A stretch of DNA of 64,000 nt from Aquificaceae bacterium (GTDB lineage: Bacteria > Aquificota > Aquificia > Aquificales > Aquificaceae): assembly GCA_026981975.1 (NCBI GenBank), contig JALSHV010000011.1:1-64000 (forward strand). Reading direction: 5' to 3'. The notes under the pieces are model-generated. The model was given only the letters and a program-made list of their open reading frames with translations. It made no database searches and was not told where the DNA came from. The position numbers and the translations under genes were made by a program. How positions within the stretch are numbered: position 1 is the stretch's first letter; every line of letters starts with the position of its first letter. Below are positions 1 through 64,000 of the stretch, piece by piece.

Positions 1-22
1 TCACCCTCCCCAAGAGTAATTC

Positions 23-925
23 ATGAATATAGTTTTTATGGGAACTCCGGATTTTGCACTTCCTTCTTTTATTAAAGTAAAAGAAAGATTCGGTGTATCC
101 GCCGTTATAACCCAACCACCTCGTCCCGCAGGTAGAGGCATGAAAAAAGTCCACCCTCCTCTAAGGGAGGTGGCTCTGCGCTTTAACACTCCCGTGTATC
201 AACCAGAAACTAAAAAAGATCTGGAGTCTTTGATTGAATATCTTTCCCCCGACTGTATAATTACAGTAGCTTACGGCAGAATACTTTCCCCTAAAATTCT
301 CGCCGTTCCTCCTTATGGAGTTTTAAATCTTCACGCTTCCCTTCTTCCCAAATACAGAGGTCCAGCACCTATTCAACGCGCTCTTATGGCTGGAGAAAAG
401 ATAACGGGAAATACAGTTTTTCTGGTTAACGAAAAAATGGATTCGGGAGATATTCTCTTACAAGAAACCGTTTCTGTAAGAGAAGAAGACAATTTTGTAA
501 GTCTTTCGCAAAAGTTGGCATTGCAGGGAGCGGTTCTTCTGATAAAAGCTCTTGACCTGTGGTTTAAGGGCAAAATTAAACCAATACCCCAAAAAGAGGA
601 AAAAGCCACCTACGCTCCCCCTATAAGGAACGAAGAATTTAAGATTTGCTGGAAAGCTTCCGCTGAAAGTGTTCGTGATAGAATAAGAGGGCTTTACCCT
701 AATGCTTATACGTTCTTCAGAGGAAACAGGATAAAAATTCTTAAAGTTAGAGTGGTAAAAGGCATGGGAGATCCGGGTGAGATTTTAGGAGATAAAACAT
801 TTACAGTCGCCTGTGGGAAAGGAGCAGTAGAGATTCTTGAGCTTATATCACCGAAAGGGAAGAAAATAAAAGGTGAAGATTTTATCAGAGGGTATAATCC
901 TCAAAGAGGGGAACTGTTAAAATAA
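23..925 (+). CDS. fmt: Methionyl-tRNA formyltransferase
   Basis: Formylates the amino group of initiator Met-tRNA using 10-formyl-tetrahydrofolate, in the cytoplasm. The 300-residue length is normal for the family. The N-terminal Rossmann-type domain starts with [13 protein letters not shown], and the formyltransferase signature [17 protein letters not shown] lies at about residues 90-107, with the conserved DSGDIL stretch near residue 140. The C-terminal third matches the Fmt-specific OB-like domain. A stop (TAA, bases 17-19) just upstream could end a preceding gene that is otherwise outside the window. The Shine-Dalgarno sequence is weak. The next gene follows after 4 bases, so the two are probably co-transcribed. 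Confidence 0.95.
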
Positions 926-929
926 ACAC

Positions 930-1814
930 ATGGAGGACAAATTCAACAGAATAGTTCTTCTTACAGAAAGGTATCTGAATCAAATATTCGGATCCATAAG
1001 GGTTTACAGGGAAGACAGTGAATTTTTAATACCTTGGGGATCTACTGTTATAAACGTTGAAGTGCAATCTCAAAAAGGTGAGTGTTTTTTAAGTATAAGT
1101 TCACCTGTAGCTTTAAAAGTAAAACCAGAGAAAGAACTTATGAGATTCCTTCTTATGGAAAACAATTCCCTTACAATGTGTTCTTTTTCAGTAGAATTTG
1201 AAAAAGGATTACTTGATATAGTTTTAGGAACAAAAATAAAATTTGATTTTATAAATAAAGAGCTTTTGAGTTATGTAACAATAAATATAGGTAATCTTGC
1301 AAACGAATACTGCAAGGAAATAATAGCTGTTTTCGGAGGACTTTCTTTTAAAAATTATATAGAAAAAGAAAAACTTAAAAGCACTTTCAAAGGAGAAGAG
1401 AAAATTCTTCACGATATATTTGAACTGGAAGGAATAAGATTAGCTCTTGAACTTTACAGATCTCCAGAACATAACAGCTATTTTATAATTGGTAAAGTAG
1501 AAAATACAAATCATATATTTCTAAAAGCTGAGAGAAGAAAAGATATCCAAGAAGTTTTTGACTTTCTTGAAAAAATCAAAAGATATATCCTTTTAAAGGA
1601 TATACCAGCTCTGAAGAAAAACCTCAGACACTATGAACTTGAAGAACATTTTGTTTACAAAATACTTGCCAGCAAAGAAAAGAACAAAACAGAAAAGCTA
1701 AAAAAGATTGAAAAAGAAATAAACTTCCTTACAGATCTCCTTATGAAAGGAGAAATCTCCCATGAGGAATACAAAAAAAGAATCTCGGATATTGAAAGAC
1801 TTATTGATTTGTAA
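930..1814 (+). CDS. Unknown protein, possible YbjN/secretion-chaperone-like fold with coiled-coil tail
   Basis: Function not recognised. The 294-residue product has no signal peptide or membrane segment. Residues 1-130 alternate beta and helix in a way that recalls the YbjN/Tir-chaperone fold (for example the stretch ending in [15 protein letters not shown]), but this is a weak resemblance. The last 45 residues are strongly charged and read as a coiled coil ending in [19 protein letters not shown], similar to SHOCT-type oligomerisation tails. It sits between fmt and flhA, 26 bases before flhA, so it may be read with the flagellar cluster. Confidence 0.75.
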
Positions 1815-1840
1815 TTATCCAGATCCTGGAGGAAACTTCT

Positions 1841-3886
1841 GTGAGAACTAAGGAAAGCTGGGTAATCTTAGCTTTTATAATAATACTCAGTGCAATAATT
1901 ATTCCCATACCCGCTTTTCTACTGGACATTCTCCTTGCGACGAGCATAACGTTTTCCTTAGCTGTTTTAGTGCTTACTTTCTTTGTAAGGACACCTCTTG
2001 AACTGAGTTCGTTTCCCACAATTCTTTTGATAGGAACTCTTTTGAGACTTTCCCTAAACATTGCCGCAGCCCGGAGGATTCTCCTACACGGACACGAAGG
2101 AACTCATGCAGCAGGGCACATCATAGAAGGCTTCGGCACTTTTGTAGTAGGTGGAGATGTTGTAGTAGGGATAATCGTATTTCTAATATTTATAGTCATT
2201 AACTTCATTGTGATAACAAGAGGAGCTGAAAGGATATCCGAAGTAGCAGCTCGCTTTACCTTAGACGCTATGCCCGGTAAACAGATGAGTATAGACGCAG
2301 ATCTAAATGCGGGATTAATAACAGAAGAAGAAGCTCGCAAGAGAAGAGAAAGACTGGAAAGAGAAGCCTCCTTTTACGGAGCTATGGACGGTGCCAGTAA
2401 GTTCATAAGAGGAGACGCGGTAGCAGCTTTGATAATACTTTTCCTGAGTTTAATAGGAGGTCTACTGGTAGGAATAGTGTTTAAAGGCTTAGACTTTACC
2501 ACAGCCTTGAATACCTATACGTTGTTAACAGTAGGAGAAGGATTAGCTTCTCAGATTCCCGCTTTACTTTTGTCCACTTCCGCGGGACTTATTACTACAA
2601 AAGGAGCTTCAACAGAAGAGGTGGGAAGTGCAATAGCGGAAGAGTTTTCCAAAGAACCGAAAGCTCTTCTTTTCTCCGCTCTTCTCTTGGTTTTCATAGG
2701 AGTTATTCCCGGTCTTCCGAAAGTCCCTTTTTTTGCAATGGCAAGTCTTTTGGGAGGTCTTTACTATCTTCTGAATAAAAGCCTAAAGGAAAGACAGATA
2801 AAAGAACTTGAAAAGCTTGTAGAGGAACAAAAAGAAGAGCAGAAGAAAAGGGAGGAAAGTGAAGAAGAACTCCTACCACAGCCAGATCCTATTACTATGG
2901 AAGTAGGATACGGATTAATCCCTTACGTAGATGAAAGCCAAGGAGGAGATATACCTCAGAGAATAAGGACAATGAGGAAACAAATAGCTCAGGAATTCGG
3001 AATAATAGTTCCTTTAGTTCACATTAGGGATAACCTAAGACTAAATCCGAATCAATACAGAATACTCATCAAAGGTATAGAGACTGACAGTTATGAAATC
3101 ATGCCCGGTTACCATTTAGCGGTGGATTTGGGGACCGCTAAAGGAAAATTGGAAGGTATAGAAACAAAGGATCCTGCTTTTAAGTTAAAAGCTTATTGGA
3201 TACCTTCTGACAAGAAAGATGAAGCTCAAAGCAAGGGTTACATGGTAGTTGATATCAGCACCGTCATTATAACTCACATTTCAGAAGTAATAAAGAGGAA
3301 TCTTCATGAACTCTTAGGTAGAAATGAAGTAATAGAACTTATAGATAGACTATCAAAAAAATATCCTAAGGTAGTGCAGGATATAGTTCCAGAGCAAGTT
3401 CCTATTTCAGTAATTCACAGGGTTCTTCAAAACCTTTTAAGGGAAAGCGTTCCTGTTAACGATATGCTGACAATTCTGGAAACTCTTGCCGATTATATAG
3501 AACAAACAAAGGATCCAGATACTCTCACCGAATACGTGCGTCAAAACCTATCCAAAAGAATAACAGGAATGTATTTGACAGATGGAATTCTTTACGCCTT
3601 AGCTCTTTCTCCTAAGGTAGAAGCTAAGCTTATGCACATGATAAACGAAGGCAAAGAGGACGAGTTTATAGATACGGTTCTTAACAAACTTTACAGAAAA
3701 ATATCTTCGGAAATAGAAAAATTTGCACAATTTCAAGCTAACCCTGTTATCCTGACTTCCGCTAATCTCAGAAGGTATATAAGGAAAACCCTTGAACCCT
3801 ATCTGCCCCAATTGGCTGTTCTGTCCTATAATGAACTTGAAAAGCAGATAAATATGAAGATATTAGGATTGATAGATGAGGACTGA
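1841..3886 (+). CDS. flhA: Flagellar export gate protein FlhA
   Basis: FlhA forms the nonameric export gate of the flagellar type III secretion apparatus in the inner membrane. The first 300 residues hold about eight hydrophobic helices and the conserved FHIPEP-family cytoplasmic loop, with [19 protein letters not shown] near residues 145-165. The C-terminal cytoplasmic domain (about 350-681) binds export substrates. At 681 residues it has family length. It starts with GTG behind a good Shine-Dalgarno (GGAGGA). Its 3' end overlaps flhF by 11 bases, indicating translational coupling. Confidence 0.97.
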
Positions 3887-5015
3887 GAAGATAATAGTCA
3901 GCTCCTTGCAGGAGGCAGTGGAGGAGTTAAAAAGATCCTACGGAGAGAATGCTGTGGTTCTTTCTTCAAGAGTAATAAAAAGAAGAAAATGGTGGTTTTT
4001 CCCCTTTCTTACCACTACATTACTTGAAGTAACCATAGGAATTCCGGAAAATGAAAAGGATTTTAAAGAGGAGTTAAGTGAGAAGTTAAAAGTTTACGAA
4101 GAACTTCAACATCTTAGGGATACTCTCAGTAAAGTTATAAAGAACATTCAAACTGCAGAGGAGAAAGATCAAAATCAACAAGAACACAGCGAAGAGTTTT
4201 CACTTAGAGCGCAAAGGATATTGTCCCGTATGGTTTATAGAGGAGTCAGAAAAGAAATAGCGAAAAAGCTCATAGAAGAAGCTTGCGGATTTGATATAGA
4301 ACTGGGTAAACTGGATTTCAAAGAAGACGTATACAGATCTTTAACAGACAGCTTTGAGAAGAATATATCTGTAGAAGGAAATAAAATTATAGAACAAACT
4401 CCTAAGGTAATTGTATTAGTAGGACCTACAGGAGTAGGGAAAACTACAACGATAGCTAAGCTCTCTTATCTCTTTAAAAGAGCGGGTAAGAAAGTGGGAG
4501 TTATAACTCTTGACAGTTACAGAGTAGGAGCTGTGGAACAGCTCAGATCCTTTATAAAGATAATGGAATTACCTTTTAAAATAGCAGATTCTCCTGAAGA
4601 GTTTTTAAAAGGAATAAAAGAAATGAGCAACAGAGATGTTATCTTTGTAGATACAGCAGGCAGAAGTCATCATGATAAATTAAAACTCAATGAACTTAAA
4701 CCCTTTCTGGAAAGTTGTGAAGCCAGTATATATTTAACTTTAAGTGCTAACCTATCGGAACCGGTTATGTATGAAGTTATAATGCAATTTAGTATCTTTC
4801 CCATTAAAGGGCTCGTATTTTCAAAGCTGGACGAGACTTCTTATCCCGGAAATGTAATAAACGTAGCTTACAGAACACAGTTACCTATACTGTGCTTCAC
4901 TACAGGACAAACTGTTCCCGACGATATAGTCATGGCGGACTACGGATACATCACAAAACTGATGTTAGAGGAGAAACATGAATTTGAATCAGCAGGCAAT
5001 TCACCTGAAGCATAG
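3876..5015 (+). CDS. flhF: Flagellar biosynthesis GTPase FlhF
   Basis: SRP-type GTPase that sets flagellar position and number, usually at a cell pole. The B/N region (1-170) is followed by the G domain: P-loop [14 protein letters not shown] at about 184-197, [13 protein letters not shown], then DTAGR and the SKLDE specificity motif near the end. The 379-residue length is typical. It overlaps flhA upstream and fleN downstream, in the order seen in polar flagellates. No intergenic promoter is visible, so expression probably comes from upstream. Confidence 0.96.
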
Positions 5016-5814
5016 GGAAGGTGCTTCAGAAAGCACCAGATACATAGCTATAGCGAGTGGGAAGGGAGGTGTGGGTAAAACTGTTCTTTCCCTTAGCGTA
5101 GGAAAGTGTCTTGCGGACAGTGGAAAAAAGACACTAATAATAGATGCTGATTTTGGGCTTAGTAACGTTCATCTTATGCTGGGAATAACTCCTTCAAAAA
5201 ATCTCGTTCACTTCTTCTTAGGAGAAGCTACTTTTGAAGATATTGTGGTTCGCGTTAACGAAAATCTGTCTTTTGTTTCAAGTGGTAACGGCATTTACGA
5301 GTTAGTTAAACTGCCTAAGGATCAAATTCTTTCCCTTGTAAAAAGATTACAAGAGCTGGCAGAAGACAACTACTCTTACGTTATCTTTGATACCCCGCCG
5401 GGTATACACGATGATACCCTTACCGTTGTATCCTCAGTTGACTTTCCTCTTGTAGTAACAACTCCAGAACCCACAGCGGTAGCGGACGCTTACGCACTTA
5501 TAAAGATAATAAACAAGGAAAATCAACTTGAGAAATTCTACCTTGTTGTTAACAAAGTAGAGAACAATCATGAAGCGATAAAGGTTTATGAGAGTATAAA
5601 ACTACTTACAGAGAAATACACCACAGCCACCCTGACCTTTGTGGGATCAATTCGTTATAGAAAGAACCTTATTAGGAAGATCATAGAACAGGATCCCTTT
5701 GAAAAAGGGTTTATAGAAGATGTGTATAATATTCTTGCTAGTATGGATACTGAAGTAAAACCCCGCAAGCTTAGCTTTTGGGACAGTTTACTCTCAAGGC
5801 TATTGAGGAGATGA
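4978..5814 (+). CDS. fleN: MinD-like flagellar number regulator FleN/FlhG
   Basis: ParA/MinD-family ATPase that works against FlhF to limit flagellar number. The deviant Walker A motif IASGKGGVGKTVLSLSVG is at about residues 23-39, followed by IIDADFGLSN and the switch-like IFDTPPGIHDDT. The C terminus ends in a basic, possibly amphipathic segment (SFWDSLLSRLLRR), which fits a membrane-binding helix as in MinD. The gene starts inside flhF (38-base overlap) behind GAGGAG. Confidence 0.94.
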   Translation: MNLNQQAIHLKHREGASESTRYIAIASGKGGVGKTVLSLSVGKCLADSGKKTLIIDADFGLSNVHLMLGITPSKNLVHFFLGEATFEDIVVRVNENLSFVSSGNGIYELVKLPKDQILSLVKRLQELAEDNYSYVIFDTPPGIHDDTLTVVSSVDFPLVVTTPEPTAVADAYALIKIINKENQLEKFYLVVNKVENNHEAIKVYESIKLLTEKYTTATLTFVGSIRYRKNLIRKIIEQDPFEKGFIEDVYNILASMDTEVKPRKLSFWDSLLSRLLRR

Positions 5815-6518
5815 AAAATCCTTATACCTACACAGAAAAAGAAAGAGAAGAACTCATTTTAAAATACCTCCCTCTTGTAAAGAGCATAGCTTTTACTATT
5901 AAAAGACATCTACCTCCCACAATAGATGTAAGAGATTTAATGGGACACGGGATAATTGGACTTATAAAAGCTCTTGAAAAGCTGGACACTCAGAGAAATC
6001 CGGAGAGTTATCTTAGAATAAGAATACGTGGTGCCATATACGATTATCTAAGAAGTCTTGACTTTGGTAGTAGAAGAATAAGGGAGAAGGAAAAAAAGAT
6101 AAAAGAAGCTCTCAAATATCTAACAGAAAGCTTAGGAAGGGAACCCACTGATGAGGAAATTGCAGAGTATTTAGGAGAAGAAGTGGACAGCCTTCAACAC
6201 GATCTTAATAAAATATCCTTTTCCTACATACTGAACCTTGAAGATATTTTCACTGAAGAAAAAAGAAGCTATGAAGAAGTCATAGGATCAAAAGGAGAAA
6301 ACGTAGAGGAACAGGTTGTAAAAAAAGATCTCATAGAAAAACTAAAAAAAGCCATAGAAAAGCTTGATGAAAGAGAAAAGCTGGTTATACAGTTGATTTT
6401 TTACGAAGAGTTGCCTTTAAAACACGTAGCTGAAATCTTGAACTGTTCCATTTCTCGTGTTTCTCAAATAAAAGGGGAAGCGATAGAAAAACTGAAAAAG
6501 CTTATGAAGGATTTTTAG
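5811..6518 (+). CDS. fliA: RNA polymerase sigma-28 factor FliA
   Basis: Sigma factor for late flagellar genes. Region 2 (LILKYLPLVKSIAFTI then DLMGHGIIGLIKAL and RGAIYDYLRSLD), region 3 and region 4 (LVIQLIFYEELPLKHVAEIL plus the helix-turn-helix SISRVSQIKGEAIEKL) are all present in about 235 residues. I chose the ATG at 5811, which overlaps the fleN stop as ATGA. An in-frame TTG at 5778 would add 11 residues but has no ribosome site. It overlaps the convergent hemH by 17 bases. Confidence 0.95.
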   Translation: MKNPYTYTEKEREELILKYLPLVKSIAFTIKRHLPPTIDVRDLMGHGIIGLIKALEKLDTQRNPESYLRIRIRGAIYDYLRSLDFGSRRIREKEKKIKEALKYLTESLGREPTDEEIAEYLGEEVDSLQHDLNKISFSYILNLEDIFTEEKRSYEEVIGSKGENVEEQVVKKDLIEKLKKAIEKLDEREKLVIQLIFYEELPLKHVAEILNCSISRVSQIKGEAIEKLKKLMKDF

Positions 6519-7452
6519 CAGAATTTCTTACTAATTCGGCTAACGCTTTTATGAAAGTAGGATGTGTTCTTAAAGTGGGAATCCTCACATAATCTTCCAC
6601 ACTGAGTTCTTTTGCTAATTTTCTGTATTGAACGTCAAGTTCATACAGAGTTTCCAAGTGTTCACAGACGAAGGAAACAGGTATCACAGCGAGTTTTCTC
6701 ACACGTCTGTGCGCCAAGCTCCTTATAAGATCTTCAGTTGTAGGCTGAAGCCATTTCACAGGACCGAGCTTGCTTTGATATCCAAGACTGTAAGGAACTT
6801 TTGGAAAGTGTTTCATTATAAGTTTAACTGTTTCTTCAGTTTGAATTTGATAAGGATCTCCCTCTTTTATTACATACATAGGTAAGCTATGAGCAGAAAA
6901 CAGAAAATAGTAATCTTCCCAATTAGAAAGATTTTCTTTTATATTTTCCACCATAGCCTTTATATACAGTAGAAAGTTATGATAGCTTTCTATTTTCCTT
7001 ACAGGCACTTTAGGGAAATTACTTTTCCTGTAAACTCTGAAAAACTCCCTTAAGGAAGATCCTGTAGTGGTTTTGCTGAATTGTGGATACATTGGAAGAA
7101 GAATTATTTCCTTTATTTTTTCTTTAAACAACTCTTTTAAAGCTTCTTCCGTTAGAGGATGCCAGTATCTCATTGCTACAATAACTCTGTATTCACTGCC
7201 GAGCAATTCAGAAAGAGCCTTAGCTTGCTTTTCAGTCTGCTCTCTCTGAGGCGATTTGCCTCCTATCATTTCATAGTAGCCCCTTACTTTCTTTTCTCTT
7301 ACTCTGGAAATAACCCACGCCATAAGTTTTTGAAAAGGCAATCTGAATATATCAGGATCTGAAAAAAGATTGTAAAGGAAAGGTTGTATAGCAAATAAAC
7401 TGTCAGGTCCTCCCATACTCAGTAAGATGACACCGATTTTTCCCTCCTTCAT
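6502..7452 (-). CDS. hemH: Ferrochelatase
   Basis: Inserts Fe2+ into protoporphyrin (or coproporphyrin), the last or near-last step of heme synthesis. The start GVILLSMGGPDS is the canonical N terminus. The catalytic-site segment FSAHSLPMYVIKEGDPY holds the metal-binding His, and SFVCEHLETLYELD holds the conserved Glu. At 316 residues it is the short bacterial form without the C-terminal Fe-S cysteine cluster of animal enzymes. It is divergent from mnmE and convergent with fliA. Confidence 0.95.
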   Translation of the reverse strand: MKEGKIGVILLSMGGPDSLFAIQPFLYNLFSDPDIFRLPFQKLMAWVISRVREKKVRGYYEMIGGKSPQREQTEKQAKALSELLGSEYRVIVAMRYWHPLTEEALKELFKEKIKEIILLPMYPQFSKTTTGSSLREFFRVYRKSNFPKVPVRKIESYHNFLLYIKAMVENIKENLSNWEDYYFLFSAHSLPMYVIKEGDPYQIQTEETVKLIMKHFPKVPYSLGYQSKLGPVKWLQPTTEDLIRSLAHRRVRKLAVIPVSFVCEHLETLYELDVQYRKLAKELSVEDYVRIPTLRTHPTFIKALAELVRNSAKNPS

Positions 7453-7484
7453 AACCTCAAGGCTTATATTTTAAATAACTACCT

Positions 7485-8831
7485 ATGAGAGATCCCATAG
7501 TTGCAATAGCAACTCCCTACGGTAGAAGTGCCATAGGTGTAATAAGACTTTCAGGGAAAAACGTTCTTAACATAGCTAAGAAATTCTTCAAAGGAAAATC
7601 CACGATAAAGCCCCGCTATGCTCACTACGGCATATTTACAGATCAAAAAGGAAATACCTTAGATGAAGTTGTTCTTGTATACTACAAAGCTCCCAACAGC
7701 TACACAGGTGAAGATATGATAGAAATTTCTTTTCATGGAAACCCTCTTATTCTTAAAAAAGCTTTGGAAGTTTTTATCTCCGCGGGCTGTAGATTAGCAG
7801 AACCGGGTGAATTTACCAAAAGGGCTTTTCTCAACGGTAAGATGGATTTAACCCAAGCGGAGGCGGTTGCTGAACTCATATCCGCGCAAACGGAGCTTGC
7901 AAGGCAAACAGCTATCAAACAGCTTCAAGGAGAACTTAGTGCCTATATAAAACCCTTAAGAGAAAATTTACTTGAACTGTGCACGTTACTTGAAGCAGAT
8001 ATAGAGTTCTCTGAAGAAGATATACCTTCTATAAGCAGTTCAGAAATAATAAACAGACTTGAAGAAATCTTAAAAACGCTAAGAGAACTTCTTAAAACAG
8101 CTAAAACCGGTAAGCTAATAAGAGAAGGTTTAAAATTGGCTATAGTAGGAAAACCTAATGTGGGAAAATCTTCCTTGTTTAACGCTCTTTTAAAAGAAGA
8201 AAGATCTATAGTAACGGACTTGGAAGGAACTACAAGAGATTATATAGAGGAAACTGTCAATCTAAGAGGTATTCCAGTAATTCTTACTGATACAGCAGGA
8301 ATAAGGAAATCTTCAGATCCAGTAGAACGCTTAGGAGTGGAGAGAAGTAAAAGGAAAATTCAAGACGCCCACGTGATTCTTTTTGTAGTAGATGGGTCTT
8401 CAACCCTTACGGAGGAAGATTTCACCGTTTATGAAGAAGTTAGAAACAAAAACTGTATAGTGGTGGTAAACAAATGCGATCTTGGAATTTGCATACCTCT
8501 TGAAATTTTTGATGGACATTCTATAATAAAGGTGAGTGCAGTCAAGGGATATGGATTAAAGAACTTAGAGGAAGAAATTCTAAAAAAAGTTGGAGCGTTG
8601 GTGGAAGAAAGTTCAAGCATATATATATCGGTAAGGCATGAAGAGCTTCTCAAGAAGTCCAAGGGAATTCTTGAGGAACTTAAAGACAGACTTAAGAAGG
8701 AAGAAGTAAGTCCTGAAATAGCTATGCTTTATGTAAGAGAAGCCTTTGATTATCTTGGAGAAATTATAGGAGCGGTTGCTGTTGAGGATATTTTAGAAAA
8801 AATATTCTCAAAATTCTGTATAGGAAAGTAA
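7485..8831 (+). CDS. mnmE: tRNA uridine-34 modification GTPase MnmE
   Basis: With MnmG it makes the (carboxymethyl)aminomethyl group on wobble uridine of tRNA. The N-terminal tetrahydrofolate-binding domain ([21 protein letters not shown]) is followed by a helical region and the inserted G domain: P-loop [14 protein letters not shown] near 221-234, [16 protein letters not shown] and NKCDL. The extreme C terminus is FCIGK, the family CxGK motif carrying the catalytic Cys. There is no Shine-Dalgarno before the ATG. Confidence 0.97.
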
Positions 8832-8848
8832 TTCTCAGGGAGGAAAAG

Positions 8849-10135
8849 ATGCAGGAATTGCAAGAAAAAAAGATCTATACCCTTGAAGAACTTAAAAGAC
8901 TTACACTTCAGGAACTTCAAAAGTTGGGAAAAGATATTGGACTTACAAGAACTACAGGTCTTAAGAAAGAAGAACTTATAGAGAGAATCTTAGACGCCCA
9001 AGCGAAAGACGGTGGACTTGTATTTGTTAAAGGAGTCCTTGAGATACTGCCGGAAGGTTACGGCTTTATGCGAAGTAGTCAAAACAACTACATGCCCAGT
9101 TGGGAAGATGTTTACGTTGCTCCTTCTCAGATAAAGAAGTTCGGTCTGAGAACAGGGGACACAATCGTAGGCTTTGCAAGACTTCCGAAGGAAAACGAAA
9201 AGTATAAGGCTCTAATAAAAATGGAAGCTGTAAACGGATTGAATGCTGATCCGGATACTCTTAGATCCCGTCCGCTTTTTGATAAACTAACACCCTTTCA
9301 CCCCACGGAAAAGTTTAAACTTGAATACAGCCCTAAGGAACTTTCAACAAGAGTTATAAGCTTAGTAGCTCCTATAGGAAAAGGACAGAGAGGTATGATA
9401 GTAGCACCTCCAAAGGCTGGGAAAACTGTTCTTCTACAGAAAATTTCAAGAGCTTTGATAGAAAATCACCCTGAAGTTCATCTGATAATACTGTTGATAG
9501 ACGAAAGGCCTGAAGAAGTTACAGAAATGAGAAGAATAGTAGGTGACGGTGCGGAAGTAGTAGCTTCCACCTTTGACGAACCTCCAGAAAGGCACATGCA
9601 GGTAGCTGAATTGGTTATAGAAAAAGCGAAAAGACTCGTAGAACTCAAGCAAGATGTAGTTATACTACTTGACTCCATGACAAGGTTTGCAAGAGCTTCA
9701 AATGCTGTAACCCCTCCAACAGGTAGAGTTCTATCGGGAGGCATAGAAGCCACCGCTTTACAAAGACCTAAGAAATTCTTCGGAGCTGCCAGAAATATAG
9801 AAGAAGGAGGCTCTTTAACCATAATAGCTACCGCTTTAATAGAGACCGGTTCCAGAATGGACGATGTAATATACGAAGAGTTCAAAGGAACGGGAAATAT
9901 GGAAATACATCTTGATAGAAGACTTATGGAAAGGAGAGTCTTCCCCGCCATTAATATAGAAAAATCGGGAACAAGAAAAGAGGAGCTATTGGTGGAAGAG
10001 TGGGAACTTCAAAGAATGTGGGTTTTAAGAAAATTCCTTGCTACTATGGATCCGGTGGAAGCTATGGAATTCCTATTGGATAAGCTAAAAAGATTCAGAA
10101 CTAATACTGAGTTTCTAAAAGCGATGAATGCGTAG
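8849..10135 (+). CDS. rho: Transcription termination factor Rho
   Basis: Hexameric RNA-dependent ATPase that ends transcription at unstructured C-rich RNA. The N-terminal Rho_N helices ([15 protein letters not shown]), the cold-shock-like RNA-binding domain ([15 protein letters not shown]), Walker [20 protein letters not shown] and Walker [15 protein letters not shown] are visible. The 428-residue length is normal. It has a good ribosome site (GGGAGG). It matters for this genome because several convergent gene pairs lack room for intrinsic terminators. Confidence 0.98.
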
Positions 10136-10167
10136 TATAATAACCTTTTACATTATGGAGGTAAAAA

Positions 10168-10368
10168 ATGAAAAAAGGCATACACCCGGAGCTTAATCTT
10201 ACAAATTTTGTATGCGGTTGTGGCAACAGTTTTACACTACTTTCCACTAAAAAAGGAACAGTTCACATAGAAGTGTGTAATCACTGCCACCCTTTTTATA
10301 CAGGAAAACTAAGGTTAAAACCCTTCTTCCTTGAAATAAAATCCGCCAGAAATAAGAAGGGAGCTTGA
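10168..10368 (+). CDS. rpmE: 50S ribosomal protein L31, zinc type
   Basis: Small protein of the large subunit that bridges the subunits. It has 66 residues. CxC (CGCGNSF) and [10 protein letters not shown] provide the cysteine set of the zinc-binding (C+) form. It is preceded by a strong GGAGG and lies between rho and prfA, a common bacterial order. Its stop codon overlaps the prfA start as TGATG. Confidence 0.96.
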
Positions 10369-11453
10369 TGCTCAAAAAGGAGTTGGTTGAAAAGTTAAAC
10401 AAACTGGCGGATCGCTATAGGGAATTAGAAAAGGAACTTTCAAAGCCGGAAGTTTTACGGAATATAGAGAAATATAAAGAACTATCACGTGAACACAAAG
10501 AGCTAACGGAAGTCTGTGAGACCTATAGAGATTACAAGAAAACTCTTGAGGAAATAGAAAATGTAAAGAAACTCCTCAGGAGTGGAGAAGAAGATATAAA
10601 GCAGTTAGCGCAGGAAGAACTGGAAAATCTTCAAAAAAAGATAAAAAACCTGGAGAAAAAACTTAAAATTCTCCTTATTCCTAAGGATCCTAACGATTCT
10701 AGAAATGTAATTCTTGAAATCAGAGCGGGAACCGGTGGAGAGGAAGCAGCCCTTTTCGCAGCAGATCTTTTTAGAATGTATCAGAAATACGCTGAAGAAA
10801 AGGGTTGGAAAGTTAATATACTGCACAGTAACAGAACAGGACTGGGGGGTTTTAAAGAAATTATAGCTCTTATAGAAGGCGAAGGTGCATACTCAAGATT
10901 GAAATACGAAAGCGGAGTTCACAGAGTCCAGCGGATTCCGGTGACAGAATCAGGAGGTAGAATACACACTTCAACAGCCACAGTAGCTGTTTTGCCGGAA
11001 GCTGATGAGACTGATGTGGAAATAAATCCACAAGATTTAAGGATAGAAACCTTCAGAGCCTCCGGCGCTGGCGGACAGTATGTAAATACTACGGAAACAG
11101 CTGTAAGAATAACCCATATACCCACTGGAATTGTAGTTTCTTGTCAAGATGAAAGATCACAATTTCAGAACAAACAGAAAGCTTTAAAAATCCTTTATGC
11201 AAAACTCAAAGATTATTACGAAAGAAAAAAACAACAGGAAATAGCCCGTGAAAGGAAAGAACAAGTAGGAACAGGCGAACGCTCAGAAAAAATAAGAACT
11301 TATAACTTTCCCCAAAACAGGGTTACTGATCACAGAATAAATCTAACCCTTTATAAACTTCAGGAAATTTTAGAAGGTAAACTGGACGAAATAATAGATC
11401 TTTTAAGGGCAAGGGAATTAGAAGAAAAGCTGAAGTTAGCTCCTACTACTTAA
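10368..11453 (+). CDS. prfA: Peptide chain release factor 1
   Basis: Recognises UAA and UAG and triggers peptide release. The peptidyl-tRNA hydrolysis motif GAGGQYVN (GGQ) is present, as is the stop-codon-reading PVT tripeptide ([12 protein letters not shown]), which marks RF1 rather than RF2. The product is 361 residues from the ATG at 10368, which overlaps the rpmE stop as TGATG behind AAGGGAG. A TTG one codon upstream is less likely. Its stop overlaps the stop of the convergent minE by 4 bases. Confidence 0.97.
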
Positions 11454-11686
11454 TTGCTTTTAAAGGGGATACTTATCCACAACTCTTCTCTTTCTTCCTC
11501 GTTTCTCTTTATGGTAACATCTATACCCGCTGCATCAAATTGAGGATACTTTGAAAACAGGGATATTAAATCTTCCTTTAGCTTTTCAACCATGTTAGGA
11601 GGTAGCCCTTGTCTCTCATAACTGAGAACAAGCATCAATCTCTGTTTCGCCACATCTTTACTTTTTCGTTTAAAGAAGGATAACAA
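11450..11686 (-). CDS. minE: Cell division topological factor MinE
   Basis: Stimulates MinD ATPase and drives Min oscillation. It has 78 residues. The N-terminal [17 protein letters not shown] is the MinD-activating segment, and the C-terminal region forms the dimerising topological-specificity fold. It is the last gene of a minC-minD-minE run, 3 bases after minD. Confidence 0.93.
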
Positions 11687-11689
11687 GAT

Positions 11690-12478
11690 TTAACCTCCGA
11701 AAAGCCTACTGAAAAATCCTTCCTTTTCACCGTATCTTTCAAAGGGAACTTCTTCACCTAAGGTTCTTTTTGCAAGATCCATAATAGCTTTAGCAGCGTT
11801 GTATCTCATATTAAGCACAATAGGTTCTCCTCTGTTAGTAAAATCCACCAACTTTTCTTCTTCTGGTATTACCCCTATAAGGGGGGCTTTAAGGATATCC
11901 ACTATGTCCTCCATGGATAACATTTCTCCTCTTTTTACCATTTTCCACCTTATTCTGTTAATTATTACCCAATAGTCTTCTTTATTCATGCTTTCCAGCA
12001 AGCCTATAACTCTGTCTGCATCTCTAACAGAAGAAACCTCCGGATTTACCACTATAAAAGCCTTATCCGCAGGGGATACTGCTATTTTAAACCCTTGTTC
12101 AATACCTGCGGGAGAGTCTATAATAATGTAATCAAACTCACCTCTTGTCTTTATATCCTTCACTAATGCTAACCACTTCTCTGTATTAACCGCATCTTTA
12201 TTCTTTGTTTGATTAGCAGGTAAGAGAAAAAGACTCAATCCTCTTTTATCTTTCACCAAGGCTTTCTCCGCAGAAACTCTCCCTTCCAGAACATCTAGAA
12301 TATCGTAGACTATCCTGTTTTCCAGACCGAGTATCATATCCAGATTTCTTAAACCTATATCCGCATCTATAAGCAGAATTTTTTTCCCCAGCTTAGCCAG
12401 AGCTACACCGAGATTAGCAGTAATAGTAGTTTTCCCCACACCTCCCTTACCAGAAGTAACAACTATTACTTCACTCAT
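11690..12478 (-). CDS. minD: Septum site-determining ATPase MinD
   Basis: Membrane-associated ATPase that carries MinC and is displaced by MinE. The deviant Walker A VTSGKGGVGKTTITANLG is at about 6-23, then LIDADIGLRNLD and IIDSPAGIEQG. The C-terminal FFSRLFGG is the amphipathic membrane-targeting helix. The 262-residue length is normal. It is distinguished from FleN at 5 kb by its min context and closer fit to the MinD tail. Confidence 0.96.
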   Translation of the reverse strand: MSEVIVVTSGKGGVGKTTITANLGVALAKLGKKILLIDADIGLRNLDMILGLENRIVYDILDVLEGRVSAEKALVKDKRGLSLFLLPANQTKNKDAVNTEKWLALVKDIKTRGEFDYIIIDSPAGIEQGFKIAVSPADKAFIVVNPEVSSVRDADRVIGLLESMNKEDYWVIINRIRWKMVKRGEMLSMEDIVDILKAPLIGVIPEEEKLVDFTNRGEPIVLNMRYNAAKAIMDLAKRTLGEEVPFERYGEKEGFFSRLFGG

Positions 12479-12493
12479 TAGCGGTTCACCTCT

Positions 12494-13069
12494 TTATACC
12501 TTCTCTAAAACTATCATACCATCTTCAATACGTGCAACTTCAGGATAACCCGGAGACACCCTTTCCGATTCGTCTGAAATTGCTATTTTTTTCCCTATCC
12601 TTATCTGCTGAGGCTCCATTCTCAAAGCTACTACAACCGCAGACTCATCTCCCAAAGCTCCCGCTATAGCTATTCCCCTTAAAGTTCCCATAACTATTAT
12701 ATTCCCTACCGCTATTATTTCAGCATCTTTATTCACATCTCCAAGAACAAGAACGTCTCCACTGTGTTCTACCTTCTGCCCAGATCTGAGGGAGCGATCC
12801 ACTACCATAAGACGCTTTTCCCCTTCTCGGCGCCGTGTTCCCAAAGCTATTTTTTTTATACTCTCAAGATGAAGACTTTTTAGAAATTCCTCAAGTTCAC
12901 TAAGCCAAGAAGGAGGAAGATCTTCCGGATTTTCCAGTATAAAGTGTCCTCCTTGAAACAATTTTCCTTTTACTTTTTTCTTAATTTCCTCTTTTATCTT
13001 GGAAATATCTTTGGTTTTTTGCACTCTTATAGCTATTACCGGAAGGGTTATACCTTTTATCTCAACCAC
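12494..13069 (-). CDS. minC: Septum site-determining protein MinC
   Basis: Inhibits FtsZ assembly away from mid-cell. The 191-residue product has a shorter N-terminal domain and the C-terminal right-handed beta-helix, recognisable from VEHSGDVLVLGDVNKDAEI and GNIIVMGTLRG, which binds MinD. It lies directly upstream of minD and downstream of the moeB/thiF-like gene with only 8 bases between. Confidence 0.92.
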   Translation of the reverse strand: MVEIKGITLPVIAIRVQKTKDISKIKEEIKKKVKGKLFQGGHFILENPEDLPPSWLSELEEFLKSLHLESIKKIALGTRRREGEKRLMVVDRSLRSGQKVEHSGDVLVLGDVNKDAEIIAVGNIIVMGTLRGIAIAGALGDESAVVVALRMEPQQIRIGKKIAISDESERVSPGYPEVARIEDGMIVLEKV

Positions 13070-13077
13070 CTTTCTTC

Positions 13078-13893
13078 TCAGAACCTCGCTTCACAACTTT
13101 GATCGTATTCTATTAATCCTGTAATCTTAGGCTCATCTCCGCATAGCGGACAGGAAGGATCTTTTCTGAGTTTTACCTTTTTAAACTCCATAGAAAGAGC
13201 GTCCATTATCAAAAGCTTTCCTACAAGAGGCTCCCCTATACCGAGAATCATCTTTATAGCTTCCGTAGCTTGAATACAACCCATGATACCACCTATGGAT
13301 CCCAGTATCCCAGCTTCTTGGCAGGAAGGAATAAGTCCGGGTGGGGGAGGTTCTGGGAATAAACACCTGTAGCAAGGGGATAAATCCCTGTGGCGAAAAT
13401 CAAAAACAGTGCACTGTCCTTCAAATCTCAACATCGCAGCGGAAACAAGAGGTATCCTTTCAAAATAGCAAGCATCGTTAATTAAAAAGCGGGTAGGGAA
13501 GTTATCTGTTCCATCAAGGACAAGATCGTAGTCTTTAATGATATCTACAATGTTATCCTTATTAATCATAGTATTGTATGTAATTACTTTTACGTCCGGA
13601 TTTAAAGCTTTAAGGGTTTCACTGGCAGATTCAACTTTAGAAATACCTACACGTTGTGTAGTATGGAGTATCTGTCTTTGAAGGTTTGAAAAATCCACTA
13701 CATCGTAGTCCACTATACCCAGTGTTCCTACACCGGCAGCCGCTAAGTAGAAAAGAGCAGGAGAGCCAAGACCACCAGCACCTATTACGAGAACACGTGA
13801 TTTTAGTAGTTTTTCCTGACCCTTTCCTCCCACTTCGGGAAGGATAATGTGACGCGCGTATCTCTTTATTTGTTCTTCTGTAAACTGAAACAT
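13078..13893 (-). CDS. moeB: HesA/MoeB/ThiF-family adenylyltransferase
   Basis: Adenylates the C-terminal Gly-Gly of a small sulfur carrier (MoaD or ThiS) for molybdopterin or thiazole synthesis. The ATP-binding loop VIGAGGLGSPALFYLAAAG and the NLQRQILH segment are canonical, and two Cys pairs (CYRC, CPLC) bind zinc. I cannot tell MoeB from ThiF by sequence alone. I chose ATG at 13893. The TTG one codon upstream is possible. A TATCAT box ends about 8 bases before the ATG and no Shine-Dalgarno is seen, so the message may be leaderless. Confidence 0.88.
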   Translation of the reverse strand: MFQFTEEQIKRYARHIILPEVGGKGQEKLLKSRVLVIGAGGLGSPALFYLAAAGVGTLGIVDYDVVDFSNLQRQILHTTQRVGISKVESASETLKALNPDVKVITYNTMINKDNIVDIIKDYDLVLDGTDNFPTRFLINDACYFERIPLVSAAMLRFEGQCTVFDFRHRDLSPCYRCLFPEPPPPGLIPSCQEAGILGSIGGIMGCIQATEAIKMILGIGEPLVGKLLIMDALSMEFKKVKLRKDPSCPLCGDEPKITGLIEYDQSCEARF

Positions 13894-13943
13894 CAATTAT
13901 TATGATACAGCTTTTTCGGACAAAGACAATACGTTGAGGATCA

Positions 13944-13949
13944 TATAAT
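13944..13949 (+). promoter_or_regulatory. Probable -10 box for a leaderless hemC transcript
   Basis: TATAAT ends 7 bases before the hemC ATG, with no Shine-Dalgarno between them. Transcription would start at or next to the A of ATG. The -35 region is poor. Confidence 0.45.
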
Positions 13950-13956
13950 TGAACTT

Positions 13957-14868
13957 ATGCGTATTAAAATCGGAACCCGTAAAAGTAAACTTGCTCTGTG
14001 GCAAGCTAATTTTGTTAAGAATTTTTTGCAAAAACACTGGGGAATTGAAGTTGAACTTGTGAAAATTACCACAACTGGTGACAAAATACTGGACGCTCCT
14101 CTTGCTAAAATAGGCGGTAAAGGACTATTCGTTAAAGAAATAGAACAGGCTCTTCTTGAAGGAAAGATAGACTTAGCTGTTCACTCTTTAAAAGATGTTC
14201 CTATGATTATACCTAAGGGGCTTACTATCACGGCTATTACAAAAAGGGAAGAACCCTATGACGTATTGATCTCCCGAACTGGAAAAGGGCTGGAAGAGCT
14301 ACCTGCCGGTGCGGTAGTGGGAACTTCCTCTTTAAGAAGACAAGTTCAAATCAAAAGGGTGCGAAGGGATCTGAAAGTGGAAATCCTAAGAGGGAATGTA
14401 GATACCAGAATGAGAAAACTCAAAGAGGGATATTATGACGCTATAGTGTTAGCAATGGCAGGTGTTAAGAGAATGGGATATGAAGGTGAAGTTACACAGG
14501 TGCTTTCTCAATTCATACCCGCGGTAGGACAGGGAAGTCTCGCTTTAGAAACAAGAGAAGAAGATGAAAGAACAAGGAAGCTTTTAGAACCTTTAAATCA
14601 CAGAGAAAGCTTTCTCAGGGCTATTTGTGAAAGAGCTTTTTTGAAAAAGTTAGAAGGTGGTTGTCAAGTGCCTATGGGAGCGCATGCGGAGATTAAAGAA
14701 AACAAAATTTCCATAAGAGGTTTCATATCCGATTTAGAAGGTATTAAATTTATTGAAGGTAAGAAGGAAGGAAACGTTAAAAATGCAGAGAAAATTGGAG
14801 AAGAGCTTGCTGAAGATCTCCTTAAAAGGGGAGGAAAGGAGATTCTGAAAGAGATCTACGGAGGGTAA
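13957..14868 (+). CDS. hemC: Porphobilinogen deaminase (hydroxymethylbilane synthase)
   Basis: Joins four porphobilinogens into hydroxymethylbilane in tetrapyrrole synthesis. [14 protein letters not shown] at the N terminus, the VHSLKDVP motif with the catalytic Asp, and GTSSLRRQ are intact. [13 protein letters not shown] carries the Cys that holds the dipyrromethane cofactor. The 303-residue length is normal. It starts a plus-strand run of five genes and probably has a leaderless message. Confidence 0.97.
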
Positions 14869-14871
14869 ACC

Positions 14872-16533
14872 ATGGATCCTATCGGTATTGTGTTAGGAAC
14901 AAAACCTTCAAGCCCTCTGGAGTTTTGGGTAGGTATAGAGAAAGGGAATTTTCTTCAACTTGACGATGTAATTGTTGTTCAATCCGTAATAGACGGAACT
15001 TCCCGTGGTGTGAAATTTTACGGTTTGGTTCATGAAGTTCAAAAATACTTAGAAGGAATAGAATTAGCTTATGAAGCTCACTTGGCTACAAATGGAATAG
15101 TTCCTGTAAATATAGCTTACACAGCAAGGATAATGGTAACCCGCATAGAACCGGAGATCTTCATACCCCCTTCACCTGGAGATCCAGTTTTCAAAGCTCA
15201 GAGTGAAGATTTAAGCAAAGCACTTTACTACGACAGTATGCGATGCAAAATACCTGCTGGGCTTTCCCGAAGCGGGGAAGTGATTTACTTAAACTACGAT
15301 TTCCTGAACGGCAGGGAAGGTGCTCATGTTTCTATATCGGGAATGTCAGGGATAGCTACTAAAACTTCCTACGCCCTATTTCTTTTGTATTCAATATTTC
15401 AAAAAGCGGAGGATAGAAACAGAATACACGGTCTTATCTTTAATGTAAAAGGTAAAGATCTACTGTGGATAGACAAAAAAAGTAAAAGGTTTACGGAAAA
15501 ACATGAAATTGACTTTCGCAAAATGGGATTAGATCCCAAGCCCTTTACTAATGTTGGATTCTTTGCTCCTCCTGAAAAACCAGGAAGTCCAGTGCCAGCA
15601 ACTGGAGATCGTCTTGAAGGAATAAAACCTTACTGTTGGAGTATGAAAGAATTCGCTCAAGAAGGTCTTTTAAAATTCTTGTTTGCCGAAGGAGATGAAG
15701 GGACTTCTTCCCTTCATTATGTCATAGACAGAGTTACCGAAAAGCTACAGCACTTAGCAAGAAATAGTCCACCTGAAGTTCTGATAGATGAAAACGGAAG
15801 GGAAATAGAAAGCTTAGATAGTCTTTTGAAATTATTGCAAGAAGTCATAGAAGACAGAGAAAACAAAACAGATCCCGATAGATATAGGGAATGGTTCGGA
15901 ACAGCAGCTACTGCAACAGCTTACGCTTTCCTAAGAAGATTTCATCATGCAGCAACTCATTGTAAGAGCTTGATATACGGTTCTGAATCTAAACCTATAG
16001 ACTGGAAAGCCAATCAACTCACTGTTATAGATATTTCCGATCTTCACGGAATAGCGAAGATGTTTGTAGTAGGTTCTATTCTCAGAAAAATCTTCAAAGA
16101 AAAGGAAGAAAAATCTCAAGCCTACCCTAAAATATTCGTAGTTCTGGACGAATTAAACAAATACGCTCCGAAGGATAGATGGAGTCCTATAAAGGACATA
16201 CTTCTTGATATAGCGGAAAGAGGAAGGAGCTTAGGAGTGATACTTATAGGCGCTCAACAAACTGCTAGTGAAGTGGAGAAGAGAATAATTGCCAACGCGG
16301 CTATTAAAGTTACAGGAAGATTAGACAGCAGTGAAGTTCTCAGCAAGGAATACGAATTTCTTACTGGTGGCTTTAAACAAAGGGCAATAATGTTGAAAAA
16401 AGGAAGTATGATTTTATACCAACCTGATATACCGAATCCCGTTATAATCAGTTTCCCACTTGCTCCTTGGGCTACCAAGAAGGAAGAAGCTAAGGAGGAA
16501 ATCCATGTCCCCGAAGAATTTGATCACTTTTAG
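14872..16533 (+). CDS. HerA/FtsK-like ATPase
   Basis: P-loop ATPase of the HerA (DUF87) group, which translocates DNA or couples to NurA-type nucleases in relatives. The 553-residue product has an N-terminal HAS-barrel-like beta region. A deviant P-loop GMSGIATKTSYALFLLYS is near residue 160. Walker B is FVVLDELNKYAP, followed by GVILIGAQQTASEVEKR (sensor) and an Arg-finger-like GRLDSSEV. No NurA nuclease gene is adjacent. It starts 4 bases after hemC. Confidence 0.82.
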   Translation: MDPIGIVLGTKPSSPLEFWVGIEKGNFLQLDDVIVVQSVIDGTSRGVKFYGLVHEVQKYLEGIELAYEAHLATNGIVPVNIAYTARIMVTRIEPEIFIPPSPGDPVFKAQSEDLSKALYYDSMRCKIPAGLSRSGEVIYLNYDFLNGREGAHVSISGMSGIATKTSYALFLLYSIFQKAEDRNRIHGLIFNVKGKDLLWIDKKSKRFTEKHEIDFRKMGLDPKPFTNVGFFAPPEKPGSPVPATGDRLEGIKPYCWSMKEFAQEGLLKFLFAEGDEGTSSLHYVIDRVTEKLQHLARNSPPEVLIDENGREIESLDSLLKLLQEVIEDRENKTDPDRYREWFGTAATATAYAFLRRFHHAATHCKSLIYGSESKPIDWKANQLTVIDISDLHGIAKMFVVGSILRKIFKEKEEKSQAYPKIFVVLDELNKYAPKDRWSPIKDILLDIAERGRSLGVILIGAQQTASEVEKRIIANAAIKVTGRLDSSEVLSKEYEFLTGGFKQRAIMLKKGSMILYQPDIPNPVIISFPLAPWATKKEEAKEEIHVPEEFDHF

Positions 16534-17704
16534 TTTTATACTCATATTTTTTATACCTATTACCTCTTTTGCAAAAGTAAAGGGTAGCAAATACGGTATT
16601 TATGAAGGAAAGATAAGAATTGTTTTAAATCTAAGCGTTAAAAGAGACTTTAAAGTGTTTACCCTTGAAAATCCCCGGCGGATAGTTATAGATATTTACG
16701 GTGAAAAAAAAGTTTCTAAGCTTAGCTTCCCTTCCTATATAAAACATAGAATAGGAAAGCATCTGTGGGGTATCCGTATAGTTCTCATCTATAAAAAAAA
16801 GTTTTCCCTTAAATACTTTTCCTTAGAAAAACCTTTCAGAATAGTTATAGATATATACAAAGAAGACAATGAACTTTACAGAGAAATAGTCAAAATTCTG
16901 AACAAGGAAGATTCTCCTCCAAGGATTTCGGAAGATCCTATTGCTCAACTTATAAAGAAAGTAAGATCACAACCTATGGTTTACGAGGATAGAGTTGTAG
17001 TAATAGATCCAGGGCATGGAGGGAAGGATCCCGGTGCTATAGGTCACGGTGGGATAAGGGAAAAAGACATAAATCTGGCAATTGCTAAGAAAGTAGCCTA
17101 TTACCTTAAAAGGGACGGAAGGTTTAAAGTAATACTGACAAGGAAAGGTGATTACTTTATTCCTCTTCATAAAAGAGCAGAGATAGCTTTAAGAAATAAG
17201 GCGGATTTGTTTATAAGTGTTCATGCAGACGCTGCTCCTCATAGAAATCCACGTGCAAGAGGAACTCAGATTTTTGCTCTCTCTTATAGAAGAGCGGTTG
17301 AAAAGAAAAGTCAAATTTTAAAAAACAGAAAATACGCCCGTCTTGTGTTAGGCGAAGCTGCGGATATAAAATCAGGGGTTGTGAAAAAAGTTTTAGCAGA
17401 TCTTGCCTTGGACGTTACTCTTTCTGAAAGTGTTTACTTTGCAAAGTTGCTTTCGGGGGAAATGAAAAGGGTTATAGGGAAAGGAGTTTACTTTAAAGGA
17501 ATAAACAGAGCGGGTTTTGCAGTTTTAAAAACACCGGGAATCCCATCTGTGCTTGTGGAAACGGGATTTATTACAAATCCTTCAGAATCTAAAAAGCTCA
17601 GGAATCCGGAATTTCAGAGAAAGGTAGCTTGGTCTATATACAGAGCAATTGTTCGTTACTTTTTCGGAAACGATTTCGGGAAAAAGTTAGTCAAATACAG
17701 ATAA
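16505..17704 (+). CDS. amiC: N-acetylmuramoyl-L-alanine amidase with AMIN domain
   Basis: Zinc amidase that cleaves the stem peptide from peptidoglycan during daughter-cell separation. A signal peptide (NLITFSFILIFFIPITSFA) is followed by a beta-rich AMIN targeting domain (about 20-140) and an Amidase_3 domain with VVIDPGHGGKDPGA, the Glu of GIREKDINL, FISVHADA and VLVETGFITN. I chose ATG 16505 behind AAGGAGG, which gives the signal peptide at once. An upstream TTG-type start would spoil it. It overlaps the preceding ATPase gene by 29 bases. The symbol is by analogy. Confidence 0.9.
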   Translation: MSPKNLITFSFILIFFIPITSFAKVKGSKYGIYEGKIRIVLNLSVKRDFKVFTLENPRRIVIDIYGEKKVSKLSFPSYIKHRIGKHLWGIRIVLIYKKKFSLKYFSLEKPFRIVIDIYKEDNELYREIVKILNKEDSPPRISEDPIAQLIKKVRSQPMVYEDRVVVIDPGHGGKDPGAIGHGGIREKDINLAIAKKVAYYLKRDGRFKVILTRKGDYFIPLHKRAEIALRNKADLFISVHADAAPHRNPRARGTQIFALSYRRAVEKKSQILKNRKYARLVLGEAADIKSGVVKKVLADLALDVTLSESVYFAKLLSGEMKRVIGKGVYFKGINRAGFAVLKTPGIPSVLVETGFITNPSESKKLRNPEFQRKVAWSIYRAIVRYFFGNDFGKKLVKYR

Positions 17705-17717
17705 AAGGGAGGTTCAT

Positions 17718-18668
17718 ATGAGGTTCTTCTTACTGCTAATAATAGTAGGATTTTCCTTTAGTAAACCTATACTGGAGTCCTTCAGTCAAATTAAGAGGTT
17801 TCCCTTTATAACTTACAAAGAAGCGTGGACGGGAACACCCGCTCAGTCAAGAGAAGTAGCTGTTCCAGCTGTAGTAATAACCTATGGTGAAAAGGAAAAA
17901 AAGGAACTCGTGGAGGAAGCCGTTAACATAGCTTACTTCTTAGGGCAATGGACAGAAGACGTAGGAATAACTCCCCGTATGGTAAGAAAGGGAAAGCTTC
18001 CTTCCCTTATACTTCCACTCTCAAAAGCACTTAAAACCGATAAAAACTTAATTTTAATAGGAACAAGAAATAAAATTGTAAAAAACTTAAACATTGCTTT
18101 CAGAGGTCCTACTTTGAAAGTTATTAGCTGGCAAGGTAGAAAGATTCTTCTGGTAGGAGGAAGGAATCCTACAGAAATAAAAGGCGCAGCTCGCTTTTTA
18201 GCTTATAGAATTGTAGGTTTCAAAGCAGGAGCTTATAAGACATTTTTTAGCTTTGTTAAGTTACGGGCTATGATAGAAAAAGAAGACTTTTCCTCCGCAC
18301 TTAATCTTATAAAAGATCCTTCAGGACTTTCCGCTTGTGGAAAGAACATGTCTCTTGCAGCACCGATGATGCTGAGATTCCCTCCCGAAGTTAAAAAGAT
18401 AGTAAAGGAAAGAAACATTATTCTTTACAAGAAGATACCGCAAGTTCTAAGGACAAAAGATAAAGAAAAAGCAATAAAGCTTTGGAGAAAAGCAATGATT
18501 ACCTGCTATCGCTGTCATCAAGGACTAGGTATAAAACGTCTCAGAAGATTTATCCCTAATGAAAACATACATTCAAAGCATCAGAAAATAGCTGAAGACT
18601 TTGGACTTCTTAAAAAAGAAGGTTGCGGTATATGTCACAAGGGAATAACCGAAATAAGAGGTTACTAA
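17718..18668 (+). CDS. Secreted diheme c-type protein of unknown function
   Basis: The 316-residue product has a short signal peptide (FFLLLIIVGFSFSKP). Two CxxCH heme-attachment motifs lie near the C terminus: CYRCH near residue 263 and CGICH near residue 308. The middle part repeats an ILIGTRNKIV / ILLVGGRNPTEIKGAARFL pattern that recalls the S-layer or BcsB-type sugar/ligand-binding repeat, a weak resemblance. It is probably a periplasmic electron-transfer or redox-sensing protein. Its 3' end overlaps aroK by 37 bases. Confidence 0.75.
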   Translation: MRFFLLLIIVGFSFSKPILESFSQIKRFPFITYKEAWTGTPAQSREVAVPAVVITYGEKEKKELVEEAVNIAYFLGQWTEDVGITPRMVRKGKLPSLILPLSKALKTDKNLILIGTRNKIVKNLNIAFRGPTLKVISWQGRKILLVGGRNPTEIKGAARFLAYRIVGFKAGAYKTFFSFVKLRAMIEKEDFSSALNLIKDPSGLSACGKNMSLAAPMMLRFPPEVKKIVKERNIILYKKIPQVLRTKDKEKAIKLWRKAMITCYRCHQGLGIKRLRRFIPNENIHSKHQKIAEDFGLLKKEGCGICHKGITEIRGY

Positions 18669-19159
18669 GAATAAGTCTTGTAGGATTCATGTGCAGTGGT
18701 AAAACAACTATTGGGAAAATGCTTGCAAAAAAATTAGGTTGGGATTTTATAGACGTAGACAATGAGGTGGAACGGATAGAAGGAATGAGCATTCCTTACA
18801 TCTTCCAATTAAAAGGTGAAACTTATTTTAGAAAAAAGGAAAAGGAGGTTCTTTTAGACTTTCTTAACAGAGAAAAAATAATCATATCCACCGGTGGAGG
18901 GCTTGGAGCTGATCCTGAAATTATGAATCTTTTAAAGAAAAAATCCTTAACAGTTTGGTTAAAAATCTCTTACGAGAGTTTTAAAAAAAGATGTGGAAAA
19001 GATGATAACAGACCTCTTTTGAAAAGAGAAGAGAAAGAAATAAAAAACCTGTTCAGGAAAAGGGAAGAAACATACAAACAAGCACACCTTGTAGTTGATG
19101 AAAATTCTCCCGAAGAAATAGTTCGTCTGATCGTAAACTTCCGGAAGGATTTCTATTGA
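18632..19159 (+). CDS. aroK: Shikimate kinase
   Basis: Phosphorylates shikimate at the 3-OH in the chorismate pathway. The P-loop is GFMCSGKTTIGKML (Cys where Gly is usual), followed by DVDNEVE and STGGGLG, the substrate-binding GGG motif, then RPLL with the lid Arg. The product is about 175 residues. I chose ATG 18632, 9 bases after AAGAAGG. A TTG at 18623 is an alternative. It overlaps the diheme gene upstream and the convergent proB by 7 bases. Confidence 0.93.
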   Translation: MSQGNNRNKRLLRISLVGFMCSGKTTIGKMLAKKLGWDFIDVDNEVERIEGMSIPYIFQLKGETYFRKKEKEVLLDFLNREKIIISTGGGLGADPEIMNLLKKKSLTVWLKISYESFKKRCGKDDNRPLLKREEKEIKNLFRKREETYKQAHLVVDENSPEEIVRLIVNFRKDFY

Positions 19160-20223
19160 AATATAACCAGATTATCCCTGTGAATAACTTCTTCCTTAGA
19201 AGTATTCAAAAGCTCTCTTACCTGATAACCTTTAAGTCCCTTAATTCGCCTTATTTCATCACTGGAAAAGTTTACCTTACCTCTACCTAAGGGGATTTTC
19301 TCAGGACCTACTACGCTTACAACATCTCCTCGCAGGAAATTTCCTTCTACTTCTGTTATTCCCGCAGGAAGTAAGCTTCTTCCTTCTCTGAGAGCTTTAA
19401 CAGCTCCGCTATCTACGGATATTATTCCCTTCGGTTCTTCAACCATAGCCAGTAGCCGATGTTTTCTCCTTACTCTTCTTTGAAGGGGTTTAAAAAGTGT
19501 TCCTTTTGTCTTGAGTTCTCTTAGTTTTACAAAATCATCTTCTTTTCCCGTTACTATAACGGGTATCCCTATGGAAAGAGCAAGTCGCGTGGCTTCAATT
19601 TTACTTCTCATTCCACCACTTCCGAAAGTTGTCCCGCTTCCCTTTACAAGGTGTAATACACTTTCTACACTTACCACTTCCTTGATAACATCACCCTTTT
19701 CATCAATAAGCCCTCCTGCTGAGGAAAGCATAACAAGTAGATCTGCACCTATCATATAGCTTACGTAAAGAGATAGAAAATCGTTATCACCGAACACCAG
19801 TTCTTCTACTGCAACAGTATCGTTCTCGTTTATTATAGGAATAACCCCCAGCTGAAACATCTTCTCAAGCGTATCTTTTGCATTCCTGAATCTGCTTTCA
19901 TTCTCTTTTCTGAAGATATCCCCTGTCAACAAAACTTGCGCCACTGTCAGACCGTAATTGGAGAAAATGGTATCGTATAGATGCATCAGATAAGCCTGTC
20001 CTATTCCTGCTAACGCCTGTCTGGAAACCAGATCGGTGGGTTTTTCTTTAAGTCCCATTTTTTTCGCACCACACAGAACAGCTCCCGATGAAACTACCGC
20101 TATGCAATCCCCCATCTCCACAAGATCCTTAATTGCTTGAGCTAACTTAGCTATAAAGTTAAGATCTATGTCTCCCTTAGATGTTTGCAAAAGATTTGAA
20201 CCTATCTTGAACACTATTCTCAT
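19153..20223 (-). CDS. proB: Glutamate 5-kinase with PUA domain
   Basis: First step of proline synthesis, forming glutamyl-5-phosphate. The kinase domain shows VFKIGSNLL, VVSSGAVLCGAKKMGL and NENDTVAVEELVFGDND, and the C-terminal PUA domain starts near residue 270 (GIISVDSGAVKALREGRSLLPAGI). The 356-residue length is normal. Its start codon overlaps the end of the M20 peptidase gene by 4 bases. Confidence 0.95.
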   Translation of the reverse strand: MRIVFKIGSNLLQTSKGDIDLNFIAKLAQAIKDLVEMGDCIAVVSSGAVLCGAKKMGLKEKPTDLVSRQALAGIGQAYLMHLYDTIFSNYGLTVAQVLLTGDIFRKENESRFRNAKDTLEKMFQLGVIPIINENDTVAVEELVFGDNDFLSLYVSYMIGADLLVMLSSAGGLIDEKGDVIKEVVSVESVLHLVKGSGTTFGSGGMRSKIEATRLALSIGIPVIVTGKEDDFVKLRELKTKGTLFKPLQRRVRRKHRLLAMVEEPKGIISVDSGAVKALREGRSLLPAGITEVEGNFLRGDVVSVVGPEKIPLGRGKVNFSSDEIRRIKGLKGYQVRELLNTSKEEVIHRDNLVIFQ

Positions 20224-21287
20224 CTGAGTTTTTCAAAAAGAGCCAGAAGGAAAGAAGTCATACATTCCAAATCTTCAAGAGATATATTCTCCCTTTCCGT
20301 ATGACTGTCCTTAAGACTGCCGTATCCGAAGATCGCACAGGAAAGACCTGCTTTGTGGTAGTTAGCAGCGTCTGTCCACGAAGGCATAGTTCCACGGACA
20401 GGTTTTCTTCCCAGAGCTTCAAAATGTGTTTCTTCAAGAAAGCTTATAAAATCCTCATCTGAGAAGCTTATAAAGTCTTCACCATCTTCCGCTCTGAATG
20501 TTATTTTGCACTCCTTGTCAAAATCTTTCACTATTTCCCTAATAAGTGTTTCCATTTCCTTCCAGCTTTCTCCTTTTTTTATTTTAATCTCCAACAAAGC
20601 GAAACACTTCTTCGGAACAATGTAATGAAGAGATCCGCCTTTTATCATTATGAAATTAACCTGCCGGTTGAAGAGTTTTTCCAGTTTGTTTACTAAGCCA
20701 ATTAAAACTTTAATAGGATTTTTTACCTTCTCAAATTCCGAAGCGTGAGCACTTGGTCCTTCAACTGTTAAGCTAAACTCTAAACTTCCCATCTGAGAAG
20801 TGCACAGCATTCCATAGGTAGGTTCAAGAACAAGACAGAATTTTTCTTTTTTGAGTAGTTCAATAATCTTCTCAGAACCTAAGGCGGAATTGTTTTCTTC
20901 GTCCACAACAAAAGCTAAGGAAAAAGGCAGATTTTTATGGGGGTATTTATTTTTAAAAATTTCAATTGCCTTCAAAAGAGCGGCAATACTTCCTTTAACA
21001 TCGGCAGATCCTCTGCCGTATATACGATTTCCCACTTCCTTAGGTAAATAGGGATCTTTCATTCCTAAGGGAGGCACAGTATCAACATGGCAGGAAATAA
21101 GGTAGGGACTTTCCCCTCTTAGGAAGAGATTATATCTTTTTCCCTCTACATACTGTTTTATAGGATAAAGGCACTGTTTACGCAACCACTTTTCTATGAA
21201 ATCCTGAATACTTTGCTCAAACCCAGAGACGCTTTTTATGGAAATAAGGGTTTTCAAAAGATCCTTTAATCCTTTAAACTTTTCCAC
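20220..21287 (-). CDS. M20-family metallopeptidase/deacylase
   Basis: Zinc hydrolase of the ArgE/DapE/LysK group. Metal-site motifs are visible: SCHVDTVPP (His and Asp), GRGSADVKGS, VVDEENNSALGSEK (catalytic Glu pair) and the late SFLEETHFEALGRKPVRGTMPSWTDAANY. The 355-residue length is typical and the dimerisation domain lies in the middle. The exact substrate (N-acetyl-lysine, N-acetyl-ornithine or succinyl-DAP) cannot be fixed. Overlap with proB suggests an amino-acid biosynthesis operon. Confidence 0.85.
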   Translation of the reverse strand: MEKFKGLKDLLKTLISIKSVSGFEQSIQDFIEKWLRKQCLYPIKQYVEGKRYNLFLRGESPYLISCHVDTVPPLGMKDPYLPKEVGNRIYGRGSADVKGSIAALLKAIEIFKNKYPHKNLPFSLAFVVDEENNSALGSEKIIELLKKEKFCLVLEPTYGMLCTSQMGSLEFSLTVEGPSAHASEFEKVKNPIKVLIGLVNKLEKLFNRQVNFIMIKGGSLHYIVPKKCFALLEIKIKKGESWKEMETLIREIVKDFDKECKITFRAEDGEDFISFSDEDFISFLEETHFEALGRKPVRGTMPSWTDAANYHKAGLSCAIFGYGSLKDSHTERENISLEDLECMTSFLLALFEKLR

Positions 21288-21332
21288 AGATACAGAATAT
21301 ATCTCCGACTCCTCTCCTTATTCAAGTATTGT

Positions 21333-21446
21333 TATAATAATTGTTTGGTGTCCAAATACCGCCTGCGGGGGTAGGACACCCTTAGAGAGGCGGGATACAA
21401 ATACCCCCGCCCCGAACAGAAGGTTCGGGTTTGAGGAACAGTAGAG
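21333..21446 (+). promoter_or_regulatory. Promoter and structured leader of rpsT
   Basis: A TATAAT box (21333-21338) precedes a GC-rich leader unlike its AT-rich surroundings. Three perfect inverted repeats are visible: GGTGTCC 21347-21353 with GGACACC 21374-21380; GCGGGGGTA 21365-21373 with TACCCCCGC 21402-21410; and CCCGAAC 21411-21417 with GTTCGGG 21423-21429. The first two share the same region and are partly exclusive. The last hairpin ends 17 bases before the start and has no T-run. This fits translational feedback by S20. Confidence 0.65.
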
Positions 21447-21740
21447 GTGGCGAATACAAGACAGGCAAAGAAAAGAGTTCGCAGAGATGCTCGTAGAAGG
21501 GAAAGAAACAGATACCATCTGTCGCGTATGAGAACCTATATAAAGAAATTTAGAAAAATGGTAGAAGAAGGTAAACTGGAAGAAGCCAAGAATCTCTTAC
21601 CCGAAGTTATAAGCGTGATATACCATACCGCAAGCAAGGGAGTTATTCACAAAAGAGAAGCTTCACGTAGAGCCTCCAGAGTTACGCTTCTTCTGAACAA
21701 GGCTCTTAAAAAAGTGGAGAAGCAGAATCTCTCCGCTTAG
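21447..21740 (+). CDS. rpsT: 30S ribosomal protein S20
   Basis: Primary-binding small-subunit protein. It has 97 residues and is very basic. It starts ANTRQAKKRVRRDARRRERN and carries the conserved HKREASRRASR segment. It uses a GTG start, which is inefficient and typical of feedback-regulated S20 genes, 9 bases after GAGGA. Its last 78 bases overlap the 3' end of murJ on the other strand. Confidence 0.95.
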   Translation: MANTRQAKKRVRRDARRRERNRYHLSRMRTYIKKFRKMVEEGKLEEAKNLLPEVISVIYHTASKGVIHKREASRRASRVTLLLNKALKKVEKQNLSA

Positions 21741-23168
21741 AAAAAGAATTGAAAAGTAAAGAGTAGAACCGACTCCTATTCCAAGAAAAAGGATAGTTAG
21801 TGTATTATTAATTTCTCTCTTTAAGTAAAGCAAAACCACTCCCATAACAAAAGCAGCACCAAAACTTCTGAGAAAGACTAACCCTACTTCTTTTCTGTTA
21901 AAAGAAATGGAAATTTTTCGCATCAGAAAGTATAAACCTATTAAAGAAGAAAGAGCAGTTCCCGCTGGCAAACCGTATATACCCATTTTCATACCGAAAG
22001 CTAATATTCCTCCTAAGAGTCCTTCAAATAGAACTGTTATTAAGAACACCTTTACAGGAGTTGCTGTATCTCCTCTTGAAAAAAACTCTGCGGATATAAC
22101 TTTTTGGAGAGAATAAGGTAAAAGTCCCAGGGAGTAAAGGCTGAGAACTCCAGCGGTTATGAGAGTATCTCTTTCCGAAAAGAAGCCTCTTCCGTAAATG
22201 GTTCTAACTATTTCCTCCGAAAGAACAATTAAACCTGTTGATGCTGGAACTATAAGCAATACAGTAATCTTAAGAGCTGTTGTAATTTCCCTTTCCTTAT
22301 GAGATTCGCTTTTTGATAAAAGAGAAAGTAAGGAGTTAGCTACCCCAACTGCGATTATTCCGAAAGGAAGCTGATACAGCCTGTTAGCGTAATACAAATA
22401 GGAAATTGCTCCTGTTTTCAGGAAGGAAGCTAAGAAGGTATCTATTAGGAGTGAAAGTTGATTGACTCCGAATCCTCCCAGTGCTGGAATAATGCGGCTT
22501 AGTAAAAGCCTTACATCTTTGTCAATTTTAAAAACAAAGGAAAATTTAACATCTGCCCTTATTATAGAAGGAAAATTTATAAGAACCTGAGCTATTCCTC
22601 CAACAAGAACTCCTACTATTAAAGCTTTATATCCCGCGTTGTCCGCCAAAATTATTAAAACAGTTAAAAAAACAGCGTTAAAAACACCCTGTGTAATAGC
22701 GGGTATAAAAAATCTTCCCTTTACGTTTAGAACACCCATAAAGAAGGCATTTATTCCTACTAGAAGTAGATAAAGGAAGAGAAACCTTGCCATAAACACT
22801 GCCAAGGAAAAAGTTTCCGTTTTCCTAAGTCCTGGAGCTATTAGGCTCACTATATATTCAGAAAGCAAAACCCCTGAGAAAGTTATAAGCGAGGTTACTA
22901 CAAGGTAGAGGGTAAAAATTTTCCCGAGAAATTCTCTTTCTCTACCCTCTTCAACAGCTTGAGAGTATAAAGGGACAAAAGCAGCGTTAAACCCTCCTTC
23001 TCCGAGTAGTCTTCTGAAACTGTTGGGAACTCTGAAAGCTACGAAGAAAGCATCGGATATGTGAGAAGCTCCGAAGTAATAAGCTATAGCTGCATCTCTT
23101 AAAAAGCCTAAAATCCTACTTAGAAAAGTTCCAACGGCAAAACTGAAAGCAAAGCGAATAAGTTTCAT
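21663..23168 (-). CDS. murJ: Lipid II flippase MurJ (MviN)
   Basis: Moves lipid II across the inner membrane for peptidoglycan synthesis. It has 501 residues and about 14 hydrophobic helices. The N terminus (FAVGTFLSRILGFLRDAAIAYYFGAS) and RVPNSFRRLLGEGGFNAAFVPLYS are diagnostic. I chose ATG 23168, overlapping the priA stop as TGATG. The C-terminal 26 codons lie antisense to rpsT. Confidence 0.95.
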   Translation of the reverse strand: MKLIRFAFSFAVGTFLSRILGFLRDAAIAYYFGASHISDAFFVAFRVPNSFRRLLGEGGFNAAFVPLYSQAVEEGREREFLGKIFTLYLVVTSLITFSGVLLSEYIVSLIAPGLRKTETFSLAVFMARFLFLYLLLVGINAFFMGVLNVKGRFFIPAITQGVFNAVFLTVLIILADNAGYKALIVGVLVGGIAQVLINFPSIIRADVKFSFVFKIDKDVRLLLSRIIPALGGFGVNQLSLLIDTFLASFLKTGAISYLYYANRLYQLPFGIIAVGVANSLLSLLSKSESHKEREITTALKITVLLIVPASTGLIVLSEEIVRTIYGRGFFSERDTLITAGVLSLYSLGLLPYSLQKVISAEFFSRGDTATPVKVFLITVLFEGLLGGILAFGMKMGIYGLPAGTALSSLIGLYFLMRKISISFNRKEVGLVFLRSFGAAFVMGVVLLYLKREINNTLTILFLGIGVGSTLYFSILFLSGEILLLHFFKSLVQKKRNSGGST

Positions 23169-25222
23169 CAAAAAGGATCCACTTTGATCTCAATTATATC
23201 CCTTGGGAACTTCTTGCTGAGATTTTTTAGTTTTTTTAAAGTGAAAGTATCCTTGAAACTTATTAAGAAGCGGTAGCAATACTCCTGTAAACTGTAATTT
23301 ACCCTTACATAGGGTGAAACGGTTTTCCTTATATAAGCTACAAGATCTTCCCTTGAACTTTTTACAAGGACAAGTCTAAAGAAGGGAGGTAATTTTCTTT
23401 TTCTCCTTTCTTCAAGCTCCACAGTGTAGAAATCTTCTATCTTCTGAGAAGCCAAACACTTAAACATAAGTTCCTGTGGATATAGAGTTTGTATGAAGAG
23501 CTTTTCCTTAGCTGAAATTAGAGCTTTCAGCAGATAAAGGAATGTATCTTCTTTTGCTCTGTAAGTGGGAAAAGACAGAAGATTATCCGCTGTTACAACA
23601 ACAGTAATATCGTAAGACTCACTCCATCTTACGTAAGTTGAAAAGTAAAAGTTCTTTCTTAATCCTATATACTCTTCAACTTCTGATACAATCTTCTCTA
23701 TTCCCATACCGATTTCCTCAAGTTCCCCTCCGCAAATGGGACAGCTTAGATCTTCCCTCTTATGAGAACATAAAGGGCAAAACAAAACACCGATTTTATG
23801 AGAATACCCCATAAAAGCACCGCATAAGCTACACTGAACTAAATCTTCACATCGCGGGCATATTGCGTGGCTATACCCTTCCTTAGGAATAAGGAAAAGA
23901 ATTTTTTTAAAAATATTTCTTTTTATTTCTCTTATTAGTTCATCGGTTAGTATTCTGTAAGTTTTTTTTTCAAAAACCTTAACATTCGGTAAAGGAGTTT
24001 TTAACTTCAGCATTTTCATCTTTCCTTTGTTTATCAAATAGTAGGAAGCTACCGAAGGAGCAGGTGTTGCAAAAACAACGGAAGCTCCGGTTTTTTCGCT
24101 CAAAACAAAACACAAACGTCTGAGATCAATTTCCCCTGCACTTTTCAACTTTACAGCAGGTGAGCTTTCATTGAGGAGAATTAAAGATTTTAAATTTTTT
24201 ACAGGACACAGAATAGATGTAAAAGTGCCTAAGAGAACACCTGCTTTTTCTTGAAGGGAAAACCAGTTTTCAAAAACAGTGCGTGGTGAAATACGGGAGT
24301 GAATTTCATAAAGAACACCACCAAGAGAAGGTTTTAAAAGTTCCTTTAGTTTCTTAAGGTCTTCCAACTCGGAGGCAACTATGAGAGTAGATCCTTCCTT
24401 TTCAAGATTTTTCAAACACAGATTCTGTATTTCCTTTGCAGTTCTTTCAAAATCTCCCCATAGGAGTGTTCTATTCATTGGTATCCTTTTTAAAAAGGGT
24501 TCAGAGTTAAGTTTCTGCTCCGCTTGTGGTATTTCTTCGCTAGCTTTAAGTATCCCCTTTTTCAACATATCTCTTATCACACTCTTCTTTATTCCCCAAA
24601 GGAGAATTTCCTCTTCACTTACCCATCTATCAGCGCTTAGCAGGAGAATGAGCTTTTTTTTTGTTTGACTTTTAACCCTTTTTAATGCTTCCTTTAAGGG
24701 AATGTTCAGTTTGTAGTAGATAACTTTAACTTCTGGAACTTTCCATAGTTGTTCTTCTCTGAGGAAACCTTTTCTTATCATAAGTTTTACAAGATCCGGC
24801 TTAAATCTTTTCATAAGACTTTCGGGTTTAACTCTTTTTCTTCTTAGCACATACTCTAAGAGTTCACGGCTTTTGGGTTCCAAAGCTTCTAACTTCCTAA
24901 AAGCAGGTTTTATCCATTTTTCCTCTTTCCATAGAAAAACGGCAGGAATCAAGCTGAAAATAAGTTTTCCCTGAGGAATTTCGTAGTAACGGGAAATTTC
25001 TTCTACGGTGCGCAGTTGAGGTTCTTTTACAAGAGGAGCTTTATCAGGAAAGCTGATTACTTCTTTTTCACTTTCTCCTTTTGAAAAACCCACCACAATA
25101 CCGGTAATTCCCTGTCCCTTTTGTCGGACTAAAACTCTCCATCCTAAGGGGGATTCCTCCCTTTCCCAGTTACCTTTAAACAACTCAAGCCTGCTGTTTG
25201 GTAGTAGAATTTTCAAAAGCAT
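23168..25222 (-). CDS. priA: PriA-like primosomal protein with degenerate helicase motifs
   Basis: PriA restarts stalled replication forks. The 684-residue product keeps the PriA layout, including all eight zinc-binding cysteines (CPRC, CSLC, CPLC, CPIC) and the C-terminal ERRKRKLPPFFRLVLV segment. The ATPase motifs are missing: where GVTGSGKTE is expected the sequence reads LLWGDFERTAKEI, and the DEEH box reads LNESSP. AGRAGR is also lost. It is therefore probably an ATPase-dead PriA acting as a DNA-binding or loader scaffold. The start follows the upstream stop directly. Confidence 0.85.
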   Translation of the reverse strand: MLLKILLPNSRLELFKGNWEREESPLGWRVLVRQKGQGITGIVVGFSKGESEKEVISFPDKAPLVKEPQLRTVEEISRYYEIPQGKLIFSLIPAVFLWKEEKWIKPAFRKLEALEPKSRELLEYVLRRKRVKPESLMKRFKPDLVKLMIRKGFLREEQLWKVPEVKVIYYKLNIPLKEALKRVKSQTKKKLILLLSADRWVSEEEILLWGIKKSVIRDMLKKGILKASEEIPQAEQKLNSEPFLKRIPMNRTLLWGDFERTAKEIQNLCLKNLEKEGSTLIVASELEDLKKLKELLKPSLGGVLYEIHSRISPRTVFENWFSLQEKAGVLLGTFTSILCPVKNLKSLILLNESSPAVKLKSAGEIDLRRLCFVLSEKTGASVVFATPAPSVASYYLINKGKMKMLKLKTPLPNVKVFEKKTYRILTDELIREIKRNIFKKILFLIPKEGYSHAICPRCEDLVQCSLCGAFMGYSHKIGVLFCPLCSHKREDLSCPICGGELEEIGMGIEKIVSEVEEYIGLRKNFYFSTYVRWSESYDITVVVTADNLLSFPTYRAKEDTFLYLLKALISAKEKLFIQTLYPQELMFKCLASQKIEDFYTVELEERRKRKLPPFFRLVLVKSSREDLVAYIRKTVSPYVRVNYSLQEYCYRFLISFKDTFTLKKLKNLSKKFPRDIIEIKVDPF

Positions 25223-25663
25223 TCATTCCCAATTTCTCAGAACTGTCATAACTGCTGAGTCCAACTCAACCATTTCCTTAACAGCACCGCTATGAGCAAA
25301 GGGAATTATTCCCGTTATAGTTGATCCTGGAAATAGGGTATTTTCTACCCTTTCTACTTCAATTTCAAAAACGGAAACTTCAAAAGGAATACCCTCTATA
25401 CGATCTATTATCTCCTTCCCTACTCCATAACACGTAAGGGATCTGTAAGGAGCAAAAATTTGAACAACTACTCTTTTCGCATTTCTTATGTTTTCCGCTG
25501 TTCTTGAAGAGGAAGAGAGCGCCACCCTTAGGGTTCTTTCATCTAAGGGATAGATCCATGTTAAAAAAGTCATATGAAGATTTCCTTCTTTGTCAGAAGT
25601 TCCCACTACTACGGGAAAGACTGCCAGTTCTCTCATAAGATCTACAAGTTCTCTGGGAAGCAT
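25223..25663 (-). CDS. Pyridoxamine-5'-phosphate-oxidase-like FMN-binding protein
   Basis: 146 residues with the split beta-barrel pattern of the PNPOx-like/flavin-reductase fold: FPVVVGTSDKEGNLHMTFLTW, then VALSSSSRTAENIRNAKRVVVQI. The Ser/Arg-rich stretch is where such proteins bind FMN phosphate. Substrate unknown. It lies upstream of priA on the same strand behind AAGGAGG, and divergent from the tRNA pair. Confidence 0.75.
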   Translation of the reverse strand: MLPRELVDLMRELAVFPVVVGTSDKEGNLHMTFLTWIYPLDERTLRVALSSSSRTAENIRNAKRVVVQIFAPYRSLTCYGVGKEIIDRIEGIPFEVSVFEIEVERVENTLFPGSTITGIIPFAHSGAVKEMVELDSAVMTVLRNWE

Positions 25664-25691
25664 TAAAAACCTCCTTAACTTTAAAAATCCC

Positions 25692-25720
25692 TTGAAAATC
25701 GTATTTTAATAAAATATATA
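25692..25720 (+). promoter_or_regulatory. Promoter of the tRNA pair
   Basis: TTGAAA (25692-25697), 17 bases, TATATA (25715-25720). Transcription would start about 7 bases before tRNA-Pro. Confidence 0.6.
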
Positions 25721-25733
25721 CTACTTACTCCGT

Positions 25734-25806
25734 CGGGGTGTAGCTCAGGTGGTAGAGCGTCGGCTTTGGGAGCCGAAGGTCGCAGGTTCAAGTCCTGCCA
25801 CCCCGA
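25734..25806 (+). tRNA. tRNA-Pro (anticodon UGG)
   Basis: Cloverleaf is complete: acceptor CGGGGTG pairs with CACCCCG, the anticodon stem TCGGC/GCCGA holds the loop TTTGGGA (anticodon TGG), and the T-stem GCAGG/CCTGC holds TTCAAGT. CCA is not encoded. It is followed after 15 bases by tRNA-Arg. Confidence 0.97.
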
Positions 25807-25821
25807 GAAATGTTAGCGGAA

Positions 25822-25898
25822 GGGCCCGTAGCTCAGCTGGACAGAGCAGGGGATTTCTAATCCCCAGGTCGGAGGTTCGAGTCCTCCCGGGCCCGCCA
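25822..25898 (+). tRNA. tRNA-Arg (anticodon UCU), probable phage integration target
   Basis: Acceptor GGGCCCG pairs with CGGGCCC. The anticodon stem GGGGA/TCCCC holds TTTCTAA (anticodon TCT), and the T-stem GGAGG/CCTCC holds TTCGAGT. The 3' CCA is encoded (25896-25898). A tyrosine integrase gene lies 140 bases downstream, pointing towards the tRNA, the usual arrangement for integration into a tRNA 3' end. Confidence 0.97.
25871..25898 (+). other. Candidate attachment site (attL core) in the tRNA-Arg 3' end
   Basis: The T-arm and acceptor 3' half of tRNA-Arg are the likely core, because the integrase gene follows immediately and no phage gene lies on the other side. The matching direct repeat at the far end of the prophage is outside the window, so the exact core cannot be read. 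Confidence 0.5.
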
Positions 25899-26001
25899 TT
25901 GAAAAACAATAAATTCTTTGATTACCAAAGCTGGTATGCTGTGTCCGGTGTAAAACCTAACCAATGATAATAACGGATTGTAAGCAATTATTAAACATAA
26001 G

Positions 26002-26020
26002 ATGTCAGAAAAATGTCAGA
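26002..26020 (+). repeat. Two direct ATGTCAGA repeats, possible integrase arm sites
   Basis: ATGTCAGA occurs at 26002-26009 and 26013-26020 (11-base period), in the 139-base AT-rich stretch between the tRNA and the integrase stop. Evenly phased short repeats beside a core are typical of integrase arm-binding sites. Nothing else is seen in this gap. Confidence 0.4.
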
Positions 26021-26037
26021 CCAGCAGTATTGCATAT

Positions 26038-27048
26038 TTACACATCCAGGTTAAGCTGTTTAACACTTTCGCTCAGGTAGTCGCTTGCCATTTTGGCATA
26101 TATCTCGGTTGTTGATATGCGAGTGTGCCCCAGCAGCTCCTGTATGGCTCGTATGCTCACGCCTTTAGAAGCAAGTAAGGTTGCGAATGTGTGTCTTAGC
26201 TTATGGGGGGTGCAGTAGACGCCCGCCTTCTTTGAATACATTCTAAAGAGCTTATTTACGTTTGACGGATGAGCGTAATGAATGACTTTGTTCCTATTAA
26301 TCCTTTTTAGCTTCTCCAGCCATGGTTTTAAATCCGGATGTATTGGTATAACTCGTTCTCTATAAGTTTTTGTGTGAAAGTTGGCCTTGTTTCTGACGAT
26401 GATTATGTTTTTATCCAAATCAACATCTTCCCACCCAAGGTTTACAGCCTCTGATGCTCTCATGCCCGTGTAGAAGATTAATACAAAATAAGCCTTGTGC
26501 AGTTCATCCTCTATAACGGAGAAAAGCGCTTTTAGCTCTTGCGGTGTTAGGTATTTGAGCTTCTCGCTTTCTTTGAAAGGCTTGACCCTAGAAAATGGGT
26601 TTGTTTGCAGGTGTCCCCATTCCACAGCTTTTGAAAACATAGCCTTGGCGTGTCTTAATCTGATGTTTGCGGTTGTTTTGGAGTAACCTTTATGCTCCAC
26701 AAGAAAAAGCTTAAACCCCTCCGCCTTGGCTGTGTTGATCCTTGAGAGTCTCGTTCGGGATCCAAAGTATGCGGTTAGATTTTCGGCTGTCTTCAGATCA
26801 GTTCTGTAGGTCTCCCGAGCTTTTACTGCCTTAGACCATTCCAGAAACTTCTCCAAAAAAGCCCCCAGCTCTATATCGGATGTGAACCCGAGTCTCCCCT
26901 TGGCGAGTTCAAGCTCTATCTCCTTGAGCTTCAGCTCCGCAAGCTTCCTATCTCTTGTGCCGAGGGAGCGCCTTACCCTCTTCCCGTCAACAGTTATATA
27001 GTTGATATACCAGTAGCCGGACTTCGTGTCCCTGTATATGGTAGCCAT
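26038..27048 (-). CDS. int: Tyrosine recombinase (phage integrase)
   Basis: Catalyses site-specific integration and excision. Counting from the ATG at 27048 (336 residues) there is an N-terminal arm-binding/SAM-like region (1-155) and a catalytic domain with Arg197 (TGMRASEA), His282 and Arg285 (PHKLRH), His308 (LLGH) and the nucleophile Tyr317 (TTEIYAKM). A GTG at 27066 would overlap the -10 box TATAAT (27056-27061, minus strand), so I prefer the later ATG. That ATG lies 7 bases after the box and would give a leaderless mRNA. Confidence 0.95.
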   Translation of the reverse strand: MATIYRDTKSGYWYINYITVDGKRVRRSLGTRDRKLAELKLKEIELELAKGRLGFTSDIELGAFLEKFLEWSKAVKARETYRTDLKTAENLTAYFGSRTRLSRINTAKAEGFKLFLVEHKGYSKTTANIRLRHAKAMFSKAVEWGHLQTNPFSRVKPFKESEKLKYLTPQELKALFSVIEDELHKAYFVLIFYTGMRASEAVNLGWEDVDLDKNIIIVRNKANFHTKTYRERVIPIHPDLKPWLEKLKRINRNKVIHYAHPSNVNKLFRMYSKKAGVYCTPHKLRHTFATLLASKGVSIRAIQELLGHTRISTTEIYAKMASDYLSESVKQLNLDV

Positions 27049-27055
27049 GGTATTT

Positions 27056-27099
27056 ATTATACCCACTTGACAAGATAACGGATAAATCGTTATTATAAA
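27056..27099. promoter_or_regulatory. Divergent int/xis promoters over operator O1
   Basis: Plus strand: TTGACA (27067-27072), 18 bases, TATTAT (27091-27096). Minus strand: TATAAT (27061-27056) for int. Between them lies a perfect 19-base inverted repeat, ATAACG-N7-CGTTAT, at 27075-27093, identical to the 19-mer before the bet gene at 29.4 kb. A protein bound here would block both directions. Confidence 0.75.
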
Positions 27100-27103
27100 G
27101 ACT

Positions 27104-27316
27104 ATGGAAACTAAGTACTTATCTCCGAAAGCGTTTGCGGAGGTGGTGGGTTTGCATAAAAATACCGTTCTTCGCTACATCAAAGAAGGCAAGATAAAAG
27201 CTTACAGATTGAACAGAAAGGTTATCAGGATACCGTTGTCGGAAGCAGAATTGTTTTTAGCAGGGAAGCGAAGAAAAGGCAGGGGCAGGAAGCCTTCTAT
27301 AGATTTCCCTTTGTGA
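27104..27316 (+). CDS. Excisionase-like MerR-type helix-turn-helix protein
   Basis: 70 residues. LSPKAFAEVVGLHKNTVLRYIKEGKIKAYRLNRKV-type sequence is the excisionase/MerR winged helix (first-helix, turn, recognition helix, wing), followed by a basic tail (GKRRKGRGRKPS). It probably directs excision together with int. The ATG lies 7 bases after the -10 box with no Shine-Dalgarno, so the message is probably leaderless. It overlaps the convergent XRE gene by 20 bases. Confidence 0.8.
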   Translation: METKYLSPKAFAEVVGLHKNTVLRYIKEGKIKAYRLNRKVIRIPLSEAELFLAGKRRKGRGRKPSIDFPL

Positions 27317-27866
27317 GGGTGGATATGATGTCTTCCGCCTTTCTGCTTTTGAGGAACAAATACAGCACCTGGGCTTCTAAGGACGGAGACAGATTTAAAG
27401 TCCTTATAACACTTGCGAAGCTCCCCTTATGTTCTATAACCCTCATATTCTCAAATTTCAGATTCATAACTTTTCTTACAAACTCAGCGTTTACTTTTGC
27501 CCTCTGGGATATCTGGTATGCCTTGCCGAGTTTATCCACAATGCTCTTTAGTTTTTCCGACACATTCTCTGCTGTTATGTTCTTATCAACTTTCTTCAGC
27601 ATTCGCACCGCTTCGCCTGAGAAGGCAATTTTCAGGTATGCTGTGTACAGTTTTCTTTTTTCTTCTGTGGAAAGGTTCAGACCTCTTGCTATCTTTTCAA
27701 GGATTTGGACGTTAGGAAATCTTTTGCATGTAGTGTACTGGGCAACCGCTGCCTGCTGTATGCCGAGTTTTTCAGCAAGAGAATACGTGGTTTCATTATG
27801 CTTTTCCAAAAGCGTTGTGAGAACCTCTCCAAACTCACATCTCTTTTCCACTCTCCTTCTGCTCAT
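27297..27866 (-). CDS. XRE-family helix-turn-helix regulator
   Basis: 189 residues. The N-terminal HTH (TTYSLAEKLGIQQAAVAQYTT, about residues 26-46) is of Cro/CI type. The rest is helical with no peptidase motif, so it is not an autocleaving repressor. It has a good Shine-Dalgarno (AAGGAGGAG). It is divergent from the CII-like gene across operator O2 and is the only leftward regulator here, which suggests a lysogenic role. Confidence 0.8.
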   Translation of the reverse strand: MSRRRVEKRCEFGEVLTTLLEKHNETTYSLAEKLGIQQAAVAQYTTCKRFPNVQILEKIARGLNLSTEEKRKLYTAYLKIAFSGEAVRMLKKVDKNITAENVSEKLKSIVDKLGKAYQISQRAKVNAEFVRKVMNLKFENMRVIEHKGSFASVIRTLNLSPSLEAQVLYLFLKSRKAEDIISTLTKGNL

Positions 27867-27886
27867 ACCGCTCTCCTCCTTAAATA

Positions 27887-27905
27887 TTAACAGAATATCC
27901 GTTAT
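27887..27905. promoter_or_regulatory. Operator O2 between the divergent regulators
   Basis: TAAC-N9-GTTA (27888-27904), the same spacing as the other prophage operators but without the flanking CG steps. It lies between the XRE gene and the CII-like gene. Promoter hexamers here are weak on both strands. Confidence 0.6.
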
Positions 27906-27919
27906 TAGGAGGTGCCACT

Positions 27920-28411
27920 ATGAAGTATATTGAACACGTGCTACAAAATCCAGAAGAAAGTTTTGTAATCCTTAAAGCTCTCCACGATACCGTTTTCAAA
28001 GGTGAAGTTCCCGCTAAGAAGGTGGCTCATGAGCTTGGGGTTGACCTTGGTAACTTGTCTACCATGTGTTCACCCAGAAGCCTTGAAAAGGGTAAGCCCA
28101 AGTTTCCTCTTCTGTATGTCCCGAACCTGACAGAGTTAACGGGCAGGACTGATGTGGTTGAGGTTTTATGTATGCTTTGTGGCGGAGTCTTTGTAAAGGT
28201 TTCTGATATAAACGGAGAACCCTTGAAAGACTCCCTTGTAGAAGTCAAAAATCTTCTCTATCAAGTAAGCGACCTTATAGATACTTACCTGAAAGCTATT
28301 GAAGATGGCTCCATTACCGATAAAGAGTTCTCGGAAATTGAAGGTAAGTGCTTAGAGCTCGTTTCTAAAGTTCTCTCTTTGAGAGAGTGTGCCAATATTT
28401 TGGCGTATTGA
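27920..28411 (+). CDS. CII-like phage regulatory protein
   Basis: 163 residues resembling the phage CII/CP76 group: an N-terminal HTH (VPAKKVAHELGVDLGNLSTMCSPR) followed by a helical region with the pattern LTELTGRTDVVEVLCMLCGGVFVKV. Members control lysogeny decisions. It has a strong Shine-Dalgarno (AGGAGGT). Its end carries the promoter of the next gene. Confidence 0.65.
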   Translation: MKYIEHVLQNPEESFVILKALHDTVFKGEVPAKKVAHELGVDLGNLSTMCSPRSLEKGKPKFPLLYVPNLTELTGRTDVVEVLCMLCGGVFVKVSDINGEPLKDSLVEVKNLLYQVSDLIDTYLKAIEDGSITDKEFSEIEGKCLELVSKVLSLRECANILAY

Positions 28412-28435
28412 CAATTTATTTTCAAGGGGTAATAT
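28408..28435 (+). promoter_or_regulatory. Promoter of the S24 repressor
   Basis: TTGACA (28408-28413), 16 bases, TAATAT (28430-28435), overlapping the stop of the CII-like gene. The predicted transcription start is only a few bases before the GTG start at 28446. Confidence 0.55.
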
Positions 28436-28445
28436 TCTAATTCTG

Positions 28446-29048
28446 GTGAGGGAGATAGTTGAAAGAGTAAGGCTTATTGCAAGGGAGGTAGGCTCTACGA
28501 AGCTCGCTAAGATAAGCGGTGTTCAAAGATATACCATTCAGAGATTTATAGCGGGAAATAACATAACTGTGGAGAAATTTCTTCTTATATACGAGGCTCT
28601 TGAAAAGCTCGGTTACTCCTTCAGAAAAGAAGTTATAGAGTATGAACCCGTCATTCTTGGCGAACGTGTGGATGTTGTGGTAAAGCCGGTTTACGGCAGG
28701 ATAGGAGCCGGGGATGGGGTGAATGTTGAAGATATCGTCGGGCAGGTCCCTGTTCCTGTTGATTTCGGTAGACCGAAATATCTCTATTTCAAAGTTAGAG
28801 GAAATTCCATGTCGCCCGCAATAATGGACGGTGCTGTAGTAGGAATAGACACCGAGGATAAGGTCGTAGAAAACGGAAAAATCTATGTCCTTTCTCTTAA
28901 GGATGAGGGGAATGTAGTTAAGAAAGTTTACAGGAATGGTAAACATCTCATTCTCGAAAGTATGAACTCCTCTTTTCCTCCTGTTATAAAGAGGGGCGAC
29001 GAGGTCTGGGTAGTAGGCAGGGTCAGGCTTGTTATAAACCAAATTTAG
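28446..29048 (+). CDS. LexA/CI-type repressor with S24 peptidase domain
   Basis: 200 residues from the GTG at 28446. An N-terminal HTH (STKLAKISGVQRYTIQRFI) is followed by an S24 self-cleavage domain with the Ser in FKVRGNSMSPAIMDGAVV and the Lys in GNVVKKVYRNG. A cleavage-site-like Ala-Gly lies in GRIGAGDGV. Such repressors are inactivated through RecA after DNA damage. A longer in-frame reading to 28389 would run through the promoter, so I prefer the GTG, which would be read from an almost leaderless mRNA. Confidence 0.85.
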   Translation: MREIVERVRLIAREVGSTKLAKISGVQRYTIQRFIAGNNITVEKFLLIYEALEKLGYSFRKEVIEYEPVILGERVDVVVKPVYGRIGAGDGVNVEDIVGQVPVPVDFGRPKYLYFKVRGNSMSPAIMDGAVVGIDTEDKVVENGKIYVLSLKDEGNVVKKVYRNGKHLILESMNSSFPPVIKRGDEVWVVGRVRLVINQI

Positions 29049-29064
29049 TTGGAGGAGATAGACC

Positions 29065-29355
29065 ATGCTTAACTCTACCCGTAAGCTGATCGCAGAATGT
29101 CTTTCCGACGCTCAGCTTGTCTTTATATTCGGCTATACTCCTTGGGCTACTTACATACATGTTGATGGGATCAAAACCATAGAAATAACGGAAGATCATG
29201 ATTTCCAAAGGACACATTCAGCAAGGTGGACCGTAATAGAGGTGCTTGAAAGTGGCGGGTATAAAATAACCTCCGACTCTATGATAGATGCTGATAACAG
29301 GCCCCTCTCTAAGATAGTCCGGACTGTAGATGAGGTGATAGACTTGCTTTCCTGA
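29065..29355 (+). CDS. Unknown early phage protein
   Basis: 96 residues, not recognised. A mixed alpha/beta pattern with a central HVDGIKTIEITEDHDFQ and a C-terminal helix (TVDEVIDLLS). Good Shine-Dalgarno (GGAGGAG). It is the last gene of the control region, before operator O3. Confidence 0.6.
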   Translation: MLNSTRKLIAECLSDAQLVFIFGYTPWATYIHVDGIKTIEITEDHDFQRTHSARWTVIEVLESGGYKITSDSMIDADNRPLSKIVRTVDEVIDLLS

Positions 29356-29374
29356 TCCTCCCTTACTTTTCCTA

Positions 29375-29403
29375 TTGACAGATAACGGATAAATCGTTAT
29401 TAT
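29375..29403 (+). promoter_or_regulatory. Early promoter with operator O3
   Basis: TTGACA (29375-29380), 17 bases, TATTAT (29398-29403): near-consensus and probably very strong. The perfect inverted repeat ATAACG-N7-CGTTAT at 29382-29400 fills the spacer and is identical in all 19 bases to O1. It would drive the recombination and replication genes. Confidence 0.85.
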
Positions 29404-29434
29404 ATTATCTAACAAACTAAAGGAGGTGGAAGTT

Positions 29435-30460
29435 ATGAAGGCTATTGAAAGGCTGGAAACGAACGGAAGCATAAGGGAGGAGGAGCTTCAGAGGTTTATT
29501 GAGCTCACTCTTGGACCGCAACTCAAAGGCTTCCCAAAAGAGCAGATTTTAGCCGCTTTACAGGTAGCTAAGGTGAATAATCTCAATCCATGGAAGCGAG
29601 AGGTGTATTTTATTCCCTACACATTACGGAACAAGAAGGGGGAGATAATAGACAGGAAGATAGAGATCGTAACTTCTTACACGGTTTATATATCAAGAGC
29701 TTCTGCGTCTGGGTTGCTGAACGGATTTAAGGTAGATGTAGACTCCAAAGGACAGTGGGCAAAAGTAACTATATACAGGAAGAACTGGGACCACCCCTTT
29801 GAGTGGATTGTCTTTGCTGATGAGGTCAAAAGAGACACTAAAACGTGGGAGCAGATGCCCAAGTTTATGCTGAGAAAGGTTGCTATCTCGCAGGCGTTCA
29901 GGTTAGCATTCCCCGAAGTGATAGCCGGGCTTCCCTATACAAGGGAAGAGCTTCTTGGTATTGACAATGACAGCAGCGGTAATACTTCAGATAATAACGT
30001 TTTGAACGTGATTACAGAAAGCGAAGATATCAACACAGAAAGCGAAGATACCAGCAAGGTTAGGTTTGTGGAAAGTCTTTTCAATAAATATCCGGAGCTC
30101 GCCAAGGAAGTTATCCAGAAATATGTGGCTGGAGAAGACGTTGTTGTAGAAAGTGTTGAAGATGCTTATAGTATATGGGAAGAAAGCAAAGGTATAGCCA
30201 ACGATCTTCTTCCTGACTTTGCCACTGGCAAACAGAGGAAAAAAATCAAAGTTGAAGTAAACAAGCTCGGCTGGGAAAAAGAAACATACAGGACCTTTCT
30301 AAAGAATACATATGGAGTCAGTTCGTCCTTAATCCTCTCTAAGGAGGAAGCTTCTGACTGTATAGAAAGACTTACAAACCTTCAGACACTTAAAAAGGCT
30401 TCCGAAGCAGAACCCCCCGAAGAGTTTGAACAGTTTGAGAATTGCGAAGCAGGTCAGTGA
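29435..30460 (+). CDS. bet: Bet/RecT-family single-strand annealing protein
   Basis: Phage recombination annealase. The N-terminal half matches the Bet family (KVNNLNPWKREVYFIPY, IVTSYTVYISRASASGLLNGF, MLRKVAISQAFRLAFPEVIAGL). The C-terminal domain, ATGKQRKKIKVEVNKLGW..YGVSS..LSKEEASDCIE, is a small helical module often joined to such proteins. I chose ATG 29435 (341 residues), 8 bases after AAAGGAGG. No partner exonuclease of lambda-Exo type is next to it. Confidence 0.88.
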   Translation: MKAIERLETNGSIREEELQRFIELTLGPQLKGFPKEQILAALQVAKVNNLNPWKREVYFIPYTLRNKKGEIIDRKIEIVTSYTVYISRASASGLLNGFKVDVDSKGQWAKVTIYRKNWDHPFEWIVFADEVKRDTKTWEQMPKFMLRKVAISQAFRLAFPEVIAGLPYTREELLGIDNDSSGNTSDNNVLNVITESEDINTESEDTSKVRFVESLFNKYPELAKEVIQKYVAGEDVVVESVEDAYSIWEESKGIANDLLPDFATGKQRKKIKVEVNKLGWEKETYRTFLKNTYGVSSSLILSKEEASDCIERLTNLQTLKKASEAEPPEEFEQFENCEAGQ

Positions 30461-30471
30461 GGAGTGCGTAA

Positions 30472-32133
30472 ATGTTTGCGGAGGTAAGAGGGGAAGAAAT
30501 ACACTGCTACAACGCTTACGATGTTAAGGACGTGCTTAAATCGTACGGTTTCAGGTTCAACCCCGAGACCAAGTCCTGGTACGCTCCCTATACGGAGGAG
30601 CACAGGAGCATAGTGGAAAGTCTCGGGTTCAGGATTTATTCCAACGGAAACAAGAAGCTCAAGCCAGCTCTTGAACAAGCTTTGAAAGAGATGTATCCGA
30701 CAGCTCTTGATCATCAGATCCTTGCTGCCGGACTCGCTATTCAGGAGAAAAGCTTTCTTATAGGGGATGAACCCGGAGTGGGGAAGACCTACACCGCTAT
30801 TATCTACCTTGACTATCTGCTCTACACAGGAAAGATAGACTACGGTCTCGTTATATGCCCCGCTTCTATAAAGCACCAGTGGAGGTCGGAGTTCTCCAAG
30901 TGGGTTAACAGTTCCGTAATAGTTCTGGAAGGAGACAGGCACCAGAGGAGGAAGCAGTTCACCCTTGTAAAGCATCCGAGTTTCATACCTGTTTTTGTCG
31001 TCAACTTTGAACTTTTGCTTTCCAAGGATGTTATCTCCACTTTTAAGGAGCTTCCTCCCAACAGGTTTGCCATCGTGATAGATGAGGCTTCAAGGCTTAA
31101 GAACAGAGGTTCCAAAACGTATCAAGCTATCAAGAAGTTAACTAAAAGAACCCAGTGGAAGCTTGCACTAACGGGGACACCCATAGAGAACTCTCTTGTT
31201 GAGTTCTTTAACATAGCTAAACTTCTGAGAGAAGATTTTATGACCGTTGAGGAGTTTGAGGAAAGGCACCTTGAATACTTCATGCTCAACCTGTCTAATG
31301 TCCCCTTTCCTATCAAAAAAGTCAAGCGGTTCAAAAATTTGAGAGAGTTCGTCCTTCGTATCAGCCCTTTTTACATCAGGAGAAAGAAAAGCGACGTCAA
31401 GGACATGCCCGAGCTTATAAGGTATGTAAGGGAGATTCCCCAGAGTAATCTTCAGGCTGAGTTGGAGCGATTCATAGTTTCCCTGGCTGAAGACAAGTCG
31501 GGAGTACAGGCTTTGTCCGCCCTGACCCTCTTGAGAGAAGTGTGCGATGATCCGAGGCTCCTTTTAGAATCCGATTCTCCTTCAGCTCTTGAGGTGGTAG
31601 GGAAGTTCGGGGAAAAGATCCGGGCTATAAAGTCCGATCCTCCCAAGTTCGGTGAGCTTGAGGACATACTTGAAACTCACAAAGGACAGAAAGTTCTTGT
31701 ATTTACAGATTTCGCAAAGATGGCTAAGAGGATAGCCAGGAAATTCGGTGCTGTCTCTGTAACCGGAGATCTGCCCGCAAATGTAAAAGCTTCAAGGATA
31801 GGAAGGTTCAAAACGGATCCCGAGACCAATCTTCTCGTTGCTACGGATACCATGAGCTACGGGGTATCTCTTGATGAGGTTAATGTGGTGGTTCACTTTG
31901 ATGTTCCATGGAGTCTGGGAAAGGTTATCCAGAGAACAGACAGGATCTATAGGGTTTCGTCCACAAAAACTAAATACGTCTATTTCCTCGTCAGCGAAGG
32001 GATAGAAAAGAAAGTCTGGGAAGTCCTCTCTTCTAAGGAAGATCTTTTCAGGAAGGTAGTTGACGGGGAAATTCTGGACAGGGATCTTCAGCAAGAGATC
32101 CTTAAGGCTGTTTTCAGGAGGGTCAGAGTATGA
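30472..32133 (+). CDS. SNF2-type superfamily 2 helicase
   Basis: 553 residues. After a HARP-like N terminus (SYGFRFNPETKSWYAPYTEEH) come Walker A GDEPGVGKTYTA (about 98-109), VIDEASRLKN (DExx), LTGTPIENS (motif III) and a helicase C domain ending in VPWSLGKVIQRTDRIYRV (motif VI, QRxxRxxR-like). Roles in phage replication or recombination fork remodelling are known for this group. It lies between bet and the replication genes, and the ATGA overlap with the next gene implies coupling. Confidence 0.88.
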   Translation: MFAEVRGEEIHCYNAYDVKDVLKSYGFRFNPETKSWYAPYTEEHRSIVESLGFRIYSNGNKKLKPALEQALKEMYPTALDHQILAAGLAIQEKSFLIGDEPGVGKTYTAIIYLDYLLYTGKIDYGLVICPASIKHQWRSEFSKWVNSSVIVLEGDRHQRRKQFTLVKHPSFIPVFVVNFELLLSKDVISTFKELPPNRFAIVIDEASRLKNRGSKTYQAIKKLTKRTQWKLALTGTPIENSLVEFFNIAKLLREDFMTVEEFEERHLEYFMLNLSNVPFPIKKVKRFKNLREFVLRISPFYIRRKKSDVKDMPELIRYVREIPQSNLQAELERFIVSLAEDKSGVQALSALTLLREVCDDPRLLLESDSPSALEVVGKFGEKIRAIKSDPPKFGELEDILETHKGQKVLVFTDFAKMAKRIARKFGAVSVTGDLPANVKASRIGRFKTDPETNLLVATDTMSYGVSLDEVNVVVHFDVPWSLGKVIQRTDRIYRVSSTKTKYVYFLVSEGIEKKVWEVLSSKEDLFRKVVDGEILDRDLQQEILKAVFRRVRV

Positions 32134-33773
32134 GAAACAGTCCTGTAATTCGTGTGCCTAACAGTCGGGTTGTGGTTCTTAGGGAGGATCTTATTAGTGC
32201 TTGCGATGGGGCTTTGGAAACAGCCGTTTTTATATCCCTTCTTGAGTACTGGACCACCGTCAAGCGAAGGATGAAAAATCAGATAGAGCATGAAAACAAA
32301 GCCCGGGAGCAGGAAGGTCTTCCCCCCCTTCCTCTTGATGAAGAAGACTTTGAGTGGGTGTATAAAACATACGAAGAATGGATTGAGGAGAGCCTCGGAC
32401 TTCTGACACGGCACTCTTTGAAAAAAGCTATCAGACACGCCCAGGAACTCGGGTTTGTATCTATACGCAGAAATCCGAAGTATCGGTGGGATAAGACGCA
32501 CCAGTACCGTCTGAACGTTGATGCTCTGAATAGGAAACTTGAAGAGGTGGTTCAAACCCTTGAAACACATGATAGGTCGTCAGCGACCTATCGTAAGAAC
32601 GAATTCGTCCTATCGGAAAGCAGAAATCGTCCTATGGAAGGGTTGAATTCGTCCTATGGAAAGGTCAAAACCGACCCAGCAATACCAGAGATTACTATAC
32701 AGAGATTACATACAGAGAAAGAGAATATAGAAAGGGAAGATACTTACGTATCTTCCGATACCCTTGAAAGGGTATCATCCAATAATACCCACCCTCCCAC
32801 CCCCGGCAACCATACAGACTCACAAAGTAGTTCCTCCTATGTAGAGGAGACAACCAGTAAAGAAGGGGGCGGGGTGCGGGACCCGGTTTTCGACGGACTC
32901 ATTGAAGTGCTCCAGGGAAAAACCTCAAGGCTTACTGAGTGGGTTGAAGCTGTTGAAGAGATTCACAGTAAGGTGGGATGGGATGAGAGAGCTAACCGGT
33001 ATCTCGGAGAGCTTATAGAGAAAACCTTTATTACCCCTAAGCGTCTGCTTTCTGTTCTGAACGGCAGGTCCGGGGAGATAGCGAAGAAGTATGGAACGCA
33101 TCACTGTCTGAAGCTTATTCTTGACAGGGTTAATACAGCTGTTGAGTCCGGGGACAGGAAAACGAAAACCCTTATAGGAGAGTTAACTCTCAAGAACCAC
33201 AGGAAGCTTGAGCTTGACCCTAAGGTGGTGTACGACGTGTATGTTGCAGCTGTGGAGAGGTTTCCGGAATTCCGCCCTATCCCGTGGTCAGAGACCCTCA
33301 GGAGGCGGATCCTGGAGATAATGAAGAGGTCAGCGAGGTTCAGGGATATTGGTTTTTGGGAAAAGCTTTTCAGAAAAGCCCGCGATTATGTAGCTTATTT
33401 GAGTGAGCGGAAGAAAGGGGAGCAAACGAGGGATCTCTTCTGGATACTGAACGACAAGGTTTTTGAGTGGATAGAAGCTGATACGAGAAAGGAATTTGCG
33501 ATTGTGACTATTAAGCTGGGTGAGAAGTTCATCAACGACCTTAAAGAACGTCTTGAGGAGCAGGTTCTTGAAGTATTGAAAAAGGACATGTTTGCCAGCG
33601 TGGCCAGCTACTCAAAGAACGGGGATGGTCTTTTGCTGTCTGCGTGGAAGCCCTCTCCTTTAGTGCAAGCTTTGGACAAGGCTGGCAGTGTTGAGCGATT
33701 TCTTGAAGTGTTTTACAGACCTGAGTATGTTCAAAGGATTTTTAAGGAGGTAAAGAAAGATGGGGAAACTTGA
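32130..33773 (+). CDS. Phage replication-organiser-like protein
   Basis: 547 residues. The N terminus (1-130) reads as a winged-helix DNA-binding domain (GALETAVFISLLEYWTTVKRR, YEEWIEESLGLLTRHSLKKAIRHAQELGFVSI), typical of phage replisome organisers and DnaD-like initiators. A low-complexity, Ser/Thr-rich linker (about 180-260) leads to a helical C-terminal half. Its place just before the DnaB helicase supports a role in origin recognition or helicase loading. No DnaD signature was certain. Confidence 0.7.
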   Translation: MRNSPVIRVPNSRVVVLREDLISACDGALETAVFISLLEYWTTVKRRMKNQIEHENKAREQEGLPPLPLDEEDFEWVYKTYEEWIEESLGLLTRHSLKKAIRHAQELGFVSIRRNPKYRWDKTHQYRLNVDALNRKLEEVVQTLETHDRSSATYRKNEFVLSESRNRPMEGLNSSYGKVKTDPAIPEITIQRLHTEKENIEREDTYVSSDTLERVSSNNTHPPTPGNHTDSQSSSSYVEETTSKEGGGVRDPVFDGLIEVLQGKTSRLTEWVEAVEEIHSKVGWDERANRYLGELIEKTFITPKRLLSVLNGRSGEIAKKYGTHHCLKLILDRVNTAVESGDRKTKTLIGELTLKNHRKLELDPKVVYDVYVAAVERFPEFRPIPWSETLRRRILEIMKRSARFRDIGFWEKLFRKARDYVAYLSERKKGEQTRDLFWILNDKVFEWIEADTRKEFAIVTIKLGEKFINDLKERLEEQVLEVLKKDMFASVASYSKNGDGLLLSAWKPSPLVQALDKAGSVERFLEVFYRPEYVQRIFKEVKKDGET

Positions 33774-33939
33774 ATTCAAGAAATTGATCAAAACGCTTAA
33801 GAGGATCTGGGAAGCGTTACCAAAAAACTGGGACTTTACTGCACAGCAACGGATTTGGCGAAGAAGATATGAGAATTACATAAGAATGTTAGAAAAAAGC
33901 GAGGGAGAAAAAAGTAGAAAAGCAAGTCAAGGGAACTGA
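33760..33939 (+). CDS. Small basic protein, unknown
   Basis: 59 residues, with aromatic and basic content (WEALPKNWDFTAQQRIWRRRY). It starts inside the previous gene (14-base overlap) 9 bases after AAGGAGG and stops one base before the next ATG. Good translation signals support it. The function is not recognised. Confidence 0.6.
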   Translation: MGKLEFKKLIKTLKRIWEALPKNWDFTAQQRIWRRRYENYIRMLEKSEGEKSRKASQGN

Positions 33940-33940
33940 T

Positions 33941-34111
33941 ATGAGAGACAGGAATGCTGGGAAGGTAACGCTTTTCCATGTGTGTATGGGTGGTGCTGAG
34001 CATAGAGCCTTCCGGTTTTTTGATGACAAAGCTCTGAACCTTTTAGTAGCAGCGTCCATGCTTGAGAGCGAAACGAGATGTATGGTAGCAGGGCGTGGGA
34101 GTATGCTCTAA
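33941..34111 (+). pseudogene. N-terminal fragment of the TGT/DpdA-like gene
   Basis: 56 codons beginning with KVTLFHVCMGGAEHRAF, which looks like the start of a transglycosylase-like barrel (a beta strand followed by a gene-family HxxxG/GxEH-type turn). The frame ends at 34111, just where the next reading frame, one base out of phase, takes over. Adding one base in the overlap (34066-34108) would join the two into one protein of about 280 residues. It may be a frameshift mutation, a sequence error or two separately translated pieces. Confidence 0.5.
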
Positions 34112-34776
34112 ATCCTGAAAAGGTCCTTGAAATCCAGCTGCAGATAGATCCTGATGTGATAGCTCACGTTGATATACCCTGCGAGATAGAAATACTCCGT
34201 AGACTCGGAACGAATAGACCGACTGCTATCTCCCAGACTGTCTACAATGCTCTCTGGATAGTTGAGAAGAAAGAGTCTGGAGACGAAAGATTAAAGAACC
34301 GAATAGTTGTTATTGGAGTTCAGGGATATACGAAGGAAGATTACGGGCGTTGCTTAGAGCAGTATCGGAATTTCGGCTTTTTTGATCTGGATCCTGCAAA
34401 GTACTGGTTTGCGATTGGTAGCGTTTGTATGAGAAAGCCTCCTGAGCTTTACAGGATAGTTGAATTTGTGAGGGCAAGCATTCCTGATGAGTATCATGTC
34501 CACTGCTATGGTATAGCTAACCCCGTGTGGGTTCTGGAGCTCGGGAGATTTGGAGTTAATTCTGTTGACAGTGCAACAGGGACCTATGCGGCTGGAATGT
34601 TTCGTTTTATAGATGTAGGAGGGCAACGGAAAATACTCAAACTGAAAAGGAAGAACAAGTATATGTTCGCTGCTCTTACGGCTTTTAATTGGATGAGTCT
34701 TGAGATCCAGATAGAGGATGGAGTACAGGTTGAACAACAGCACCTTTTTGCAGATTGTGAGGTGTGCTGGAGATGA
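34078..34776 (+). CDS. tRNA-guanine-transglycosylase-like (DpdA-like) protein, main part
   Basis: 232 residues of a TGT-superfamily barrel: VLEIQLQIDPDVIAHVDIPCEI, VVIGVQGYTKEDYGRCLEQYRNFGF, WFAIGSVCMRKPP, HVHCYGIANPVWVLEL and GVNSVDSATGTY. The Asp of VDSAT sits where TGT has its nucleophile. In phages this family (DpdA) puts 7-deazaguanines into DNA. The N-terminal strand and the DSGA-type motif are missing from this frame and seem to lie in the upstream fragment. No queC/D/E genes are in the window. It overlaps dnaB as ATGA. Confidence 0.65.
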   Translation: MYGSRAWEYALNPEKVLEIQLQIDPDVIAHVDIPCEIEILRRLGTNRPTAISQTVYNALWIVEKKESGDERLKNRIVVIGVQGYTKEDYGRCLEQYRNFGFFDLDPAKYWFAIGSVCMRKPPELYRIVEFVRASIPDEYHVHCYGIANPVWVLELGRFGVNSVDSATGTYAAGMFRFIDVGGQRKILKLKRKNKYMFAALTAFNWMSLEIQIEDGVQVEQQHLFADCEVCWR

Positions 34777-36134
34777 TAGAGCTGAAGCCTTCTTATGATG
34801 AGTCAGCTGAGAGAGCTGTTCTCGGAACGATGCTTGCAGATCCTGAGAGTATACCCACCGTTGTTGAATACCTTTCTGAAGAAGACTTTTACTTAGAGGA
34901 ACACAGGCTTCTTTTCAGCATAATACTTAAGCTCTGGCAGGAGCACGGTACCAATTGGGATGAAATAGTCCTGCGCGATCGCTTAAAGAAGGAAGGTTTA
35001 GAGGAAAGGCTTCCTTTTGATTGGATAATAGGTGTATTTGAAGAGGCAGCCCCTTTGAAAACTTTAGAAACAGCGTGTAATGTTGTGAAGGAGCATTCTG
35101 ATAAGAGGAAGCTTGGAGACATTATTCTCAAGTCAGTTGCCAGCCTAAAGAAGGGAGTGCCGTCTGCGGAAATTATCAGAAGTGTACTTGACAGCTTTCT
35201 GAAGGTTGCAGGAGACCTTGAATCAATATATGATAAGGCTAAGATAGTGAGGCTTGTATCTGAGTACGTTGAGGAGGCAAGGAACAGAACTTCCTTTTAC
35301 ACGGGAATCCCTTCTGGTTTTGATGTGATAGATGAAGCGACGAACGGTTTTAGGGGAGGGGAGATGATTGTCGTGGGAGCAAGACCAGGGGTTGGGAAAA
35401 CCACATTCCTTGTGACTCTTCTTGAAAATTTCAGGTTACAGGGAAAGAAGGTGGCGTTTTTCTCTTTGGAGATGCCTCCTATAGCTTTGGGTTTGAAGAT
35501 CGCTTCTATGGTAACAGGGATTTCTTTTGAGAAGCTTTTGTCCGGGTACTTTACGGATGAAGAGTATGATTCTTTTCTTGAGAAGCTTGTAGCATACGCC
35601 AAGGATGAAACTCCTGTATACATAGATTTCCGGAAACACAATCATCGCAGTCTCCTTGCGGCTCTTTATTTCCTCAAGAAAAAGGCGGATATTGATATCG
35701 TGATGATTGATTACTTCCAGCTTGTAGATGTGAAACCCGGCAGGGGAGAGAGTATGAAGGATGCATATTCAAAGCTCAGTACAGATCTTAAGAACCTGGC
35801 AAAACAGCTGGACATTCCTATCATCGTAGCTTCTCAGCTGAAGAGGGAAGCGGAGAAGAAAGACAAACCTCCGACGATAGGAGACTTGAAGGAAACTGGA
35901 CAGCTTGAACAGGATGCTGATCAGATATTCCTGATGTGGAGGAATGATAAGAATGAAGAGGTGGTGAACGTTAGACTTGCAAAGAACAGGCTTCTGGGGA
36001 AGACGGTCAAGTTTGAGCTTGAATTTGATAAGAGCACTCACAGCTACCGGATCAAAGGACGAGAATCTGTGTTGAAAAACGAAACCTATCATAATGGAGA
36101 GTTTTCCAATGATTGGGAGGAAATACCTTTTTAA
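34773..36134 (+). CDS. dnaB: Phage replicative DNA helicase, DnaB type
   Basis: Hexameric 5'-3' helicase. N-terminal domain ESAERAVLGTMLAD..IPTVVEYLSEEDFYLEEHRLLF; C-terminal RecA-like domain with P-loop GARPGVGKTTFLVTLL, DIVMIDYFQLV (Walker B), IPIIVASQLKREAEK and LKETGQLEQDADQIFLMWR. I chose the ATG at 34773 (453 residues), which overlaps the upstream stop; a GTG at 34764 is possible. The family is intact, so the phage brings its own helicase besides the host's. Confidence 0.95.
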   Translation: MIELKPSYDESAERAVLGTMLADPESIPTVVEYLSEEDFYLEEHRLLFSIILKLWQEHGTNWDEIVLRDRLKKEGLEERLPFDWIIGVFEEAAPLKTLETACNVVKEHSDKRKLGDIILKSVASLKKGVPSAEIIRSVLDSFLKVAGDLESIYDKAKIVRLVSEYVEEARNRTSFYTGIPSGFDVIDEATNGFRGGEMIVVGARPGVGKTTFLVTLLENFRLQGKKVAFFSLEMPPIALGLKIASMVTGISFEKLLSGYFTDEEYDSFLEKLVAYAKDETPVYIDFRKHNHRSLLAALYFLKKKADIDIVMIDYFQLVDVKPGRGESMKDAYSKLSTDLKNLAKQLDIPIIVASQLKREAEKKDKPPTIGDLKETGQLEQDADQIFLMWRNDKNEEVVNVRLAKNRLLGKTVKFELEFDKSTHSYRIKGRESVLKNETYHNGEFSNDWEEIPF

Positions 36135-36136
36135 AC

Positions 36137-36164
36137 TTGACAATAACGTTTTATCTGTTATTAT
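36137..36164 (+). promoter_or_regulatory. Early promoter with operator O4
   Basis: TTGACA (36137-36142), 16 bases, TATTAT (36159-36164). The operator ATAAC-N9-GTTAT is at 36143-36161, with one CG step lost from the right half, so it is slightly weaker than O1/O3. It lies directly after dnaB. Confidence 0.75.
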
Positions 36165-36182
36165 ATCTATGGAGGTTAGCAT

Positions 36183-36491
36183 ATGAGGAGCACAAGCCTG
36201 GGTATTTATCTTTCGCCTGCTGTGAAGGAAGAGTTAAAGAGGGTTGCGGAAAGAAAAGGGAAAAGCTTCAGTCAGGTGGTGATGGAGATAGTAAAAGAGG
36301 GTTTAGAAGAGGTGTCGCCTGAGGAGATAAAGAACACTGGTTCACCCACAAGCATCAGCGTTTCTCCTGAGATGTATGACTTTCTCAGGGAGTACGCAAG
36401 TCGTCATGGGTTTCTGGTTGGTTATGTAATCCGCAAACTTTTGGAAAGGTGGTACTGGAGGCACAAGCACCCTACTCTGGTGGAGGGGTAG
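36183..36491 (+). CDS. Tandem ribbon-helix-helix regulator
   Basis: 102 residues with two ribbon-helix-helix-like units: TSLGIYLSPAVKEELKRVAERKGKSFSQVVMEIVKEG (about 4-40) and TSISVSPEMYDFLREYASRHG.. (about 57-92). A single chain with two units could bind as a monomer. First gene after operator O4 with a clear GGAGG, so it may be a regulator acting early. Confidence 0.7.
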   Translation: MRSTSLGIYLSPAVKEELKRVAERKGKSFSQVVMEIVKEGLEEVSPEEIKNTGSPTSISVSPEMYDFLREYASRHGFLVGYVIRKLLERWYWRHKHPTLVEG

Positions 36492-36493
36492 CC

Positions 36494-36856
36494 GTGGGAG
36501 ACAAAAGCTGGAAACAGTGGGAGAGGGAAGTTGCCTCCTGGTTTGGAGGATACAGGAATCCTCTAAGTGGGAGGAACAACAGAGACGATAAGGGCAGAGA
36601 GAGAATCGGTGACATCATTGGCGTTGATGGACTTGTTATAGAGTGCAAACTTCTCAAGGCTGTAGCTCCTATCAGGAGGGCAAAAGAAACTGCAAAGCTT
36701 GCTAAAAGGTATGGAAGAGGATTTGTCCATGTGGAGCGAGAGAAGGGAAATAAGAAGTTGGTTTGTTTTGTGGTTGATATAAATACCGCAAGGAAGTTTG
36801 CTGAGCTCCTGTCTAAGGAGGGGAGGATTGACAGCAATGAAGAAAGTAAGAGTTAG
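36494..36856 (+). CDS. PD-(D/E)xK nuclease, possible Holliday-junction resolvase-like
   Basis: 120 residues from the GTG at 36494, which follows the upstream stop by 2 bases and has GGAGGGG in front. The active-site pattern is visible: GDIIGVDGLVIECKLLK gives D...ExK. Preceding residues (KSWKQWEREVASWFGGYRNPLSGRNNRDDKG) match small phage PD-(D/E)xK proteins of resolvase or VRR-like type. It could supply the nuclease missing beside bet. Not fixed to one family. Confidence 0.7.
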   Translation: MGDKSWKQWEREVASWFGGYRNPLSGRNNRDDKGRERIGDIIGVDGLVIECKLLKAVAPIRRAKETAKLAKRYGRGFVHVEREKGNKKLVCFVVDINTARKFAELLSKEGRIDSNEESKS

Positions 36857-37277
36857 CCTTGTCTTCCCGGAGGATCTGTATCTGGATCTCAAGAGGGTTG
36901 CGGAGGAAAATGCGGAGTCACTGTCATCGCTTGTTGTAGATGCTCTCAGGAACCTTTACGACGGGGACTACGTAGCTCTCAGAAAAGACGTCTCAGAGGA
37001 ACTGGACAAGCTCCAGCTCAGCAGATGTGAAGCCTTTGAGCTTGTGAACAACATCCTCAGAAAGTACTTTGACGGTTGCCTTGTAGAGGTTCCTTACGAC
37101 AGGCTTGGTGCGGAGGGTGGAAGCGCAGCTGTTAAGGAATCTGAAGGGTTGCTGATGATAAAGACCTTGGAAGGGGTTATGAGGGCGTATGCCGGTAAGC
37201 ATTATGTGGTCAGAGGGATACGCAACGAATTCTACGCTGTAGATAAAGAGATTTTTGAGGCTACTTATGAGGAGTGA
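36837..37277 (+). CDS. Ribbon-helix-helix protein with C-terminal extension
   Basis: 146 residues from ATG 36837. The N terminus KKVRVSLVFPEDLYLDLKRVAEENAESLSSLVVDALRNL reads as a CopG-like ribbon-helix-helix. The rest is unknown. It starts inside the nuclease gene (20-base overlap) 10 bases after GGGGAGG. Confidence 0.65.
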   Translation: MKKVRVSLVFPEDLYLDLKRVAEENAESLSSLVVDALRNLYDGDYVALRKDVSEELDKLQLSRCEAFELVNNILRKYFDGCLVEVPYDRLGAEGGSAAVKESEGLLMIKTLEGVMRAYAGKHYVVRGIRNEFYAVDKEIFEATYEE

Positions 37278-37283
37278 AGGAAG

Positions 37284-37616
37284 ATGGAGAGGGTGTTTTT
37301 AGAAAGTAAAGCAATTGTTAATCCTTTTAACGCTACTGAAAGTGGAGTGGAATGGCTTTTTATACCAGAGGAGTTTGTATATGGGTTTAGATTCTATAGC
37401 ACTGGAGGGAGTGGGGTCAGAGTTGAGGTTTTGGTATTTCCTATTGGACTTTCCGTAACACCATCTATACTTTGCGATAGATACTTTGAAACAATGGAAG
37501 AAGCTCAGGAGTGGGTAAAGAAAACCTTTCCTAACGTGTGCAGTCCGATAACTAAAATCAAGAGACCGCCAGCGACGAAGCCGGAACCCACTAAGGGTAT
37601 AGCTCAGGAGGGATAG
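37284..37616 (+). CDS. Unknown phage protein
   Basis: 110 residues, not recognised. Beta-rich with a Gly-Ser turn (YSTGGSGVRVEVLVFPIG) and a Lys/Pro-rich tail (KIKRPPATKPEPTKG). It starts 6 bases after the preceding gene behind GAAGGAAG. Confidence 0.55.
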   Translation: MERVFLESKAIVNPFNATESGVEWLFIPEEFVYGFRFYSTGGSGVRVEVLVFPIGLSVTPSILCDRYFETMEEAQEWVKKTFPNVCSPITKIKRPPATKPEPTKGIAQEG

Positions 37617-37617
37617 G

Positions 37618-37731
37618 ATGCTTGCAACACGAAAGGCGGAAGGCTTTTGGATGGTAAAGAGTGGAACGATATGCCTTTCAATGCGGGGGTTGTTGGATGA
37701 TAGTGGTGTTGGTCAGCGGCGGAAAGGATAG
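37618..37731 (+). CDS. Possible 37-residue leader ORF
   Basis: An ATG directly after the previous stop, 6 bases behind AGGAGG, opens a 37-codon frame that runs into the next gene in another phase. The signals are good but the product is unremarkable. It may serve to couple translation into the PAPS-reductase-like gene, whose own start has a poor ribosome site. Confidence 0.3.
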   Translation: MLATRKAEGFWMVKSGTICLSMRGLLDDSGVGQRRKG

Positions 37732-38524
37732 CACCGCCTCACTTGTATTAGCGTTAGAAGAATTTGGTAATAGAGAGGTTATTGGTATATTTACCGACAC
37801 GGGTTGGGAGGCGGAATGTACTTACAGGTATCTGGATTACTTAGAGAATAAGCTCGGAGTTAGGATCCTCAGGCTCAGGAATGAACGATGGAACGGACTG
37901 CTGGATCTAATTGAAAAGAAAAAAAGGTTTCCTTCAGCTCTTTTCCGGTTCTGCACTGCCCACTTTAAAATAGTTCCTGTTGCGGAATTTCTTGCAAACA
38001 CAGACATACCGATAAAAGAAATTTGGATCGGTATAAGACGGGATGAAAGCCGTTCAAGGAAAAAAAGGTACTCAGCGTATTTAAGTGATGCGACTTATGA
38101 TTACCATGAGTGGCTTTCTTCTGTTTCCGGTGGTGATGTCAGGAAGGCAATTATTGAGAGAATAAAGGAAAAGAACATCAAAATCAGATTTCCCATTTTA
38201 GACTGGAGCTCGGAGGATGTCCTTACCTTTCTTGCAAGGAGAGGAATAACCCTTAATCCGTTATATTTGCGGGGACACAGGAGGGTTGGGTGTTACCCAT
38301 GTGTCTTGGGAAGTTTGAATGAGTTCAGGCTTTGCTGGAAAGACGAGGAAGGGAAAAGAAACATTATTCGGTTTGCGGAGGTAGAGAACAGATTGAGGTC
38401 CAGAGGCTACATGGCAAGACTAAAAGACGGTATGACTGCTAAGCAATTGATAAAGAGGCTTGAACAACAGGATCTACAGCTGGACATGTTTTGTGAGGAA
38501 AGCTGTGAAATTTGCAGAATATAA
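37697..38524 (+). CDS. PAPS-reductase-family protein (N-type ATP pyrophosphatase)
   Basis: 275 residues. The PP-loop SGGKDS is at residues 7-12, with IFTDTGWEAE, FCTAHFKIVPV and WIGIRRDESRSR in the middle, and Cys motifs late in the chain (GCYPC and CEESCEIC), which could hold an Fe-S cluster. The family adenylates a substrate and then reduces or sulfurates it; phage and island members (IbrA, DndC) often go with ParB-like or DNA-modification genes, and a ParB-like gene lies at 47 kb here. I chose ATG 37697 over a GTG at 37661. Confidence 0.82.
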   Translation: MIVVLVSGGKDSTASLVLALEEFGNREVIGIFTDTGWEAECTYRYLDYLENKLGVRILRLRNERWNGLLDLIEKKKRFPSALFRFCTAHFKIVPVAEFLANTDIPIKEIWIGIRRDESRSRKKRYSAYLSDATYDYHEWLSSVSGGDVRKAIIERIKEKNIKIRFPILDWSSEDVLTFLARRGITLNPLYLRGHRRVGCYPCVLGSLNEFRLCWKDEEGKRNIIRFAEVENRLRSRGYMARLKDGMTAKQLIKRLEQQDLQLDMFCEESCEICRI

Positions 38525-38538
38525 GGAGGTTCAGCAAG

Positions 38539-38769
38539 ATGGGTGAGTTCAGATGGGCGGGCGGACGGCTCTGGGTTTATGAAGGAGATCCTCCCAAGGA
38601 TAAGCCCAGATTAGACAGAGTTCCTGTTCCCGCTGTCAAAAAGAGCACTCCCGATATAATTCCCGGCCTCGAATGGCGGATAAGTGGTAAAGATGGCGTT
38701 TGGAACGTATTGGAACGTAAGGGTGGAAAACGAATTTACATATGGGGAGTTCACCGGCATGTCCCTTAA
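38539..38769 (+). CDS. Small unknown phage protein
   Basis: 76 residues from ATG 38539, 8 bases after AAGGAGGT. Short beta pieces (FRWAGGRLWVYEGD, GLEWRISGKDGVWNVLERKGGKRIYIWG). Not recognised. Confidence 0.5.
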   Translation: MGEFRWAGGRLWVYEGDPPKDKPRLDRVPVPAVKKSTPDIIPGLEWRISGKDGVWNVLERKGGKRIYIWGVHRHVP

Positions 38770-38857
38770 TGAAGCTATGGAAAGAGCATTGGATATTCTT
38801 GTTGTAAAAACAGAGCGGATTTTGAGGAATAAAGCAGGAGGTAGCACAAATGAATGA
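38693..38857 (+). CDS. Possible small protein overlapping its neighbour
   Basis: A 54-codon frame (TYWNVRVENEFTYGEF..SLNEAMERALDILVVKTERIL) overlaps the 3' part of the previous gene and ends within the next start. The sequence looks protein-like (a beta strand then a helix), but the start has little ribosome signal. GTG 38723 and ATG 38759 are alternatives. Confidence 0.35.
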   Translation: MAFGTYWNVRVENEFTYGEFTGMSLNEAMERALDILVVKTERILRNKAGGSTNE

Positions 38858-39644
38858 GATTACAGCTTTTAACCAGCTCAGACCCGCCATCGTTAGGGAA
38901 GCTGAAGATGCCAGGAGTATAGTTCAGTTCATTGAGCAGGCCGCCAAGGAGATTGAGTCAAAGTTTATTGCAATAGGGAAATACCTATGCAAGATGTACG
39001 ACAGAGAGCTTTACAGAGACCTCGGGTATAAGTCCATATGGGAGTTTATAGATGCTAACCCCAATCTGAACTTTGAAAGACGAACCGCTGAAATGTTGAT
39101 GAGGATCTGGAGGTTTTTTGGCGAGGGAGGGAAGTTTCCCATATCCACGAATACGCTTGCGGAGGTCGGATACGCCAAGAGCTATCTGCTCACCAGACTG
39201 TATGAGGAAGGAGTGCTCACCAAAGAAAACTTGAATGACTGGATACAGAAAGCCAAAGAAAACACATACAGAAAGTTCAAGCTTTTTGTAGACGAAGCTC
39301 TTGGAAAGGAACCACCCTCAGAGGAAGAGTTGAACTGGAAGACTGTCAGCTTCAGGATTCCCCCGGGGTATGAGGAGAGCATAGAGGAAGCTATAAACGT
39401 GATGGCTCAGATTGAAGGGGTAGAAGAACAGGAGGAGATCAAGAAGAGGAGAGGTGATTTTCTTGTAAAGATCCTTGAGGACTGGGTTGGATATTACAGC
39501 ATCATATATCAAAAGGAAGAACTGCGAAACAACGAAGCTCTTAAGGAGTTCAAGCTTAGACAGGTCAAGGGTTTAATAGAAAAGACCTTTGAAGATGTTG
39601 TTCTTGTGGTAATAGACAGAGAGACCAACAGGAGGATACTATAA
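38850..39644 (+). CDS. Unknown helical phage protein
   Basis: 264 residues, mostly helical. Residues 20-95 (FIEQAAKEIESKFIAIGKYLCKMYDRELYRDLGYKSIWEF..) resemble DUF3102-like plasmid and phage proteins. The second half is charged and may coil. AGGAGG precedes the start. It is the last gene before operator O5. Confidence 0.6.
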   Translation: MNEITAFNQLRPAIVREAEDARSIVQFIEQAAKEIESKFIAIGKYLCKMYDRELYRDLGYKSIWEFIDANPNLNFERRTAEMLMRIWRFFGEGGKFPISTNTLAEVGYAKSYLLTRLYEEGVLTKENLNDWIQKAKENTYRKFKLFVDEALGKEPPSEEELNWKTVSFRIPPGYEESIEEAINVMAQIEGVEEQEEIKKRRGDFLVKILEDWVGYYSIIYQKEELRNNEALKEFKLRQVKGLIEKTFEDVVLVVIDRETNRRIL

Positions 39645-39646
39645 CC

Positions 39647-39675
39647 TTGACTAATAACGTATAAAGCGTTATTAT
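39647..39675 (+). promoter_or_regulatory. Early promoter with operator O5
   Basis: TTGACT (39647-39652), 17 bases, TATTAT (39670-39675). The perfect inverted repeat ATAACG-N7-CGTTAT is at 39654-39672. The central seven bases differ from O1/O3, so conservation is confined to the half-sites. It drives the beta-clamp gene. Confidence 0.8.
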
Positions 39676-39706
39676 ATTTTCCAATAAACCAACGGAGGTA
39701 AGGAAG

Positions 39707-40996
39707 ATGGAAGTTAAGGAAGAGCTTTTCAAAAATCTTGGAGGCACACCCCAGGAAATATATGATAAACTTGCTGATGCGGTTGGAGAGGAGACAGCTT
39801 GGTCGCTTCTGGGGGAAGCAATAGATTACTGTCGCAGGGAGGGAACTTTAAATCCAGCGGAATCGGAGGAGCTGGTTGCCGAACAGAAAACACCTTTTCA
39901 TGTCACAGTTAACAGAGAAGCTTTTATAGACACACTGGCTGGACTTCCCTATGAGAAGAAGACAGCTCTCCCTATTCTTTCCTGCATAGTTATAGAGGGT
40001 ATTGCTGGTTCTTATTTCGGATCGTTGCAGCTCTGGGGTACAGATCTTGAGCTGTTTGGGAAAGTTCTCTTTCCGAAGTGTGATGTACACTCCGGCGGTT
40101 CCGTCTGTGTTAGTTACACGAAGCTGATCGGCGTTTTGAAGAACCTTGATGTTGAGGAAGTTGAGTTAAAACAAGAAGGAGACTCCCTTGTTGTGAGATG
40201 GGAAGAAGGCGAGTACAAGATTCCCACGGTTTCAATTTCAGATTTTCCAGCCTTCCCTAATCCTGCTGTTATTCGGAAGAAGAAACTTGAGATCCCCGTA
40301 CCTGTTTTCATAGAGGGAGTAAAATCGGTTGCCTATGCTGTTGCCAAGGATGATTCAAGGTTATCTCTTCAAACAGTCCACATAAGAGTGATTGGAGACG
40401 AGCTCCATTTTGTAGGATCTGATGGGCACAGACTTGTTTTAAAGAAGTACAGAGATCTTCAGGGTCTTGAAGATGGATTTAGCGTAAACCTGCCACCCAA
40501 GAGTACCAGGTATATAGAGAAGATGGCTGAGGGAGGAACTGTTATTGTAGAACAGGCTTTGAACTTCATAAAGATCGGTGCAACAACAGGTACTCTTTGG
40601 ATCAGGGAAGTAGAAGGCGAATACCCGGATTACCTCAGTGTGATCCCTACAAGCTTTGAGTGCGAAGCTGAGGTGTCTGTCAGCAAGCTAAGCAACGTGC
40701 TGAAGAGGATTATTTCTTTTATGTCTGTTAATCTTGGTGTCAAGTTTTCTGTATCTCAATCTCAAGGTACGTTAAGGATCTTCTTTGAGGATCAGGAAGA
40801 AGGTTCCGGGGAGGAAAGGGTAGAAGTTGTTAGCGCTCATGGAGAAATGGAGGTAGGCTTTAACCCTAAGTATTTGCTTGATTTTCTGAAAGGGACAAAA
40901 GCTGAGACTGTTAGGGTCAAGTTTACTTCTCCTGACACAGCAGCCGTGTTAGAGAGCGGGGAGGCTACATATGTTGTTATGCCGATGAGGATCTGA
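39707..40996 (+). CDS. dnaN: Phage-encoded DNA polymerase III beta sliding clamp homologue
   Basis: Ring-shaped processivity factor. 429 residues: about 65 extra N-terminal residues (a helical segment, IYDKLADAVGEETAWSLLGEAIDYCRREG) precede a full three-domain clamp. Clamp marks include KTALPILSCIVIEG, SDFPAFP, DDSRLSLQTVHIRV, FVGSDGHRLVLKKY, EGEYPDYLSVIP, GFNPKYLLDFLKG and the C-terminal TYVVMPMRI. The host has its own clamp elsewhere by necessity. Phage clamps of this bacterial type are uncommon. It may capture host Pol III. Confidence 0.88.
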   Translation: MEVKEELFKNLGGTPQEIYDKLADAVGEETAWSLLGEAIDYCRREGTLNPAESEELVAEQKTPFHVTVNREAFIDTLAGLPYEKKTALPILSCIVIEGIAGSYFGSLQLWGTDLELFGKVLFPKCDVHSGGSVCVSYTKLIGVLKNLDVEEVELKQEGDSLVVRWEEGEYKIPTVSISDFPAFPNPAVIRKKKLEIPVPVFIEGVKSVAYAVAKDDSRLSLQTVHIRVIGDELHFVGSDGHRLVLKKYRDLQGLEDGFSVNLPPKSTRYIEKMAEGGTVIVEQALNFIKIGATTGTLWIREVEGEYPDYLSVIPTSFECEAEVSVSKLSNVLKRIISFMSVNLGVKFSVSQSQGTLRIFFEDQEEGSGEERVEVVSAHGEMEVGFNPKYLLDFLKGTKAETVRVKFTSPDTAAVLESGEATYVVMPMRI

Positions 40997-40999
40997 AAT

Positions 41000-41278
41000 A
41001 TGGGTAGTCAGTATATTGAACTTTCTGTTAGTGGTATTAATGTAACTCTTGTAAGGTTTGACAGCAAAGAGTTTGTGGAGGTTGACGCTATAGCAGTTTC
41101 CCAAAAAGGAGAAGGTGTTGCGGCTATTAAGATGAATCTTGCTTATGGAACGGTGGACATTACGGTCTCAGGAACTGAGAGATTCAAGAATGATTTAGTT
41201 GGTATAGTTGTCACTCTGGTTGAGCGCATAGCCCTTGAAGGTATTGGTATTATAAATAGCGGGTTTTCTTTCAACTGA
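41000..41278 (+). CDS. Unknown phage protein
   Basis: 92 residues, not recognised. Beta-rich start (IELSVSGINVTLVRFDSKEFVEVDAI) and a hydrophobic C-terminal helix (DLVGIVVTLVERIALEGIGII). It starts 3 bases after the clamp gene without a clear Shine-Dalgarno, so it probably relies on coupled translation. Confidence 0.55.
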   Translation: MGSQYIELSVSGINVTLVRFDSKEFVEVDAIAVSQKGEGVAAIKMNLAYGTVDITVSGTERFKNDLVGIVVTLVERIALEGIGIINSGFSFN

Positions 41279-41282
41279 GAAG

Positions 41283-41429
41283 TTACTTGTCTTGAGTTTT
41301 ATTCTTGTCCGTTTCCAACCACAACTTTATAGCCTCTCTTAGAGCTTCCGCAACCGTTTTGCCTTCCATCACAGCTTTGCCTTTGAACTGTCTCCAGAGA
41401 GGGTCATCTGATTTGTCGCAATCCCTCAT
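41283..41429 (-). CDS. Small leftward gene, unknown
   Basis: 48 codons on the minus strand. The sequence DDPLWRQFKGKAVMEGKTVAEALREAIKLWLE matches the style of small thermophile proteins with a ribbon-helix-helix-type C-terminal helix pair. It runs against the early operon. No Shine-Dalgarno precedes its ATG. It could be a gene expressed during lysogeny. Confidence 0.5.
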   Translation of the reverse strand: MRDCDKSDDPLWRQFKGKAVMEGKTVAEALREAIKLWLETDKNKTQDK

Positions 41430-41541
41430 TTTTTAGGGATTATTGCAACTGACAATTAACAAAACCTCAAAGAAAGCTTCAGCTATGAGGAGCTGAAGGA
41501 GATTTTCGGCATTAGCTGAGCGATTGCTATAATATCCGTTA
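41430..41541 (+). promoter_or_regulatory. Intergenic region: repeat, hairpin and promoter of the 41.5-kb gene
   Basis: A 23-base stretch at 41450-41472 is nearly repeated at 42876. CTTCAGCT (41477-41484) and AGCTGAAG (41491-41498) form an 8-pair hairpin with no T-run. TATAAT (41528-41533) ends 8 bases before the ATG at 41542. The -35 is poor. Confidence 0.45.
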
Positions 41542-42420
41542 ATGAGGTGGGAGGAGTTGGATCAGAAGGCGAGGAATCGTATAATCAATAGAACGGATAC
41601 GATCTTCAAAAGGCTCATTGAGAAAGGTTACATCGGTCCCCGGCAAGGAGGCAGAGGACTTCTCGGTTATGGAAACAGGCTCAACAAACTGATGGACGCT
41701 TACGAGCGGGAGATAAAACCTTCTGCAGGCAATATATGGGTGAGTGGTTTGGATAGCCCTAAGGTTTTTGAAAGGGGGCAGACTTTTTTGAAGATGCTTC
41801 TCAGAGCAATGCACGTTATGTATGGGACAAGCGATGAGGCTTGGAGGAATTGTTACAGGAGAGCGGTTGAGTGGCTGGAGAATCACGGGGAGAAAATTCC
41901 CGCTGCTGTTTGGGAAGATATTAAGAAGTTTGAGGCTTCCTTTGAACCCAAGGACAATGTTGTAGAAAACGAAAGCCAGCTTTATGAAAAAGTTGCTCAA
42001 TGGATTGCTAAAGATATTGGTCTGAGCGAAGAAGATGAGGTCTATTACGGGAATATACACTCACCGCTCAAGTGGGGGAATCCTGACGTTGTGGGTGTAA
42101 GAAAATTGGAGGGAAAACCTTCTTATGTTATAGCGGCGGAGGTCAAGAACACAATCAGCACAAGGCTTGTATTTGAAGGTTTCGGTCAAGCTTGTGCATA
42201 TAAGCTCTTTTCTCATATGCAATACCTTGTGATTCCTGCGGATGTGGAAGAGGAGACTCTGATGAGGTTAAAAAGCTTATGCAGGAAGGTTCAGGTGAGG
42301 CTTGTGGTGTTTACTGCGGAAAATCCTGAGAAAATAACTTTTACCCTTGAAGAAGGTGCCAAAGATGAGCCCCCTGATCCGAAGCTCATGAAGGAGTTCT
42401 TGGAGAAGTTGAGAAAGTGA
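41542..42420 (+). CDS. Unknown protein with restriction-endonuclease-like C-terminal domain
   Basis: 292 residues. The first 150 are helical. Residues 155-265 hold a PD-(D/E)xK-like core: WGNPDVVGVRKLEGKPSYVIAAEVKN gives D...ExK, then VFEGFGQACAYKLFSHMQYLVIP. It may be a nuclease with a role against other phages or in host DNA breakdown. The ATG follows a TATAAT box by 8 bases, so a leaderless message is likely; no Shine-Dalgarno precedes it. Confidence 0.6.
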   Translation: MRWEELDQKARNRIINRTDTIFKRLIEKGYIGPRQGGRGLLGYGNRLNKLMDAYEREIKPSAGNIWVSGLDSPKVFERGQTFLKMLLRAMHVMYGTSDEAWRNCYRRAVEWLENHGEKIPAAVWEDIKKFEASFEPKDNVVENESQLYEKVAQWIAKDIGLSEEDEVYYGNIHSPLKWGNPDVVGVRKLEGKPSYVIAAEVKNTISTRLVFEGFGQACAYKLFSHMQYLVIPADVEEETLMRLKSLCRKVQVRLVVFTAENPEKITFTLEEGAKDEPPDPKLMKEFLEKLRK

Positions 42421-42441
42421 TTATACAAAGCATACCAAATC

Positions 42442-42762
42442 TCATTTCAACCACTCCGAGATTTCTTTTTTGTGCTCTAAGAGAGGTTTGTAAACCCTGT
42501 ATAGAATTGCCAGTTCTTTCATCACCGGAAAGAGTTCTTCACGGGTGGTTCTTTTGAGGTTTATATATTTGCCCGCATAATAAGCTCGTATTGCTACTGA
42601 AGGCTTTTTCCCTCTGTTTGGCTTAGAAGTTGTGCTTGTATAGAGTTTGGAGTAAATACCCCGTAGTATAGTTTTTATTTGACTGTCTGTCAACTCAAGC
42701 TTAACACACCTGGCCTTGATAGCTTCTTTAAGCTCTTTGATCAAACCTTCAATATTGTGCAT
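42442..42762 (-). CDS. Leftward gene of unknown function with its own promoter
   Basis: 106 residues, basic and helical (HNIEGLIKELKEAIKARCVKLELTDSQIKTILRGI). Not recognised. A strong minus-strand promoter with a palindromic operator precedes it (next entry), with TATTAT only 6 bases before the ATG, hence a leaderless mRNA. Its orientation opposes its neighbours, which suggests expression in the lysogen, perhaps as a superinfection or regulatory function. Confidence 0.6.
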   Translation of the reverse strand: MHNIEGLIKELKEAIKARCVKLELTDSQIKTILRGIYSKLYTSTTSKPNRGKKPSVAIRAYYAGKYINLKRTTREELFPVMKELAILYRVYKPLLEHKKEISEWLK

Positions 42763-42768
42763 AGCTAT

Positions 42769-42799
42769 ATAATAGAGTTATAAACTTGAACAGTCAAGT
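42769..42799 (-). promoter_or_regulatory. Minus-strand promoter with palindrome ACTTGA-N4-TCAAGT
   Basis: On the minus strand TTGACT (42797-42792), 17 bases, TATTAT (42774-42769). The perfect palindrome at 42784-42799 covers the -35. This operator differs from the TAAC-N9-GTTA family, so a separate regulator, possibly the gene's own product, is likely. Confidence 0.7.
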
Positions 42800-42841
42800 G
42801 GTTTCATAAAGTTAGCTTATATAAATCATAAGTTTTTAATA

Positions 42842-42949
42842 TTGCGTATGTCTAATTAGAGCTATACAATATTATTGACAATTAACAAACCTCAAAGGAG
42901 GTGAAGGAAGATGGTGATTGGGATGTGGATAACAGATCATAAATCTTGA
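42842..42949 (+). promoter_or_regulatory. Promoter, repeat and 12-codon leader ORF before the 42.9-kb gene
   Basis: TTGCGT (42842-42847), 17 bases, TACAAT (42865-42870). Downstream, 42876-42897 nearly repeats 41450-41472. A short ORF at 42911-42949 (12 codons) has a strong Shine-Dalgarno (AAAGGAGG) and ends 12 bases before the next start, the shape of a leader peptide. Confidence 0.45.
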
Positions 42950-42961
42950 GGAGGTAGAGTG

Positions 42962-43759
42962 ATGGAGACAAGAGACATTAAGAAAATCATCAAGGAAGTG
43001 CTCGGACGACCTTCACATGTTAAGTCAGAAGGATCATTCAAGAAGGTGTCCATTGATTTTGGTGGTTTTGTCTGGTTTTTTACCCTCCATGAAGACACAA
43101 CAGAGAAAACCCTGAAGAACATTCTTGTGAGGATGAAGCAGGCTGTAGAAGTAGCTACAGAGAGAGGATACAGGATATACGGTGGGTATGAAGGAGACTT
43201 GAGGATTTTCAGAGACCAGTCAACTATGGAAGTTGAGGGCATACCAAGTTACCAGGCACAGCAAATGTTTGAGCTTATGGAGGAGAACATGAAGCTTTTT
43301 AAAACCCTGGAAACTTACTGGATCGGGTCTAAACCGAAGAGGTTTGCGGACAAGAAGCTCTACAGATTACTGAGGGTAGCTGAGGAGATGATAAAAATGG
43401 GGTATACGGTATTAATACATGGTGGGGGTGTTGGGGATCCATGGCTTGAAGTAAAAAGTGAAAGGTGGGTTGTAAGTGTACATGATTTGGAGATGTTGAC
43501 CCTCGTCTATCCTCTCGTGAGGTTTGCTTCCGAGGCAAGCAAGATATCCATTAGCGGAAGATTCTATATAGGTAGGGATGCGGGCGTGCATGTGCCTTAT
43601 AAACACGGAGAAATGAATCCAGACGACCTGTATCTCGCTGTCGCACTGATGAAGGAATACGGGATTACTTCAGCGGAGATATACCATGAAGAAGGTGATA
43701 TTCGGGTTGAATACCCGCTGATAATTAATAACGTTCAGAACGTTATTGAAAAATTGTGA
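42962..43759 (+). CDS. Unknown phage protein
   Basis: 265 residues from ATG 42962 (GTG 42959 also possible), 8 bases after GAGGAGG. Not recognised. Alternating strands and helices, with two similar Gly-rich turns (GGGVGDPWLEV, YIGRDAGVHVPYKHG) suggesting an internal duplication of a small alpha/beta unit. Its last codons contain the palindromic operator O7. Confidence 0.55.
   Translation: METRDIKKIIKEVLGRPSHVKSEGSFKKVSIDFGGFVWFFTLHEDTTEKTLKNILVRMKQAVEVATERGYRIYGGYEGDLRIFRDQSTMEVEGIPSYQAQQMFELMEENMKLFKTLETYWIGSKPKRFADKKLYRLLRVAEEMIKMGYTVLIHGGGVGDPWLEVKSERWVVSVHDLEMLTLVYPLVRFASEASKISISGRFYIGRDAGVHVPYKHGEMNPDDLYLAVALMKEYGITSAEIYHEEGDIRVEYPLIINNVQNVIEKL
43727..43747. promoter_or_regulatory. Operator O7 in a gene end, 21-base palindrome
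   Basis: AATAACGTTC-A-GAACGTTATT, perfect over 10+10 bases, containing the ATAACG-N7-CGTTAT pattern (43728-43746) at the same spacing as O1-O6. It lies within the final codons of the upstream gene and 25 bases before the next start. No TATTAT box follows, so it is an operator without its usual promoter. Confidence 0.65.
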
Positions 43760-43771
43760 GGAGGATATGTG

Positions 43772-44008
43772 ATGAAAGAGGTTCTTGTCTTTAAGGAACA
43801 AGGGGGCATTGTTAGGCTTGATTTGGACTTTTACAGGGAATTTGTATCTTTCAGGGTGGATGGGACAGTCATACTCAGATTTGTTGGCGGGATGGAATGG
43901 AGAAAGATAGAGCGTATTACAGCGACCGCATGCTGTAAAGAGTATTTTCTTTCCTCTCCGTTGAAGGTTTTAGGGATGGAAGATATCAGGAAGAAGGTGC
44001 AGTCATGA
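43772..44008 (+). CDS. Small unknown phage protein
   Basis: 78 residues from ATG 43772 behind GAGGAGG. Beta-rich (KEVLVFKEQGGIVRLDLDFYREFVSF). Not recognised. Confidence 0.5.
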   Translation: MKEVLVFKEQGGIVRLDLDFYREFVSFRVDGTVILRFVGGMEWRKIERITATACCKEYFLSSPLKVLGMEDIRKKVQS

Positions 44009-44040
44009 GGTAGGAATTATTGCAACATTGGAGGTGGGAC

Positions 44041-44334
44041 ATGAAATGGGAGCCCTCTAGGACCCAAGATGTGTTAGATGTGGCTATTAAAGATGGGGTG
44101 AAGCTCCGCTACGGGAAAGATGGCAATACAGAGTGGTGGGAATGGTGGAAGAGAAACAGGGGCATAGTCTTCCAGCGCACAGGTGAAAGCTTGTGGTGTT
44201 TTTTCTTTATCTCGGGGGAAGTTATTGAGACTCCTACGATTCCCACCAGGAATGGGAGCAGGTTAATTGTTTTTGAGACTATTAGTCAAGGAATTGAATT
44301 TCTCAAAGAACTTGGCGTGGAGGTGAGGCAATAA
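44041..44334 (+). CDS. Small Trp-rich unknown phage protein
   Basis: 97 residues from ATG 44041 behind GGAGGTGGG. Contains TEWWEWWKRNRGIVFQRTGESLWCFFF. The pattern of a strand, an aromatic cluster and a C-terminal helix (ISQGIEFLKELGVEV) is not recognised. It is preceded by an ATTATTGCAAC stretch that also occurs near 41.44 kb. Confidence 0.5.
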   Translation: MKWEPSRTQDVLDVAIKDGVKLRYGKDGNTEWWEWWKRNRGIVFQRTGESLWCFFFISGEVIETPTIPTRNGSRLIVFETISQGIEFLKELGVEVRQ

Positions 44335-44345
44335 GGAGGTTTGGT

Positions 44346-44777
44346 ATGCCGAGCGCAAGAGTTAAAAGATTCATTCGGAGAACCTTTGAGATTAACAGGG
44401 AAAAGCTTATAAACAGAGATTACAGGGACGATATTTCGGATACTTTTCCCGAGTACTTGCCCAAAGAGTGGATTTACAAGAGGGTGTCTCTCGGGGAGGA
44501 GCTGTTCAAGTGGACTGTTTACGCTTTTGTCTATTACTACGGTGAAGACGCCTTTATCATACCTCTGAGCAAGTGGTTTGCGGAAAGGGGGATAGACCTG
44601 CTCATCCCAGAAGATGGCCTACCCCGATACAGGGTCAGCGTAACTAAAGCTATAGAGCATATAGAAAAGAGGATAGACAGCATTGAAGCCCAGTTATCCG
44701 AGCTCAGAACTCTACTTGAACACCTTAAGAGCATCGCAGAATCCGGAATAGAGATGGAGGTTGATTTTGCTTTTTGA
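44346..44777 (+). CDS. Unknown phage protein with C-terminal coiled coil
   Basis: 143 residues. The start is basic (ARVKRFIRRTFEINREKL). The end (TKAIEHIEKRIDSIEAQLSELRTLLEHLKSIAES) is a clear heptad coiled coil, so it should form oligomers. The middle part resembles small helix-turn-helix folds but not certainly. Good AAGGAGG. Confidence 0.55.
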   Translation: MPSARVKRFIRRTFEINREKLINRDYRDDISDTFPEYLPKEWIYKRVSLGEELFKWTVYAFVYYYGEDAFIIPLSKWFAERGIDLLIPEDGLPRYRVSVTKAIEHIEKRIDSIEAQLSELRTLLEHLKSIAESGIEMEVDFAF

Positions 44778-44783
44778 TTTTTG

Positions 44784-44805
44784 ATAACGTTTAGTTTGTT
44801 ATTAT
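44784..44805 (+). promoter_or_regulatory. Promoter with operator O6
   Basis: Operator ATAACG-N7-TGTTAT at 44784-44802, TATTAT at 44800-44805. The -35 is poor (ATTTTT at 17 bases, or TTGATT at 19), so this promoter may need help. It opens the group of genes leading to the modification island. Confidence 0.7.
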
Positions 44806-44823
44806 ATTAAGGAGAGGCAAAAG

Positions 44824-45513
44824 ATGAGAAAGCTTTACACTTCCTACTACAGTCTCTACTGTTTCAAAACCGGGTATTTTAAGAGCAAGAGACTCCTTGG
44901 GGTCAGGATTACCGTCGGCAAGCCCGCTTGGTGTGGGGATAAGGTAGAGGAAGAGTACCTTGCCCTTGCTCCCTATGGAGTTTTGGGGGAGGAAGACTGG
45001 AGTAAGTACAGAGAGTTGTACTTTTCAAGGGTGCTGGGGAAACTCAATCCCAGGAAAGTGTTTGAAGATCTTCGCAGGCTTGCCGATCCTTATATACCCG
45101 TTCTTCTGTGTTATGAGCCTCCCAAGGAAGGATATAACTGCCACAGGTGGCTCGTGGCTGAGTGGTTTAAAGAAGCCGGTATAGAGGTTGAAGAGTTCGG
45201 ATATCCGCGATGGATTGATAGATGGATAGCTCAGCAGAAGAACTTAAATATTTCTTTTCCGAAGGAACAAACAGATTTATTCAGTGATATGGAGAAAAGA
45301 GTAAAGGCGAGAGCCAGGTATGTGAAGATACTTGGATGCGAAAACGGTGTATGCAGGGTTAAAGGGAGTTCGGGCAATATTTACGAGGTGGACGTAGGAA
45401 AAGGTACCTGTACATGTCCTTTCTTTCAGAACAGGTGGATCAAGTGTAAGCATATGTATGCGGTTGAAGAGTATCTCGGCAAGGAGATAGAGGTCAGGAA
45501 GGTGGCGAAATGA
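44824..45513 (+). CDS. DUF488-like domain fused to SWIM zinc finger
   Basis: 229 residues. The N-terminal part ends in VLLCYEPPKEGYNCHRWLVAEW (Cys106-His107-Arg108), the hallmark of DUF488. The C-terminal SWIM motif CTCPFF..CKHM places zinc ligands at 196, 198, 208 and 210. SWIM fingers bind DNA or protein. The catalytic role of DUF488 is unknown. The stop overlaps the start of the Mom-like gene as ATGA, so the two are coupled. Confidence 0.75.
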   Translation: MRKLYTSYYSLYCFKTGYFKSKRLLGVRITVGKPAWCGDKVEEEYLALAPYGVLGEEDWSKYRELYFSRVLGKLNPRKVFEDLRRLADPYIPVLLCYEPPKEGYNCHRWLVAEWFKEAGIEVEEFGYPRWIDRWIAQQKNLNISFPKEQTDLFSDMEKRVKARARYVKILGCENGVCRVKGSSGNIYEVDVGKGTCTCPFFQNRWIKCKHMYAVEEYLGKEIEVRKVAK

Positions 45514-46886
45514 TTTTCTTCGGACGACTCCGAAAACCCGAACAACAGTTTATCTGGAAGCTCGGAAAGGAAGGGGTCTTTGACGGAAGGGATGTTCAGA
45601 TAATAGGGAGCGGGAGTTTTACTTTTGAGCAGATACTGAAACACTTTTCTCCGAAAACAGTTTTCGGAAATGATATTAGTTTGCTTACTGTTGTTGTTGG
45701 GGATTATATACTCGGCAGGGAAAGGGATATATGGATAAAGGACACAAGGGAAGGGGAGATATTCAGACCATTACTTGAGGATAGGATGGATGGAACTTTA
45801 GGCAAGGCTGCCTCCGTTCTCAGTGTTTATCACTATACCTCTTACTACCCTCTCAATAACCTGCACAAGGTGAGGCTCTTTAACCAGGAGCTTAAGAGAT
45901 TTGACAGGGTTTACGAAGGATGCGTTGAGTTTCTGAAGGAATTCAAGGAAAAGGTCAGACTGGACGACCTTGTGGTCAGGGACGGGGTGGAGGTAATCGG
46001 AGACAAAAGCAGGCTTTACATATGGCATCTGCCTTTCTCTGAGGGAGACGGCTATCTCAGGGACTACAGGCTTGTTAATGCTGTCTTCGGATGGGACGCT
46101 CCTGAATACAGGAAGATGACTACAGAGAGAAACATTTCTCACTTGAGGAAGTTTATCTCTGAAGGATATGACTTCTTGTTCTTTACATCTCACTATGTTG
46201 ACGATTGCAGGGATTATATACTTGCCAAGTTCAAGTATAAGAACAACGACATCGTTTACGTTTACGGGAATTTTGATGAAAGGGTTTATTGGGCTAAGAG
46301 ATGGGCACCGGCTACCGCACCCGGTAACTACCCTATGCTCTCCGACGAGTTTGTATTTACTGAGGAAACGGATATAGGGTTTCGGGTCGTTGACAGGAAG
46401 ACTTTTAACTACTACAGGGAGCTCTTTATAGGAAAGGACAAGGTTAGATTCTACAGCAACCCTTCCGACTCTATCCCGGTTCTCCTCTTTGCTGACTCAA
46501 AGTTTTTCGGATTTCTGCTCTTTGCCAGGGACAGGTTTTCATACAAGCTCGGCAAAAGGCCTTATGCTTTTCTGGTTTCGGACTTCAGGGTTCCATCCGA
46601 GATTCGTAGGTTGTCCAAGCTTGTGATTATGCTGGCGAGAAGTAAGGAGATGAAAAGGCTTTACGAACACAGGTACGGTGTTGTTGTTGATGAGCTTGTA
46701 ACAGCTGTTTATACGGAAAAACCAGTTTCAATGAAGTACAGAGGAGAATACAGCCTTATAGCCAGAAAGAAAAAAAGGATCGGTGAGGAGACGTTTTATT
46801 ACCTGACGTATAAGGCTTCGTTTGGAAACAAGAGCTTGAAAGAGGAGTACCTGCTTTGGTTGAAGAAACATTTTTGTCTGGGTTAA
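45510..46886 (+). CDS. Methyltransferase-like plus Mom-like acyltransferase protein, candidate DNA base modifier
   Basis: 458 residues in two parts. Residues 28-68 look like a Rossmann methyltransferase fold (VQIIGSGSFTFEQIL, then VFGNDISLLTVVVGDY). The C-terminal third (about 310-415) is Mom-like, with FLVSDFRVPSEIRRLSKLVIML near 354-374 and KPVSMKYRG at 404-412. Mom of phage Mu modifies adenine at N6 to evade restriction. The fused form is known as a phage antirestriction-type family, but its exact product is not established. It sits with ParB-like and GNAT-like genes. Confidence 0.7.
   Translation: MIFFGRLRKPEQQFIWKLGKEGVFDGRDVQIIGSGSFTFEQILKHFSPKTVFGNDISLLTVVVGDYILGRERDIWIKDTREGEIFRPLLEDRMDGTLGKAASVLSVYHYTSYYPLNNLHKVRLFNQELKRFDRVYEGCVEFLKEFKEKVRLDDLVVRDGVEVIGDKSRLYIWHLPFSEGDGYLRDYRLVNAVFGWDAPEYRKMTTERNISHLRKFISEGYDFLFFTSHYVDDCRDYILAKFKYKNNDIVYVYGNFDERVYWAKRWAPATAPGNYPMLSDEFVFTEETDIGFRVVDRKTFNYYRELFIGKDKVRFYSNPSDSIPVLLFADSKFFGFLLFARDRFSYKLGKRPYAFLVSDFRVPSEIRRLSKLVIMLARSKEMKRLYEHRYGVVVDELVTAVYTEKPVSMKYRGEYSLIARKKKRIGEETFYYLTYKASFGNKSLKEEYLLWLKKHFCLG
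45650..45668. repeat. Palindrome copy 1 (inside the Mom-like gene)
   Basis: CCGAAAACAGTTTTCGG (45651-45667), a 17-base inverted repeat about an A, lies in codons about 47-53 of the Mom-like gene. The same 17 bases occur at 54645-54661. An exact palindromic match 9 kb apart is unlikely by chance and suggests a protein-binding site. Confidence 0.55.
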
Positions 46887-47152
46887 AGGTTCGTGTCTCT
46901 AACAGCTGGACGGGTAAGTTTTTGTATATCAGAGGCAAAGGAGACAGGTCTCTTTGCGGATTTCATGTAAGGGATGAGACAGTATGTGTGGAGTTTTCGG
47001 ATGCGGAAATCTGTCCGAAATGTAAAAGGCTTTTGTTGGGGATGTTCAGGGCAGTGTTAGAAATCAAAGATGTGGTAGATCTGGCGTGTGTAGGAGGTCT
47101 GAAAGATGTCTTTGAAAAGTTTGAGAGAAGTAGCTCAGATAGGCAAGTTTAA
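46856..47152 (+). CDS. Small Cys-containing protein between the Mom-like and ParB-like genes
   Basis: 98 codons if read from a TTG at 46856. A later GTG near 46894 is also possible. Residues CGFHV..CVEFSDAEICPKC resemble a zinc-ribbon. The frame overlaps both neighbours, as expected in a tight operon. The start is uncertain. Confidence 0.45.
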   Translation: MVEETFLSGLKVRVSNSWTGKFLYIRGKGDRSLCGFHVRDETVCVEFSDAEICPKCKRLLLGMFRAVLEIKDVVDLACVGGLKDVFEKFERSSSDRQV

Positions 47153-48053
47153 GATAGGGTTTGTTGATCCTAAGGAGCTGAAACTTCTGGAGAAGAACGC
47201 AAGATACATGCCTGCAGAGATGTTTGACAGGCTTGTTCAGAACATCAAGAAGGACAAACAGCTGAGTTCGGTTCCTTTCTGTTACCTTGACCCCGAAACC
47301 GGGGAGATGACTGTTCTTTCGGGAAACCACAGGGTTAAAGCTGCTCTTGCCGCCGGACTTGAGGTCATACCCGTTATGTGGAATGTGGAACCTATGACCG
47401 AAGACGAGAGACTTGCTATACAGCTTTCTCACAACGCTATACAGGGTATGGACGATCTCCAGATACTGAAAGAGCTTTACTCCAAGATACAGGATGTTGA
47501 ACTGAAGGAGTACGCCGCTGTGGACATAGCCTACGATCTTTTGGATCTGGAAGAAGAGGAGGAGGTTAACACGGATCTTATATCTACTCCTGATCTTCCG
47601 GACAGAACTATAGTGCTTGTATTTACCGAACCCGAATTTCAGAGGATAAGGGAGATCCTTGAGAAGTATGAAGGAGACACGGTGCTACTTGCTCATGAGG
47701 ACCAGTATGAGAAGTTCAACCAGATCGTTGCTAAGCTCAGGGAAGAGTATGACGTTTTCAACACCGCTACTGTTTTCCGCATATTGATTGAAGGTTTTGA
47801 GAAGTTTATGAAAAAAGAAGCTGAACTGGATGACCTTTACAGAGGGGATGTGGACGTTGAGGGCATGGTCAACTGGAGGGTCGGGGGGACGAAGGGAGTT
47901 GTTGATGTGAGAACCGCCCGAAAGCTCAAGAAGTTGATAGATAGATACGGGCTTGATGAGATAGTCAGGATTCTTGAGGAGTATGAGGCAAGGAGCGTTA
48001 TAGATGAGAACCTTGACAGACCCGTCTTTCCAGATCTTGAAGAGTTTTCTTGA
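47106..48053 (+). CDS. ParB-like nuclease-domain protein
   Basis: 315 residues. The N-terminal ParB fold is clear: KELKLLEKNARYMP (28-36) and VLSGNHRVKAALAAGLEVIPVMW (70-92, GNHR box). It is followed by a helical region and an unknown C-terminal half. In phages and mobile islands such ParB domains act as CTPases or nucleases and are often linked to DNA-modification enzymes or PAPS-reductase-like proteins (IbrB with IbrA). Good AGGAGGT. It overlaps the next gene by 50 bases. Confidence 0.82.
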   Translation: MSLKSLREVAQIGKFKIGFVDPKELKLLEKNARYMPAEMFDRLVQNIKKDKQLSSVPFCYLDPETGEMTVLSGNHRVKAALAAGLEVIPVMWNVEPMTEDERLAIQLSHNAIQGMDDLQILKELYSKIQDVELKEYAAVDIAYDLLDLEEEEEVNTDLISTPDLPDRTIVLVFTEPEFQRIREILEKYEGDTVLLAHEDQYEKFNQIVAKLREEYDVFNTATVFRILIEGFEKFMKKEAELDDLYRGDVDVEGMVNWRVGGTKGVVDVRTARKLKKLIDRYGLDEIVRILEEYEARSVIDENLDRPVFPDLEEFS

Positions 48054-48876
48054 TAGATACAGGCCCCTATCTCTCAGGGAAGTTGTTAAGTCATTTCCCG
48101 AAACGAATTACCTCGTATCCTTTCCTGTTATAGCTCTTTATTACGATCTCCTGCGTTTTCTTGAAAGGAGGAGCGTTGTATTTTTTGATGGGCTTGTGTG
48201 CCTTCTTGAAAAGAAGACCCTCCTGTTGTACGGAGGGGAGTACGACCTTTCCGGGTTTGAGGGGTGGACCGTTAAAAGTGCTCAGCGGTTACCTTTTAAA
48301 GGCGGTCGCAAGTACGTGGAAACCCTCTATTGCCTTGATCAGGTTCTTGATCCTTCTTCTTACCCTAAGAGAAAGCACAGGAAAAAGAAACTTCTTTATC
48401 CTTTGAGAAGAGCTGAGAGAGAAGGAGTGGAGATCAGGGATCTCGGGGAGGAGTGGCTTGTTAAGGCTGTAGAACTTTCGGAGAGGTGGGAGGAGTACAA
48501 GGTAAGTTCGGGAAAGGTTTACGTTAGAGGTTTTCCGAAGGGGGAGTTCAGGAGGATGGCTGAGAGGTTTTTCCTTCTCAGGAAGCTCGGGATTGTGAAC
48601 GGGTACATGTTCGGCGTTTTTGTTAAAGAGAAGCCCTACTATATCGGGATAGATGTTTTTCTGTCTCCGGAAACGGTTTACGGGGTTGCTGGGTTTTCCC
48701 TTTCCTTTGATTTTGACAGGAGCTTCGGGAACGAGGCGTTTCTTCTGGAGTGCGCCTTTTTGCATGAGAGGGGGCATCGGCGACTTAACGTAGGTTTCTC
48801 AACGGACAAGACGGTGAGGGAGTTTAAGGAGAAATGGGTTCACGAATCTCGGGTAAGTTATCAGTACAGGATCTGA
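48004..48876 (+). CDS. GNAT/FemAB-like acyltransferase, copy 1
   Basis: 290 residues. The C-terminal half (from about 150) reads as a GNAT/DUF2156/FemAB-type acyltransferase fold, ending RRLNVGFSTDKTVREFKEKW, the 'NxG..xD..xxxxKxKW' pattern of that group. The N-terminal half (PLSLREVVKSFPETNYLVSFPVIALYYDL, RSVVFFDGL) is shared with the next gene. Start ATG 48004, 8 bases after AAGGAG. The acceptor is unknown; context suggests modified DNA bases. Confidence 0.65.
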   Translation: MRTLTDPSFQILKSFLDRYRPLSLREVVKSFPETNYLVSFPVIALYYDLLRFLERRSVVFFDGLVCLLEKKTLLLYGGEYDLSGFEGWTVKSAQRLPFKGGRKYVETLYCLDQVLDPSSYPKRKHRKKKLLYPLRRAEREGVEIRDLGEEWLVKAVELSERWEEYKVSSGKVYVRGFPKGEFRRMAERFFLLRKLGIVNGYMFGVFVKEKPYYIGIDVFLSPETVYGVAGFSLSFDFDRSFGNEAFLLECAFLHERGHRRLNVGFSTDKTVREFKEKWVHESRVSYQYRI

Positions 48877-49700
48877 AGGAGTTTCTCTCCCGATACAGGG
48901 ACAAGGTTGTGTCCCTCAGAAAAGTCATGGAAGATTTTCCGCCTTTCCATGAACACGCCTGCTCTTTTCCGGTGAGTTCCCTGTACCACGACCTTGTGTC
49001 ATCTATGAGAGAGAGGAGTGTTGTCTTTCTGGACGGAGCTGTTTTTTATCTCAGCAGCGCTACAGCTGTGCTTTATAAGGAAGTTGATTATGAATTTCCG
49101 CCGGGCACTCGGATAAAGACCCTTTTCAATTTCCCTTACAAAGACAGGAAGAAGCTGACCGAGATTCTGTACAGACTTCCTGATATTTTTGACAGGAGCA
49201 TGTACAGGAACTCCGAGTCATACAGGAGTAGAATTAAACACCTTAAGAAGCTTCAGAAGATCGGATACAGAGAGTACTTGGTTACACCGGACAGGTTATC
49301 TGATGCTAAGAGACTCCATGATGAATGGGTGGAGTACAAACTCTCCAGACACGATACATACAGGGTTATGTTCCCAAAGAACAGGTACCTTTCTATGCTC
49401 GTTTCCTGTGTAAACTCCAAGCTCTTCCCATATAAAGCCCTGATCGGTTATATAGGCAATGAACCCGTATCTCTGAGTCTTTTCCTTTTTTGGAAGGGAA
49501 TGGTTTACTCCCTTATAGGGATAAGCAGGTACTGGGAGTATTCCCATATAGGAGACGGAGTTTTCCTGTATCAGATGAGAAAACTTCTGGAGGAGGGCTA
49601 CGAGTATGTGAATGTAGGCTATGTGCAGGACAGAGGGATAGAAGAGTACAAGAAGAAGTTTCCTTACATTGAGGTGGTTACGTACGTTTACTCCGCTTAA
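48834..49700 (+). CDS. GNAT/FemAB-like acyltransferase, copy 2
   Basis: 288 residues, paralogous to the previous gene along its whole length: VVSLRKVMEDFPPFHEHACSFPVSSLYHDL and MRERSVVFLDGAVF parallel its neighbour, and EYVNVGYVQDRGIEEYKKKF is the same acyltransferase C terminus. The 43-base overlap with copy 1 and short ribosome-site spacing imply coupled translation. It is the last gene of the modification island, before the first late promoter. Confidence 0.65.
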   Translation: MGSRISGKLSVQDLKEFLSRYRDKVVSLRKVMEDFPPFHEHACSFPVSSLYHDLVSSMRERSVVFLDGAVFYLSSATAVLYKEVDYEFPPGTRIKTLFNFPYKDRKKLTEILYRLPDIFDRSMYRNSESYRSRIKHLKKLQKIGYREYLVTPDRLSDAKRLHDEWVEYKLSRHDTYRVMFPKNRYLSMLVSCVNSKLFPYKALIGYIGNEPVSLSLFLFWKGMVYSLIGISRYWEYSHIGDGVFLYQMRKLLEEGYEYVNVGYVQDRGIEEYKKKFPYIEVVTYVYSA

Positions 49701-49704
49701 AAAG

Positions 49705-49738
49705 TTGATGCTATTAATCACACTTTGTATGTTATTAT
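49705..49738 (+). promoter_or_regulatory. Late promoter L1 with imperfect operator
   Basis: TTGATG (49705-49710), 17 bases, TATGTT (49728-49733), followed by TATTAT. An imperfect operator AATCAC-N9-GTTATT starts at 49716. It precedes the terminase group. Confidence 0.7.
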
Positions 49739-49763
49739 CTGTAAGGATGTGTAAGGATAGGGT

Positions 49764-50099
49764 ATGAAGGTACTTAAATACTTGGACTATGTGAATGAAC
49801 AGGTTGCTGAGGCAAAGATAAGGCTCGGTAAGGGGTTTTATGCTTACACGGGCGGTGAGTATGTCAGGCAGAAGCTGGCGACGAAGCACGGGTGTAAGGA
49901 CTTCAGGTATATAAGACTCAGGAAGCCGGGTAGGCTTCTTCTTCTGTGTATAAGGGACAAACCCGGACTTCGTGGTGGAAGGACTAAGGCTATAGCTCTG
50001 CTTCGGGATAAAGACATTGATTTGAGAACTTTGGGGAAAGACAGGGCGGTCAGGAAGGCTATCAAAAGGTTTAGGAAGTTCGTACATGGGACGCCGTAA
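49764..50099 (+). CDS. Unknown basic late protein
   Basis: 111 residues, strongly basic (RDKDIDLRTLGKDRAVRKAIKRFRKF at the end). The first late gene, directly upstream of and overlapping the small terminase by 14 bases. Possibly a DNA-binding packaging accessory, an inference from charge and position. Confidence 0.5.
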   Translation: MKVLKYLDYVNEQVAEAKIRLGKGFYAYTGGEYVRQKLATKHGCKDFRYIRLRKPGRLLLLCIRDKPGLRGGRTKAIALLRDKDIDLRTLGKDRAVRKAIKRFRKFVHGTP

Positions 50100-50640
50100 G
50101 TATAACTGGGAAGCGGCTAAGCTTAAGTATGTGCAGGGTATTGTAAATGAAGAGGGTAAGAGGGTTTTTCCCACGCTTGAGGAAATAGCTAAGGAGCTTG
50201 GCTGTCATGTGGGTCTTGTTTACAGGAGGGCTGCCAAGGAGAAGTGGACCTTTGAGAGAGAATTGTTTTTAAGGAAGCTGGAGGAAGAGCACAAGAGGAA
50301 GAGAATAGAAAAGGTATCCAAGGATTTAAGTCAGATAGAGGACAGGGTTACACAGGGACTCAAATTCGCTACCGCTCAGCTGACAAAACACATAGCGGAC
50401 AGAGCAAACAGAGGGGAAGACTTTTCCTTGTCTGAAATAGAGACGATAGTTCGTATATTTTCTCGAATACAGCAGGCAACTAATTTGCTCCTCGGTAAAC
50501 CTACGCATATTGTTCAGAGCTTTGATAAAGATGTGAAGCAAGTTATCAAGGACAGAGAAACTGCGATAGCAATAATAACCGCTGTCAGACAGGTTATAAA
50601 CAAAAAGGCTTTAACTAAGAAGGGGAGACATCATGAGTAA
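50086..50640 (+). CDS. terS: Terminase small subunit
   Basis: 184 residues. The N-terminal HTH (FPTLEEIAKELGCHVGLVYRRAAKEKWTFERE, with the Tyr-Arg-Arg recognition-helix pattern) is characteristic of small terminases that recognise the packaging start. The central part is helical and likely oligomeric. It lies two genes before the large subunit, the usual order. Confidence 0.78.
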   Translation: MGRRKYNWEAAKLKYVQGIVNEEGKRVFPTLEEIAKELGCHVGLVYRRAAKEKWTFERELFLRKLEEEHKRKRIEKVSKDLSQIEDRVTQGLKFATAQLTKHIADRANRGEDFSLSEIETIVRIFSRIQQATNLLLGKPTHIVQSFDKDVKQVIKDRETAIAIITAVRQVINKKALTKKGRHHE

Positions 50641-50836
50641 CAAGGAAGCGTTTTTTGAGCTGTGCAGGGATATAGAGCTTGAGCTTATGTATCGCTTCGG
50701 GATGCTGGAGGAGGAGCTACGAGCGGTTGAAGAATACTTTCGCATAAAGCACAGGTATACCGACAGCGCAAGCTATAAACACGGTTTGAGGAGACTCCAA
50801 GAGTTTAAAGACAGGCTGATGGGGACGGTCAGGTGA
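50633..50836 (+). CDS. Small protein between terminase genes
   Basis: 67 residues, helical (FELCRDIELELMYRFGMLEEELRAVEEYF). It overlaps the genes on either side by 8 and 4 bases. Not recognised. Confidence 0.55.
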   Translation: MSNKEAFFELCRDIELELMYRFGMLEEELRAVEEYFRIKHRYTDSASYKHGLRRLQEFKDRLMGTVR

Positions 50837-52638
50837 ACGAGGAATACCTTGAGATCCTCGTTTCCGACGTTTTTGAGGAGAAGCCTGTAGATATTGAAGA
50901 GTTTGTCAACTATTACCTCGGGCTGAAGGGGCAGGTGTTCCCTAAGTTGATGGATCTCTTGATTAAGGTCTGGCATGAGGGAGAGTATTTTCTTGTGGTT
51001 CTTGACGGGGGTATAGGATGGGGGAAATCAACCTTTGCGAAGATAAACCTTCTGTATCTGTTTTACAACGCCATTATCCTGAAAAGTCCTCAGAGGTTTC
51101 TCGGGTTTGTTGAGGGGACTGAGCTTCCCATACTTCTTGTTGGGGAAAGCCAGAAACAAGCGAAACATACCCTTTTCAACGATGTGAAGACCATTATGCA
51201 GAACTCTCCATATTTTGCGGAGAAGATAAAGAGCAGGGAGATCTTGATGTACGAAGCTAAGGACGGGGGTGAGGTAAGGCATGTTGGTAAGAATGTTGTG
51301 ATAGTGCCTCGTGGGATAGATGATACGGGGATACTGGGATTAAACCTCATAGGGGTCGTGATGGAGGAGGTTAACTTTTGGAGCGTGCTCGTAAACAGTA
51401 AGTTGGGAAGGAACTACGATACCGCAAGGGAGACCTTTGACAAGCTTCACAGGAGGTTCGTGTCGAGGTACGGGAACTTTGAAATCAGACAGCTTCCATT
51501 CATCCCCAAGTTCTTCGTTGTTTCCTCCAACCATAAAGAAAAGGATCTTACCTCCCAGCTTGCCAAGGAGTACGGTGGGTCTCCGAATTTTCTGTACCTT
51601 CACATGAGGTCATGGGACACCCACCCGTACGGGTGGCACGCTGAGGAAACTTTCAGGGTGTGCATAGGAAACCGTCAGCAGCTTCCGAGAATCATAGACT
51701 CAGAAGAGAGTTGCAGGGGATGCAAGATTGCTCTGGGGAGGACCTTTAAAAACTGCGGACATAAGATAGAGGAAGTCCCTGCGGATTACAGGGTGGATTT
51801 TGAGAGGGATATAGTCAGGAGTGTTAGGGATTATCTCGGATACCCCCAGTATGCGAGCTCCCCCTTTATAGCGGACAGGGAGCGGGTTTTCAACTGTATT
51901 GATGAAGTTCTTTCACATCCATGGGAGGATGAGGAGGTTGTTCCTTACGTTTCTATTGTTCAGGAGGTGCAGAGGTGGAAGATACCGCTTCCAGCCAAGA
52001 TCAAGGTCATCAATCCGCAGGCTAAGAGGTTTATCCACGTTGATCTCGGGCTCAGGAGGGATGCCTGCGGTATAGCCATGGGGCATGTGGAGGAGTTCGT
52101 CACCGTGGAGAGGATAGACGAGGAAGGCAACTCTTATTCCGAGACCCTTCCTGTTGTGAGGATAGACCTGATGGTGAGGATAGTGCCTCCGGAGGAAGGG
52201 GAGATAGAGATATCGGAGGTGAGGAACGTTCTTTACTACCTGCAATCAAGGGGATTCAATATTCACACGATCAGCTTTGACGGGTTTCAGAGTGCGGACA
52301 GCATACAGATACTGAAGAGGAGGTTCCCTGAAGTTGAGCTTCTGTCGGTTGACAGAAATACGCAACCTTACGAGTTCTTAAGGAGCGCTATATATGAAGG
52401 GAGGATCAGGTATTACCACTATAAACCCTTCATATCGGAGCTTCTTGAACTTGAGTTTGATGATGTGAAGGGGAAGGTGGATCACCCGCCGGGCGGATCC
52501 AAGGATGTGGCTGATGCTGTAGCCGGTGTGGTCTATCACTGCATGATAAAGAGTAAGGCTTCTTTTCCCTCCCGTATAGAGAGAGGGTATCCCCATGTGG
52601 GAGAGTCTCCGTGGTGGGAGAGGTTACGTGAGTTGTAA
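50833..52638 (+). CDS. terL: Terminase large subunit
   Basis: 601 residues. Packaging ATPase and nuclease: Walker A DGGIGWGKSTFAK (about 58-70), Walker B GLNLIGVVMEEVNFW (about 174-188), and an RNase-H-fold nuclease with acidic motifs FIHVDLGLRRDACG, HTISFDGFQSADS and SKDVADAVAGVVYHC. GTG start overlapping the upstream stop. The nuclease layout matches headful-packaging enzymes of T4-like or related phages. Confidence 0.95.
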   Translation: MNEEYLEILVSDVFEEKPVDIEEFVNYYLGLKGQVFPKLMDLLIKVWHEGEYFLVVLDGGIGWGKSTFAKINLLYLFYNAIILKSPQRFLGFVEGTELPILLVGESQKQAKHTLFNDVKTIMQNSPYFAEKIKSREILMYEAKDGGEVRHVGKNVVIVPRGIDDTGILGLNLIGVVMEEVNFWSVLVNSKLGRNYDTARETFDKLHRRFVSRYGNFEIRQLPFIPKFFVVSSNHKEKDLTSQLAKEYGGSPNFLYLHMRSWDTHPYGWHAEETFRVCIGNRQQLPRIIDSEESCRGCKIALGRTFKNCGHKIEEVPADYRVDFERDIVRSVRDYLGYPQYASSPFIADRERVFNCIDEVLSHPWEDEEVVPYVSIVQEVQRWKIPLPAKIKVINPQAKRFIHVDLGLRRDACGIAMGHVEEFVTVERIDEEGNSYSETLPVVRIDLMVRIVPPEEGEIEISEVRNVLYYLQSRGFNIHTISFDGFQSADSIQILKRRFPEVELLSVDRNTQPYEFLRSAIYEGRIRYYHYKPFISELLELEFDDVKGKVDHPPGGSKDVADAVAGVVYHCMIKSKASFPSRIERGYPHVGESPWWERLREL

Positions 52639-52665
52639 AGTCAATAGCGTATTGTATGTTATTAA
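52633..52665 (+). promoter_or_regulatory. Late promoter L2 with imperfect operator
   Basis: TTGTAA (52633-52638), 16 bases, TATGTT (52655-52660); the operator AATAGC-N9-GTTATT starts at 52643. It overlaps the terminase stop and precedes the portal gene. Confidence 0.65.
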
Positions 52666-52676
52666 ATGGGGGTCTC

Positions 52677-53837
52677 ATGGACTGGGGTAAGGAAATAAAG
52701 AGACTGCAGAGGAAGCTGAAAAAACCGAGACATTCTGAGTATGAACATATGGCTGAATATCCTTATGTTTACTCCGCCCTTCTTCTGTATACGGAAGAGA
52801 TACTTCAGGTAAATCCTGACACCGGAAGGATATATGAGGTTGAAGCTGATTCGAGGACCAGGGATGTTATAGAAACTCTTGAGAAGTCGGGTTTTGAGAA
52901 TATTCTCAGCATAGCGGTTTTCAGTGCGTGCCAGTATGGAGAGTTCACTCTCCGCTTTGATAAAGACATTCTGGATTTCCTTCCTCCAACTATGTATGAC
53001 ATTAGAGAGGAAAAGGGTGAGATAAAGCTGATGGTTAAGAACGGGGGTAAGGCGGAAGAGATACCGGATGACAGGTACTCAAGGCTTGCTTTCTTGACGG
53101 ACTACAGGGATTTCCCGTACGGGACCTCTATCCTTAAACCTGCGAGGCGGGTATGGAGGAACTTGAAACTTCTGGAGGAAGCGCTTCTCGTGTACAGGCT
53201 AACGAGAGCTCCTCAGAGGTACGTTTTTTACGTTTATACGGGGAACATGAATCCGAAGGAAGCACTGGACTATGTGAACCAGCTCAGAATGGACATCAAG
53301 AGGAGAAGGCTGGTAGATGAAAGAACAGGGGAACTCAGGAGAGAGCCAGGGTTTCTCTCTATAGACGACGATTTCTGGATACCTTTTGGAGAGGAGGGGA
53401 AGGAGACGAGGGTGGATGTTTTGTCGGGAGCTTCCAACGTATCGGACATAGCGGATGTGGAGTATTTTCTCTCCCAGTTTTTCGGGGCTTTAAGGATACC
53501 CAAGGCATACATGGGAAATGAGTATGACGTGAACAGGGCAACGCTTGTCATGCAGGATACGAGATTTGCGAGAACCATAAAGAGACTGCAGAAGTTTGTC
53601 CAGAGCTGGCTTGAGGACTTTTTCTTCAAGTTTGCCAGAGTTCACGGGATAAGCTCGCCGAGGGTAAAGGTGAAGATGTTTTTCCCGAACATAGACGACG
53701 CTATGAGGATGGAGTACCTGATGAACAAAGTGGATCTTCTGGACAGGATGTCAGGTCTCAGGGACGGTGAGGGGAATTCCATCTTCAGCAAGGATGAGCT
53801 CATAAAGTTCTGGAAGGGGGAGGGGGATGTACGGTAA
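52677..53837 (+). CDS. Portal protein, T4 gp20-like
   Basis: 386 residues. The portal ring forms the DNA entry of the head. TRAPQRYVFYVYTGNMNPKEA, LDYVNQLRMDIKRRRLVDERTGEL, FLSIDDDFWIPFGEEGKETRVDVL and SGASNVSDIADVEYF match T4 gp20 (Gp20 family). It is shorter than gp20 of T4 (about 520). I chose ATG 52677; an ATG at 52656 lies in the promoter -10 region. Confidence 0.85.
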   Translation: MDWGKEIKRLQRKLKKPRHSEYEHMAEYPYVYSALLLYTEEILQVNPDTGRIYEVEADSRTRDVIETLEKSGFENILSIAVFSACQYGEFTLRFDKDILDFLPPTMYDIREEKGEIKLMVKNGGKAEEIPDDRYSRLAFLTDYRDFPYGTSILKPARRVWRNLKLLEEALLVYRLTRAPQRYVFYVYTGNMNPKEALDYVNQLRMDIKRRRLVDERTGELRREPGFLSIDDDFWIPFGEEGKETRVDVLSGASNVSDIADVEYFLSQFFGALRIPKAYMGNEYDVNRATLVMQDTRFARTIKRLQKFVQSWLEDFFFKFARVHGISSPRVKVKMFFPNIDDAMRMEYLMNKVDLLDRMSGLRDGEGNSIFSKDELIKFWKGEGDVR

Positions 53838-54636
53838 GTGGGCAGAGCTTCCTGTGTTTGATTTTATGGATGTGTCTTCCGAGGTTCTTGCTGAAGCCAA
53901 GTCTATCGGATGGAAGAACAAGTGGGATGAATTGAAACGGATACAGCTTCTCGGAATGGCTGTTAAACTCGGGGGGTTCCTGAGAGACATCAGGAGAAGG
54001 AAAGCCAGGAATGCAAGGGCAAAGTTTTTGAAAATAAAAGAAGAGTTCAGAAAGAAAGGATGGGCTGTTTTGAGCGATTTTATAGAGGGGAGGTTGGGAA
54101 GAGCGGAAGCTGAAGCGGGTCTCAGGAAGCTCATGAGAGAGTATTATAGAAAGGCTTTTGAACTCGGGCACGAGAGTTCGGGAATGGCTGACTGGGTAGA
54201 GCTGAGCGATAGAGATCATGAGTGGGTCAATTCCTCTTACAAGGAAGAAGTCAGGTACCTTGTCAGGTTCTTGGATGATATTGAGAGCGGGAACGGAAAA
54301 GTGGACTACAGGAAGAGGTGGGAGATGTATGTTGAGACCCTTGAGCATGTGTTTTTCTCCGGAAAGATGGTGTCTGTTCCGGAGGGGTACGTTATAGACT
54401 GGGTGATGAACAGGTCCGCTGAACACTGTGGAGGGTGTGAGTTTTTGAGGAAGAATTCACCGTATACAAGGAACAGCCTACCGACCGTTCCGAAGGCTGG
54501 AGCTACCCCCTGCCTATCAAACTGCAGGTGCAGGTTGAGAGTAAGACTCCCTAAAAGCAGGGAAGAGTATGTGAGAGCGAACAGGAAGAGCAGGAAGAGC
54601 ATTCTCCTGCAACTTAGGAAGATAAAACAGGGCTGA
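53827..54636 (+). CDS. Minor head protein, possibly Mu gpF-like
   Basis: 269 residues, helical and basic at the start. The C-terminal CGGCEFLRKNSPYTRNSL..GATPCLSNCRCRLRV resembles the Cys-rich end of Mu-F-like head morphogenesis proteins. It overlaps portal by 11 bases, as in many phages where the minor head gene follows the portal. Confidence 0.6.
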   Translation: MYGKWAELPVFDFMDVSSEVLAEAKSIGWKNKWDELKRIQLLGMAVKLGGFLRDIRRRKARNARAKFLKIKEEFRKKGWAVLSDFIEGRLGRAEAEAGLRKLMREYYRKAFELGHESSGMADWVELSDRDHEWVNSSYKEEVRYLVRFLDDIESGNGKVDYRKRWEMYVETLEHVFFSGKMVSVPEGYVIDWVMNRSAEHCGGCEFLRKNSPYTRNSLPTVPKAGATPCLSNCRCRLRVRLPKSREEYVRANRKSRKSILLQLRKIKQG

Positions 54637-54643
54637 CGTTTTT

Positions 54644-54662
54644 ACCGAAAACAGTTTTCGGT
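54644..54662. repeat. Palindrome copy 2 (intergenic)
   Basis: CCGAAAACAGTTTTCGG (54645-54661), exact match to 45651-45667, extended to 19 bases by flanking A/T. It lies between the head gene and late promoter L3, whose -35 starts at 54669. No T-run follows it in the plus direction, so it is not a standard terminator. Confidence 0.55.
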
Positions 54663-54668
54663 GGTAAG

Positions 54669-54701
54669 TTGCAGGTTCAATCACATTTAATATGTTATTA
54701 T
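54669..54701 (+). promoter_or_regulatory. Late promoter L3 with imperfect operator
   Basis: TTGCAG (54669-54674), 16 bases, TATGTT (54691-54696); operator AATCAC-N9-GTTATT starts at 54679. It drives the scaffold, protease and capsid genes. Confidence 0.7.
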
Positions 54702-54715
54702 TAGGAGGTGTTCAG

Positions 54716-55204
54716 ATGAAAGAACATGTTCAGGCTGTAGTGGACTCTTTTCTCAAGGAAGGGAGGATAGATTCGGAAGCCCTTTCTGAAGCCATCAGGG
54801 TGGGTGTAAGGAAGAGAAAAAGGAAGGTAGATCCCGGACAGAGGAGGAAGTGGAAAGAGTACTACAGAAAGAACAGAGCGAAGATCCTGAGAAGGGTCAA
54901 GCAGTGGGCGAGGAAGAACAAGGCGGTCCTCAAGCAGTATGCGAAGAAGTACAGGCAGATGTTCGGAAAGAAGGAGGGAGTTGATCTTGTGGAGGACGTA
55001 GACATGCTCAGGGACAGGGTAGAGGAGTTGATCTCTTTTGTGGAGGAGATAGAGGCGGACGGTACGGAAGAACTCCTTTCTACACTTGAAGAGCTGGCGG
55101 AGATGCTTGATGAGGTTGAAGAGCTTGACGAGGAAGAGGTTGGAGAGATAGAGGAGATGTTGGACGAGATAGAGAAAGCGATACTTGCGGTTGAGGAGGA
55201 TTGA
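54716..55204 (+). CDS. Acidic/basic coiled-coil protein, possible capsid assembly core protein
   Basis: 162 residues from ATG 54716 behind AGGAGGTG. The first 90 are strongly basic (KKNKAVLKQYAKKYRQMFG). The last 70 are extremely acidic (EELDEEEVGEIEEMLDEIEK) and would coil. Such bipolar charged proteins are common prohead cores. It sits directly before the protease. Function inferred from position and composition. Confidence 0.55.
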   Translation: MKEHVQAVVDSFLKEGRIDSEALSEAIRVGVRKRKRKVDPGQRRKWKEYYRKNRAKILRRVKQWARKNKAVLKQYAKKYRQMFGKKEGVDLVEDVDMLRDRVEELISFVEEIEADGTEELLSTLEELAEMLDEVEELDEEEVGEIEEMLDEIEKAILAVEED

Positions 55205-55206
55205 TC

Positions 55207-56244
55207 ATGGGTGTTCTTGTAGAGACCACGTACCTCCAGCCGGAGGTTATCAAAGAAAACAAGGGCGGGAAAGAGGTTGTAAGGTTCAGGGGGGTTTTCC
55301 AGAGGGCGGACGTGGTCAATGAGAACGGCAGGAGGTACCCGAGGAAAGTTCTTGAGAAGGCTATTAAGGAATTTGAGAAAAAGATTAAAGAAGGAAGGGC
55401 TGTAGGTACTCTTGAACACCCCCTTGATGGCATCACGAGGCTTGATGCTATCAGCCACAAGATAGTCAGTGTGGAGCTGAAGGAGAACGGCGAGGTTGTG
55501 GGAGAGTTTGAGGTTCTGGATACTTCTAAGGGGAAGGATCTCAGAGCTCTTCTTGAAGCGGGGGTAAAGATAGGGATTAGTTCCAGGGGGTTCGGTTCAA
55601 CCAAGAAGATCAGGGACGGCGATAAGGAGATAGAAGAGGTGCAGGAAGACTTCAGGTTTGAGGCTTTTGACGTTGTATACAACCCTTCTACGCCCGGCGG
55701 ATGGGTGCTTCTGAAGGAGTCACTGAACGAAGCCGGGCTTGTCAGGAAGGAAGATGTTGAGAAGCTCGTTGAAGAACTTATAGAGGCTTTCGCGGAGAAG
55801 TTTGAGGAGTTTGCGCGGGCTGTCATTGAGGAGGTACCCGGGGTTGTGGAGGGGGAACTGGAAAACAGACCTGACATCAAAGCTGTTGTGGCTGTTGAGG
55901 CTATAGCGAGGATACTTGCTCCTATAGTCCCTGAAATAGCGGAGTGGATAGCGGAGGCAAACTGTGAGGAAAAGGAGAAGCTTGAGGAAGAACTGAAGAG
56001 GAGGGATGAAGAAATTAGGAGGCTGACACTTGAGAATTACAAGTACCAGAAGATTAGCGAATCCGCCTATCCGGATGAGTTAAAGGAAGTTCTTTCTGAA
56101 GCCAGAACCATAGAGGAAGTTGATAGGCTTGTGGAGGACTTTAAGAGAAGGAAGAGGGTAAGGGTGACTGCAGAAGAGAAAAAAGAAGAAAAGAAACCTC
56201 TCTTTAGTAAGCTCAGAAAATTCCATGTTGGAGGTGGACAGTAA
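55207..56244 (+). CDS. Prohead protease, T4 gp21-like, fused to scaffold-like tail
   Basis: 345 residues from ATG 55207. The protease domain shows AVGTLEHPLDGITRLDAISHKI with His71, and VKIGISSRGFG with the nucleophile Ser125/126 region, the S80-type pattern. From about 165 the chain is helical and acidic, ending in a charged tail (RKRVRVTAEEKKEEKK), like a scaffold. In T4 the protease and core are separate genes, so this fusion is a difference. Confidence 0.82.
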   Translation: MGVLVETTYLQPEVIKENKGGKEVVRFRGVFQRADVVNENGRRYPRKVLEKAIKEFEKKIKEGRAVGTLEHPLDGITRLDAISHKIVSVELKENGEVVGEFEVLDTSKGKDLRALLEAGVKIGISSRGFGSTKKIRDGDKEIEEVQEDFRFEAFDVVYNPSTPGGWVLLKESLNEAGLVRKEDVEKLVEELIEAFAEKFEEFARAVIEEVPGVVEGELENRPDIKAVVAVEAIARILAPIVPEIAEWIAEANCEEKEKLEEELKRRDEEIRRLTLENYKYQKISESAYPDELKEVLSEARTIEEVDRLVEDFKRRKRVRVTAEEKKEEKKPLFSKLRKFHVGGGQ

Positions 56245-57689
56245 TGCTTATGACGAGACCTGTTTTCAACTCTTACGAGGATAAGGTTGAGTATGGACTG
56301 AGGGTGGTGGAGGAGAACCTGCCGTTTTTTGAGGGACTGGCGGAGATACACCCAAGGTTTAAGAGGGTGCTTGAGAGCAAGGACAGGTACAAGCTTGCTC
56401 TTCTCGGATTCATATTTGACAACACGGTCGGGAGGATGTCCGAGGTCCTGAGGGAATCCCCGGAGAGCATTAAGAAGATACTGGTAGAAGGGAGAAGCGT
56501 TCTTTCCGAGGCTACTTCCGTAAACGACATAGCCGGGTATGATGCGAACTATCTCGGGGTTGTGTCCTTCCTGTTCCCGACCACCCTTGCTTCTGAAATA
56601 GTGAACATACAGCCCCTTGAAGGTCCTACGGGGGTTATCTTTTACAAGAGGTACATCACCGAGCAGGCGAAGGGTAAGGTTGCGGCGGGAACGGAGCTGA
56701 CGAGGAGCGACCAGACAAGCCGGGGAGCTGCTGAGCAGGGTATAGCCGGAGATCTTGTAGTTGACGAGAAAATAGGAACCGGGGACGGAATAAATACTTC
56801 CTTTAACGGTACACTTGCGTGGACACCCGTTGTTCCATCTACCGTTACCATAACTGACGGAACTCAGATAATCACCGACGACGGAAACGGCGGGCTTACG
56901 GGAGATGGAAGCGGGACGATAAACTACGAAACCGGAGCCGTTGCTGTAACCTTCAACACAGCTCCTGCTAACGGTGCAAACATAACTGTTACCTACAGGT
57001 ATGAGAACCACGGTAACAAATTCATGACCGTGAAGATGAAGCTGGAGAAGAAAACCGTTTCCGCTCAGTCCAGGATTCTCGGTTTTCAGTGGGAGGCTGA
57101 AGCTCAGCAGGATCTTCTTGCATACCACCAGATAGCTATAGAGGACGATGTTGCTACCACCCTTGTTGAAGAAGTCGCTACAGAGATAGACTCTCATGTA
57201 CTTTCCGACTTGTATGCACTGGCTAATGCGGGTGTCTATAAGGAGATATGGGACTCCGCTCCTCCCGCCGGTACAGATCCCGTTCTTTACAGGCAGACGA
57301 TAGCCTTTGCCATCAGGAAGGTTTACACGAAGATAATAGATGCCATAGGCAGGAAACCTGCTAATTCTACCGCCTTTGCTGTTTGTGGCGCTGATGCGTG
57401 GCATTACGTTCAGACGAGTGGTAAGCTGGAAAACGGCAAGCTCGGCGGGGACATAAATGTCTACTATTCTCCTCTCGTTCCTGCAAACAGCATAATCGTT
57501 GGACTCAAGGGTAACGATGCGGTAACCGGTGGGTATGTATACGCTCCTTACAGGCTGGAGGTTTCTCCTGCTGTTCCTGCTGTTGTTAACGGACAGACAC
57601 ATCCTTTCCTCTACGTGAAAGGGATACTCAGCAGAGACGCCTTTGTTGTGGTGAATCCCAAGTTCTACGGCCTCGTTACGGTCACCTGA
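56244..57689 (+). CDS. Major capsid protein, T4 gp23-like, with inserted Ig-like domain
   Basis: 481 residues, HK97 fold by family. Recognisable parts include the N-terminal propeptide region and the spine helix (SIKKILVEGRSVLSEA), FLFPTTLASEIVNIQPLEGPTGVIFY and the late FLYVKGILSRDAFVVVNPKFYGLVT. LSE|A at 87-90 fits the gp21-type cleavage rule (I/L-x-E|A). Residues about 177-254 are an insertion that reads as a bacterial Ig-like module (GDGSGTINYETGAVAVTFN). The next gene starts 16 bases downstream. Confidence 0.88.
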   Translation: MLMTRPVFNSYEDKVEYGLRVVEENLPFFEGLAEIHPRFKRVLESKDRYKLALLGFIFDNTVGRMSEVLRESPESIKKILVEGRSVLSEATSVNDIAGYDANYLGVVSFLFPTTLASEIVNIQPLEGPTGVIFYKRYITEQAKGKVAAGTELTRSDQTSRGAAEQGIAGDLVVDEKIGTGDGINTSFNGTLAWTPVVPSTVTITDGTQIITDDGNGGLTGDGSGTINYETGAVAVTFNTAPANGANITVTYRYENHGNKFMTVKMKLEKKTVSAQSRILGFQWEAEAQQDLLAYHQIAIEDDVATTLVEEVATEIDSHVLSDLYALANAGVYKEIWDSAPPAGTDPVLYRQTIAFAIRKVYTKIIDAIGRKPANSTAFAVCGADAWHYVQTSGKLENGKLGGDINVYYSPLVPANSIIVGLKGNDAVTGGYVYAPYRLEVSPAVPAVVNGQTHPFLYVKGILSRDAFVVVNPKFYGLVTVT

Positions 57690-57704
57690 TAGTGGGGGTG
57701 CGGT

Positions 57705-58130
57705 ATGTACAGGAGGCTTCTTGAGCGATCTTCTAAGATTTCTCGCGAGAAGGGAAAGGGGGTTGTGGTTCCCCCCTCTCTTATAAAAGACCTTGCCAAG
57801 AAGGCGAAGTCCTTGGGGCTTGAAGTTGTTGATGAATACTCTGAAACGAAAGGGGGAGAGGTGATAACAGCCAGACTTTACATTCCTTTTGAGGATGGGC
57901 AGAACGTGGTGATGATAGATTCAACGTATTTCAAGTCCGAGAATCAGCTGGCAGGGAGCATAACTTTGAATTTTCCGGCCAAATCTTACTTCCCTTGGTA
58001 TGAGGTTAAAAACCTGCGTGATCTTGAAAGGTTCGGAGAAGAGTATGATGAGAGGGGCGAGTTTCACAGGAAGGTAGCCCAGTTTATTGATTATCTTGTC
58101 AAGAAACTTCAGAAGGAGGGTATAAGATGA
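57705..58130 (+). CDS. Unknown late protein, likely head-associated
   Basis: 141 residues, alpha then beta (GGEVITARLYIPFEDGQNVVMID) then helix. Position between capsid and neck genes. It overlaps the next small gene by 4 bases (ATGA). Not recognised. Confidence 0.5.
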   Translation: MYRRLLERSSKISREKGKGVVVPPSLIKDLAKKAKSLGLEVVDEYSETKGGEVITARLYIPFEDGQNVVMIDSTYFKSENQLAGSITLNFPAKSYFPWYEVKNLRDLERFGEEYDERGEFHRKVAQFIDYLVKKLQKEGIR

Positions 58131-58303
58131 ATACCATCAAGGTTAAAAACGTTACCCAGACAACGATAGGTGTGCCCGACGGAAAGGGGGGCACGATAAC
58201 CATAGCTCCCGGGGAGGAGAAGGAGATACCGACCAAGTACCTTGACTACCTGAAGGGAAGCGTGGCTCCAGTGAAGGGTAAACAGGGCGGAAGTAAGAAA
58301 TGA
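58127..58303 (+). CDS. Small SH3-like late protein, copy 1
   Basis: 58 codons missed by longer gene limits. IKVKNVTQTTIGVPDG..TIAPGEEKEIPTKYLDYLKG has the strand-turn-strand pattern of small phage structural proteins. It resembles the 52-codon gene at 61504 (KVKNVSGQAIPTSKG..PGQEVELSKEEANRLMK). Good AGGAGG. ATGA overlaps on both sides. Confidence 0.55.
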   Translation: MNTIKVKNVTQTTIGVPDGKGGTITIAPGEEKEIPTKYLDYLKGSVAPVKGKQGGSKK

Positions 58304-58974
58304 CAAGAGATGACCTTCGGTTGTTTTTACGCAGGTATCTTGGGGATGGGGTTGTAGGTGTTGAGCTGACAGACCAGCATCTTGACACAGCCATAGACTC
58401 AGCTCTTCACTGGCTTTCCGGGTATATAAAGAAAGAGGGCGCTGTTACCCTGAGCGGGAGGGTGGGTCAGAGCAAGTTTGATCTTTCCGGACTTCCCTTG
58501 CACGCAAAGGTTGTGGACGTTAGAAGAGCTCCTTCCCCCTCCCTCTCCTCCCCCTTTTCTCCCTTTTTTTATGAAGACATTTCCGATGTTAGCGATTACG
58601 CTATAAGGGCTAACTATGCGGAGAGTGTTAGGAAGCTTCTGGGAAAGGATCCCGTCTGGAAGTATGAACCACCTTTCCTCTATATAGACCCTCCATCTTC
58701 CGGAAATGAGACCATAAGGGTTGTGTACGTTATCCCTTTTACGGACCCCTCGGAAGTGCCGTATGACCTTCTTCACCCTTTTGTGGAGTACACCAAGGCT
58801 TGTGCTAAGGAAATCCTTGCAAGGATCAGGGGGAAGTACAGAGGAGTGCCTGCTCCTGAGGGAACCGTAGAGCTTGATTATTCCGATCTGCTTTCGGAGG
58901 CACAGCAGGAGAAGGAGACAGCAACGCAGGAACTCCTGAGAAGAATTCCCTCCGCCGGGTTTGCTGTTGGATAA
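58300..58974 (+). CDS. Neck or head-completion protein
   Basis: 224 residues. The N-terminal helices (DDLRLFLRRYLGDGVVGVELTDQHLDTAIDSALHWLSGYIK) and the central beta region with EPPFLYIDPPSSGNETIRVVYVIPF match connector-type proteins that fix the tail to the portal. Position (after capsid, before tail completion) supports it. Exact T4 counterpart not certain. Confidence 0.55.
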   Translation: MTRDDLRLFLRRYLGDGVVGVELTDQHLDTAIDSALHWLSGYIKKEGAVTLSGRVGQSKFDLSGLPLHAKVVDVRRAPSPSLSSPFSPFFYEDISDVSDYAIRANYAESVRKLLGKDPVWKYEPPFLYIDPPSSGNETIRVVYVIPFTDPSEVPYDLLHPFVEYTKACAKEILARIRGKYRGVPAPEGTVELDYSDLLSEAQQEKETATQELLRRIPSAGFAVG

Positions 58975-58985
58975 GGAGGGTAAGT

Positions 58986-59414
58986 ATGCTTACCGAGGCT
59001 GAGAAATCCGAAATAAGAAAGCTGATCCGTAAACTGAAGAGAAAGAACAGGAGGAAACTGAAAAGACTTGTCAGGGCAAAGGTAGTTTATCCTGACATTC
59101 TCAAGACAGATGCGGGATACAGACGGGCTGTTTCAGATGTTGTGATTGAATACGGGGAGATTGTTGAGGCTTTATCCTTTCTTGAAGGGCTTGAAGGGAA
59201 GAGTCTCAAGTGTGCTCAGAAGTATGCGGTTCTTGATGACTCCGGGAACATAAAACACTTCAAGGGTCCTCCCGGGAAGGGAATCAGGTTCAGGAACTGC
59301 GTGGATTACTTTAAATGTCTTGGCAAGGGAGAGGAGAGAGCTAAAGGCATATGTGCTGCTATAGCAAGGGCTAAGTGCAGGTCAGGTGACAGGTACGCTT
59401 GCGGGAGACATTAA
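58986..59414 (+). CDS. Unknown late protein with Cys-rich end
   Basis: 142 residues. Basic N terminus (IRKLIRKLKRKNRRKLKRLVRAK). The C-terminal 60 residues carry six cysteines (FRNCVDYFKCLGKGEERAKGICAAIARAKC..) that could bind metal or form disulfides. Starts 11 bases after the neck gene behind AAGGAGG. Confidence 0.5.
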   Translation: MLTEAEKSEIRKLIRKLKRKNRRKLKRLVRAKVVYPDILKTDAGYRRAVSDVVIEYGEIVEALSFLEGLEGKSLKCAQKYAVLDDSGNIKHFKGPPGKGIRFRNCVDYFKCLGKGEERAKGICAAIARAKCRSGDRYACGRH

Positions 59415-59722
59415 TGACTGAGAAGCAGAAGAAGTTTCTTGTCCAGCTGGTTGAAGAAATAGGAGTGGCAAGGTTTGCAGAAATCGTTGAGGAGATGGGG
59501 GTGGACATAAGCTCGCTTATAAGCAGGTGTGTGGCTGAGCGTGAGGAACTTTTTGAACTTAAAGAACGCTTGAGAAATCATCCCAGGTTCAAGGAGCTTT
59601 ATGACTGGCGCATTCTTTTGTATGCGGATAGAGAGTTCTGTGAACTCCTGATGGAAGAGCTTGAAGGATCAAAAAGCATAGAAGAGGAACTTAAGGAGGC
59701 GTTTCATGAAGCTTCAAGTTAG
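59414..59722 (+). CDS. Unknown small late protein
   Basis: 102 residues from ATG 59414, which overlaps the upstream stop by one base (a TTG at 59399 is possible). Helical and acidic. Not recognised. Confidence 0.45.
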   Translation: MTEKQKKFLVQLVEEIGVARFAEIVEEMGVDISSLISRCVAEREELFELKERLRNHPRFKELYDWRILLYADREFCELLMEELEGSKSIEEELKEAFHEASS

Positions 59723-59924
59723 TGTGGTGGACGGTTCCCTGGGGGTGATTAAGCTGAAGACTTCCGAGGCACAGGTTTGTTCCCTCGGTATTGACAGGTT
59801 CAGGGAAAACCTTTACAGGATGATTGACAGAGCTGTTGAGGAGATAGAGAAGAACCTCAGGGACAGCGAGGCTACTTACATAAACAAAACTTTGCGTGTT
59901 GGGAAGAAAATCTTAAATGATTAA
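59706..59924 (+). CDS. Unknown small late protein
   Basis: 72 residues, one strand then helices (RFRENLYRMIDRAVEEIEKNL). Starts behind AAGGAGG inside the previous gene. Not recognised. Confidence 0.45.
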   Translation: MKLQVSVVDGSLGVIKLKTSEAQVCSLGIDRFRENLYRMIDRAVEEIEKNLRDSEATYINKTLRVGKKILND

Positions 59925-60318
59925 CGATTACAACCCTTCTCCCTACATAGCTGAGTACTTTTCTCTTTATTACAGACCTGTCAACGTGTATCCCCTTGAC
60001 AGGACAACCACTCAGGTGGACAGTCTATACGGAGAGGCTAAAGACAGAGTTTATACCACACCTATAACAATTCCTATCTACTTCAGATTTGACGTGGATG
60101 AGAAAACCCTTACAAAGTTCGGTATAGACAGGAAGGAGGATCTTTTTGTGGTTATAAGTTATGCCTTAGTACAGAATGCGGGATGGGACCCACAGCCCGG
60201 AGACAGGGTAGAAATAGACGGCGAGCACTTTGAGATAACTTTCCTGAAGCCTCAGTATGACTTTAATGGCAGTGTGTATCTTTACGTTGGGACAGCCAAG
60301 AGATGGCAATCAGGATAA
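59917..60318 (+). CDS. Tail-connector-type protein
   Basis: 133 residues. Beta-rich with TPITIPIYFRFDVDEKTLTKFGI, DLFVVISYALVQNAGWDPQPGDRVEIDGEHFEITFLKPQ, a pattern of neck or head-tail joining proteins. It overlaps its neighbours by 8 and 16 bases. Function inferred from place and style. Confidence 0.5.
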   Translation: MINDYNPSPYIAEYFSLYYRPVNVYPLDRTTTQVDSLYGEAKDRVYTTPITIPIYFRFDVDEKTLTKFGIDRKEDLFVVISYALVQNAGWDPQPGDRVEIDGEHFEITFLKPQYDFNGSVYLYVGTAKRWQSG

Positions 60319-60890
60319 AACCTATCGGGAAGGTTTACGAGCCTAAGGCGGTGGAAAAGGTTGTCAGAGAGTATATTGAGAGGGGACTTGAAGAGATAGC
60401 GCAAGCGCTTGCGGAGGATGTTACTAAAAGAGTTCAGCCTGACTGGCTCAGGAACAGGGTCAGGCTTTTAATGAAGAGGGCTGTTGTTCTGGAACAAGGA
60501 TTCCAGAGGTTTATGGCTGAACGCATAGCGGAGCACTTAAAGAATGGGATTTTCAGGCAGAAATGGAAATCAAGGTGGAAGCGTTTGTCTCCGAAATATT
60601 TGAAGTGGAAAAAGAGGAAGGGTTTGGATACCCGCATTCTTCTTGCTCATCACTATTACATCAGCTCTATAACTGTTTACCGTTCGGGTGGTGACTGGGT
60701 GGTGGGGGTAAAACCTTTTCAGAAACACCCGGCAACTGGGGTGCGGATGGAAAAGCTTGCAAGGTTTCTGGAGTTCGGCACATCTCGTATGCCTCCGAGA
60801 CCTCACTGGAGACCCGCCCTTGAGGAAGTAAGAAGAAACTCGGGAAGATTTTTGAGGAGATACTTGAGAGATGTTAAGGCTTTTAGATGA
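60303..60890 (+). CDS. Tail completion protein, HK97 gp10-like
   Basis: 195 residues. LARFLEFGTSRMPPRPHWRPALEEVRR is the diagnostic end-loop of the HK97 gp10/virion-morphogenesis group (FxEFGT...MPPRP). Central basic part KWKSRWKRLSPKYLKWKKRKG. It helps to finish the head-tail joint. Confidence 0.78.
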   Translation: MAIRIKPIGKVYEPKAVEKVVREYIERGLEEIAQALAEDVTKRVQPDWLRNRVRLLMKRAVVLEQGFQRFMAERIAEHLKNGIFRQKWKSRWKRLSPKYLKWKKRKGLDTRILLAHHYYISSITVYRSGGDWVVGVKPFQKHPATGVRMEKLARFLEFGTSRMPPRPHWRPALEEVRRNSGRFLRRYLRDVKAFR

Positions 60891-61461
60891 GATAACCGAA
60901 CACCTCTTAAGCGGTTTTGTGGTGGAGAGGAACGGACAGTATGTGAATGTGAGCAGGATAGTGTATGCAACTCCTGAAAGAGCTTTTTCTGGAGATGATA
61001 CTAAGAGGATAGATCTTCCCGTTGTGTCCTTTTACAGGGTTTCTCAAGAGTTCGGGACTGAATTTCACAGCTTTGGTCTCCAGGACACAGGAGTTTTCTA
61101 CAGAGATCCGGCGAACTATCAGACCACTCTATCAGGCGTGCGTTACAAACTGCTCCCTGTAAGGGTTTTTTACCAGGTAGATTTCTGGGTCAAGTTTATG
61201 GACGACATGCAACTTTTGCAGACCCAGCTCCTTCACTACTTCAGACCTGTTCTGAGGAGGTATATGAAACTTCCATCGGGCGGTGGTGTTCCTCTGGATT
61301 ACGTCCTTCAGGGCATGGTAGATAATTCAGATCTGGAACCCGGTGAGGATGAAAGGGTGTTGAGGTTTTCAGCGGATCTCAGTGTAGAAGGGTACTTGCC
61401 CCTGGGGGATTTTACTATCAAGCTTATCAGGGACACAGTGATTATTCTGGAGAGCCTTTGA
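60871..61461 (+). CDS. Tail terminator-like late protein
   Basis: 196 residues, alpha/beta, with LPVVSFYRVSQEFGTEFHSFGL and VDFWVKFMDDMQLLQTQLLHYF. Position directly after the gp10-like protein and before the sheath suggests a tail-terminator role. It is the last gene before promoter L4. Weak evidence from sequence alone. Confidence 0.5.
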   Translation: MLRLLDEITEHLLSGFVVERNGQYVNVSRIVYATPERAFSGDDTKRIDLPVVSFYRVSQEFGTEFHSFGLQDTGVFYRDPANYQTTLSGVRYKLLPVRVFYQVDFWVKFMDDMQLLQTQLLHYFRPVLRRYMKLPSGGGVPLDYVLQGMVDNSDLEPGEDERVLRFSADLSVEGYLPLGDFTIKLIRDTVIILESL

Positions 61462-61491
61462 CAAATATGATTACATTCAATATGTTATTAT
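61458..61491 (+). promoter_or_regulatory. Late promoter L4 with imperfect operator
   Basis: TTGACA (61458-61463), 17 bases, TATGTT (61481-61486): the best late promoter. The operator GATTAC-N9-GTTATT starts at 61469. It drives the tail genes. Confidence 0.8.
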
Positions 61492-61503
61492 TGGAGGGTT
61501 TCT

Positions 61504-61662
61504 ATGAAGGTGAAGAACGTGTCTGGTCAGGCTATTCCTACGTCCAAGGGTATGGTTATGCCCGGGCAGGAAGTGGAGCTGAGCAAGGAAGAAGCGAACA
61601 GGTTGATGAAACTGAAGCTCGTTATTCCGGTTGATAAGGTGTCTGGTGGAAAGGGGAAGTGA
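61504..61662 (+). CDS. Small SH3-like late protein, copy 2
   Basis: 52 codons, KVKNVSGQAIPTSKGMVMPGQ then a helix EVELSKEEANRLMKLKL. Similar to the 58-codon gene at 58127. Good GGAGGG. Probably a small virion or assembly protein. Confidence 0.55.
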   Translation: MKVKNVSGQAIPTSKGMVMPGQEVELSKEEANRLMKLKLVIPVDKVSGGKGK

Positions 61663-61690
61663 TCTTTATTCTGGAAGGAGGTGATTGATC

Positions 61691-63163
61691 ATGCCTGTGT
61701 TTGTATCGCCCGGTGCTTATACGGTTGAGGAGGATTTTAGTTTATATGCCCCGCAGGTAGCTACTTCCATATGTGCTATGGTCGGGTGGTCGCCTAAGGG
61801 CAGGACCGATCAGCCTGTTTTTGTTACCAACGTCCAGCAACTTATAGATACGTTCGGGAAACCTTCTCCTGACACGTTGCTGTTACACTCTGCTATAGTC
61901 TTTCTTGAATTCGGGAACAAGCTCTGGATAAAGAGGGTAGTGGGTGCAAATGCCACTAAAGCGAGTGTAACCATAGACGACGGGGCGTCTACACCCACGA
62001 ACGTTCTTCTTGTGACCGCTGTCGGCGAGGGGGCTTACTACAATGATGTGGCGGTTCAGATAGCTTCTACCGATCCTCTCATAGGAACCGGGTTTGACCT
62101 GATAGTGAAAGACAGGGGAGAGGTTGTAGAGGTGTTCAAAAACCTGACTACCGACCCCAACGACAAGGACAGATATGTGGGGAACATAAGAAGCGACTAC
62201 ATAGAGGTAACTGTATTGGACAACACAAAAACTCCTAAGAACGGAACTTTTCAGCTTGCGGGAGGAGACGATGACCTTACCAACCTCACATCCGCTCAGA
62301 TAATTCAGGGATTGCGAGCTTTTCTTTCCGAGAATTATGACATCAATATCCTGTGCGCTCCCGGGTGGTCTGATGCAAGCGTGATAAATGAAGGCATCTT
62401 CATATGTGAACAGAGGGCGGACTGCATGTTCATAGCAGACCCGCCTATAGGGCTTACTCCCCAAGAGGTAGTGGACTGGCATAACGGAGCTGGGGTATGG
62501 GCTGGACAGCACCAGGCTTTCAATAGCTCTTACGGTACTCTTTACTGGCCGTGGCTGAAAGTATATGACTCCTTCAACGGCAGGGATATATGGCTTCCTC
62601 CTTCGGGGTTCGTAGCCGGTGTGTATGCTTACAACGATACGATCGCTTATCCCTGGTTTGCCCCTGCAGGGTTTGTAAGGGGCAAGCTTGTAAGACCCCT
62701 TGCCCTTGAATACAACCCTACACAAGGAGAAAGGGATCTTCTCTACGGAACGCCCAATGCGGTTAATCCCATAGTCAACTTCAGGGGGGACGGGATAGTC
62801 GTGTGGGGGCAAAGAACCCTGCAGAGGAAGCCTTCAGCCACAGATAGGGTGAACGTGAGAAGGCTTCTTCTGTATGCGAGGAAGGTAATAGCTGTATCTA
62901 CCAAGTACATGACCTTTGAGCCTAACGACCCTATAACGTGGAGAAGATGGGTAAATCTCGTTCAGCCCTTCTTTGACGACATCAAGAGCAAGAGAGGGGT
63001 TTACGACTTCAGGGTAGTGTGCGATGAGACCACCAACACGCCCCAGACCATAGACAGGAATGAGATGCACGGCTACATACTGCTCAAACCCACCAAAACA
63101 GCGGAAGTGATAGTGAACCACTTCAGGATACTTAGCACAGGAGCGAACTTTGATGAAATCTAA
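61691..63163 (+). CDS. Contractile tail sheath protein, T4 gp18-like
   Basis: 490 residues from ATG 61691. The start VFVSPGAYTVEEDFS is the sheath N-terminal pattern, with VGWSPKGRTDQPVFVTNVQQLIDTFGKP next, then the body, and the C-terminal EPNDPITWRRWVNLVQPFFDDIKSKRGVYDFRVVCDETTNTPQTIDRNEMHGYILLKPTKTAEVIVNHF-type region (conserved sheath end). A contractile tail makes this a myovirus. Strong GGAGG. Confidence 0.93.
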   Translation: MPVFVSPGAYTVEEDFSLYAPQVATSICAMVGWSPKGRTDQPVFVTNVQQLIDTFGKPSPDTLLLHSAIVFLEFGNKLWIKRVVGANATKASVTIDDGASTPTNVLLVTAVGEGAYYNDVAVQIASTDPLIGTGFDLIVKDRGEVVEVFKNLTTDPNDKDRYVGNIRSDYIEVTVLDNTKTPKNGTFQLAGGDDDLTNLTSAQIIQGLRAFLSENYDINILCAPGWSDASVINEGIFICEQRADCMFIADPPIGLTPQEVVDWHNGAGVWAGQHQAFNSSYGTLYWPWLKVYDSFNGRDIWLPPSGFVAGVYAYNDTIAYPWFAPAGFVRGKLVRPLALEYNPTQGERDLLYGTPNAVNPIVNFRGDGIVVWGQRTLQRKPSATDRVNVRRLLLYARKVIAVSTKYMTFEPNDPITWRRWVNLVQPFFDDIKSKRGVYDFRVVCDETTNTPQTIDRNEMHGYILLKPTKTAEVIVNHFRILSTGANFDEI

Positions 63164-63177
63164 GGGAGGTGTTAGCC

Positions 63178-63711
63178 ATGCCTTTTAGTCCTCCTGAACA
63201 ACCGCAGGTTAATCTTTTGAGACCGTCGCTTGCGAGGATCAGAAAGTATCTTTACCTTGTGCATTTTTATCCCAACGCCACACTTAAAGGAATGGTCAAC
63301 GGACTTGAGGATGTAATTCATTTTTCTGCGTCAAGAGTCTCTATAGACAGCGGTAGCTTTGACGAGGTAACGGTTGATTTCGTAAATTCAAGGGAGAGTA
63401 AGCCCGGAAAATATACTCCCGGACAGGTGACTTTAACTGTAAAGGCTGACGAGGAGGGGAAAGTGCTGGATCTGATAGACACATGGAAGAGACTTATATA
63501 TGACCCTGAAACGGGAGCCATGTTTCACCCACAGCACTACGAGTGCTCTATGGAGATAGAGTTCATTACTCTAAGCGGGCAACCTGTTACGAGGTATAAG
63601 TTTGTTGGTTTGTGGTTACAGACCCCGCCAACTATAGATCTTGATTACTCCGCAAGTGAGGATATTGAGCTGGATCTGACCATGAAGTATCGCTATTACG
63701 TGAAAGCCTAA
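63178..63711 (+). CDS. Tail tube protein, T4 gp19-like
   Basis: 177 residues from ATG 63178. The sequence FSASRVSIDSGSFDEVTVDFVNSRESKPGKYTPGQVTLTVK and EFITLSGQPVTRYKFVGLWLQTPPTIDLDYSASEDIELDLTMKYRYY matches the tail-tube fold. It directly follows the sheath, the usual order. Confidence 0.9.
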   Translation: MPFSPPEQPQVNLLRPSLARIRKYLYLVHFYPNATLKGMVNGLEDVIHFSASRVSIDSGSFDEVTVDFVNSRESKPGKYTPGQVTLTVKADEEGKVLDLIDTWKRLIYDPETGAMFHPQHYECSMEIEFITLSGQPVTRYKFVGLWLQTPPTIDLDYSASEDIELDLTMKYRYYVKA

Positions 63712-63723
63712 AAGGAGAAGAAG

Positions 63724-64000
63724 ATGGGGAAAGCGGTATTTATGCCCGTTGAGCCTCAGTCTCAGGTAGTTGAACTGCCATCCAGGGGGATTCCTTACCG
63801 TTGGCGAGATGGTAAGGTTTCCATAAGGCCTATGACCGCACGGGAGGAAAAGCTTATAGCTACCGCAAATGAAAATACCTACATGTCGGTTATAGACAGG
63901 GTTATAGGTAACTGTCTGAAGGAACCGCAGATCGACCCGGAAGAACTTACCGAAGGGGACAGGAGCTTTATTCTTCTGTGGTTGAGGATTAACTCCTACT
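63724..64000 (+). CDS. T4-like baseplate protein, partial
   Basis: At least 92 residues, cut by the window end. VELPSRGIPYRWRDGKVSIRPMTAREEKLIATANE, then VIGNCLKEPQIDPEELTEGDRSFILLWLRI, matches the T4 baseplate hub (gp26-type) family that often follows the tube. It starts 12 bases after the tube stop behind AAAGGAG. The 3' end is outside. Confidence 0.7.
   Translation, partial: MGKAVFMPVEPQSQVVELPSRGIPYRWRDGKVSIRPMTAREEKLIATANENTYMSVIDRVIGNCLKEPQIDPEELTEGDRSFILLWLRINSY

Follow-up and report, generated by a model that had tools for sequence, protein, structure and literature searches.

A prophage with a T4-type head and a simple contractile tail at a tRNA gene of an Aquificota bacterium

A prophage of about 54 kb, which looks complete judging from its genes, is inserted in the chromosome of a heat-loving Aquificota bacterium at a tRNA gene. 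We interpret it, with a probability of roughly 0.87, as an integrated temperate phage with a contractile tail, at least 53.7 kb long, that was placed by its own tyrosine integrase in the 3' half of tRNA-Arg(TCT). The same estimate jointly covers the assignment of this and related Aquificota prophages to a family-level lineage that combines a T4-superfamily head and packaging machinery with a simple P2/Mu-like baseplate, stand-alone replication genes of the small-phage kind, and a CII/S24/XRE switch. The window, that is, the whole stretch of 64,000 nucleotides that was analyzed, contains the left ~38 kb of the prophage; the rest runs to the end of the same contig (C11; 73,923 bp) and continues in a separate contig (C17). 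The initial annotation, which delimited the element at 26038-64000, thus has to be corrected at both ends: the element starts with the attachment core at C11:25850, extends to C11:73923, and then occupies C17:1-5647, giving a minimum of 53.7 kb, to which a short assembly gap has to be added, estimated at ~0.6 kb from the gene order of a related Thermovibrio prophage. The left end includes the following sites:

25822-25898, forward strand: tRNA-Arg(TCT), the attachment gene, with the left-end copy whole (ARAGORN)
25850-25895, forward strand: attL core, 46 bp of the tRNA-Arg(TCT) 3' half; the exact copy, attR, lies beyond the window at C17:5602-5647
26003-26020, forward strand: TGTCAGAAAAATGTCAGA, 18 bp, presumed integrase arm site; the identical 18 bp are found at C17:5518-5535

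The right attachment site, which the initial annotation expected beyond the window, was sought there and found in the form of this second copy of the tRNA-Arg 3' half. We joined C11 to C17 because of the exact 46-bp duplication together with the 18-bp arm repeat that is located just inside both prophage ends; none of 300 shuffles reached a repeat of 18 bp. Lysis, Doc, and fibre genes run up to attR, and the GC content of the prophage is 45.6%, vs 38% in the host. When an empty site was searched for with the joined flanks, tRNA-Arg was not adjacent to leuS-beta in the relatives from the same genus, and the host gene order varies between species; with these two genes apart in the relatives, host rearrangement and integration are indistinguishable at this site. 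A search of family relatives for CRISPR spacers directed at the late module yielded only short, weak matches, none of them within repeat arrays. Next to attL lie the genes for integration and lysogeny:

26038-27066, reverse strand: tyrosine integrase (PF00589, 5.9e-32; phrog_1); of the five other genomes with the capsid, four encode homologs
27104-27316, forward strand: excisionase-type HTH protein, HTH_17 (PF12728, 1.1e-9; phrog_66 excisionase)
27297-27866, reverse strand: XRE/Cro-type regulator (HTH_3, 7.4e-5)
27920-28411, forward strand: CII-like regulator (PF06892, 2.6e-6; phrog_101)
28389-29048, forward strand: S24 CI/LexA-type repressor (PF00717, 4e-20; phrog_4)

The tRNA-adjacent integrase, the excisionase, and the XRE and S24 repressors that had been noticed from the sequence are all present, and from these genes we only infer a lambda-like lysogeny switch. 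An ORF at 27313-27933 on the forward strand, antisense to the XRE gene, is probably spurious.

The capsid protein of this prophage is present in 6 of 136 Aquificota genomes, and a related integrase is found in five of these six. Conversely, five of the six genomes with an integrase match of at least 230 bits have the capsid (P ~1e-7), that is, this integrase subfamily co-occurs with the capsid. Relatives are located at tRNA genes in three more Aquificota genomes. The Thermovibrio prophage is fully assembled within one 237-kb contig: it is 47.4 kb long, is inserted at tRNA-Leu, and carries the integrase and a syntenic late module inside a single att pair (58-bp repeat). In G114, a 49-bp att repeat marks insertion at tRNA-Cys; in G011, the integrase lies 140 bp from tRNA-Cys, with the order of xis, CII, S24, RecT, and SNF2 unchanged. 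Thus, three kinds of tRNA gene (Arg, Leu, and Cys) are used across the group, and integrated members of the lineage occur in two or more families of Aquificota. The assignment of the host to Aquificales proposed by the initial annotation holds at the phylum level; one genome of this class that also has the module matches a Thermovibrio contig. That other genomes have the same gene set at other tRNA genes argues for moving, infecting phages.

Given that the element of this genome is divided between two contigs, the late and lysogeny modules might be thought to belong to two neighboring elements, either tandem prophages or a lytic phage joined by misassembly. This explanation is already largely refuted, and we give it hardly any weight: the window is unbroken from the integrase through the tail genes, so that the late module adjoins the integration genes without interruption; Thermovibrio has both modules in one contig within one att pair; and the related integrase is carried by G011, G114, and G121.

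The late module of the integrated phage includes the following genes:

50833-52638, forward strand: terminase large subunit (phrog_2, 2.3e-10, a weak T4-type match), 72% identical in G011
52656-53837, forward strand: portal, T4 gp20 family (PF07230, 2.5e-53; phrog_213)
53827-54636, forward strand: minor head protein with a C-terminal CxxxCRC motif, MuF-like by motif only, without a Pfam match; position conserved in relatives
54692-55204, forward strand: charged helical protein in the gp67/gp68 position, by position and composition; conserved in relatives
55201-56244, forward strand: prohead protease gp21, S77 (PF03420, 9e-28; phrog_207), with an additional C-terminal region, presumed to be the scaffold
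56244-57689, forward strand: major capsid protein gp23 (PF07068, 1.2e-31; structure model closest to T4 gp23)
58300-58974, forward strand: head-tail adaptor Ad2, T4 gp13 type (phrog_211, 5.1e-11)
59917-60318, forward strand: head closure Hc2, T4 gp14 type (phrog_679, 2.7e-5)
60303-60890, forward strand: neck/tail completion protein, Ne1 type (phrog_5, 7.7e-9)
60871-61461, forward strand: possible gp15-type tail terminator (PF16724, E 0.017, under the cut-off; position); conserved
61685-63163, forward strand: tail sheath (phrog_23, 1.1e-101; PF04984)
63169-63711, forward strand: tail tube, gp19 type (phrog_45, 1.4e-15)
63724-64000, forward strand, continuing to C11:64599: start of a T4_baseplate-family hub gene (PF12322, 7.9e-21; phrog_150)

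The gp20-, gp21-, gp23-, gp18-, and gp19-like proteins named by the initial annotation are therefore recovered as Portal_T4, Peptidase_S77, Gp23, sheath, and tube. The T4-type virion it envisaged stands for the head, neck, sheath, and tube; the baseplate, however, is of the simple P2/Mu kind (gp25, Baseplate_J, tail-protein I, LysM, and gpD-like). Beyond these, lambda-type lysis genes (holin/GH24 lysozyme/spanin) and a Doc toxin gene are present.

The capsid was modeled from a 62-sequence alignment (pLDDT 79), a previous model from 7 sequences being poor (pLDDT 55) and set aside. The best structural match is T4 gp23 (Z 18.7 over 243 residues, 24% identity). Many HK97-fold proteins reach Z 14-16, the P1 capsid scores 16.7 and is the top match in Foldseek, and sheath, tube, and baseplate families are widespread, so the T4 resemblance could be over-read, amounting merely to the general HK97 fold and a common myophage tail. 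We consider this very improbable: the gp20, gp21, and gp23 families all match well over the curated Pfam cut-offs, together and in the T4 order; profile comparison puts the capsids of Molycolviridae (Colly, 1e-37) and T4 (3e-22) far above that of P1 (4e-9); and neck proteins of the gp13 and gp14 types are found, if with moderate scores. The seven capsids of the group form one fully supported clade, apart from the sampled lytic T4-type phages.

Tail-only and head-only derivatives of phages are common, and the element could likewise be decayed or domesticated (a prophage remnant, tailocin, or gene transfer agent) and no longer produce infectious phage. This appears unlikely, given that no module is missing (head, packaging, neck, tail, lysis, replication, integration), that the frames are open (no stops in the nine genes checked), that a dN/dS of 0.04-0.07 in the capsid, sheath, and terminase points to purifying selection, and that other genomes have the gene set at other tRNA genes.

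Between the lysogeny and late modules of the phage, the following early and middle genes were identified:

29426-30460, forward strand: RecT recombinase (PF03837, 4.1e-25)
30472-32133, forward strand: SNF2-type helicase (PF00176, 1.2e-33)
34078-34776, forward strand: TGT/DpdA-like protein (PF01702, 5.7e-11)
34764-36134, forward strand: DnaB replicative helicase (PF03796, 3e-56)
37661-38524, forward strand: PAPS reductase-like protein (PF01507, 9.6e-31)
39707-40996, forward strand: DNA polymerase III beta clamp (DnaN) homolog (PF02768, 2.8e-17; phrog_947)
45510-46886, forward strand: DAM-like and phage GNAT-like fusion (PF22559, 6e-32; PF22555, 3.3e-26)
47106-48053, forward strand: ParB-like nuclease-family protein (phrog_7405, 1.6e-55; phrog_620)

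The replication set (RecT, DnaB, DnaN, and SNF2) is not of the T4 kind and includes a bacterial-type clamp; of the T4 core genes for replication and late transcription (gp43, gp41, gp44/62, gp55, and others), none was detected among the ORFs scanned. The TGT/DpdA-like protein possibly contributes to 7-deazaguanine DNA modification.

The prophage shares with Straboviridae, including T4, the gp20, gp21, gp23, gp13, and gp14 families, the sheath, and the tube. At 54 kb, however, it is one third the size of T4 (169 kb); gp22, gp24, the whiskers, and the gp7-gp12 baseplate of T4 were not recognized in it; and it carries an integrase, att sites, an excisionase, and repressors, whereas the known phages of the T4 group proper are strictly lytic and lack an integrase. 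Molycolviridae (Maribacter phages Molly and Colly), Kleczkowskaviridae (Rhizobium RHph_TM39), and Thornevirus (SP-15 and LIS04) share with the prophage the block of TerL, portal, small head proteins, protease, and gp23; annotations of Colly and TM39 join the protease to a scaffold, and the LIS04 protease is of unusual length. Colly, the closest named phage in the capsid profile comparison, also has a similar order of sheath, tube, and tape measure. Nevertheless, the genomes in these three groups, at 124-222 kb, are far larger, the capsid identity to them is below 30% among the matches listed, and a tyrosine integrase was not found in Molly, Colly, RHph_TM39, SP-15, or LIS04; the Molly paper likewise lists no integrase (PMC8776804).

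A tyrosine integrase was absent from all of 49 other T4-type records. The view that a T4-type head under lysogeny genes is unusual has to be tempered for the capsid fold, for which P1 is a temperate precedent: besides its HK97 fold, the P1 capsid has an insertion domain like that of T4 (PMC12810830). P1 (Punavirus) also resembles the prophage in being temperate and in its contractile tail, simple baseplate, Doc toxin, and DnaB-type helicase. The P1 prophage, however, is a plasmid with RepA, ParA/ParB, and parS, whereas the Aquificota prophage is integrated in the chromosome at a tRNA gene and, of such plasmid replication and partition functions, shows only the ParB-like nuclease-family gene; by profile, the P1 capsid is far more distant. 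A group of ~41-kb integrase-bearing viral contigs (IMG/VR 2627853997_000001 and others; Virus Rctr41k) and the Brevibacillus plasmid NZ_CP150492.1 encode a capsid protein linked to an S77 (gp21-type) protease, along with a weakly T4-like portal, but share only fragments of the T4-type head set. We left these contigs out of the count of temperate T4-type phages because the one studied has a terminase of the HK97 type (phrog_38) and a capsid part that HMM comparison does not identify as gp23. Separately, a 200-kb IMG/VR contig (3300033407_000001) encodes the whole T4-type set together with a tyrosine recombinase of 205 aa; we do not class it as temperate. Pyroviruses, including the Thermocrinis Octopus Spring virus, have hosts in the same phylum (Aquificae) but are predicted to be purely lytic, without lysogeny genes and with PolA-type replication (PMC7689252).

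Under the integrated temperate phage interpretation, the XRE and S24 proteins would maintain lysogeny; upon DNA damage, self-cleavage of S24 would lead to Xis-assisted excision between the 46-bp att cores. The phage DNA would then be replicated by DnaB, the phage beta clamp, and RecT; the gp23 prohead would be matured by gp21, the scaffold being probably fused to the protease; the head would be joined to the contractile tail by the gp13/14/15-like proteins; and the cell would be lysed by the holin/GH24 lysozyme/spanin set. More tentatively, and with less than even odds in our estimate, the Aquificota prophages could be an ancient branch of chromosome-integrating temperate phages in the T4 superfamily, of ~47-54 kb, with a T4-type head and a small, simple tail. 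If so, this branch and the large lytic phages of the T4 type would have the head in common, and its link with lysogeny would be of long standing and stable, not the product of a recent exchange.

T4-type heads have been taken as the signature of large phages with a strictly lytic life, and gp23 and gp20 serve as markers of these phages in environmental surveys. Our search of the open-access literature found no description of prophages like the ones reported here. Viruses that lie dormant within chromosomes have T4-type heads as well; because the lineage described here carries the set as an integrated prophage, a gp23 or gp20 marker alone does not imply a lytic life. The lineage adds a group of temperate contractile phages to a phylum from which, as of 2020, no isolated virus was known to the authors of PMC7689252. 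If active, the prophage would provide an inducible small T4-type system from a thermophile, in which head assembly with a presumed fused protease-scaffold would be open to study.

The prophage resides in a 1.61-Mb genome assembled in 29 contigs (completeness 99.94%), and its left end adjoins a pair of tRNA genes:

25733-25898, tRNA-Pro and tRNA-Arg(TCT)

The tRNAs are followed by genes for a tyrosine integrase, HTH_17 excisionase-type protein, XRE regulator, CII-like protein and S24 repressor, with the integrase and XRE genes on the minus strand; downstream of these lysogeny genes lie a replication block (RecT, SNF2 helicase, DnaB, DnaN clamp homolog) and a late block (terminase, portal, protease, capsid, neck, sheath, tube). 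The features named in the initial annotation, namely, the tRNA-adjacent integrase, the excisionase, the XRE and S24 repressors, and the T4-like late genes, are all present. Beyond the window, which corresponds to C11:1-64000, the contig continues up to 73,923 with the hub, tape measure (765 aa), LysM protein, gpD-like and gp5-like proteins, gp25, Baseplate_J, tail protein I and fiber. A possible DNA base-modification cassette occupies 34078-34776, 37661-38524 and 44824-49700, with TGT/DpdA-like, PAPS reductase-like, SWIM zinc finger, ParB-like and two similar acyltransferase-like proteins as well as a DAM-like and GNAT fusion; by eye, a Thermovibrio prophage also carries TGT-like, DUF488-like and radical-SAM-like genes.

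The right attachment site, sought beyond the window as the initial annotation suggested, was found on a second contig, C17. Search with a 401-bp query around the tRNAs yielded a single exact 46-bp copy of the 3' half of tRNA-Arg (window 25850-25895; C17:5602-5647; identity re-checked), and a tRNA scan detected no complete tRNA at C17:5602-5647, as expected of attR. Just within each prophage end, at window 26003 and C17:5518, lies the 18-bp repeat TGTCAGAAAAATGTCAGA (no match as long in 300 shuffles). This repeat shows the pattern of presumed integrase arm sites and links the two contigs as parts of one prophage. C17:1-5600 encodes a fiber, GH24 lysozyme, holin-sized protein, overlapping genes judged Rz/Rz1-like from their position and form, an exonuclease-family protein and a Doc toxin; past attR, host genes follow (leuS beta subunit, pilins, glnE and nuo, named from translations). 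The Doc/Fic toxin gene at the attR end and its small upstream partner, a putative antitoxin (L010:4879-5549), would make up an addiction module carried as a moron. The two contigs together contain 48,074 + 5,647 = 53,721 bp of prophage, and comparison with the Thermovibrio fiber genes suggests a gap of ~0.6 kb between the contigs. The GC content of the prophage is 45.6% (C11) and 42.9% (C17), against 38-39% in the host. By analogy with the known protein families, repression would give way to induction and, in the end, to the release of particles; damage-induced self-cleavage of the S24 repressor is plausible given that this protein has the S24 fold and, preceding its peptidase domain, an Ala-Gly pair.

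Pfam matches above the cut-off include Portal_T4 (2.5e-53), Peptidase_S77 (9e-28), Gp23 (1.2e-31), T4_baseplate (7.9e-21) and gp25 (1.1e-18), and PHROGs recognized T4-type neck proteins Ad2 and Hc2, the names given to gp13 and gp14 in the T4 record. The head genes run portal, CxxxCRC-ended protein, charged helical protein, protease, capsid, compared with 20-67-68-21-22-23 in the T4 record. The protease has ~170 additional C-terminal residues; that of Thornevirus LIS04 is likewise far longer than T4's, and in Molycolviridae and Kleczkowskaviridae, protease and scaffold are joined in annotation. Neither the baseplate genes nor those for replication are T4's.

No phage record reaches 60% identity to the capsid (about 23-29% among the matches listed), and profile comparison gave E-values of 1e-37 for Colly, 3e-22 for T4 and 4e-9 for P1. 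An AlphaFold model (62 sequences, pLDDT 79) best matched T4 gp23, with a Z of 18.7 (243 residues aligned at 2.6 A, 24% identity), and scored Z 16.7 against P1 gp23; Foldseek ranking by E-value placed P1 at the top. The P1 capsid has an HK97 fold bearing a T4-like insertion domain (PMC12810830). Sequences similar to the inserted beta-rich domain of the prophage capsid (residues ~175-255; window 56780-57005) occur both in tail proteins that contain Ig-like domains and in the protease-capsid fusion of a ~41-kb phage.

The prophage is not an isolated case but belongs to a group. Among 136 Aquificota genomes, 6 encode the Gp23 family and 7 yield strong Portal_T4 matches. For one of these genomes, G116, the match is to a Thermovibrio MAG (contig WFYG01000008.1), and for another, G121, to a Desulfurobacterium MAG. 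The Thermovibrio prophage is contained entirely in a 237-kb contig, at tRNA-Leu(CAG), and is flanked by att repeats of 58 bp (positions 94858 and 142306), with the integrase adjoining attR; between the repeats, its late module is collinear with that in the window, save for the tape-measure gene at the right end. All three Desulfurobacteriaceae-type members have this gene beside the integration end, not the tube genes (L032:1691-4357, equivalent to G116:C8:136691-139357; L162; L163). In a further genome (G114), a 49-bp att repeat links tRNA-Cys on one contig to an integrase-adjacent site on another; in G011, which belongs to the same genus as the window's genome, only 140 bp separate the integrase from tRNA-Cys, and the lysogeny genes run collinear with the window's. 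Six genomes carry a related integrase (>230 bits), and the capsid is present in 5 of these, with a chance probability of ~1e-7 (the genomes being not fully independent). The capsids of the seven members, one a virus contig, form a clade (100/100) separate from all lytic types sampled, in a tree where some outer branches are long and unsurely placed. Nine genes compared with G011 contain no stop codons, and among those that could be scored, dN/dS for capsid, sheath and terminase is 0.04-0.07, with dS near saturation.

No IMG/VR record bearing a T4-type capsid (39 in all, many of them fragments) contains the integrase domain PF00589, nor is it present in T4, RM378, SP-15, LIS04, Mel-JY01, immuto, Colly, TM39, S-SSM7 or LR756511. 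Among 50 further records gathered by terminase or protease, 7 carry an integrase domain; in those of ~40-60 kb, the S77 protease lies within a long open frame, as in L326, L307, L315, L328 and L337 (IMG/VR, ~40-45 kb). These contigs were considered as T4-type temperate phages but not counted as such, since the one studied has a different capsid joined to the protease and an HK97-type terminase. In L326, a capsid-like part follows the protease in the same frame. On our reading, the gp21-type protease has passed into temperate phages whose head modules are of other kinds. The 200-kb IMGVR_UViG_3300033407_000001 combines T4-type terminase, portal, protease and capsid with a 205-aa tyrosine recombinase. 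P1 is a temperate phage with a T4-like capsid fold, but its prophage is kept as a plasmid, whereas that in the window is integrated into the chromosome. The chromosome-integrating T4-type lineage thus represents, within our family survey of Aquificota and the open-access literature, a new variant.

Follow-up and report, generated by a model that had tools for sequence, protein, structure and literature searches.

A TAAC-N9-GTTA palindrome repeated across an Aquificaceae prophage is a probable dispersed repressor operator

The palindrome TAAC-N9-GTTA recurs in a prophage of an Aquificaceae bacterium, and we consider it probable, at roughly three chances in four, that it is the dispersed repressor operator of this prophage. 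The genes for a T4-type portal, a major head protein and a tail sheath show a contractile-tailed phage. In the window (the whole 64-kb stretch of DNA analysed), a tyrosine integrase gene (26038–27066, minus strand) lies beside tRNA-Pro and tRNA-Arg (25733–25898). It is followed by genes for an excisionase/Cox-like HTH_17 protein (27104–27316, plus strand), a divergent XRE regulator (Cro/C1-type HTH; 27297–27866, minus strand; Pfam HTH_3, PHROG transcriptional regulator), a CII-like regulator (Phage_CP76; 27920–28411, plus strand) and an S24 LexA/CI-like repressor with an N-terminal HTH-like region (28446–29048, plus strand), and then by those for RecT, an SNF2 helicase, a ribbon-helix-helix protein and a sliding clamp. 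The prophage continues beyond the window as far as the contig end (73923), and its right attachment site was therefore not seen. A sister prophage is present in a genome of the same genus (G011), on contigs C263 (WFPN01000263.1, Aquificaceae bacterium MAG) and C329, with protein identities of 49–50% for XRE, 70% for S24, 73% for RecT and 86% for the sheath.

The window contains 8 exact TAAC-N9-GTTA matches, every one within 27076–44801, whereas 100 dinucleotide shuffles of the window averaged 1.02 and never exceeded 4. Pattern searches of the genome (1.61 Mb, 29 contigs) returned 37 exact matches, versus 13 for the reversed control pattern; 29 of the 37 are spread over the ~1.55 Mb outside the window, at roughly chance density. 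The original prediction had staked its operator claim on the density elsewhere in the chromosome, and the near-background value found there leaves the claim standing. For the extended form TNAC-N9-GTTATTA, 13 of 16 genome matches fall in the prophage; of the 10 matches in the sister genome, all 10 fall in its prophage contigs. Many intergenic or promoter positions of a single prophage thus share the element, which is rare outside it. We then surveyed every 4-base arm at spacings of 0–20 (5376 palindrome types; Poisson p, uncorrected). TAAC-N9 ranked first in 26900–45000 (8 found vs 0.24 expected, p 2e-10), first in the whole prophage (26900–73923; 9 found, p 6e-9) and, independently, first in sister contig C329 (6 found, p 1.5e-6); multiplied by 5376, these p-values are still below 0.01. 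In the same survey, it was not among the top types in adjacent host DNA (1–26000). A weight matrix built solely from the sister's eleven sites was also scanned over the 74-kb contig, taking the better strand: all twelve sites of the window and contig scored at least 16, and the best score in host DNA (1–26000) was 12.4. Taken together, these results confirm that the clustering of TAAC-N9-GTTA in the prophage is real.

A pattern scan found exact copies at all seven places listed in the original prediction, and a promoter scan bore out the −35/−10 setting described there (our coordinates give the start of TAAC, one base after the ATAAC start used before). Between the divergent integrase and xis-like genes, TAACGGATAAATCGTTA (27076–27092, plus strand; sister C263:5675) is set in TTGACA-18-TATTAT (27067). 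The same 17 bases recur without any change at 29383–29399 (plus strand; sister C263:3303) within the recT promoter, TTGACA-17-TATTAT (29375), in line with the earlier statement that two copies are identical. The next two copies are TAACGTTTTATCTGTTA (36144–36160, plus strand; sister C329:2305), 5′ of a double ribbon-helix-helix gene with TTGACA-16-TATTAT (36137), and TAACGTATAAAGCGTTA (39655–39671, plus strand), 5′ of a DNA polymerase sliding-clamp gene with TTGACT-17-TATTAT (39647); the latter has no counterpart in the sister, where the corresponding region is rearranged. In a genome pattern search, the full promoter-embedded form occurred without mismatch only at 29375 and 39647. At TAACGTTTAGTTTGTTA (44785–44801, plus strand; sister C329:12510), 5′ of a SWIM-domain gene (44824), TATTAT is present without a good −35, again as predicted. 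The promoter scan showed no recognisable promoter at two sites: TAACAGAATATCCGTTA (27888–27904, plus strand; sister C263:4861), which lies between the divergent XRE and CII-like genes, and the operator-like TAACGTTCAGAACGTTA (43729–43745, plus strand; sister C329:11261), which occupies the last codons of ORF 42959–43759 before gene 43769, and where the coding stretch QNVIE is also conserved in the sister. The eighth exact match (38247–38263, plus strand), absent from the original list, was set aside as an operator because it is intragenic (ORF 37661–38524) and, at 14.1, scores below every other exact site with the sister-trained matrix; it is probably a chance match.

Several other features of this region were observed. 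A near-perfect copy, TAACGTTTTGAACGTGA, lies inside recT (29995–30011) and scores as high on the matrix as real sites, and there is none in the sister's recT. The −10 boxes of the integrase and xis-like genes (27048–27104) are very close to the ATG, likewise in the sister, so both mRNAs may be leaderless. The ribbon-helix-helix gene (36183–36491), itself located behind an operator, encodes two such domains in one chain and is a possible later regulator. A small minus-strand gene (42442–42762), 75% identical in the sister, is a candidate lysogen-expressed gene; its operator-free promoter (TTGACT-17-TATTAT, 42797) overlaps an inverted repeat of its own, ACTTGA-CTGT-TCAAGT. In the sister, an exact site that is found only there, TAACGAAGTTTCTGTTA (C329:8780), lies ~80 bases from where the homologue of this gene ends.

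The claim that one prophage regulator acts through a shared operator is strongly supported by the palindrome survey, the conservation of the arms in syntenic pairs and the shifting promoter register described below, but limiting it to silencing of the early region understates its reach: the element is also present at late structural operons (portal, capsid, tail sheath, baseplate region). In the matrix scan, late-type sites, T[C/T/A][A/G]C-N9-GTTATTA, showed up before five late operons. On the plus strand of the window these are TCACACTTTGTATGTTA (49718–49734), before gene 49764 and the terminase region and a perfect palindrome in the sister (C329:17245); TAGCGTATTGTATGTTA (52645–52661), before the portal gene (sister C329:25689); TCACATTTAATATGTTA (54681–54697), before gene 54692 and the capsid genes and perfect in the sister (C329:27717); and TTACATTCAATATGTTA (61471–61487), before the tail-sheath operon (sister C329:34558). 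The fifth, at 71229, is beyond the window on the same contig. Most late sites have TATGTT inside the right half and a TTG box 16–17 bases upstream, and often a ribosome-binding site immediately 3′; given this spacing and the ribosome-binding site directly after, TATGTT is more likely than TATTAT to be the −10 of the late operons.

Eleven sites occupy the same gene boundaries in the two prophages. Over these syntenic pairs, identity is 31% in the upstream flank, 89% in the left arm, 57% in the N9 centre, 100% in the right arm and 91% in the next four bases, which agrees with the original view that the half-sites are kept while the centre varies. The promoter of the ribbon-helix-helix gene is informative here: in the sister, TTGACA is ~5 bases further upstream of the palindrome than in the window, and the palindrome is retained. 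Because the palindrome holds its form as the promoter shifts relative to it, it is a binding element in its own right and not mere promoter consensus. Contig C14 of G062, a more distant relative whose major head protein is 47% identical, has two perfect copies, one (C14:3470) ahead of its gene 54692 homologue and the other (C14:9926) ahead of the sheath-operon homologue. The arms of the 11 pairs, set against their flanks, and the two perfect sites of this relative show that selection keeps the sites across relatives. A point against the operator reading is that no XRE, S24 or CII homologue was detected in the G062 genome despite its late-operon motif, although the assembly may lack the early region. 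Beyond these genomes, XRE, RecT and S24 queries found no relatives among viral contigs, the sister contig was the only match of XRE among genome contigs, XRE queries against phages gave nothing beyond weak HTH matches in Gordonia phages, and tail-sheath relatives among viral contigs had just scattered single motif matches.

A protein placed between −35 and −10 normally blocks RNA polymerase, as lambda-type and LexA-type repressors do. We infer binding, repression, the identity of the binder and induction from sequence, repression in particular from the position of the sites. A dimeric helix-turn-helix protein would bind both arms, which overlap the spacer and −10 of most prophage promoters, and RNA polymerase would be blocked. 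In the lysogen, the early operons would be silent, as would the late operons through weaker variants of the site.

Which protein reads the operator is a closer call. We favour the S24 protein, at what we regard as an even chance, because its own conserved promoter has no site: TTGACA-16-TAATAT (28408–28435, plus strand) is conserved in both prophages and operator-free in both, so that S24 can be made while other genes are off. S24 would thus be produced in the lysogen while the remaining prophage genes are off, and its LexA-type Ala-Gly and Ser/Lys dyad would allow RecA-triggered self-cleavage, leading to induction. The protein has a peptidase S24 domain (Pfam PF00717, E 3e-20) in which the scissile Ala-Gly, the GNSM serine motif and the lysine of the dyad align with LexA. 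At its N terminus, a PHROG repressor profile covers residues 4–197 and four helices fall in residues 2–54 of a poor structure model (mean pLDDT 50), with no Pfam HTH match. S24 homologues at 36–40% identity (G036, G048) have no motif nearby, but their recognition helices differ and the loci may not be prophages; across the order, the S24-homologue loci that we fetched also lacked the motif, except for one stray match in G028, and their HTH regions differ.

The same operator might instead be read by XRE (27297–27866), which would repress its own gene and the other operons, with S24 acting elsewhere; we regard this as a serious possibility, albeit one with the odds against it. XRE is a Cro/C1-type HTH protein, and a 17-bp palindrome fits a Cro/C1 dimer. 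Its gene, conserved in the sister, is placed like that of a phage immunity repressor, divergent from the CII-like gene with an operator between them, but there is an operator in its own promoter, which lacks a clear −35, and the protein is without a cleavage domain. The recognition-helix region of XRE has also diverged more between the prophages (IQQAAVAQY vs TLQPTLAQY in the sister) than that of S24 (VQRYTIQRF vs LRRYTIQRF), though the arms are alike. Foldseek searches with the XRE model gave weak matches only, the best being SaPI Stl (E 0.017); the HTH domain resembled C.BclI and P22 c2, and model confidence was low beyond that domain. Since XRE, the CII-like protein and S24 all persist in both prophages, co-occurrence cannot separate the candidates. 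If S24 is the binder, XRE may act as a Cro-like competitor at the same sites.

An activator reading, in which an activator encoded by the phage (a CII-like protein or a late regulator) turns the operons on through the element, appears unlikely. The uniform orientation of the sites, with GTTATT downstream in 22 of 22 paired sites, would suit it, as would TATGTTATTA, common to the late sites, with a TTG −35 box mostly at 16–17 bases. However, the early sites have near-consensus −35 and −10 boxes at spacings of 16–18 and so need no activator, a protein bound between the two boxes normally represses, and the promoter register moves while the palindrome stays. Chance, or conservation of the −10 box plus a fortuitous left arm, has very little left to recommend it: intergenic DNA is AT-rich, the right half overlaps TATTAT and one exact match of the eight (38247) is probably accidental, but first rank among 5376 palindromes in two prophages, a left arm 89% identical next to a flank at 31% and the near absence of the extended form from the rest of both genomes rule it out for the whole set, if not for every single site. 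Within the repressor reading, we tentatively entertain, as a rather doubtful extension, one palindrome used in two registers, perfect over the early TATTAT and graded and asymmetric over the late TATGTT, in which case early and late timing would be under the direct control of one regulator, or of a CI/Cro-like pair, and no dedicated late activator or antiterminator would be needed.

Operators scattered over a temperate phage have precedents. In bacteriophage P1, C1 operators are scattered over many operons, as here, but the P1 sites are asymmetric, whereas those described here are palindromic, and C1 is not known to be of the LexA type. Phage lambda has 17-bp palindromic operators common to a cleavable CI and a Cro-type HTH protein; these are clustered in two tripartite operators, unlike the single sites found here over ~44 kb, late operons included. 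The stoperators of Cluster A mycobacteriophages (L5, Bxb1) are likewise many copies of one site over a phage genome (up to ~30), but they are asymmetric 13-bp sites that also stop elongation (PMC6550527, PMC9283540), whereas the sites here are 17-bp palindromes, mostly on promoters. In Bacillus subtilis SPbeta, SPBRE elements were first found by sequence alone, and ChAP-seq later showed that MrpR binds about ten promoter regions (PMC10516654). The likeness lies in a short conserved element that recurs in promoter regions throughout a prophage, bound in SPbeta by the master repressor that keeps lysogeny; the difference is that MrpR has a tyrosine-recombinase fold and SPBRE is a different 15-bp motif (PMC10516654), while the putative binders here are HTH proteins. 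The dispersed-operator principle is therefore already known, and SPbeta is its closest precedent. To our knowledge, what is new here is the site itself, the host lineage and the reach into late operons; our literature search turned up no work on a prophage repressor in Aquificaceae.

Collectively, these results provide a testable lysogeny-control operator for thermophilic Aquificaceae, available in some twelve natural variants and in a diverged set from the sister, and would extend direct prophage-wide control to late structural operons. If the two-register reading is true, early and late timing would be set by a single regulator in a lineage in which phage gene control has hardly been studied.

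Follow-up and report, generated by a model that had tools for sequence, protein, structure and literature searches.

A phage DpdA/TGT-like gene probably inactivated by a recent 79-bp deletion in a prophage of an Aquificaceae bacterium

The window (the whole stretch of DNA analysed, 64,000 nucleotides at positions 1 to 64,000 of contig JALSHV010000011.1 from an Aquificaceae bacterium, GenBank assembly GCA_026981975.1) carries a DpdA/TGT-like gene split over two reading frames. Judging by the surrounding genes, it is part of the replication block of a myovirus-like prophage, temperate and contractile-tailed, that is inserted in a tRNA-Arg gene. The features needed for what follows are these:

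25822-25898: tRNA-Arg gene, bounding the prophage on the left
25850-25895, forward strand: left attachment core, formed by the 3' part of the tRNA-Arg gene, with an exact 46-bp repeat on another contig (G000:C17:5602-5647)
26038-27066, reverse strand: gene of the tyrosine-type phage integrase family (phrog_1, E 9.4e-73), at the left prophage end
33941-34111, forward strand: 5' fragment of the dpdA/TGT-like gene, homologous over 33968-34081, its final codons out of frame and followed by a stop
34082-34083, forward strand: deletion junction, 2 nt in place of the 81 nt (codons 40-66, including the DSG motif) of intact homologues
34078-34776, forward strand: 3' fragment or main frame, homologous over 34084-34758, which keeps the region of the second catalytic aspartate (VDSA) and lacks the DSG segment
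37661-38524, forward strand: intact PAPS-reductase-like (PP-loop) gene, whose homologue adjoins the intact dpdA-like gene in a related genome (G056)

The integrase gene is followed by genes for a CII-like protein, a CI-like repressor, a RecT-like protein, an SNF2-type helicase and a replication initiator-like protein, and then by the broken gene; downstream of it lie genes for a DnaB-like helicase and the PAPS-reductase-like protein, succeeded by those for terminase, portal, head protease, major head protein and tail sheath. The prophage extends past the contig end at 73,923, and its GC content is 45.7% as against 37.9% in the flanking chromosome. The host is a heat-loving bacterium, for which gene content points to the Aquificaceae. 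The remainder of the contig shows no direct repeat (14 bases or more) of the tRNA region, and the repeat at C17:5602-5647 is in all likelihood attR, the right-hand attachment site. Additionally, the prophage DnaB-like helicase (34764-36134, forward strand) shares 71% identity with the host chromosomal DnaB (L002:312-1706, reverse strand) over the N-terminal domain (residues 1-110), but for the linker the figure is 14% and for the C-terminal ATPase domain 38%, and the match between the two genes at the DNA level is confined to approximately 190 bp of the N-terminal part. The phage helicase thus looks like a chimera with a captured host N-terminal domain, which perhaps recruits the host primase.

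As described in the initial annotation, the locus contains two forward open reading frames, 33941-34111 (56 aa) and 34078-34776 (232 aa), which lie in different frames and overlap by 34 nt. Since the two align with consecutive stretches of a single intact homologue, they are pieces of one gene. Intact homologues, which that annotation had proposed to look for in relatives, do exist: among 101 genomes of the class, two hold close relatives, one from a different genus within the host's family (G056; 67% identity, an open frame of 297 aa at L013:9938-10831) and one from the host's own genus (G091; 41% identity, 286 aa at L014:6203-7063). A profile search with these two proteins against 136 genomes of the phylum recovered no further relatives. 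The window protein, the two-homologue alignment and the junction sequence each found no match among the viral contigs searched, nor did a search of genome contigs for the gene, and these sets contain no near-identical phage. The match on contig C13 in the first DNA search proved to be the host dnaB, which is unrelated to the TGT-like gene.

When the intact G056 protein is searched against the window's genome, its residues 2-39 align with 33968-34081 (74% identity, E 1.7e-11) and its residues 67-282 with 34084-34731 (67% identity, E 1.3e-104), breakpoints that are identical in the profile search. Residues 40-66 of the homologue (27 codons, 81 nt) thus face 2 nt in the window, a net loss of 79 nt that accounts for the shift in frame. 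A DNA alignment agrees with the breakpoints on both sides of the gap, although the exact placement of the gap in it is noisy. The breakpoints may slide by a few bases. Apart from this loss, neither fragment contains a stop or a further change of frame. The missing peptide had no match anywhere in the window's assembly, whereas in a positive control the same query recovered its own source genome (E 8.3e-21); the segment has therefore not moved within the assembled sequence, and its relocation elsewhere in the genome is rejected at the sensitivity of this peptide search.

The lost residues include the DSG motif (D56-S57-G58 in the numbering of the G056 homologue). In the TGT family, the aspartate of this motif serves in general acid/base catalysis and in substrate binding. 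In the comparison, 8/8 intact homologues have an invariant DSG (those of G056 and G091, of the archaeal virus vir519, of three mycobacteriophage groups, Edugator/Marshawn, Suffolk and Phrappuccino, and of Streptomyces phage Gilgamesh), and in the family profile it aligns with the DSGG of six cellular TGTs from the class (hhalign, E 2.6e-5). In agreement with the earlier statement that the break falls at the DSG region and that the main frame lacks the motif, no DSG was found in any forward frame of 33701-34900. A second invariant Asp-Ser (D228 in the intact homologue) is retained in the main frame of the window as VDSA; the D228 region probably corresponds to the TGT nucleophile, the local profile alignment with TGTs stopping before the D228 column. 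The main frame alone, or the two frames joined in any way, would nevertheless lack the first aspartate together with part of the presumed TIM barrel, which points to a loss of enzyme activity. An active enzyme made of two pieces, as had been considered, is consequently unlikely, since the segment with the general acid/base aspartate is present in neither piece.

The window gene is best seen as a phage DpdA/TGT-like family member that has been inactivated. The main frame scores 42.5 bits against the Pfam TGT model PF01702, above its cut-off of 26.3, and the two intact homologues score 43.7 and 35.3 bits; the short upstream frame alone matches no family. Against the Pfam DpdA model PF23859 (cut-off 27), the main frame reaches 23.8 bits and the G091 protein 25.3, both below threshold, while the G056 protein has no match at E 0.01. 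The best PHROG for the window piece and for both intact homologues is PHROG 1279 (phrog_1279, 'queuine tRNA-ribosyltransferase'), a match that is partial and distant (E 1e-7 to 1e-9), and searches of the PDB by sequence returned only chance matches to repeat proteins, or none. Like bacterial TGTs, the window main frame exceeds the PF01702 cut-off and the family DSG aligns with the TGT DSGG; unlike them, the intact Aquificota proteins are approximately 80 residues shorter and lack the zinc-type cysteine motif, and the window gene sits in a phage replication block in a host that has its own full-length tgt.

There is also a likeness to phage DpdA proteins (DNA guanine transglycosylases), above all to their third group ('DpdA only'), defined by the absence of preQ0 genes (Hutinet et al., 2019, PMC6884629). 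As in that group, a TGT-like protein is encoded in a phage without preQ0 genes nearby and the host carries QueC and QueD-like genes; moreover, vir519 connects the family with annotated proteins of mycobacteriophages and streptomycete phages, and the DSG and second Asp are conserved in intact relatives. It differs in that the window copy has lost both the DSG and the frame, that the Aquificota members (23.8-25.3 bits) stay below the Pfam DpdA cut-off of 27, and that these members lack the C-terminal Cys/His cluster of the actinophage proteins. At the aligned place, this putative zinc-site cluster is absent from the G056 and G091 proteins and from the window, and the two intact Aquificota proteins (L013:9938-10831 and L014:6203-7063) may represent a zinc-free branch. 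No TGT-like gene was found in the literature on Aquificae viruses.

Compared with the G056 gene, the two fragments show pS values of 0.94 and 0.84, near saturation, and pN values of 0.17 and 0.22, although most of this divergence predates the deletion, so that these values do not measure present selection. This pattern suggests that protein-level selection acted on the gene until recently. Since constraint is kept in both fragments and no further stops have accumulated, either the deletion is young or it is an artefact, and we infer that it is recent. The second option, an error of sequencing or assembly or a minority variant picked by the assembler, with a phage gene that is really intact, is unlikely, even if it survives better than the other alternatives. 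It gains some plausibility from the draft state of the assembly (29 contigs), the good preservation of the rest of the gene and the apparently intact neighbours, dnaB and the PAPS-reductase-like gene; however, a clean loss of 79 nt in otherwise unique sequence is unlike the usual short-read error, there is no repeat at the junction that could have collapsed, and the missing peptide occurs on no other contig.

Considerably less probable is a natural short form, in which the 232-aa product starting at 34078 would be functional without DSG, for example as a binding or regulatory subunit. The main frame is indeed open over 232 codons and keeps the region of the second catalytic aspartate along with other family residues. 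Yet each of the eight intact homologues begins further upstream and contains the DSG segment, none having been found that begins at the position of 34078, an observation that would have told against a broken gene in the initial annotation; in addition, the sequence offers no obvious ribosome-binding site before the ATG at 34078, and the shift in frame places this codon within the upstream reading frame. As the constraint measured dates mostly from before the deletion, it is just conceivable that the fragments have kept some role. As for the proposal that one added base, or the undoing of a four-base loss, would complete the protein, or that a programmed frame shift yields the full enzyme, its probability is negligible: the two frames are consecutive and overlap by 34 nt, but the lesion measures 79 nt rather than 1 or 4, and with 27 codons missing, including the DSG common to all intact homologues, neither slippage nor the correction of a one-base sequence error could restore an active enzyme.

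The best explanation, in which we place high confidence, is therefore that a phage DpdA/TGT-like base-exchange gene was inactivated by a recent 79-bp deletion in a prophage of an Aquificaceae-type bacterium, and the original suggestion of a TGT/DpdA-like phage gene, probably a mutated modification gene, was right. The host encodes tgt on contig C7, QueC on C14 and PTPS/QueD-like proteins on C9 and C24, whereas searches for QueC and PTPS gave no match at the cut-off on the prophage contig, and the phage shows no preQ0 pathway. Given this distribution, the intact ancestor can probably be assigned to the 'DpdA-only' phage class. Its enzyme would most likely have replaced guanine in phage DNA by a 7-deazaguanine derived from the host queuosine pathway, and the modified base may have protected the phage DNA against restriction; that it acted on DNA rather than on tRNA is suggested by family and context. 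Of two members of the third group that were assayed, Salmonella phage 7-11 contained a trace of dADG, and Mycobacterium phage Orion contained no 7-deazaguanine in its DNA despite the presence of DpdA (Hutinet et al., 2019, PMC6884629), so that DNA modification is a prediction even for intact relatives. In the window prophage, the enzyme would have been lost through the 79-bp deletion, which took 27 codons with the DSG and left the remainder out of frame, and what can still be translated would be a 56-aa stub and, if an internal start at 34078 were used, a 232-aa protein that has no active site. In a prophage under repressor control, the loss of such a gene would presumably cost the host little.

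A PAPS-reductase-like gene recurs near the TGT-like gene: the two share a region of the window, are direct neighbours in G056 and, in Streptomyces phage Gilgamesh, lie two genes apart. Most phage PAPS matches lie in other phages. PAPS-reductase-like loci are found at 37661-38524 in the window, at L013:9122-9937 and at L022:1-494, and the Aquificota proteins have a Cys-rich C-terminal tail of the CEExCEICR type. An obligate functional pair is rejected, as G091 has only the TGT-like gene and G047 only the PAPS-like one, and many phages likewise have one but not the other. It is a highly speculative idea, with little probability attached, that in Aquificaceae phages the DpdA-like enzyme and the PAPS-reductase-like PP-loop protein together make an undescribed, further-changed 7-deazaguanine, for which the window prophage would be a natural loss mutant.

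Altogether, what could have been a recoding event or a hidden two-piece enzyme appears to be a plain deletion in a prophage gene. The window gene itself would represent ordinary gene decay, in which a phage enzyme of a known kind was disrupted not long ago. More broadly, DpdA/TGT-like genes do occur in phages of Aquificaceae-type bacteria, and their intact Aquificaceae homologues, which are probably heat-stable, are open to biochemical testing.

Follow-up and report, generated by a model that had tools for sequence, protein, structure and literature searches.

Organization of the Locus

A prophage of Aquificaceae, from a hot-spring bacterium, carries six ORFs at 44824–49700 that overlap end to start, with a promoter-like site ahead of them and the terminase genes further on; positions refer to the window, the whole 64,000-nt stretch of DNA that was analyzed. 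The five or six overlapping genes of the original prediction were confirmed as six, at 44824–45513, 45510–46886, 46856–47152, 47106–48053, 48004–48876, and 48834–49700, all on the + strand. The promoter-like site ahead of them (44781–44808, + strand; TTGATA, 16 nt, TATATT) is a consensus match only, and such sites are no commoner in the region than in shuffles. A family of GTTATTAT repeats has members at 44784, 49717, 54680, and 61470; the first two flank the cassette on both sides, and the copy at 44784 overlaps the promoter-like site.

Directly 3′ of the cassette, a 111-aa basic protein (49764–50099, + strand), 65% identical to its copy in a second, sister Aquificaceae prophage, has no significant match in Pfam or PHROG families. 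The terminase large subunit (50833–52638, + strand; phrog_2, 2.3e-10) follows, placing the cassette just upstream of the packaging genes. A phage-encoded DNA polymerase III beta clamp lies at 39707–40996 (+ strand; TIGR00663, 2.6e-56, over the curated cut-off; also Pfam). Five cassette genes are kept in the sister prophage at 58–71% identity, with dN of 0.18–0.30 and dS saturated or large, and are therefore real genes under purifying selection.

The DAM-Like/GNAT Fusion

The predicted central enzyme (45510–46886) is a 458-aa protein in which a DAM-like half (residues 1–263) is fused to a GNAT-phage-like half (288–454). It passes the Pfam cut-off of 27 for both DAM-like-phage1 (PF22555; 3.3e-26, 92.6 bits) and GNAT-phage-like (PF22559; 6e-32, 111.2 bits) and matches phrog_7858 at 2.7e-57, and its AlphaFold model (pLDDT 90.8) combines a GNAT fold with the fold of E. 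coli Dam. SAM-pocket residues G35, D55, and D158, at positions conserved with E. coli Dam (4rts, 4rtj), are kept in 61–62 of 62 sequences, a set in which the GNAT motif PVSMKYRG is near-invariant. Unlike Dam, however, the DAM-like family has replaced the catalytic D/N of motif IV ([DNS]PP[YFW]) throughout; most of the 62 sequences have (F/Y)PP(F/T), and the window protein, with HLPF and G for C at position 33, ranks with the most degenerate of them. Since this catalytic residue is missing, the sequence makes ordinary N6-adenine methylation by the DAM-like half unlikely.

The protein had been described as methyltransferase-like and Mom-like, a description that holds for the Dam-fold/GNAT fusion and its Mom-like fold but fails for the Mom family. 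The Pfam Mom model (PF25680), which recovers phage Mu Mom at 2.4e-75, has no match in the window protein, and profile comparison of the latter with Mom gave nothing beyond a 24-column match that is spurious. When viral sequences were scanned for relatives of Mom, near-identical Mom copies alone were recovered, so that a deeper Mom profile could not be built. The GNAT half does match the Mu Mom structure (8bv8_B; E 3.1e-4, TM 0.53 on target), with other GNATs ranking above Mom among the fold matches. As modeled, then, "Mom-like" applies at fold level only: both proteins are phage-encoded and have a GNAT fold, but Mu Mom shows no detectable sequence relation and is found without a Dam-like half or DUF488. 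The expected modification of adenine, as by Mom, is unsupported, and the DAM-like half is without the methylation motif. Proteins or small molecules are the substrates of many GNATs, an observation that runs against a DNA-modification reading.

The ParB-Like Protein and the Small Cysteine ORF

The next conserved gene (47106–48053) encodes the ParB-like protein that had been anticipated, with a probable ParB/CTPase fold, the motif SGNHRVKAA, and a match to phrog_7405 at 1.6e-55. It is 33–35% identical to its counterparts in Gordonia and Mycobacterium phages, and its profile gives weak matches to Spo0J/ParB structures. With Pfam ParB_N the window protein scores 15.0 bits against a cut-off of 26.3, an orthologue (L024) reaches 29.1 bits, and PHROG ParB families match. 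Other phage base-modifying enzymes are accompanied by ParB domains; the CmoX/CmoY cytosine hypermodification system resembles the window cassette in its SAM-fold base modifier and ParB-domain neighbors but differs in having the motif SPPC and an AMP-forming ligase in place of a GNAT (PMC12783734).

Between the fusion and the ParB-like gene is a 98-aa Cys-containing ORF (46856–47152), possibly a zinc ribbon, with no significant match in Pfam or PHROG. The small Cys protein proposed earlier thus exists as an ORF, but it is not conserved, having no counterpart in the sister prophage cassette, and it is probably accessory or non-essential. Phage Mu mom is also accompanied by a small Cys gene, com, which precedes it, whereas the window ORF comes after the GNAT gene; a role as Com-like regulator is unsupported, given the lack of a family match and its absence from the sister prophage.

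Recurrence of the Core Set

The order DUF488 – DAM/GNAT – ParB – TerS – TerL recurs in dozens of viral contigs. Over 71 loci with DAM/GNAT genes, ParB was found at +1 or +2 in 65 copies, DUF488 in 40 loci and the TerL family in 47; a considerable share of DAM/GNAT genes have no DUF488 nearby. The core cassette is found widely beside terminase, among phages of Actinomycetota, Bacillota, Pseudomonadota, and Aquificota. It is present in Faecalibacterium phage FP_Brigit, Mycobacterium phage Jeon, and a Peribacillus prophage-like plasmid, and cultured phages of Mycobacterium smegmatis carry it; blastn found no E. coli relative of a Salmonella-borne copy. DUF488, DAM/GNAT, and ParB therefore travel together in many phages, rather than occurring in unrelated contexts only.

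The set had been considered unrecognized, but its core domains are already curated in Pfam and named there as phage families, so the core itself is not new; the literature searched yielded no biochemical function for it. With the set defined by PF22555 and PF22559 (PHROG 7858), PHROG 7405 (ParB), and PHROG 2450/DUF488-N3a (PF22751), the window shares the fused enzyme, the ParB partner, the DUF488 class, and the place before terminase, whereas it adds a SWIM finger on DUF488, the small Cys ORF, and twin tandem-GNAT genes and has a more degenerate Dam-like motif IV. Two further candidate components were set aside. A link to DpdA/7-deazaguanine was dropped because neither the sister genome nor any of 32 other viral contigs with DAM/GNAT, many of which are fragments, has the TGT-like gene (34078), and a phage SAM synthetase occurs only in FP_Brigit (1 of 40 records).

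In many phages the cassette comes with great regularity immediately before TerS and TerL, as would suit a role in marking or processing the phage genome in or around the packaging site for terminase recognition, with ParB binding the site and DUF488 trimming ends, comparable to Dam methylation at P1 pac. However, the TerS families downstream of the cassette vary, and many ParB-methylase genes precede terminase with no known packaging role. Further evidence on this account comes from DUF488.

The DUF488-SWIM Protein and the Beta Clamp

The first gene (44824–45513) encodes a DUF488-N3-type domain (~residues 1–127), the sequence EQTDLF (~148–153), and a SWIM zinc finger (187–218). The SWIM finger is detected by Pfam at 1.4e-7; the DUF488-N3a match (0.0018) scores 19.0 bits, below the cut-off of 27 bits that several orthologous viral DUF488 proteins at the same gene position exceed. 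The DUF488 signature C-x-E ... C-H-R, which is conserved in the DUF488-N3 "active" subclade, is present in the window protein as LLCYEPPKEGYNCHR, aligned with viral DUF488 proteins, and C96, E98, C106, H107, and R108 are invariant across 15 aligned DUF488 sequences, bearing out DUF488-SWIM as a cassette gene. Its copy in the sister prophage is 70% identical, and a viral scan with the DUF488-SWIM protein by itself found no relatives. The fusion of a SWIM finger to DUF488 is a feature of the Aquificaceae version and is new here.

Tails of cassette DUF488 proteins are enriched in a beta-clamp-binding motif, QL[SD]LF, which is the published bacterial clamp-binding consensus (PMC9690074). Its loose form occurs in 20 of 42 tails against 1.6% of control ORFs and its strict form in 14 of 42 against 0.2% (Fisher 6e-21 at 70% dereplication, 7e-4 at 40%), and it was not found in tails of cellular Aquificota DUF488 proteins. 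The motif is usually C-terminal; the similar EQTDLF of the window protein, for which its sister has RQGDLF, is internal, and any motif of this kind is found in 9% of similar-length ORFs. This enrichment, newly recognized here from sequence, suggests that the cassette acts at the replication fork, where the clamp-binding tail would put it, and so offers a concrete, testable mechanism. The phage-encoded clamp (39707–40996) is a possible docking partner for the DUF488 motif; as a general partner of the cassette it was discarded, since a clamp gene occurs in only 1 of 32 other contigs and most such phages would use the host clamp.

In one case (L206) DUF488 is fused to an Ogg glycosylase, which ties the family to DNA-base chemistry. 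That fusion also speaks for processing of the packaging site, as does a published prediction, said to cover the DUF488-N3 clade, of DNA-end processing rather than base modification. The clamp-binding tails indicate replication instead, and a packaging role is considered unlikely.

A Putative DNA-Modification Module

A module of the DNA-modification type, as originally proposed, is the best fit to the gene content and co-occurrence; from these, the motif enrichment, and the predicted folds, we infer the catalytic steps, DNA substrate, and benefit outlined below. The more specific reading, in which the cassette acts during phage DNA replication by acylating DNA bases, is given about an even chance. 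The DAM-like/GNAT fusion would be the central enzyme, its Dam-fold half binding DNA and probably SAM with no ordinary N6-methylation, and its GNAT half acylating a nucleobase in the manner of Mom, though it is not of the Mom family. The ParB-like protein may serve as an NTP-switch or DNA-scanning partner, and the DUF488 protein, whose tail can include a beta-clamp-binding motif, could act where DNA has just been replicated, its target being the base or else nicks and ends. The two tandem-GNAT proteins of the Aquificaceae prophage would build further on the product, perhaps by adding an amino acid, and the likely benefit would be that phage DNA is shielded against nucleases of the host.

The usual targets of GNAT and FemX/ATE1-like folds are proteins, peptides, or lipids, and phage GNATs that modify RNA polymerase have been described (PMC7824862). 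The cassette enzymes might accordingly (amino)acylate a host or phage protein such as RNA polymerase, clamp, or capsid, as with the phage GNAT Rac, leaving ParB and DUF488 as unrelated neighbors. The Dam-fold fusion, the clamp motif of DUF488, and the constant pairing with ParB point instead to DNA, and protein modification is regarded as rather improbable.

The Twin Tandem-GNAT Proteins

The two acyltransferase-type (GNAT/FemAB-like) paralogs of the original prediction are present at 48004–48876 and 48834–49700; they are 33% identical to each other, have a predicted tandem-GNAT fold, and have orthologues in the sister prophage at 58 and 66% identity, respectively. The AlphaFold model of the second (pLDDT 76.8) was built from only four sequences, and Foldseek matched it to MprF, L-PGS, FemX, Sbb17, and ATE1, with E of 1e-7 to 1e-5 for MprF, L-PGS, Sbb17, and FemX. 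A sequence match of a twin to LPG_synthase_C reached E 0.016 only. Thus, the twins share a predicted fold with the aminoacyl-tRNA-dependent transferases MprF/L-PGS (DUF2156), FemX, and Sbb17 but differ in their low identity to them (10–16%), the absence of a membrane part, and their DNA-gene neighborhood. They are an addition that is new in the Aquificaceae version; they were detected in just two prophages, and a viral scan found no relatives.

This narrow distribution, and the fact that the nearest folds are the envelope enzymes MprF/L-PGS and FemX, would be expected if the twins were unrelated cargo, for example for aminoacylation of envelope lipid or peptidoglycan, while the core modifies DNA. 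Such an account bears on the twins alone and fits with any view of the core. Against it, each of the two prophages has the twin genes overlapping one another as well as ParB, in the same order and under purifying selection, and the modeled tandem-GNAT fold is soluble and without the MprF membrane part; cargo status is thus a possibility, if a doubtful one. Should the twins instead belong to the DNA-modification module, the clamp-tethered DUF488/DAM-GNAT/ParB core might attach an initial group to a base in nascent phage DNA, and to this group the twins would add amino acids from charged tRNA. Such aminoacyl-tRNA-dependent DNA modification is highly speculative and improbable; if true, it would mean that a thermophile's phage has aminoacylated DNA, with tRNA-charged amino acids put on DNA. 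A weak twin match in another genome (G056) was dropped, as its ORF, read from the translation, looks like an EF-P lysyl-transferase.

Cassette organization and prophage setting

The six ORFs of the original prediction were found at 44824-49700, overlapping end to start, within a prophage residing in a 1.6-Mb genome; among named relatives, the closest one to share this cassette is an Aquificaceae MAG. The tyrosine integrase of this prophage adjoins tRNA genes, its replication and recombination genes include RecT, DnaB and its own beta clamp, and its structural genes encode a T4-like Gp20 portal, S77 prohead protease, Gp23 capsid and sheath. A promoter-like site lies upstream of the cassette at 44781, and members of a promoter-like repeat family, GTTATTAT, occur at 44784 and ahead of late genes (49717, 54680, 61470). 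A second such family, ATAACG...CGTTATTAT, precedes early genes at 27068, 29375 and 39647.

The first gene (44824-45513) encodes a DUF488-type domain bearing the LLCYEPPKEGYNCHR signature (DUF488-N3a, 0.0018, under cut-off) followed by a SWIM zinc finger (1.4e-7). The second (45510-46886) joins DAM-like-phage1 (3.3e-26) and GNAT-phage-like (6e-32) domains in a single protein, DAM/GNAT. A small Cys ORF without relatives (46856-47152) and a ParB-like gene (47106-48053; phrog_7405, 1.6e-55) precede twin paralogues at 48004-48876 and 48834-49700 sharing 33% identity. Directly 3' of the cassette, a basic 111-aa protein (49764-50099) had no family match and is 65% identical in a sister prophage.

That sister, on contig WFPN01000329 of a genome from the same genus, keeps the cassette gene order (genes 1, 2, 4, 5 and 6 at 70, 65, 71, 58 and 66% identity) and carries no counterpart of the Cys ORF in its cassette. 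Across the five shared genes dN was 0.18-0.30 and dS saturated or >1.5, indicating purifying selection.

Distribution of the core cassette

The gene set had been described as unrecognized; its core of DUF488, DAM/GNAT and ParB-like genes is instead a recurrent phage cassette, not unique to the window, with domains already named in Pfam. The core is known to domain databases, and the literature searched yielded no functional study of it; the novelty lies in the link to the clamp and in the twin genes resembling aminoacyl transferases. Searching IMG/VR with the DAM/GNAT family returned 102 loci, of which 80 were retained. At 71 loci an ORF was called; there the ParB family lay at +1 in 61 copies and +2 in 4, DUF488 was nearby in 40 (mainly -1 to -3) and TerL in 47 (mostly +3, TerS ahead of TerL), all lower bounds because the ORF caller was simple. 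Faecalibacterium phage FP_Brigit shows this same order. DUF488, DAM/GNAT, ParB and TerL also occur together in a plasmid-like prophage of Peribacillus, a Salmonella record has DAM/GNAT, ParB, TerS and TerL, and Gordonia phages have DAM/GNAT and ParB. In Mycobacterium phage Jeon, gp65 is DUF488, gp68 DAM/GNAT, and gp69 aligns to the ParB family. The fixed position ahead of terminase suggests a rival explanation, that the cassette provides a packaging mark.

FP_Brigit also encodes a methionine adenosyltransferase four genes upstream of DAM/GNAT (L217:987-2165), a type not found in 39 other cassette records searched, and in the Jeon record a tRNA-Gly(tcc) gene (L004:8386-8457) overlaps the annotated DAM/GNAT start.

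Predicted activities

The best-supported reading is a replication-coupled DNA-modification module with predicted Mom-like action. An AlphaFold model of the window DAM/GNAT protein (43-sequence alignment, pLDDT 90.8) matched GNAT enzymes and E. coli Dam and, lower-ranked, Mu Mom (8bv8). The Mom-like label of the original prediction did not extend to membership of the Mom family, PF25680 and profile tests being negative; the enzyme would transfer an acyl group to a base, resembling Mom in action from outside that family. Across 62 DAM/GNAT proteins, G35, D55 and D158 of the Dam-like half are present in 61-62 and P175 is invariant. The amino-methyltransferase motif [DNS]PP[YFW] has F/Y in place of its D/N in most sequences (HLPF in the window). 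Conservation peaks in a stretch of the GNAT half, with T398, S407, K409-G412, Y434 and W450 invariant. From these residues we infer DNA binding, and probably SAM binding, by the Dam-like half without the usual adenine methylation; the GNAT half would carry the constrained chemistry. A rival reading is that the cassette modifies protein. All of the cassette chemistry is predicted.

The twins were detected only in the window and sister prophages. A model of the second, built from four sequences only (pLDDT 76.8), first matched a Bacteroides protein of unknown function, then the aminoacyl-tRNA-dependent transferases MprF, L-PGS, Sbb17, FemX and ATE1. The twins could, at low probability, add amino acids from charged tRNA; alternatively, they may represent unrelated envelope-type cargo.

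ParB domains turn up repeatedly next to other base-modifying enzymes of phages (PMC12783734); proteins with the ParB fold bind several NTPs (PMC12704722).

A putative clamp-binding motif in DUF488 proteins

Replication coupling is suggested by DUF488 tails. Cassette viral DUF488 proteins frequently end, past a variable-length linker, in QLSLF-like pentapeptides, and C-terminal QL(S/D)LF is the bacterial clamp-binding consensus (PMC9690074). Within the last 20 residues of 42 representatives (70% dereplication) close to a DAM/GNAT gene, 20 matched a loose and 14 a strict pattern. The corresponding rates were 1.6% and 0.2% among 929 control ORFs drawn from the contigs that carry them, and equally low for shuffled tails. 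The p-values of this enrichment (Fisher, 6e-21; 7e-4 after 40% identity clustering) are somewhat optimistic, as patterns were picked once tails had been seen. No such end was found in cellular Aquificota DUF488 proteins with a locatable signature. The window counterpart, EQTDLF (RQGDLF in the sister), sits where the DUF488 domain ends, before SWIM, and would be weak if taken alone because 9% of similar-length ORFs hold such a motif at some position. A full beta clamp gene (39707-40996) sets the window phage apart from most other cassette phages, which lack one.

Alternatively, DUF488 could act on nicks or ends: in one virus a DUF488-N3a domain is fused to an 8-oxoguanine DNA glycosylase (L206:4986-5930; Ogg-HhH, 3.6e-31), and the paper defining the clade reportedly predicts DNA-end processing. 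A tandem duplicate DUF488-N3a protein (L184:1375-2148) has a clamp-motif-like QQPLF between its domains.

Other possible modification genes

A PAPS-reductase/PP-loop protein (37661-38524; 9.6e-31), weakly similar to QueC and DndC, is missing at the corresponding place of the sister prophage. A 232-aa TGT/DpdA-like protein (34078-34776; TGT, 5.7e-11; NCBIfam DpdA, 1.4e-6, under cut-off) possibly serves a separate 7-deazaguanine DNA modification. QueC is present in the host, and two further Aquificaceae genomes hold homologues of the TGT/DpdA-like protein (67% and 41%).
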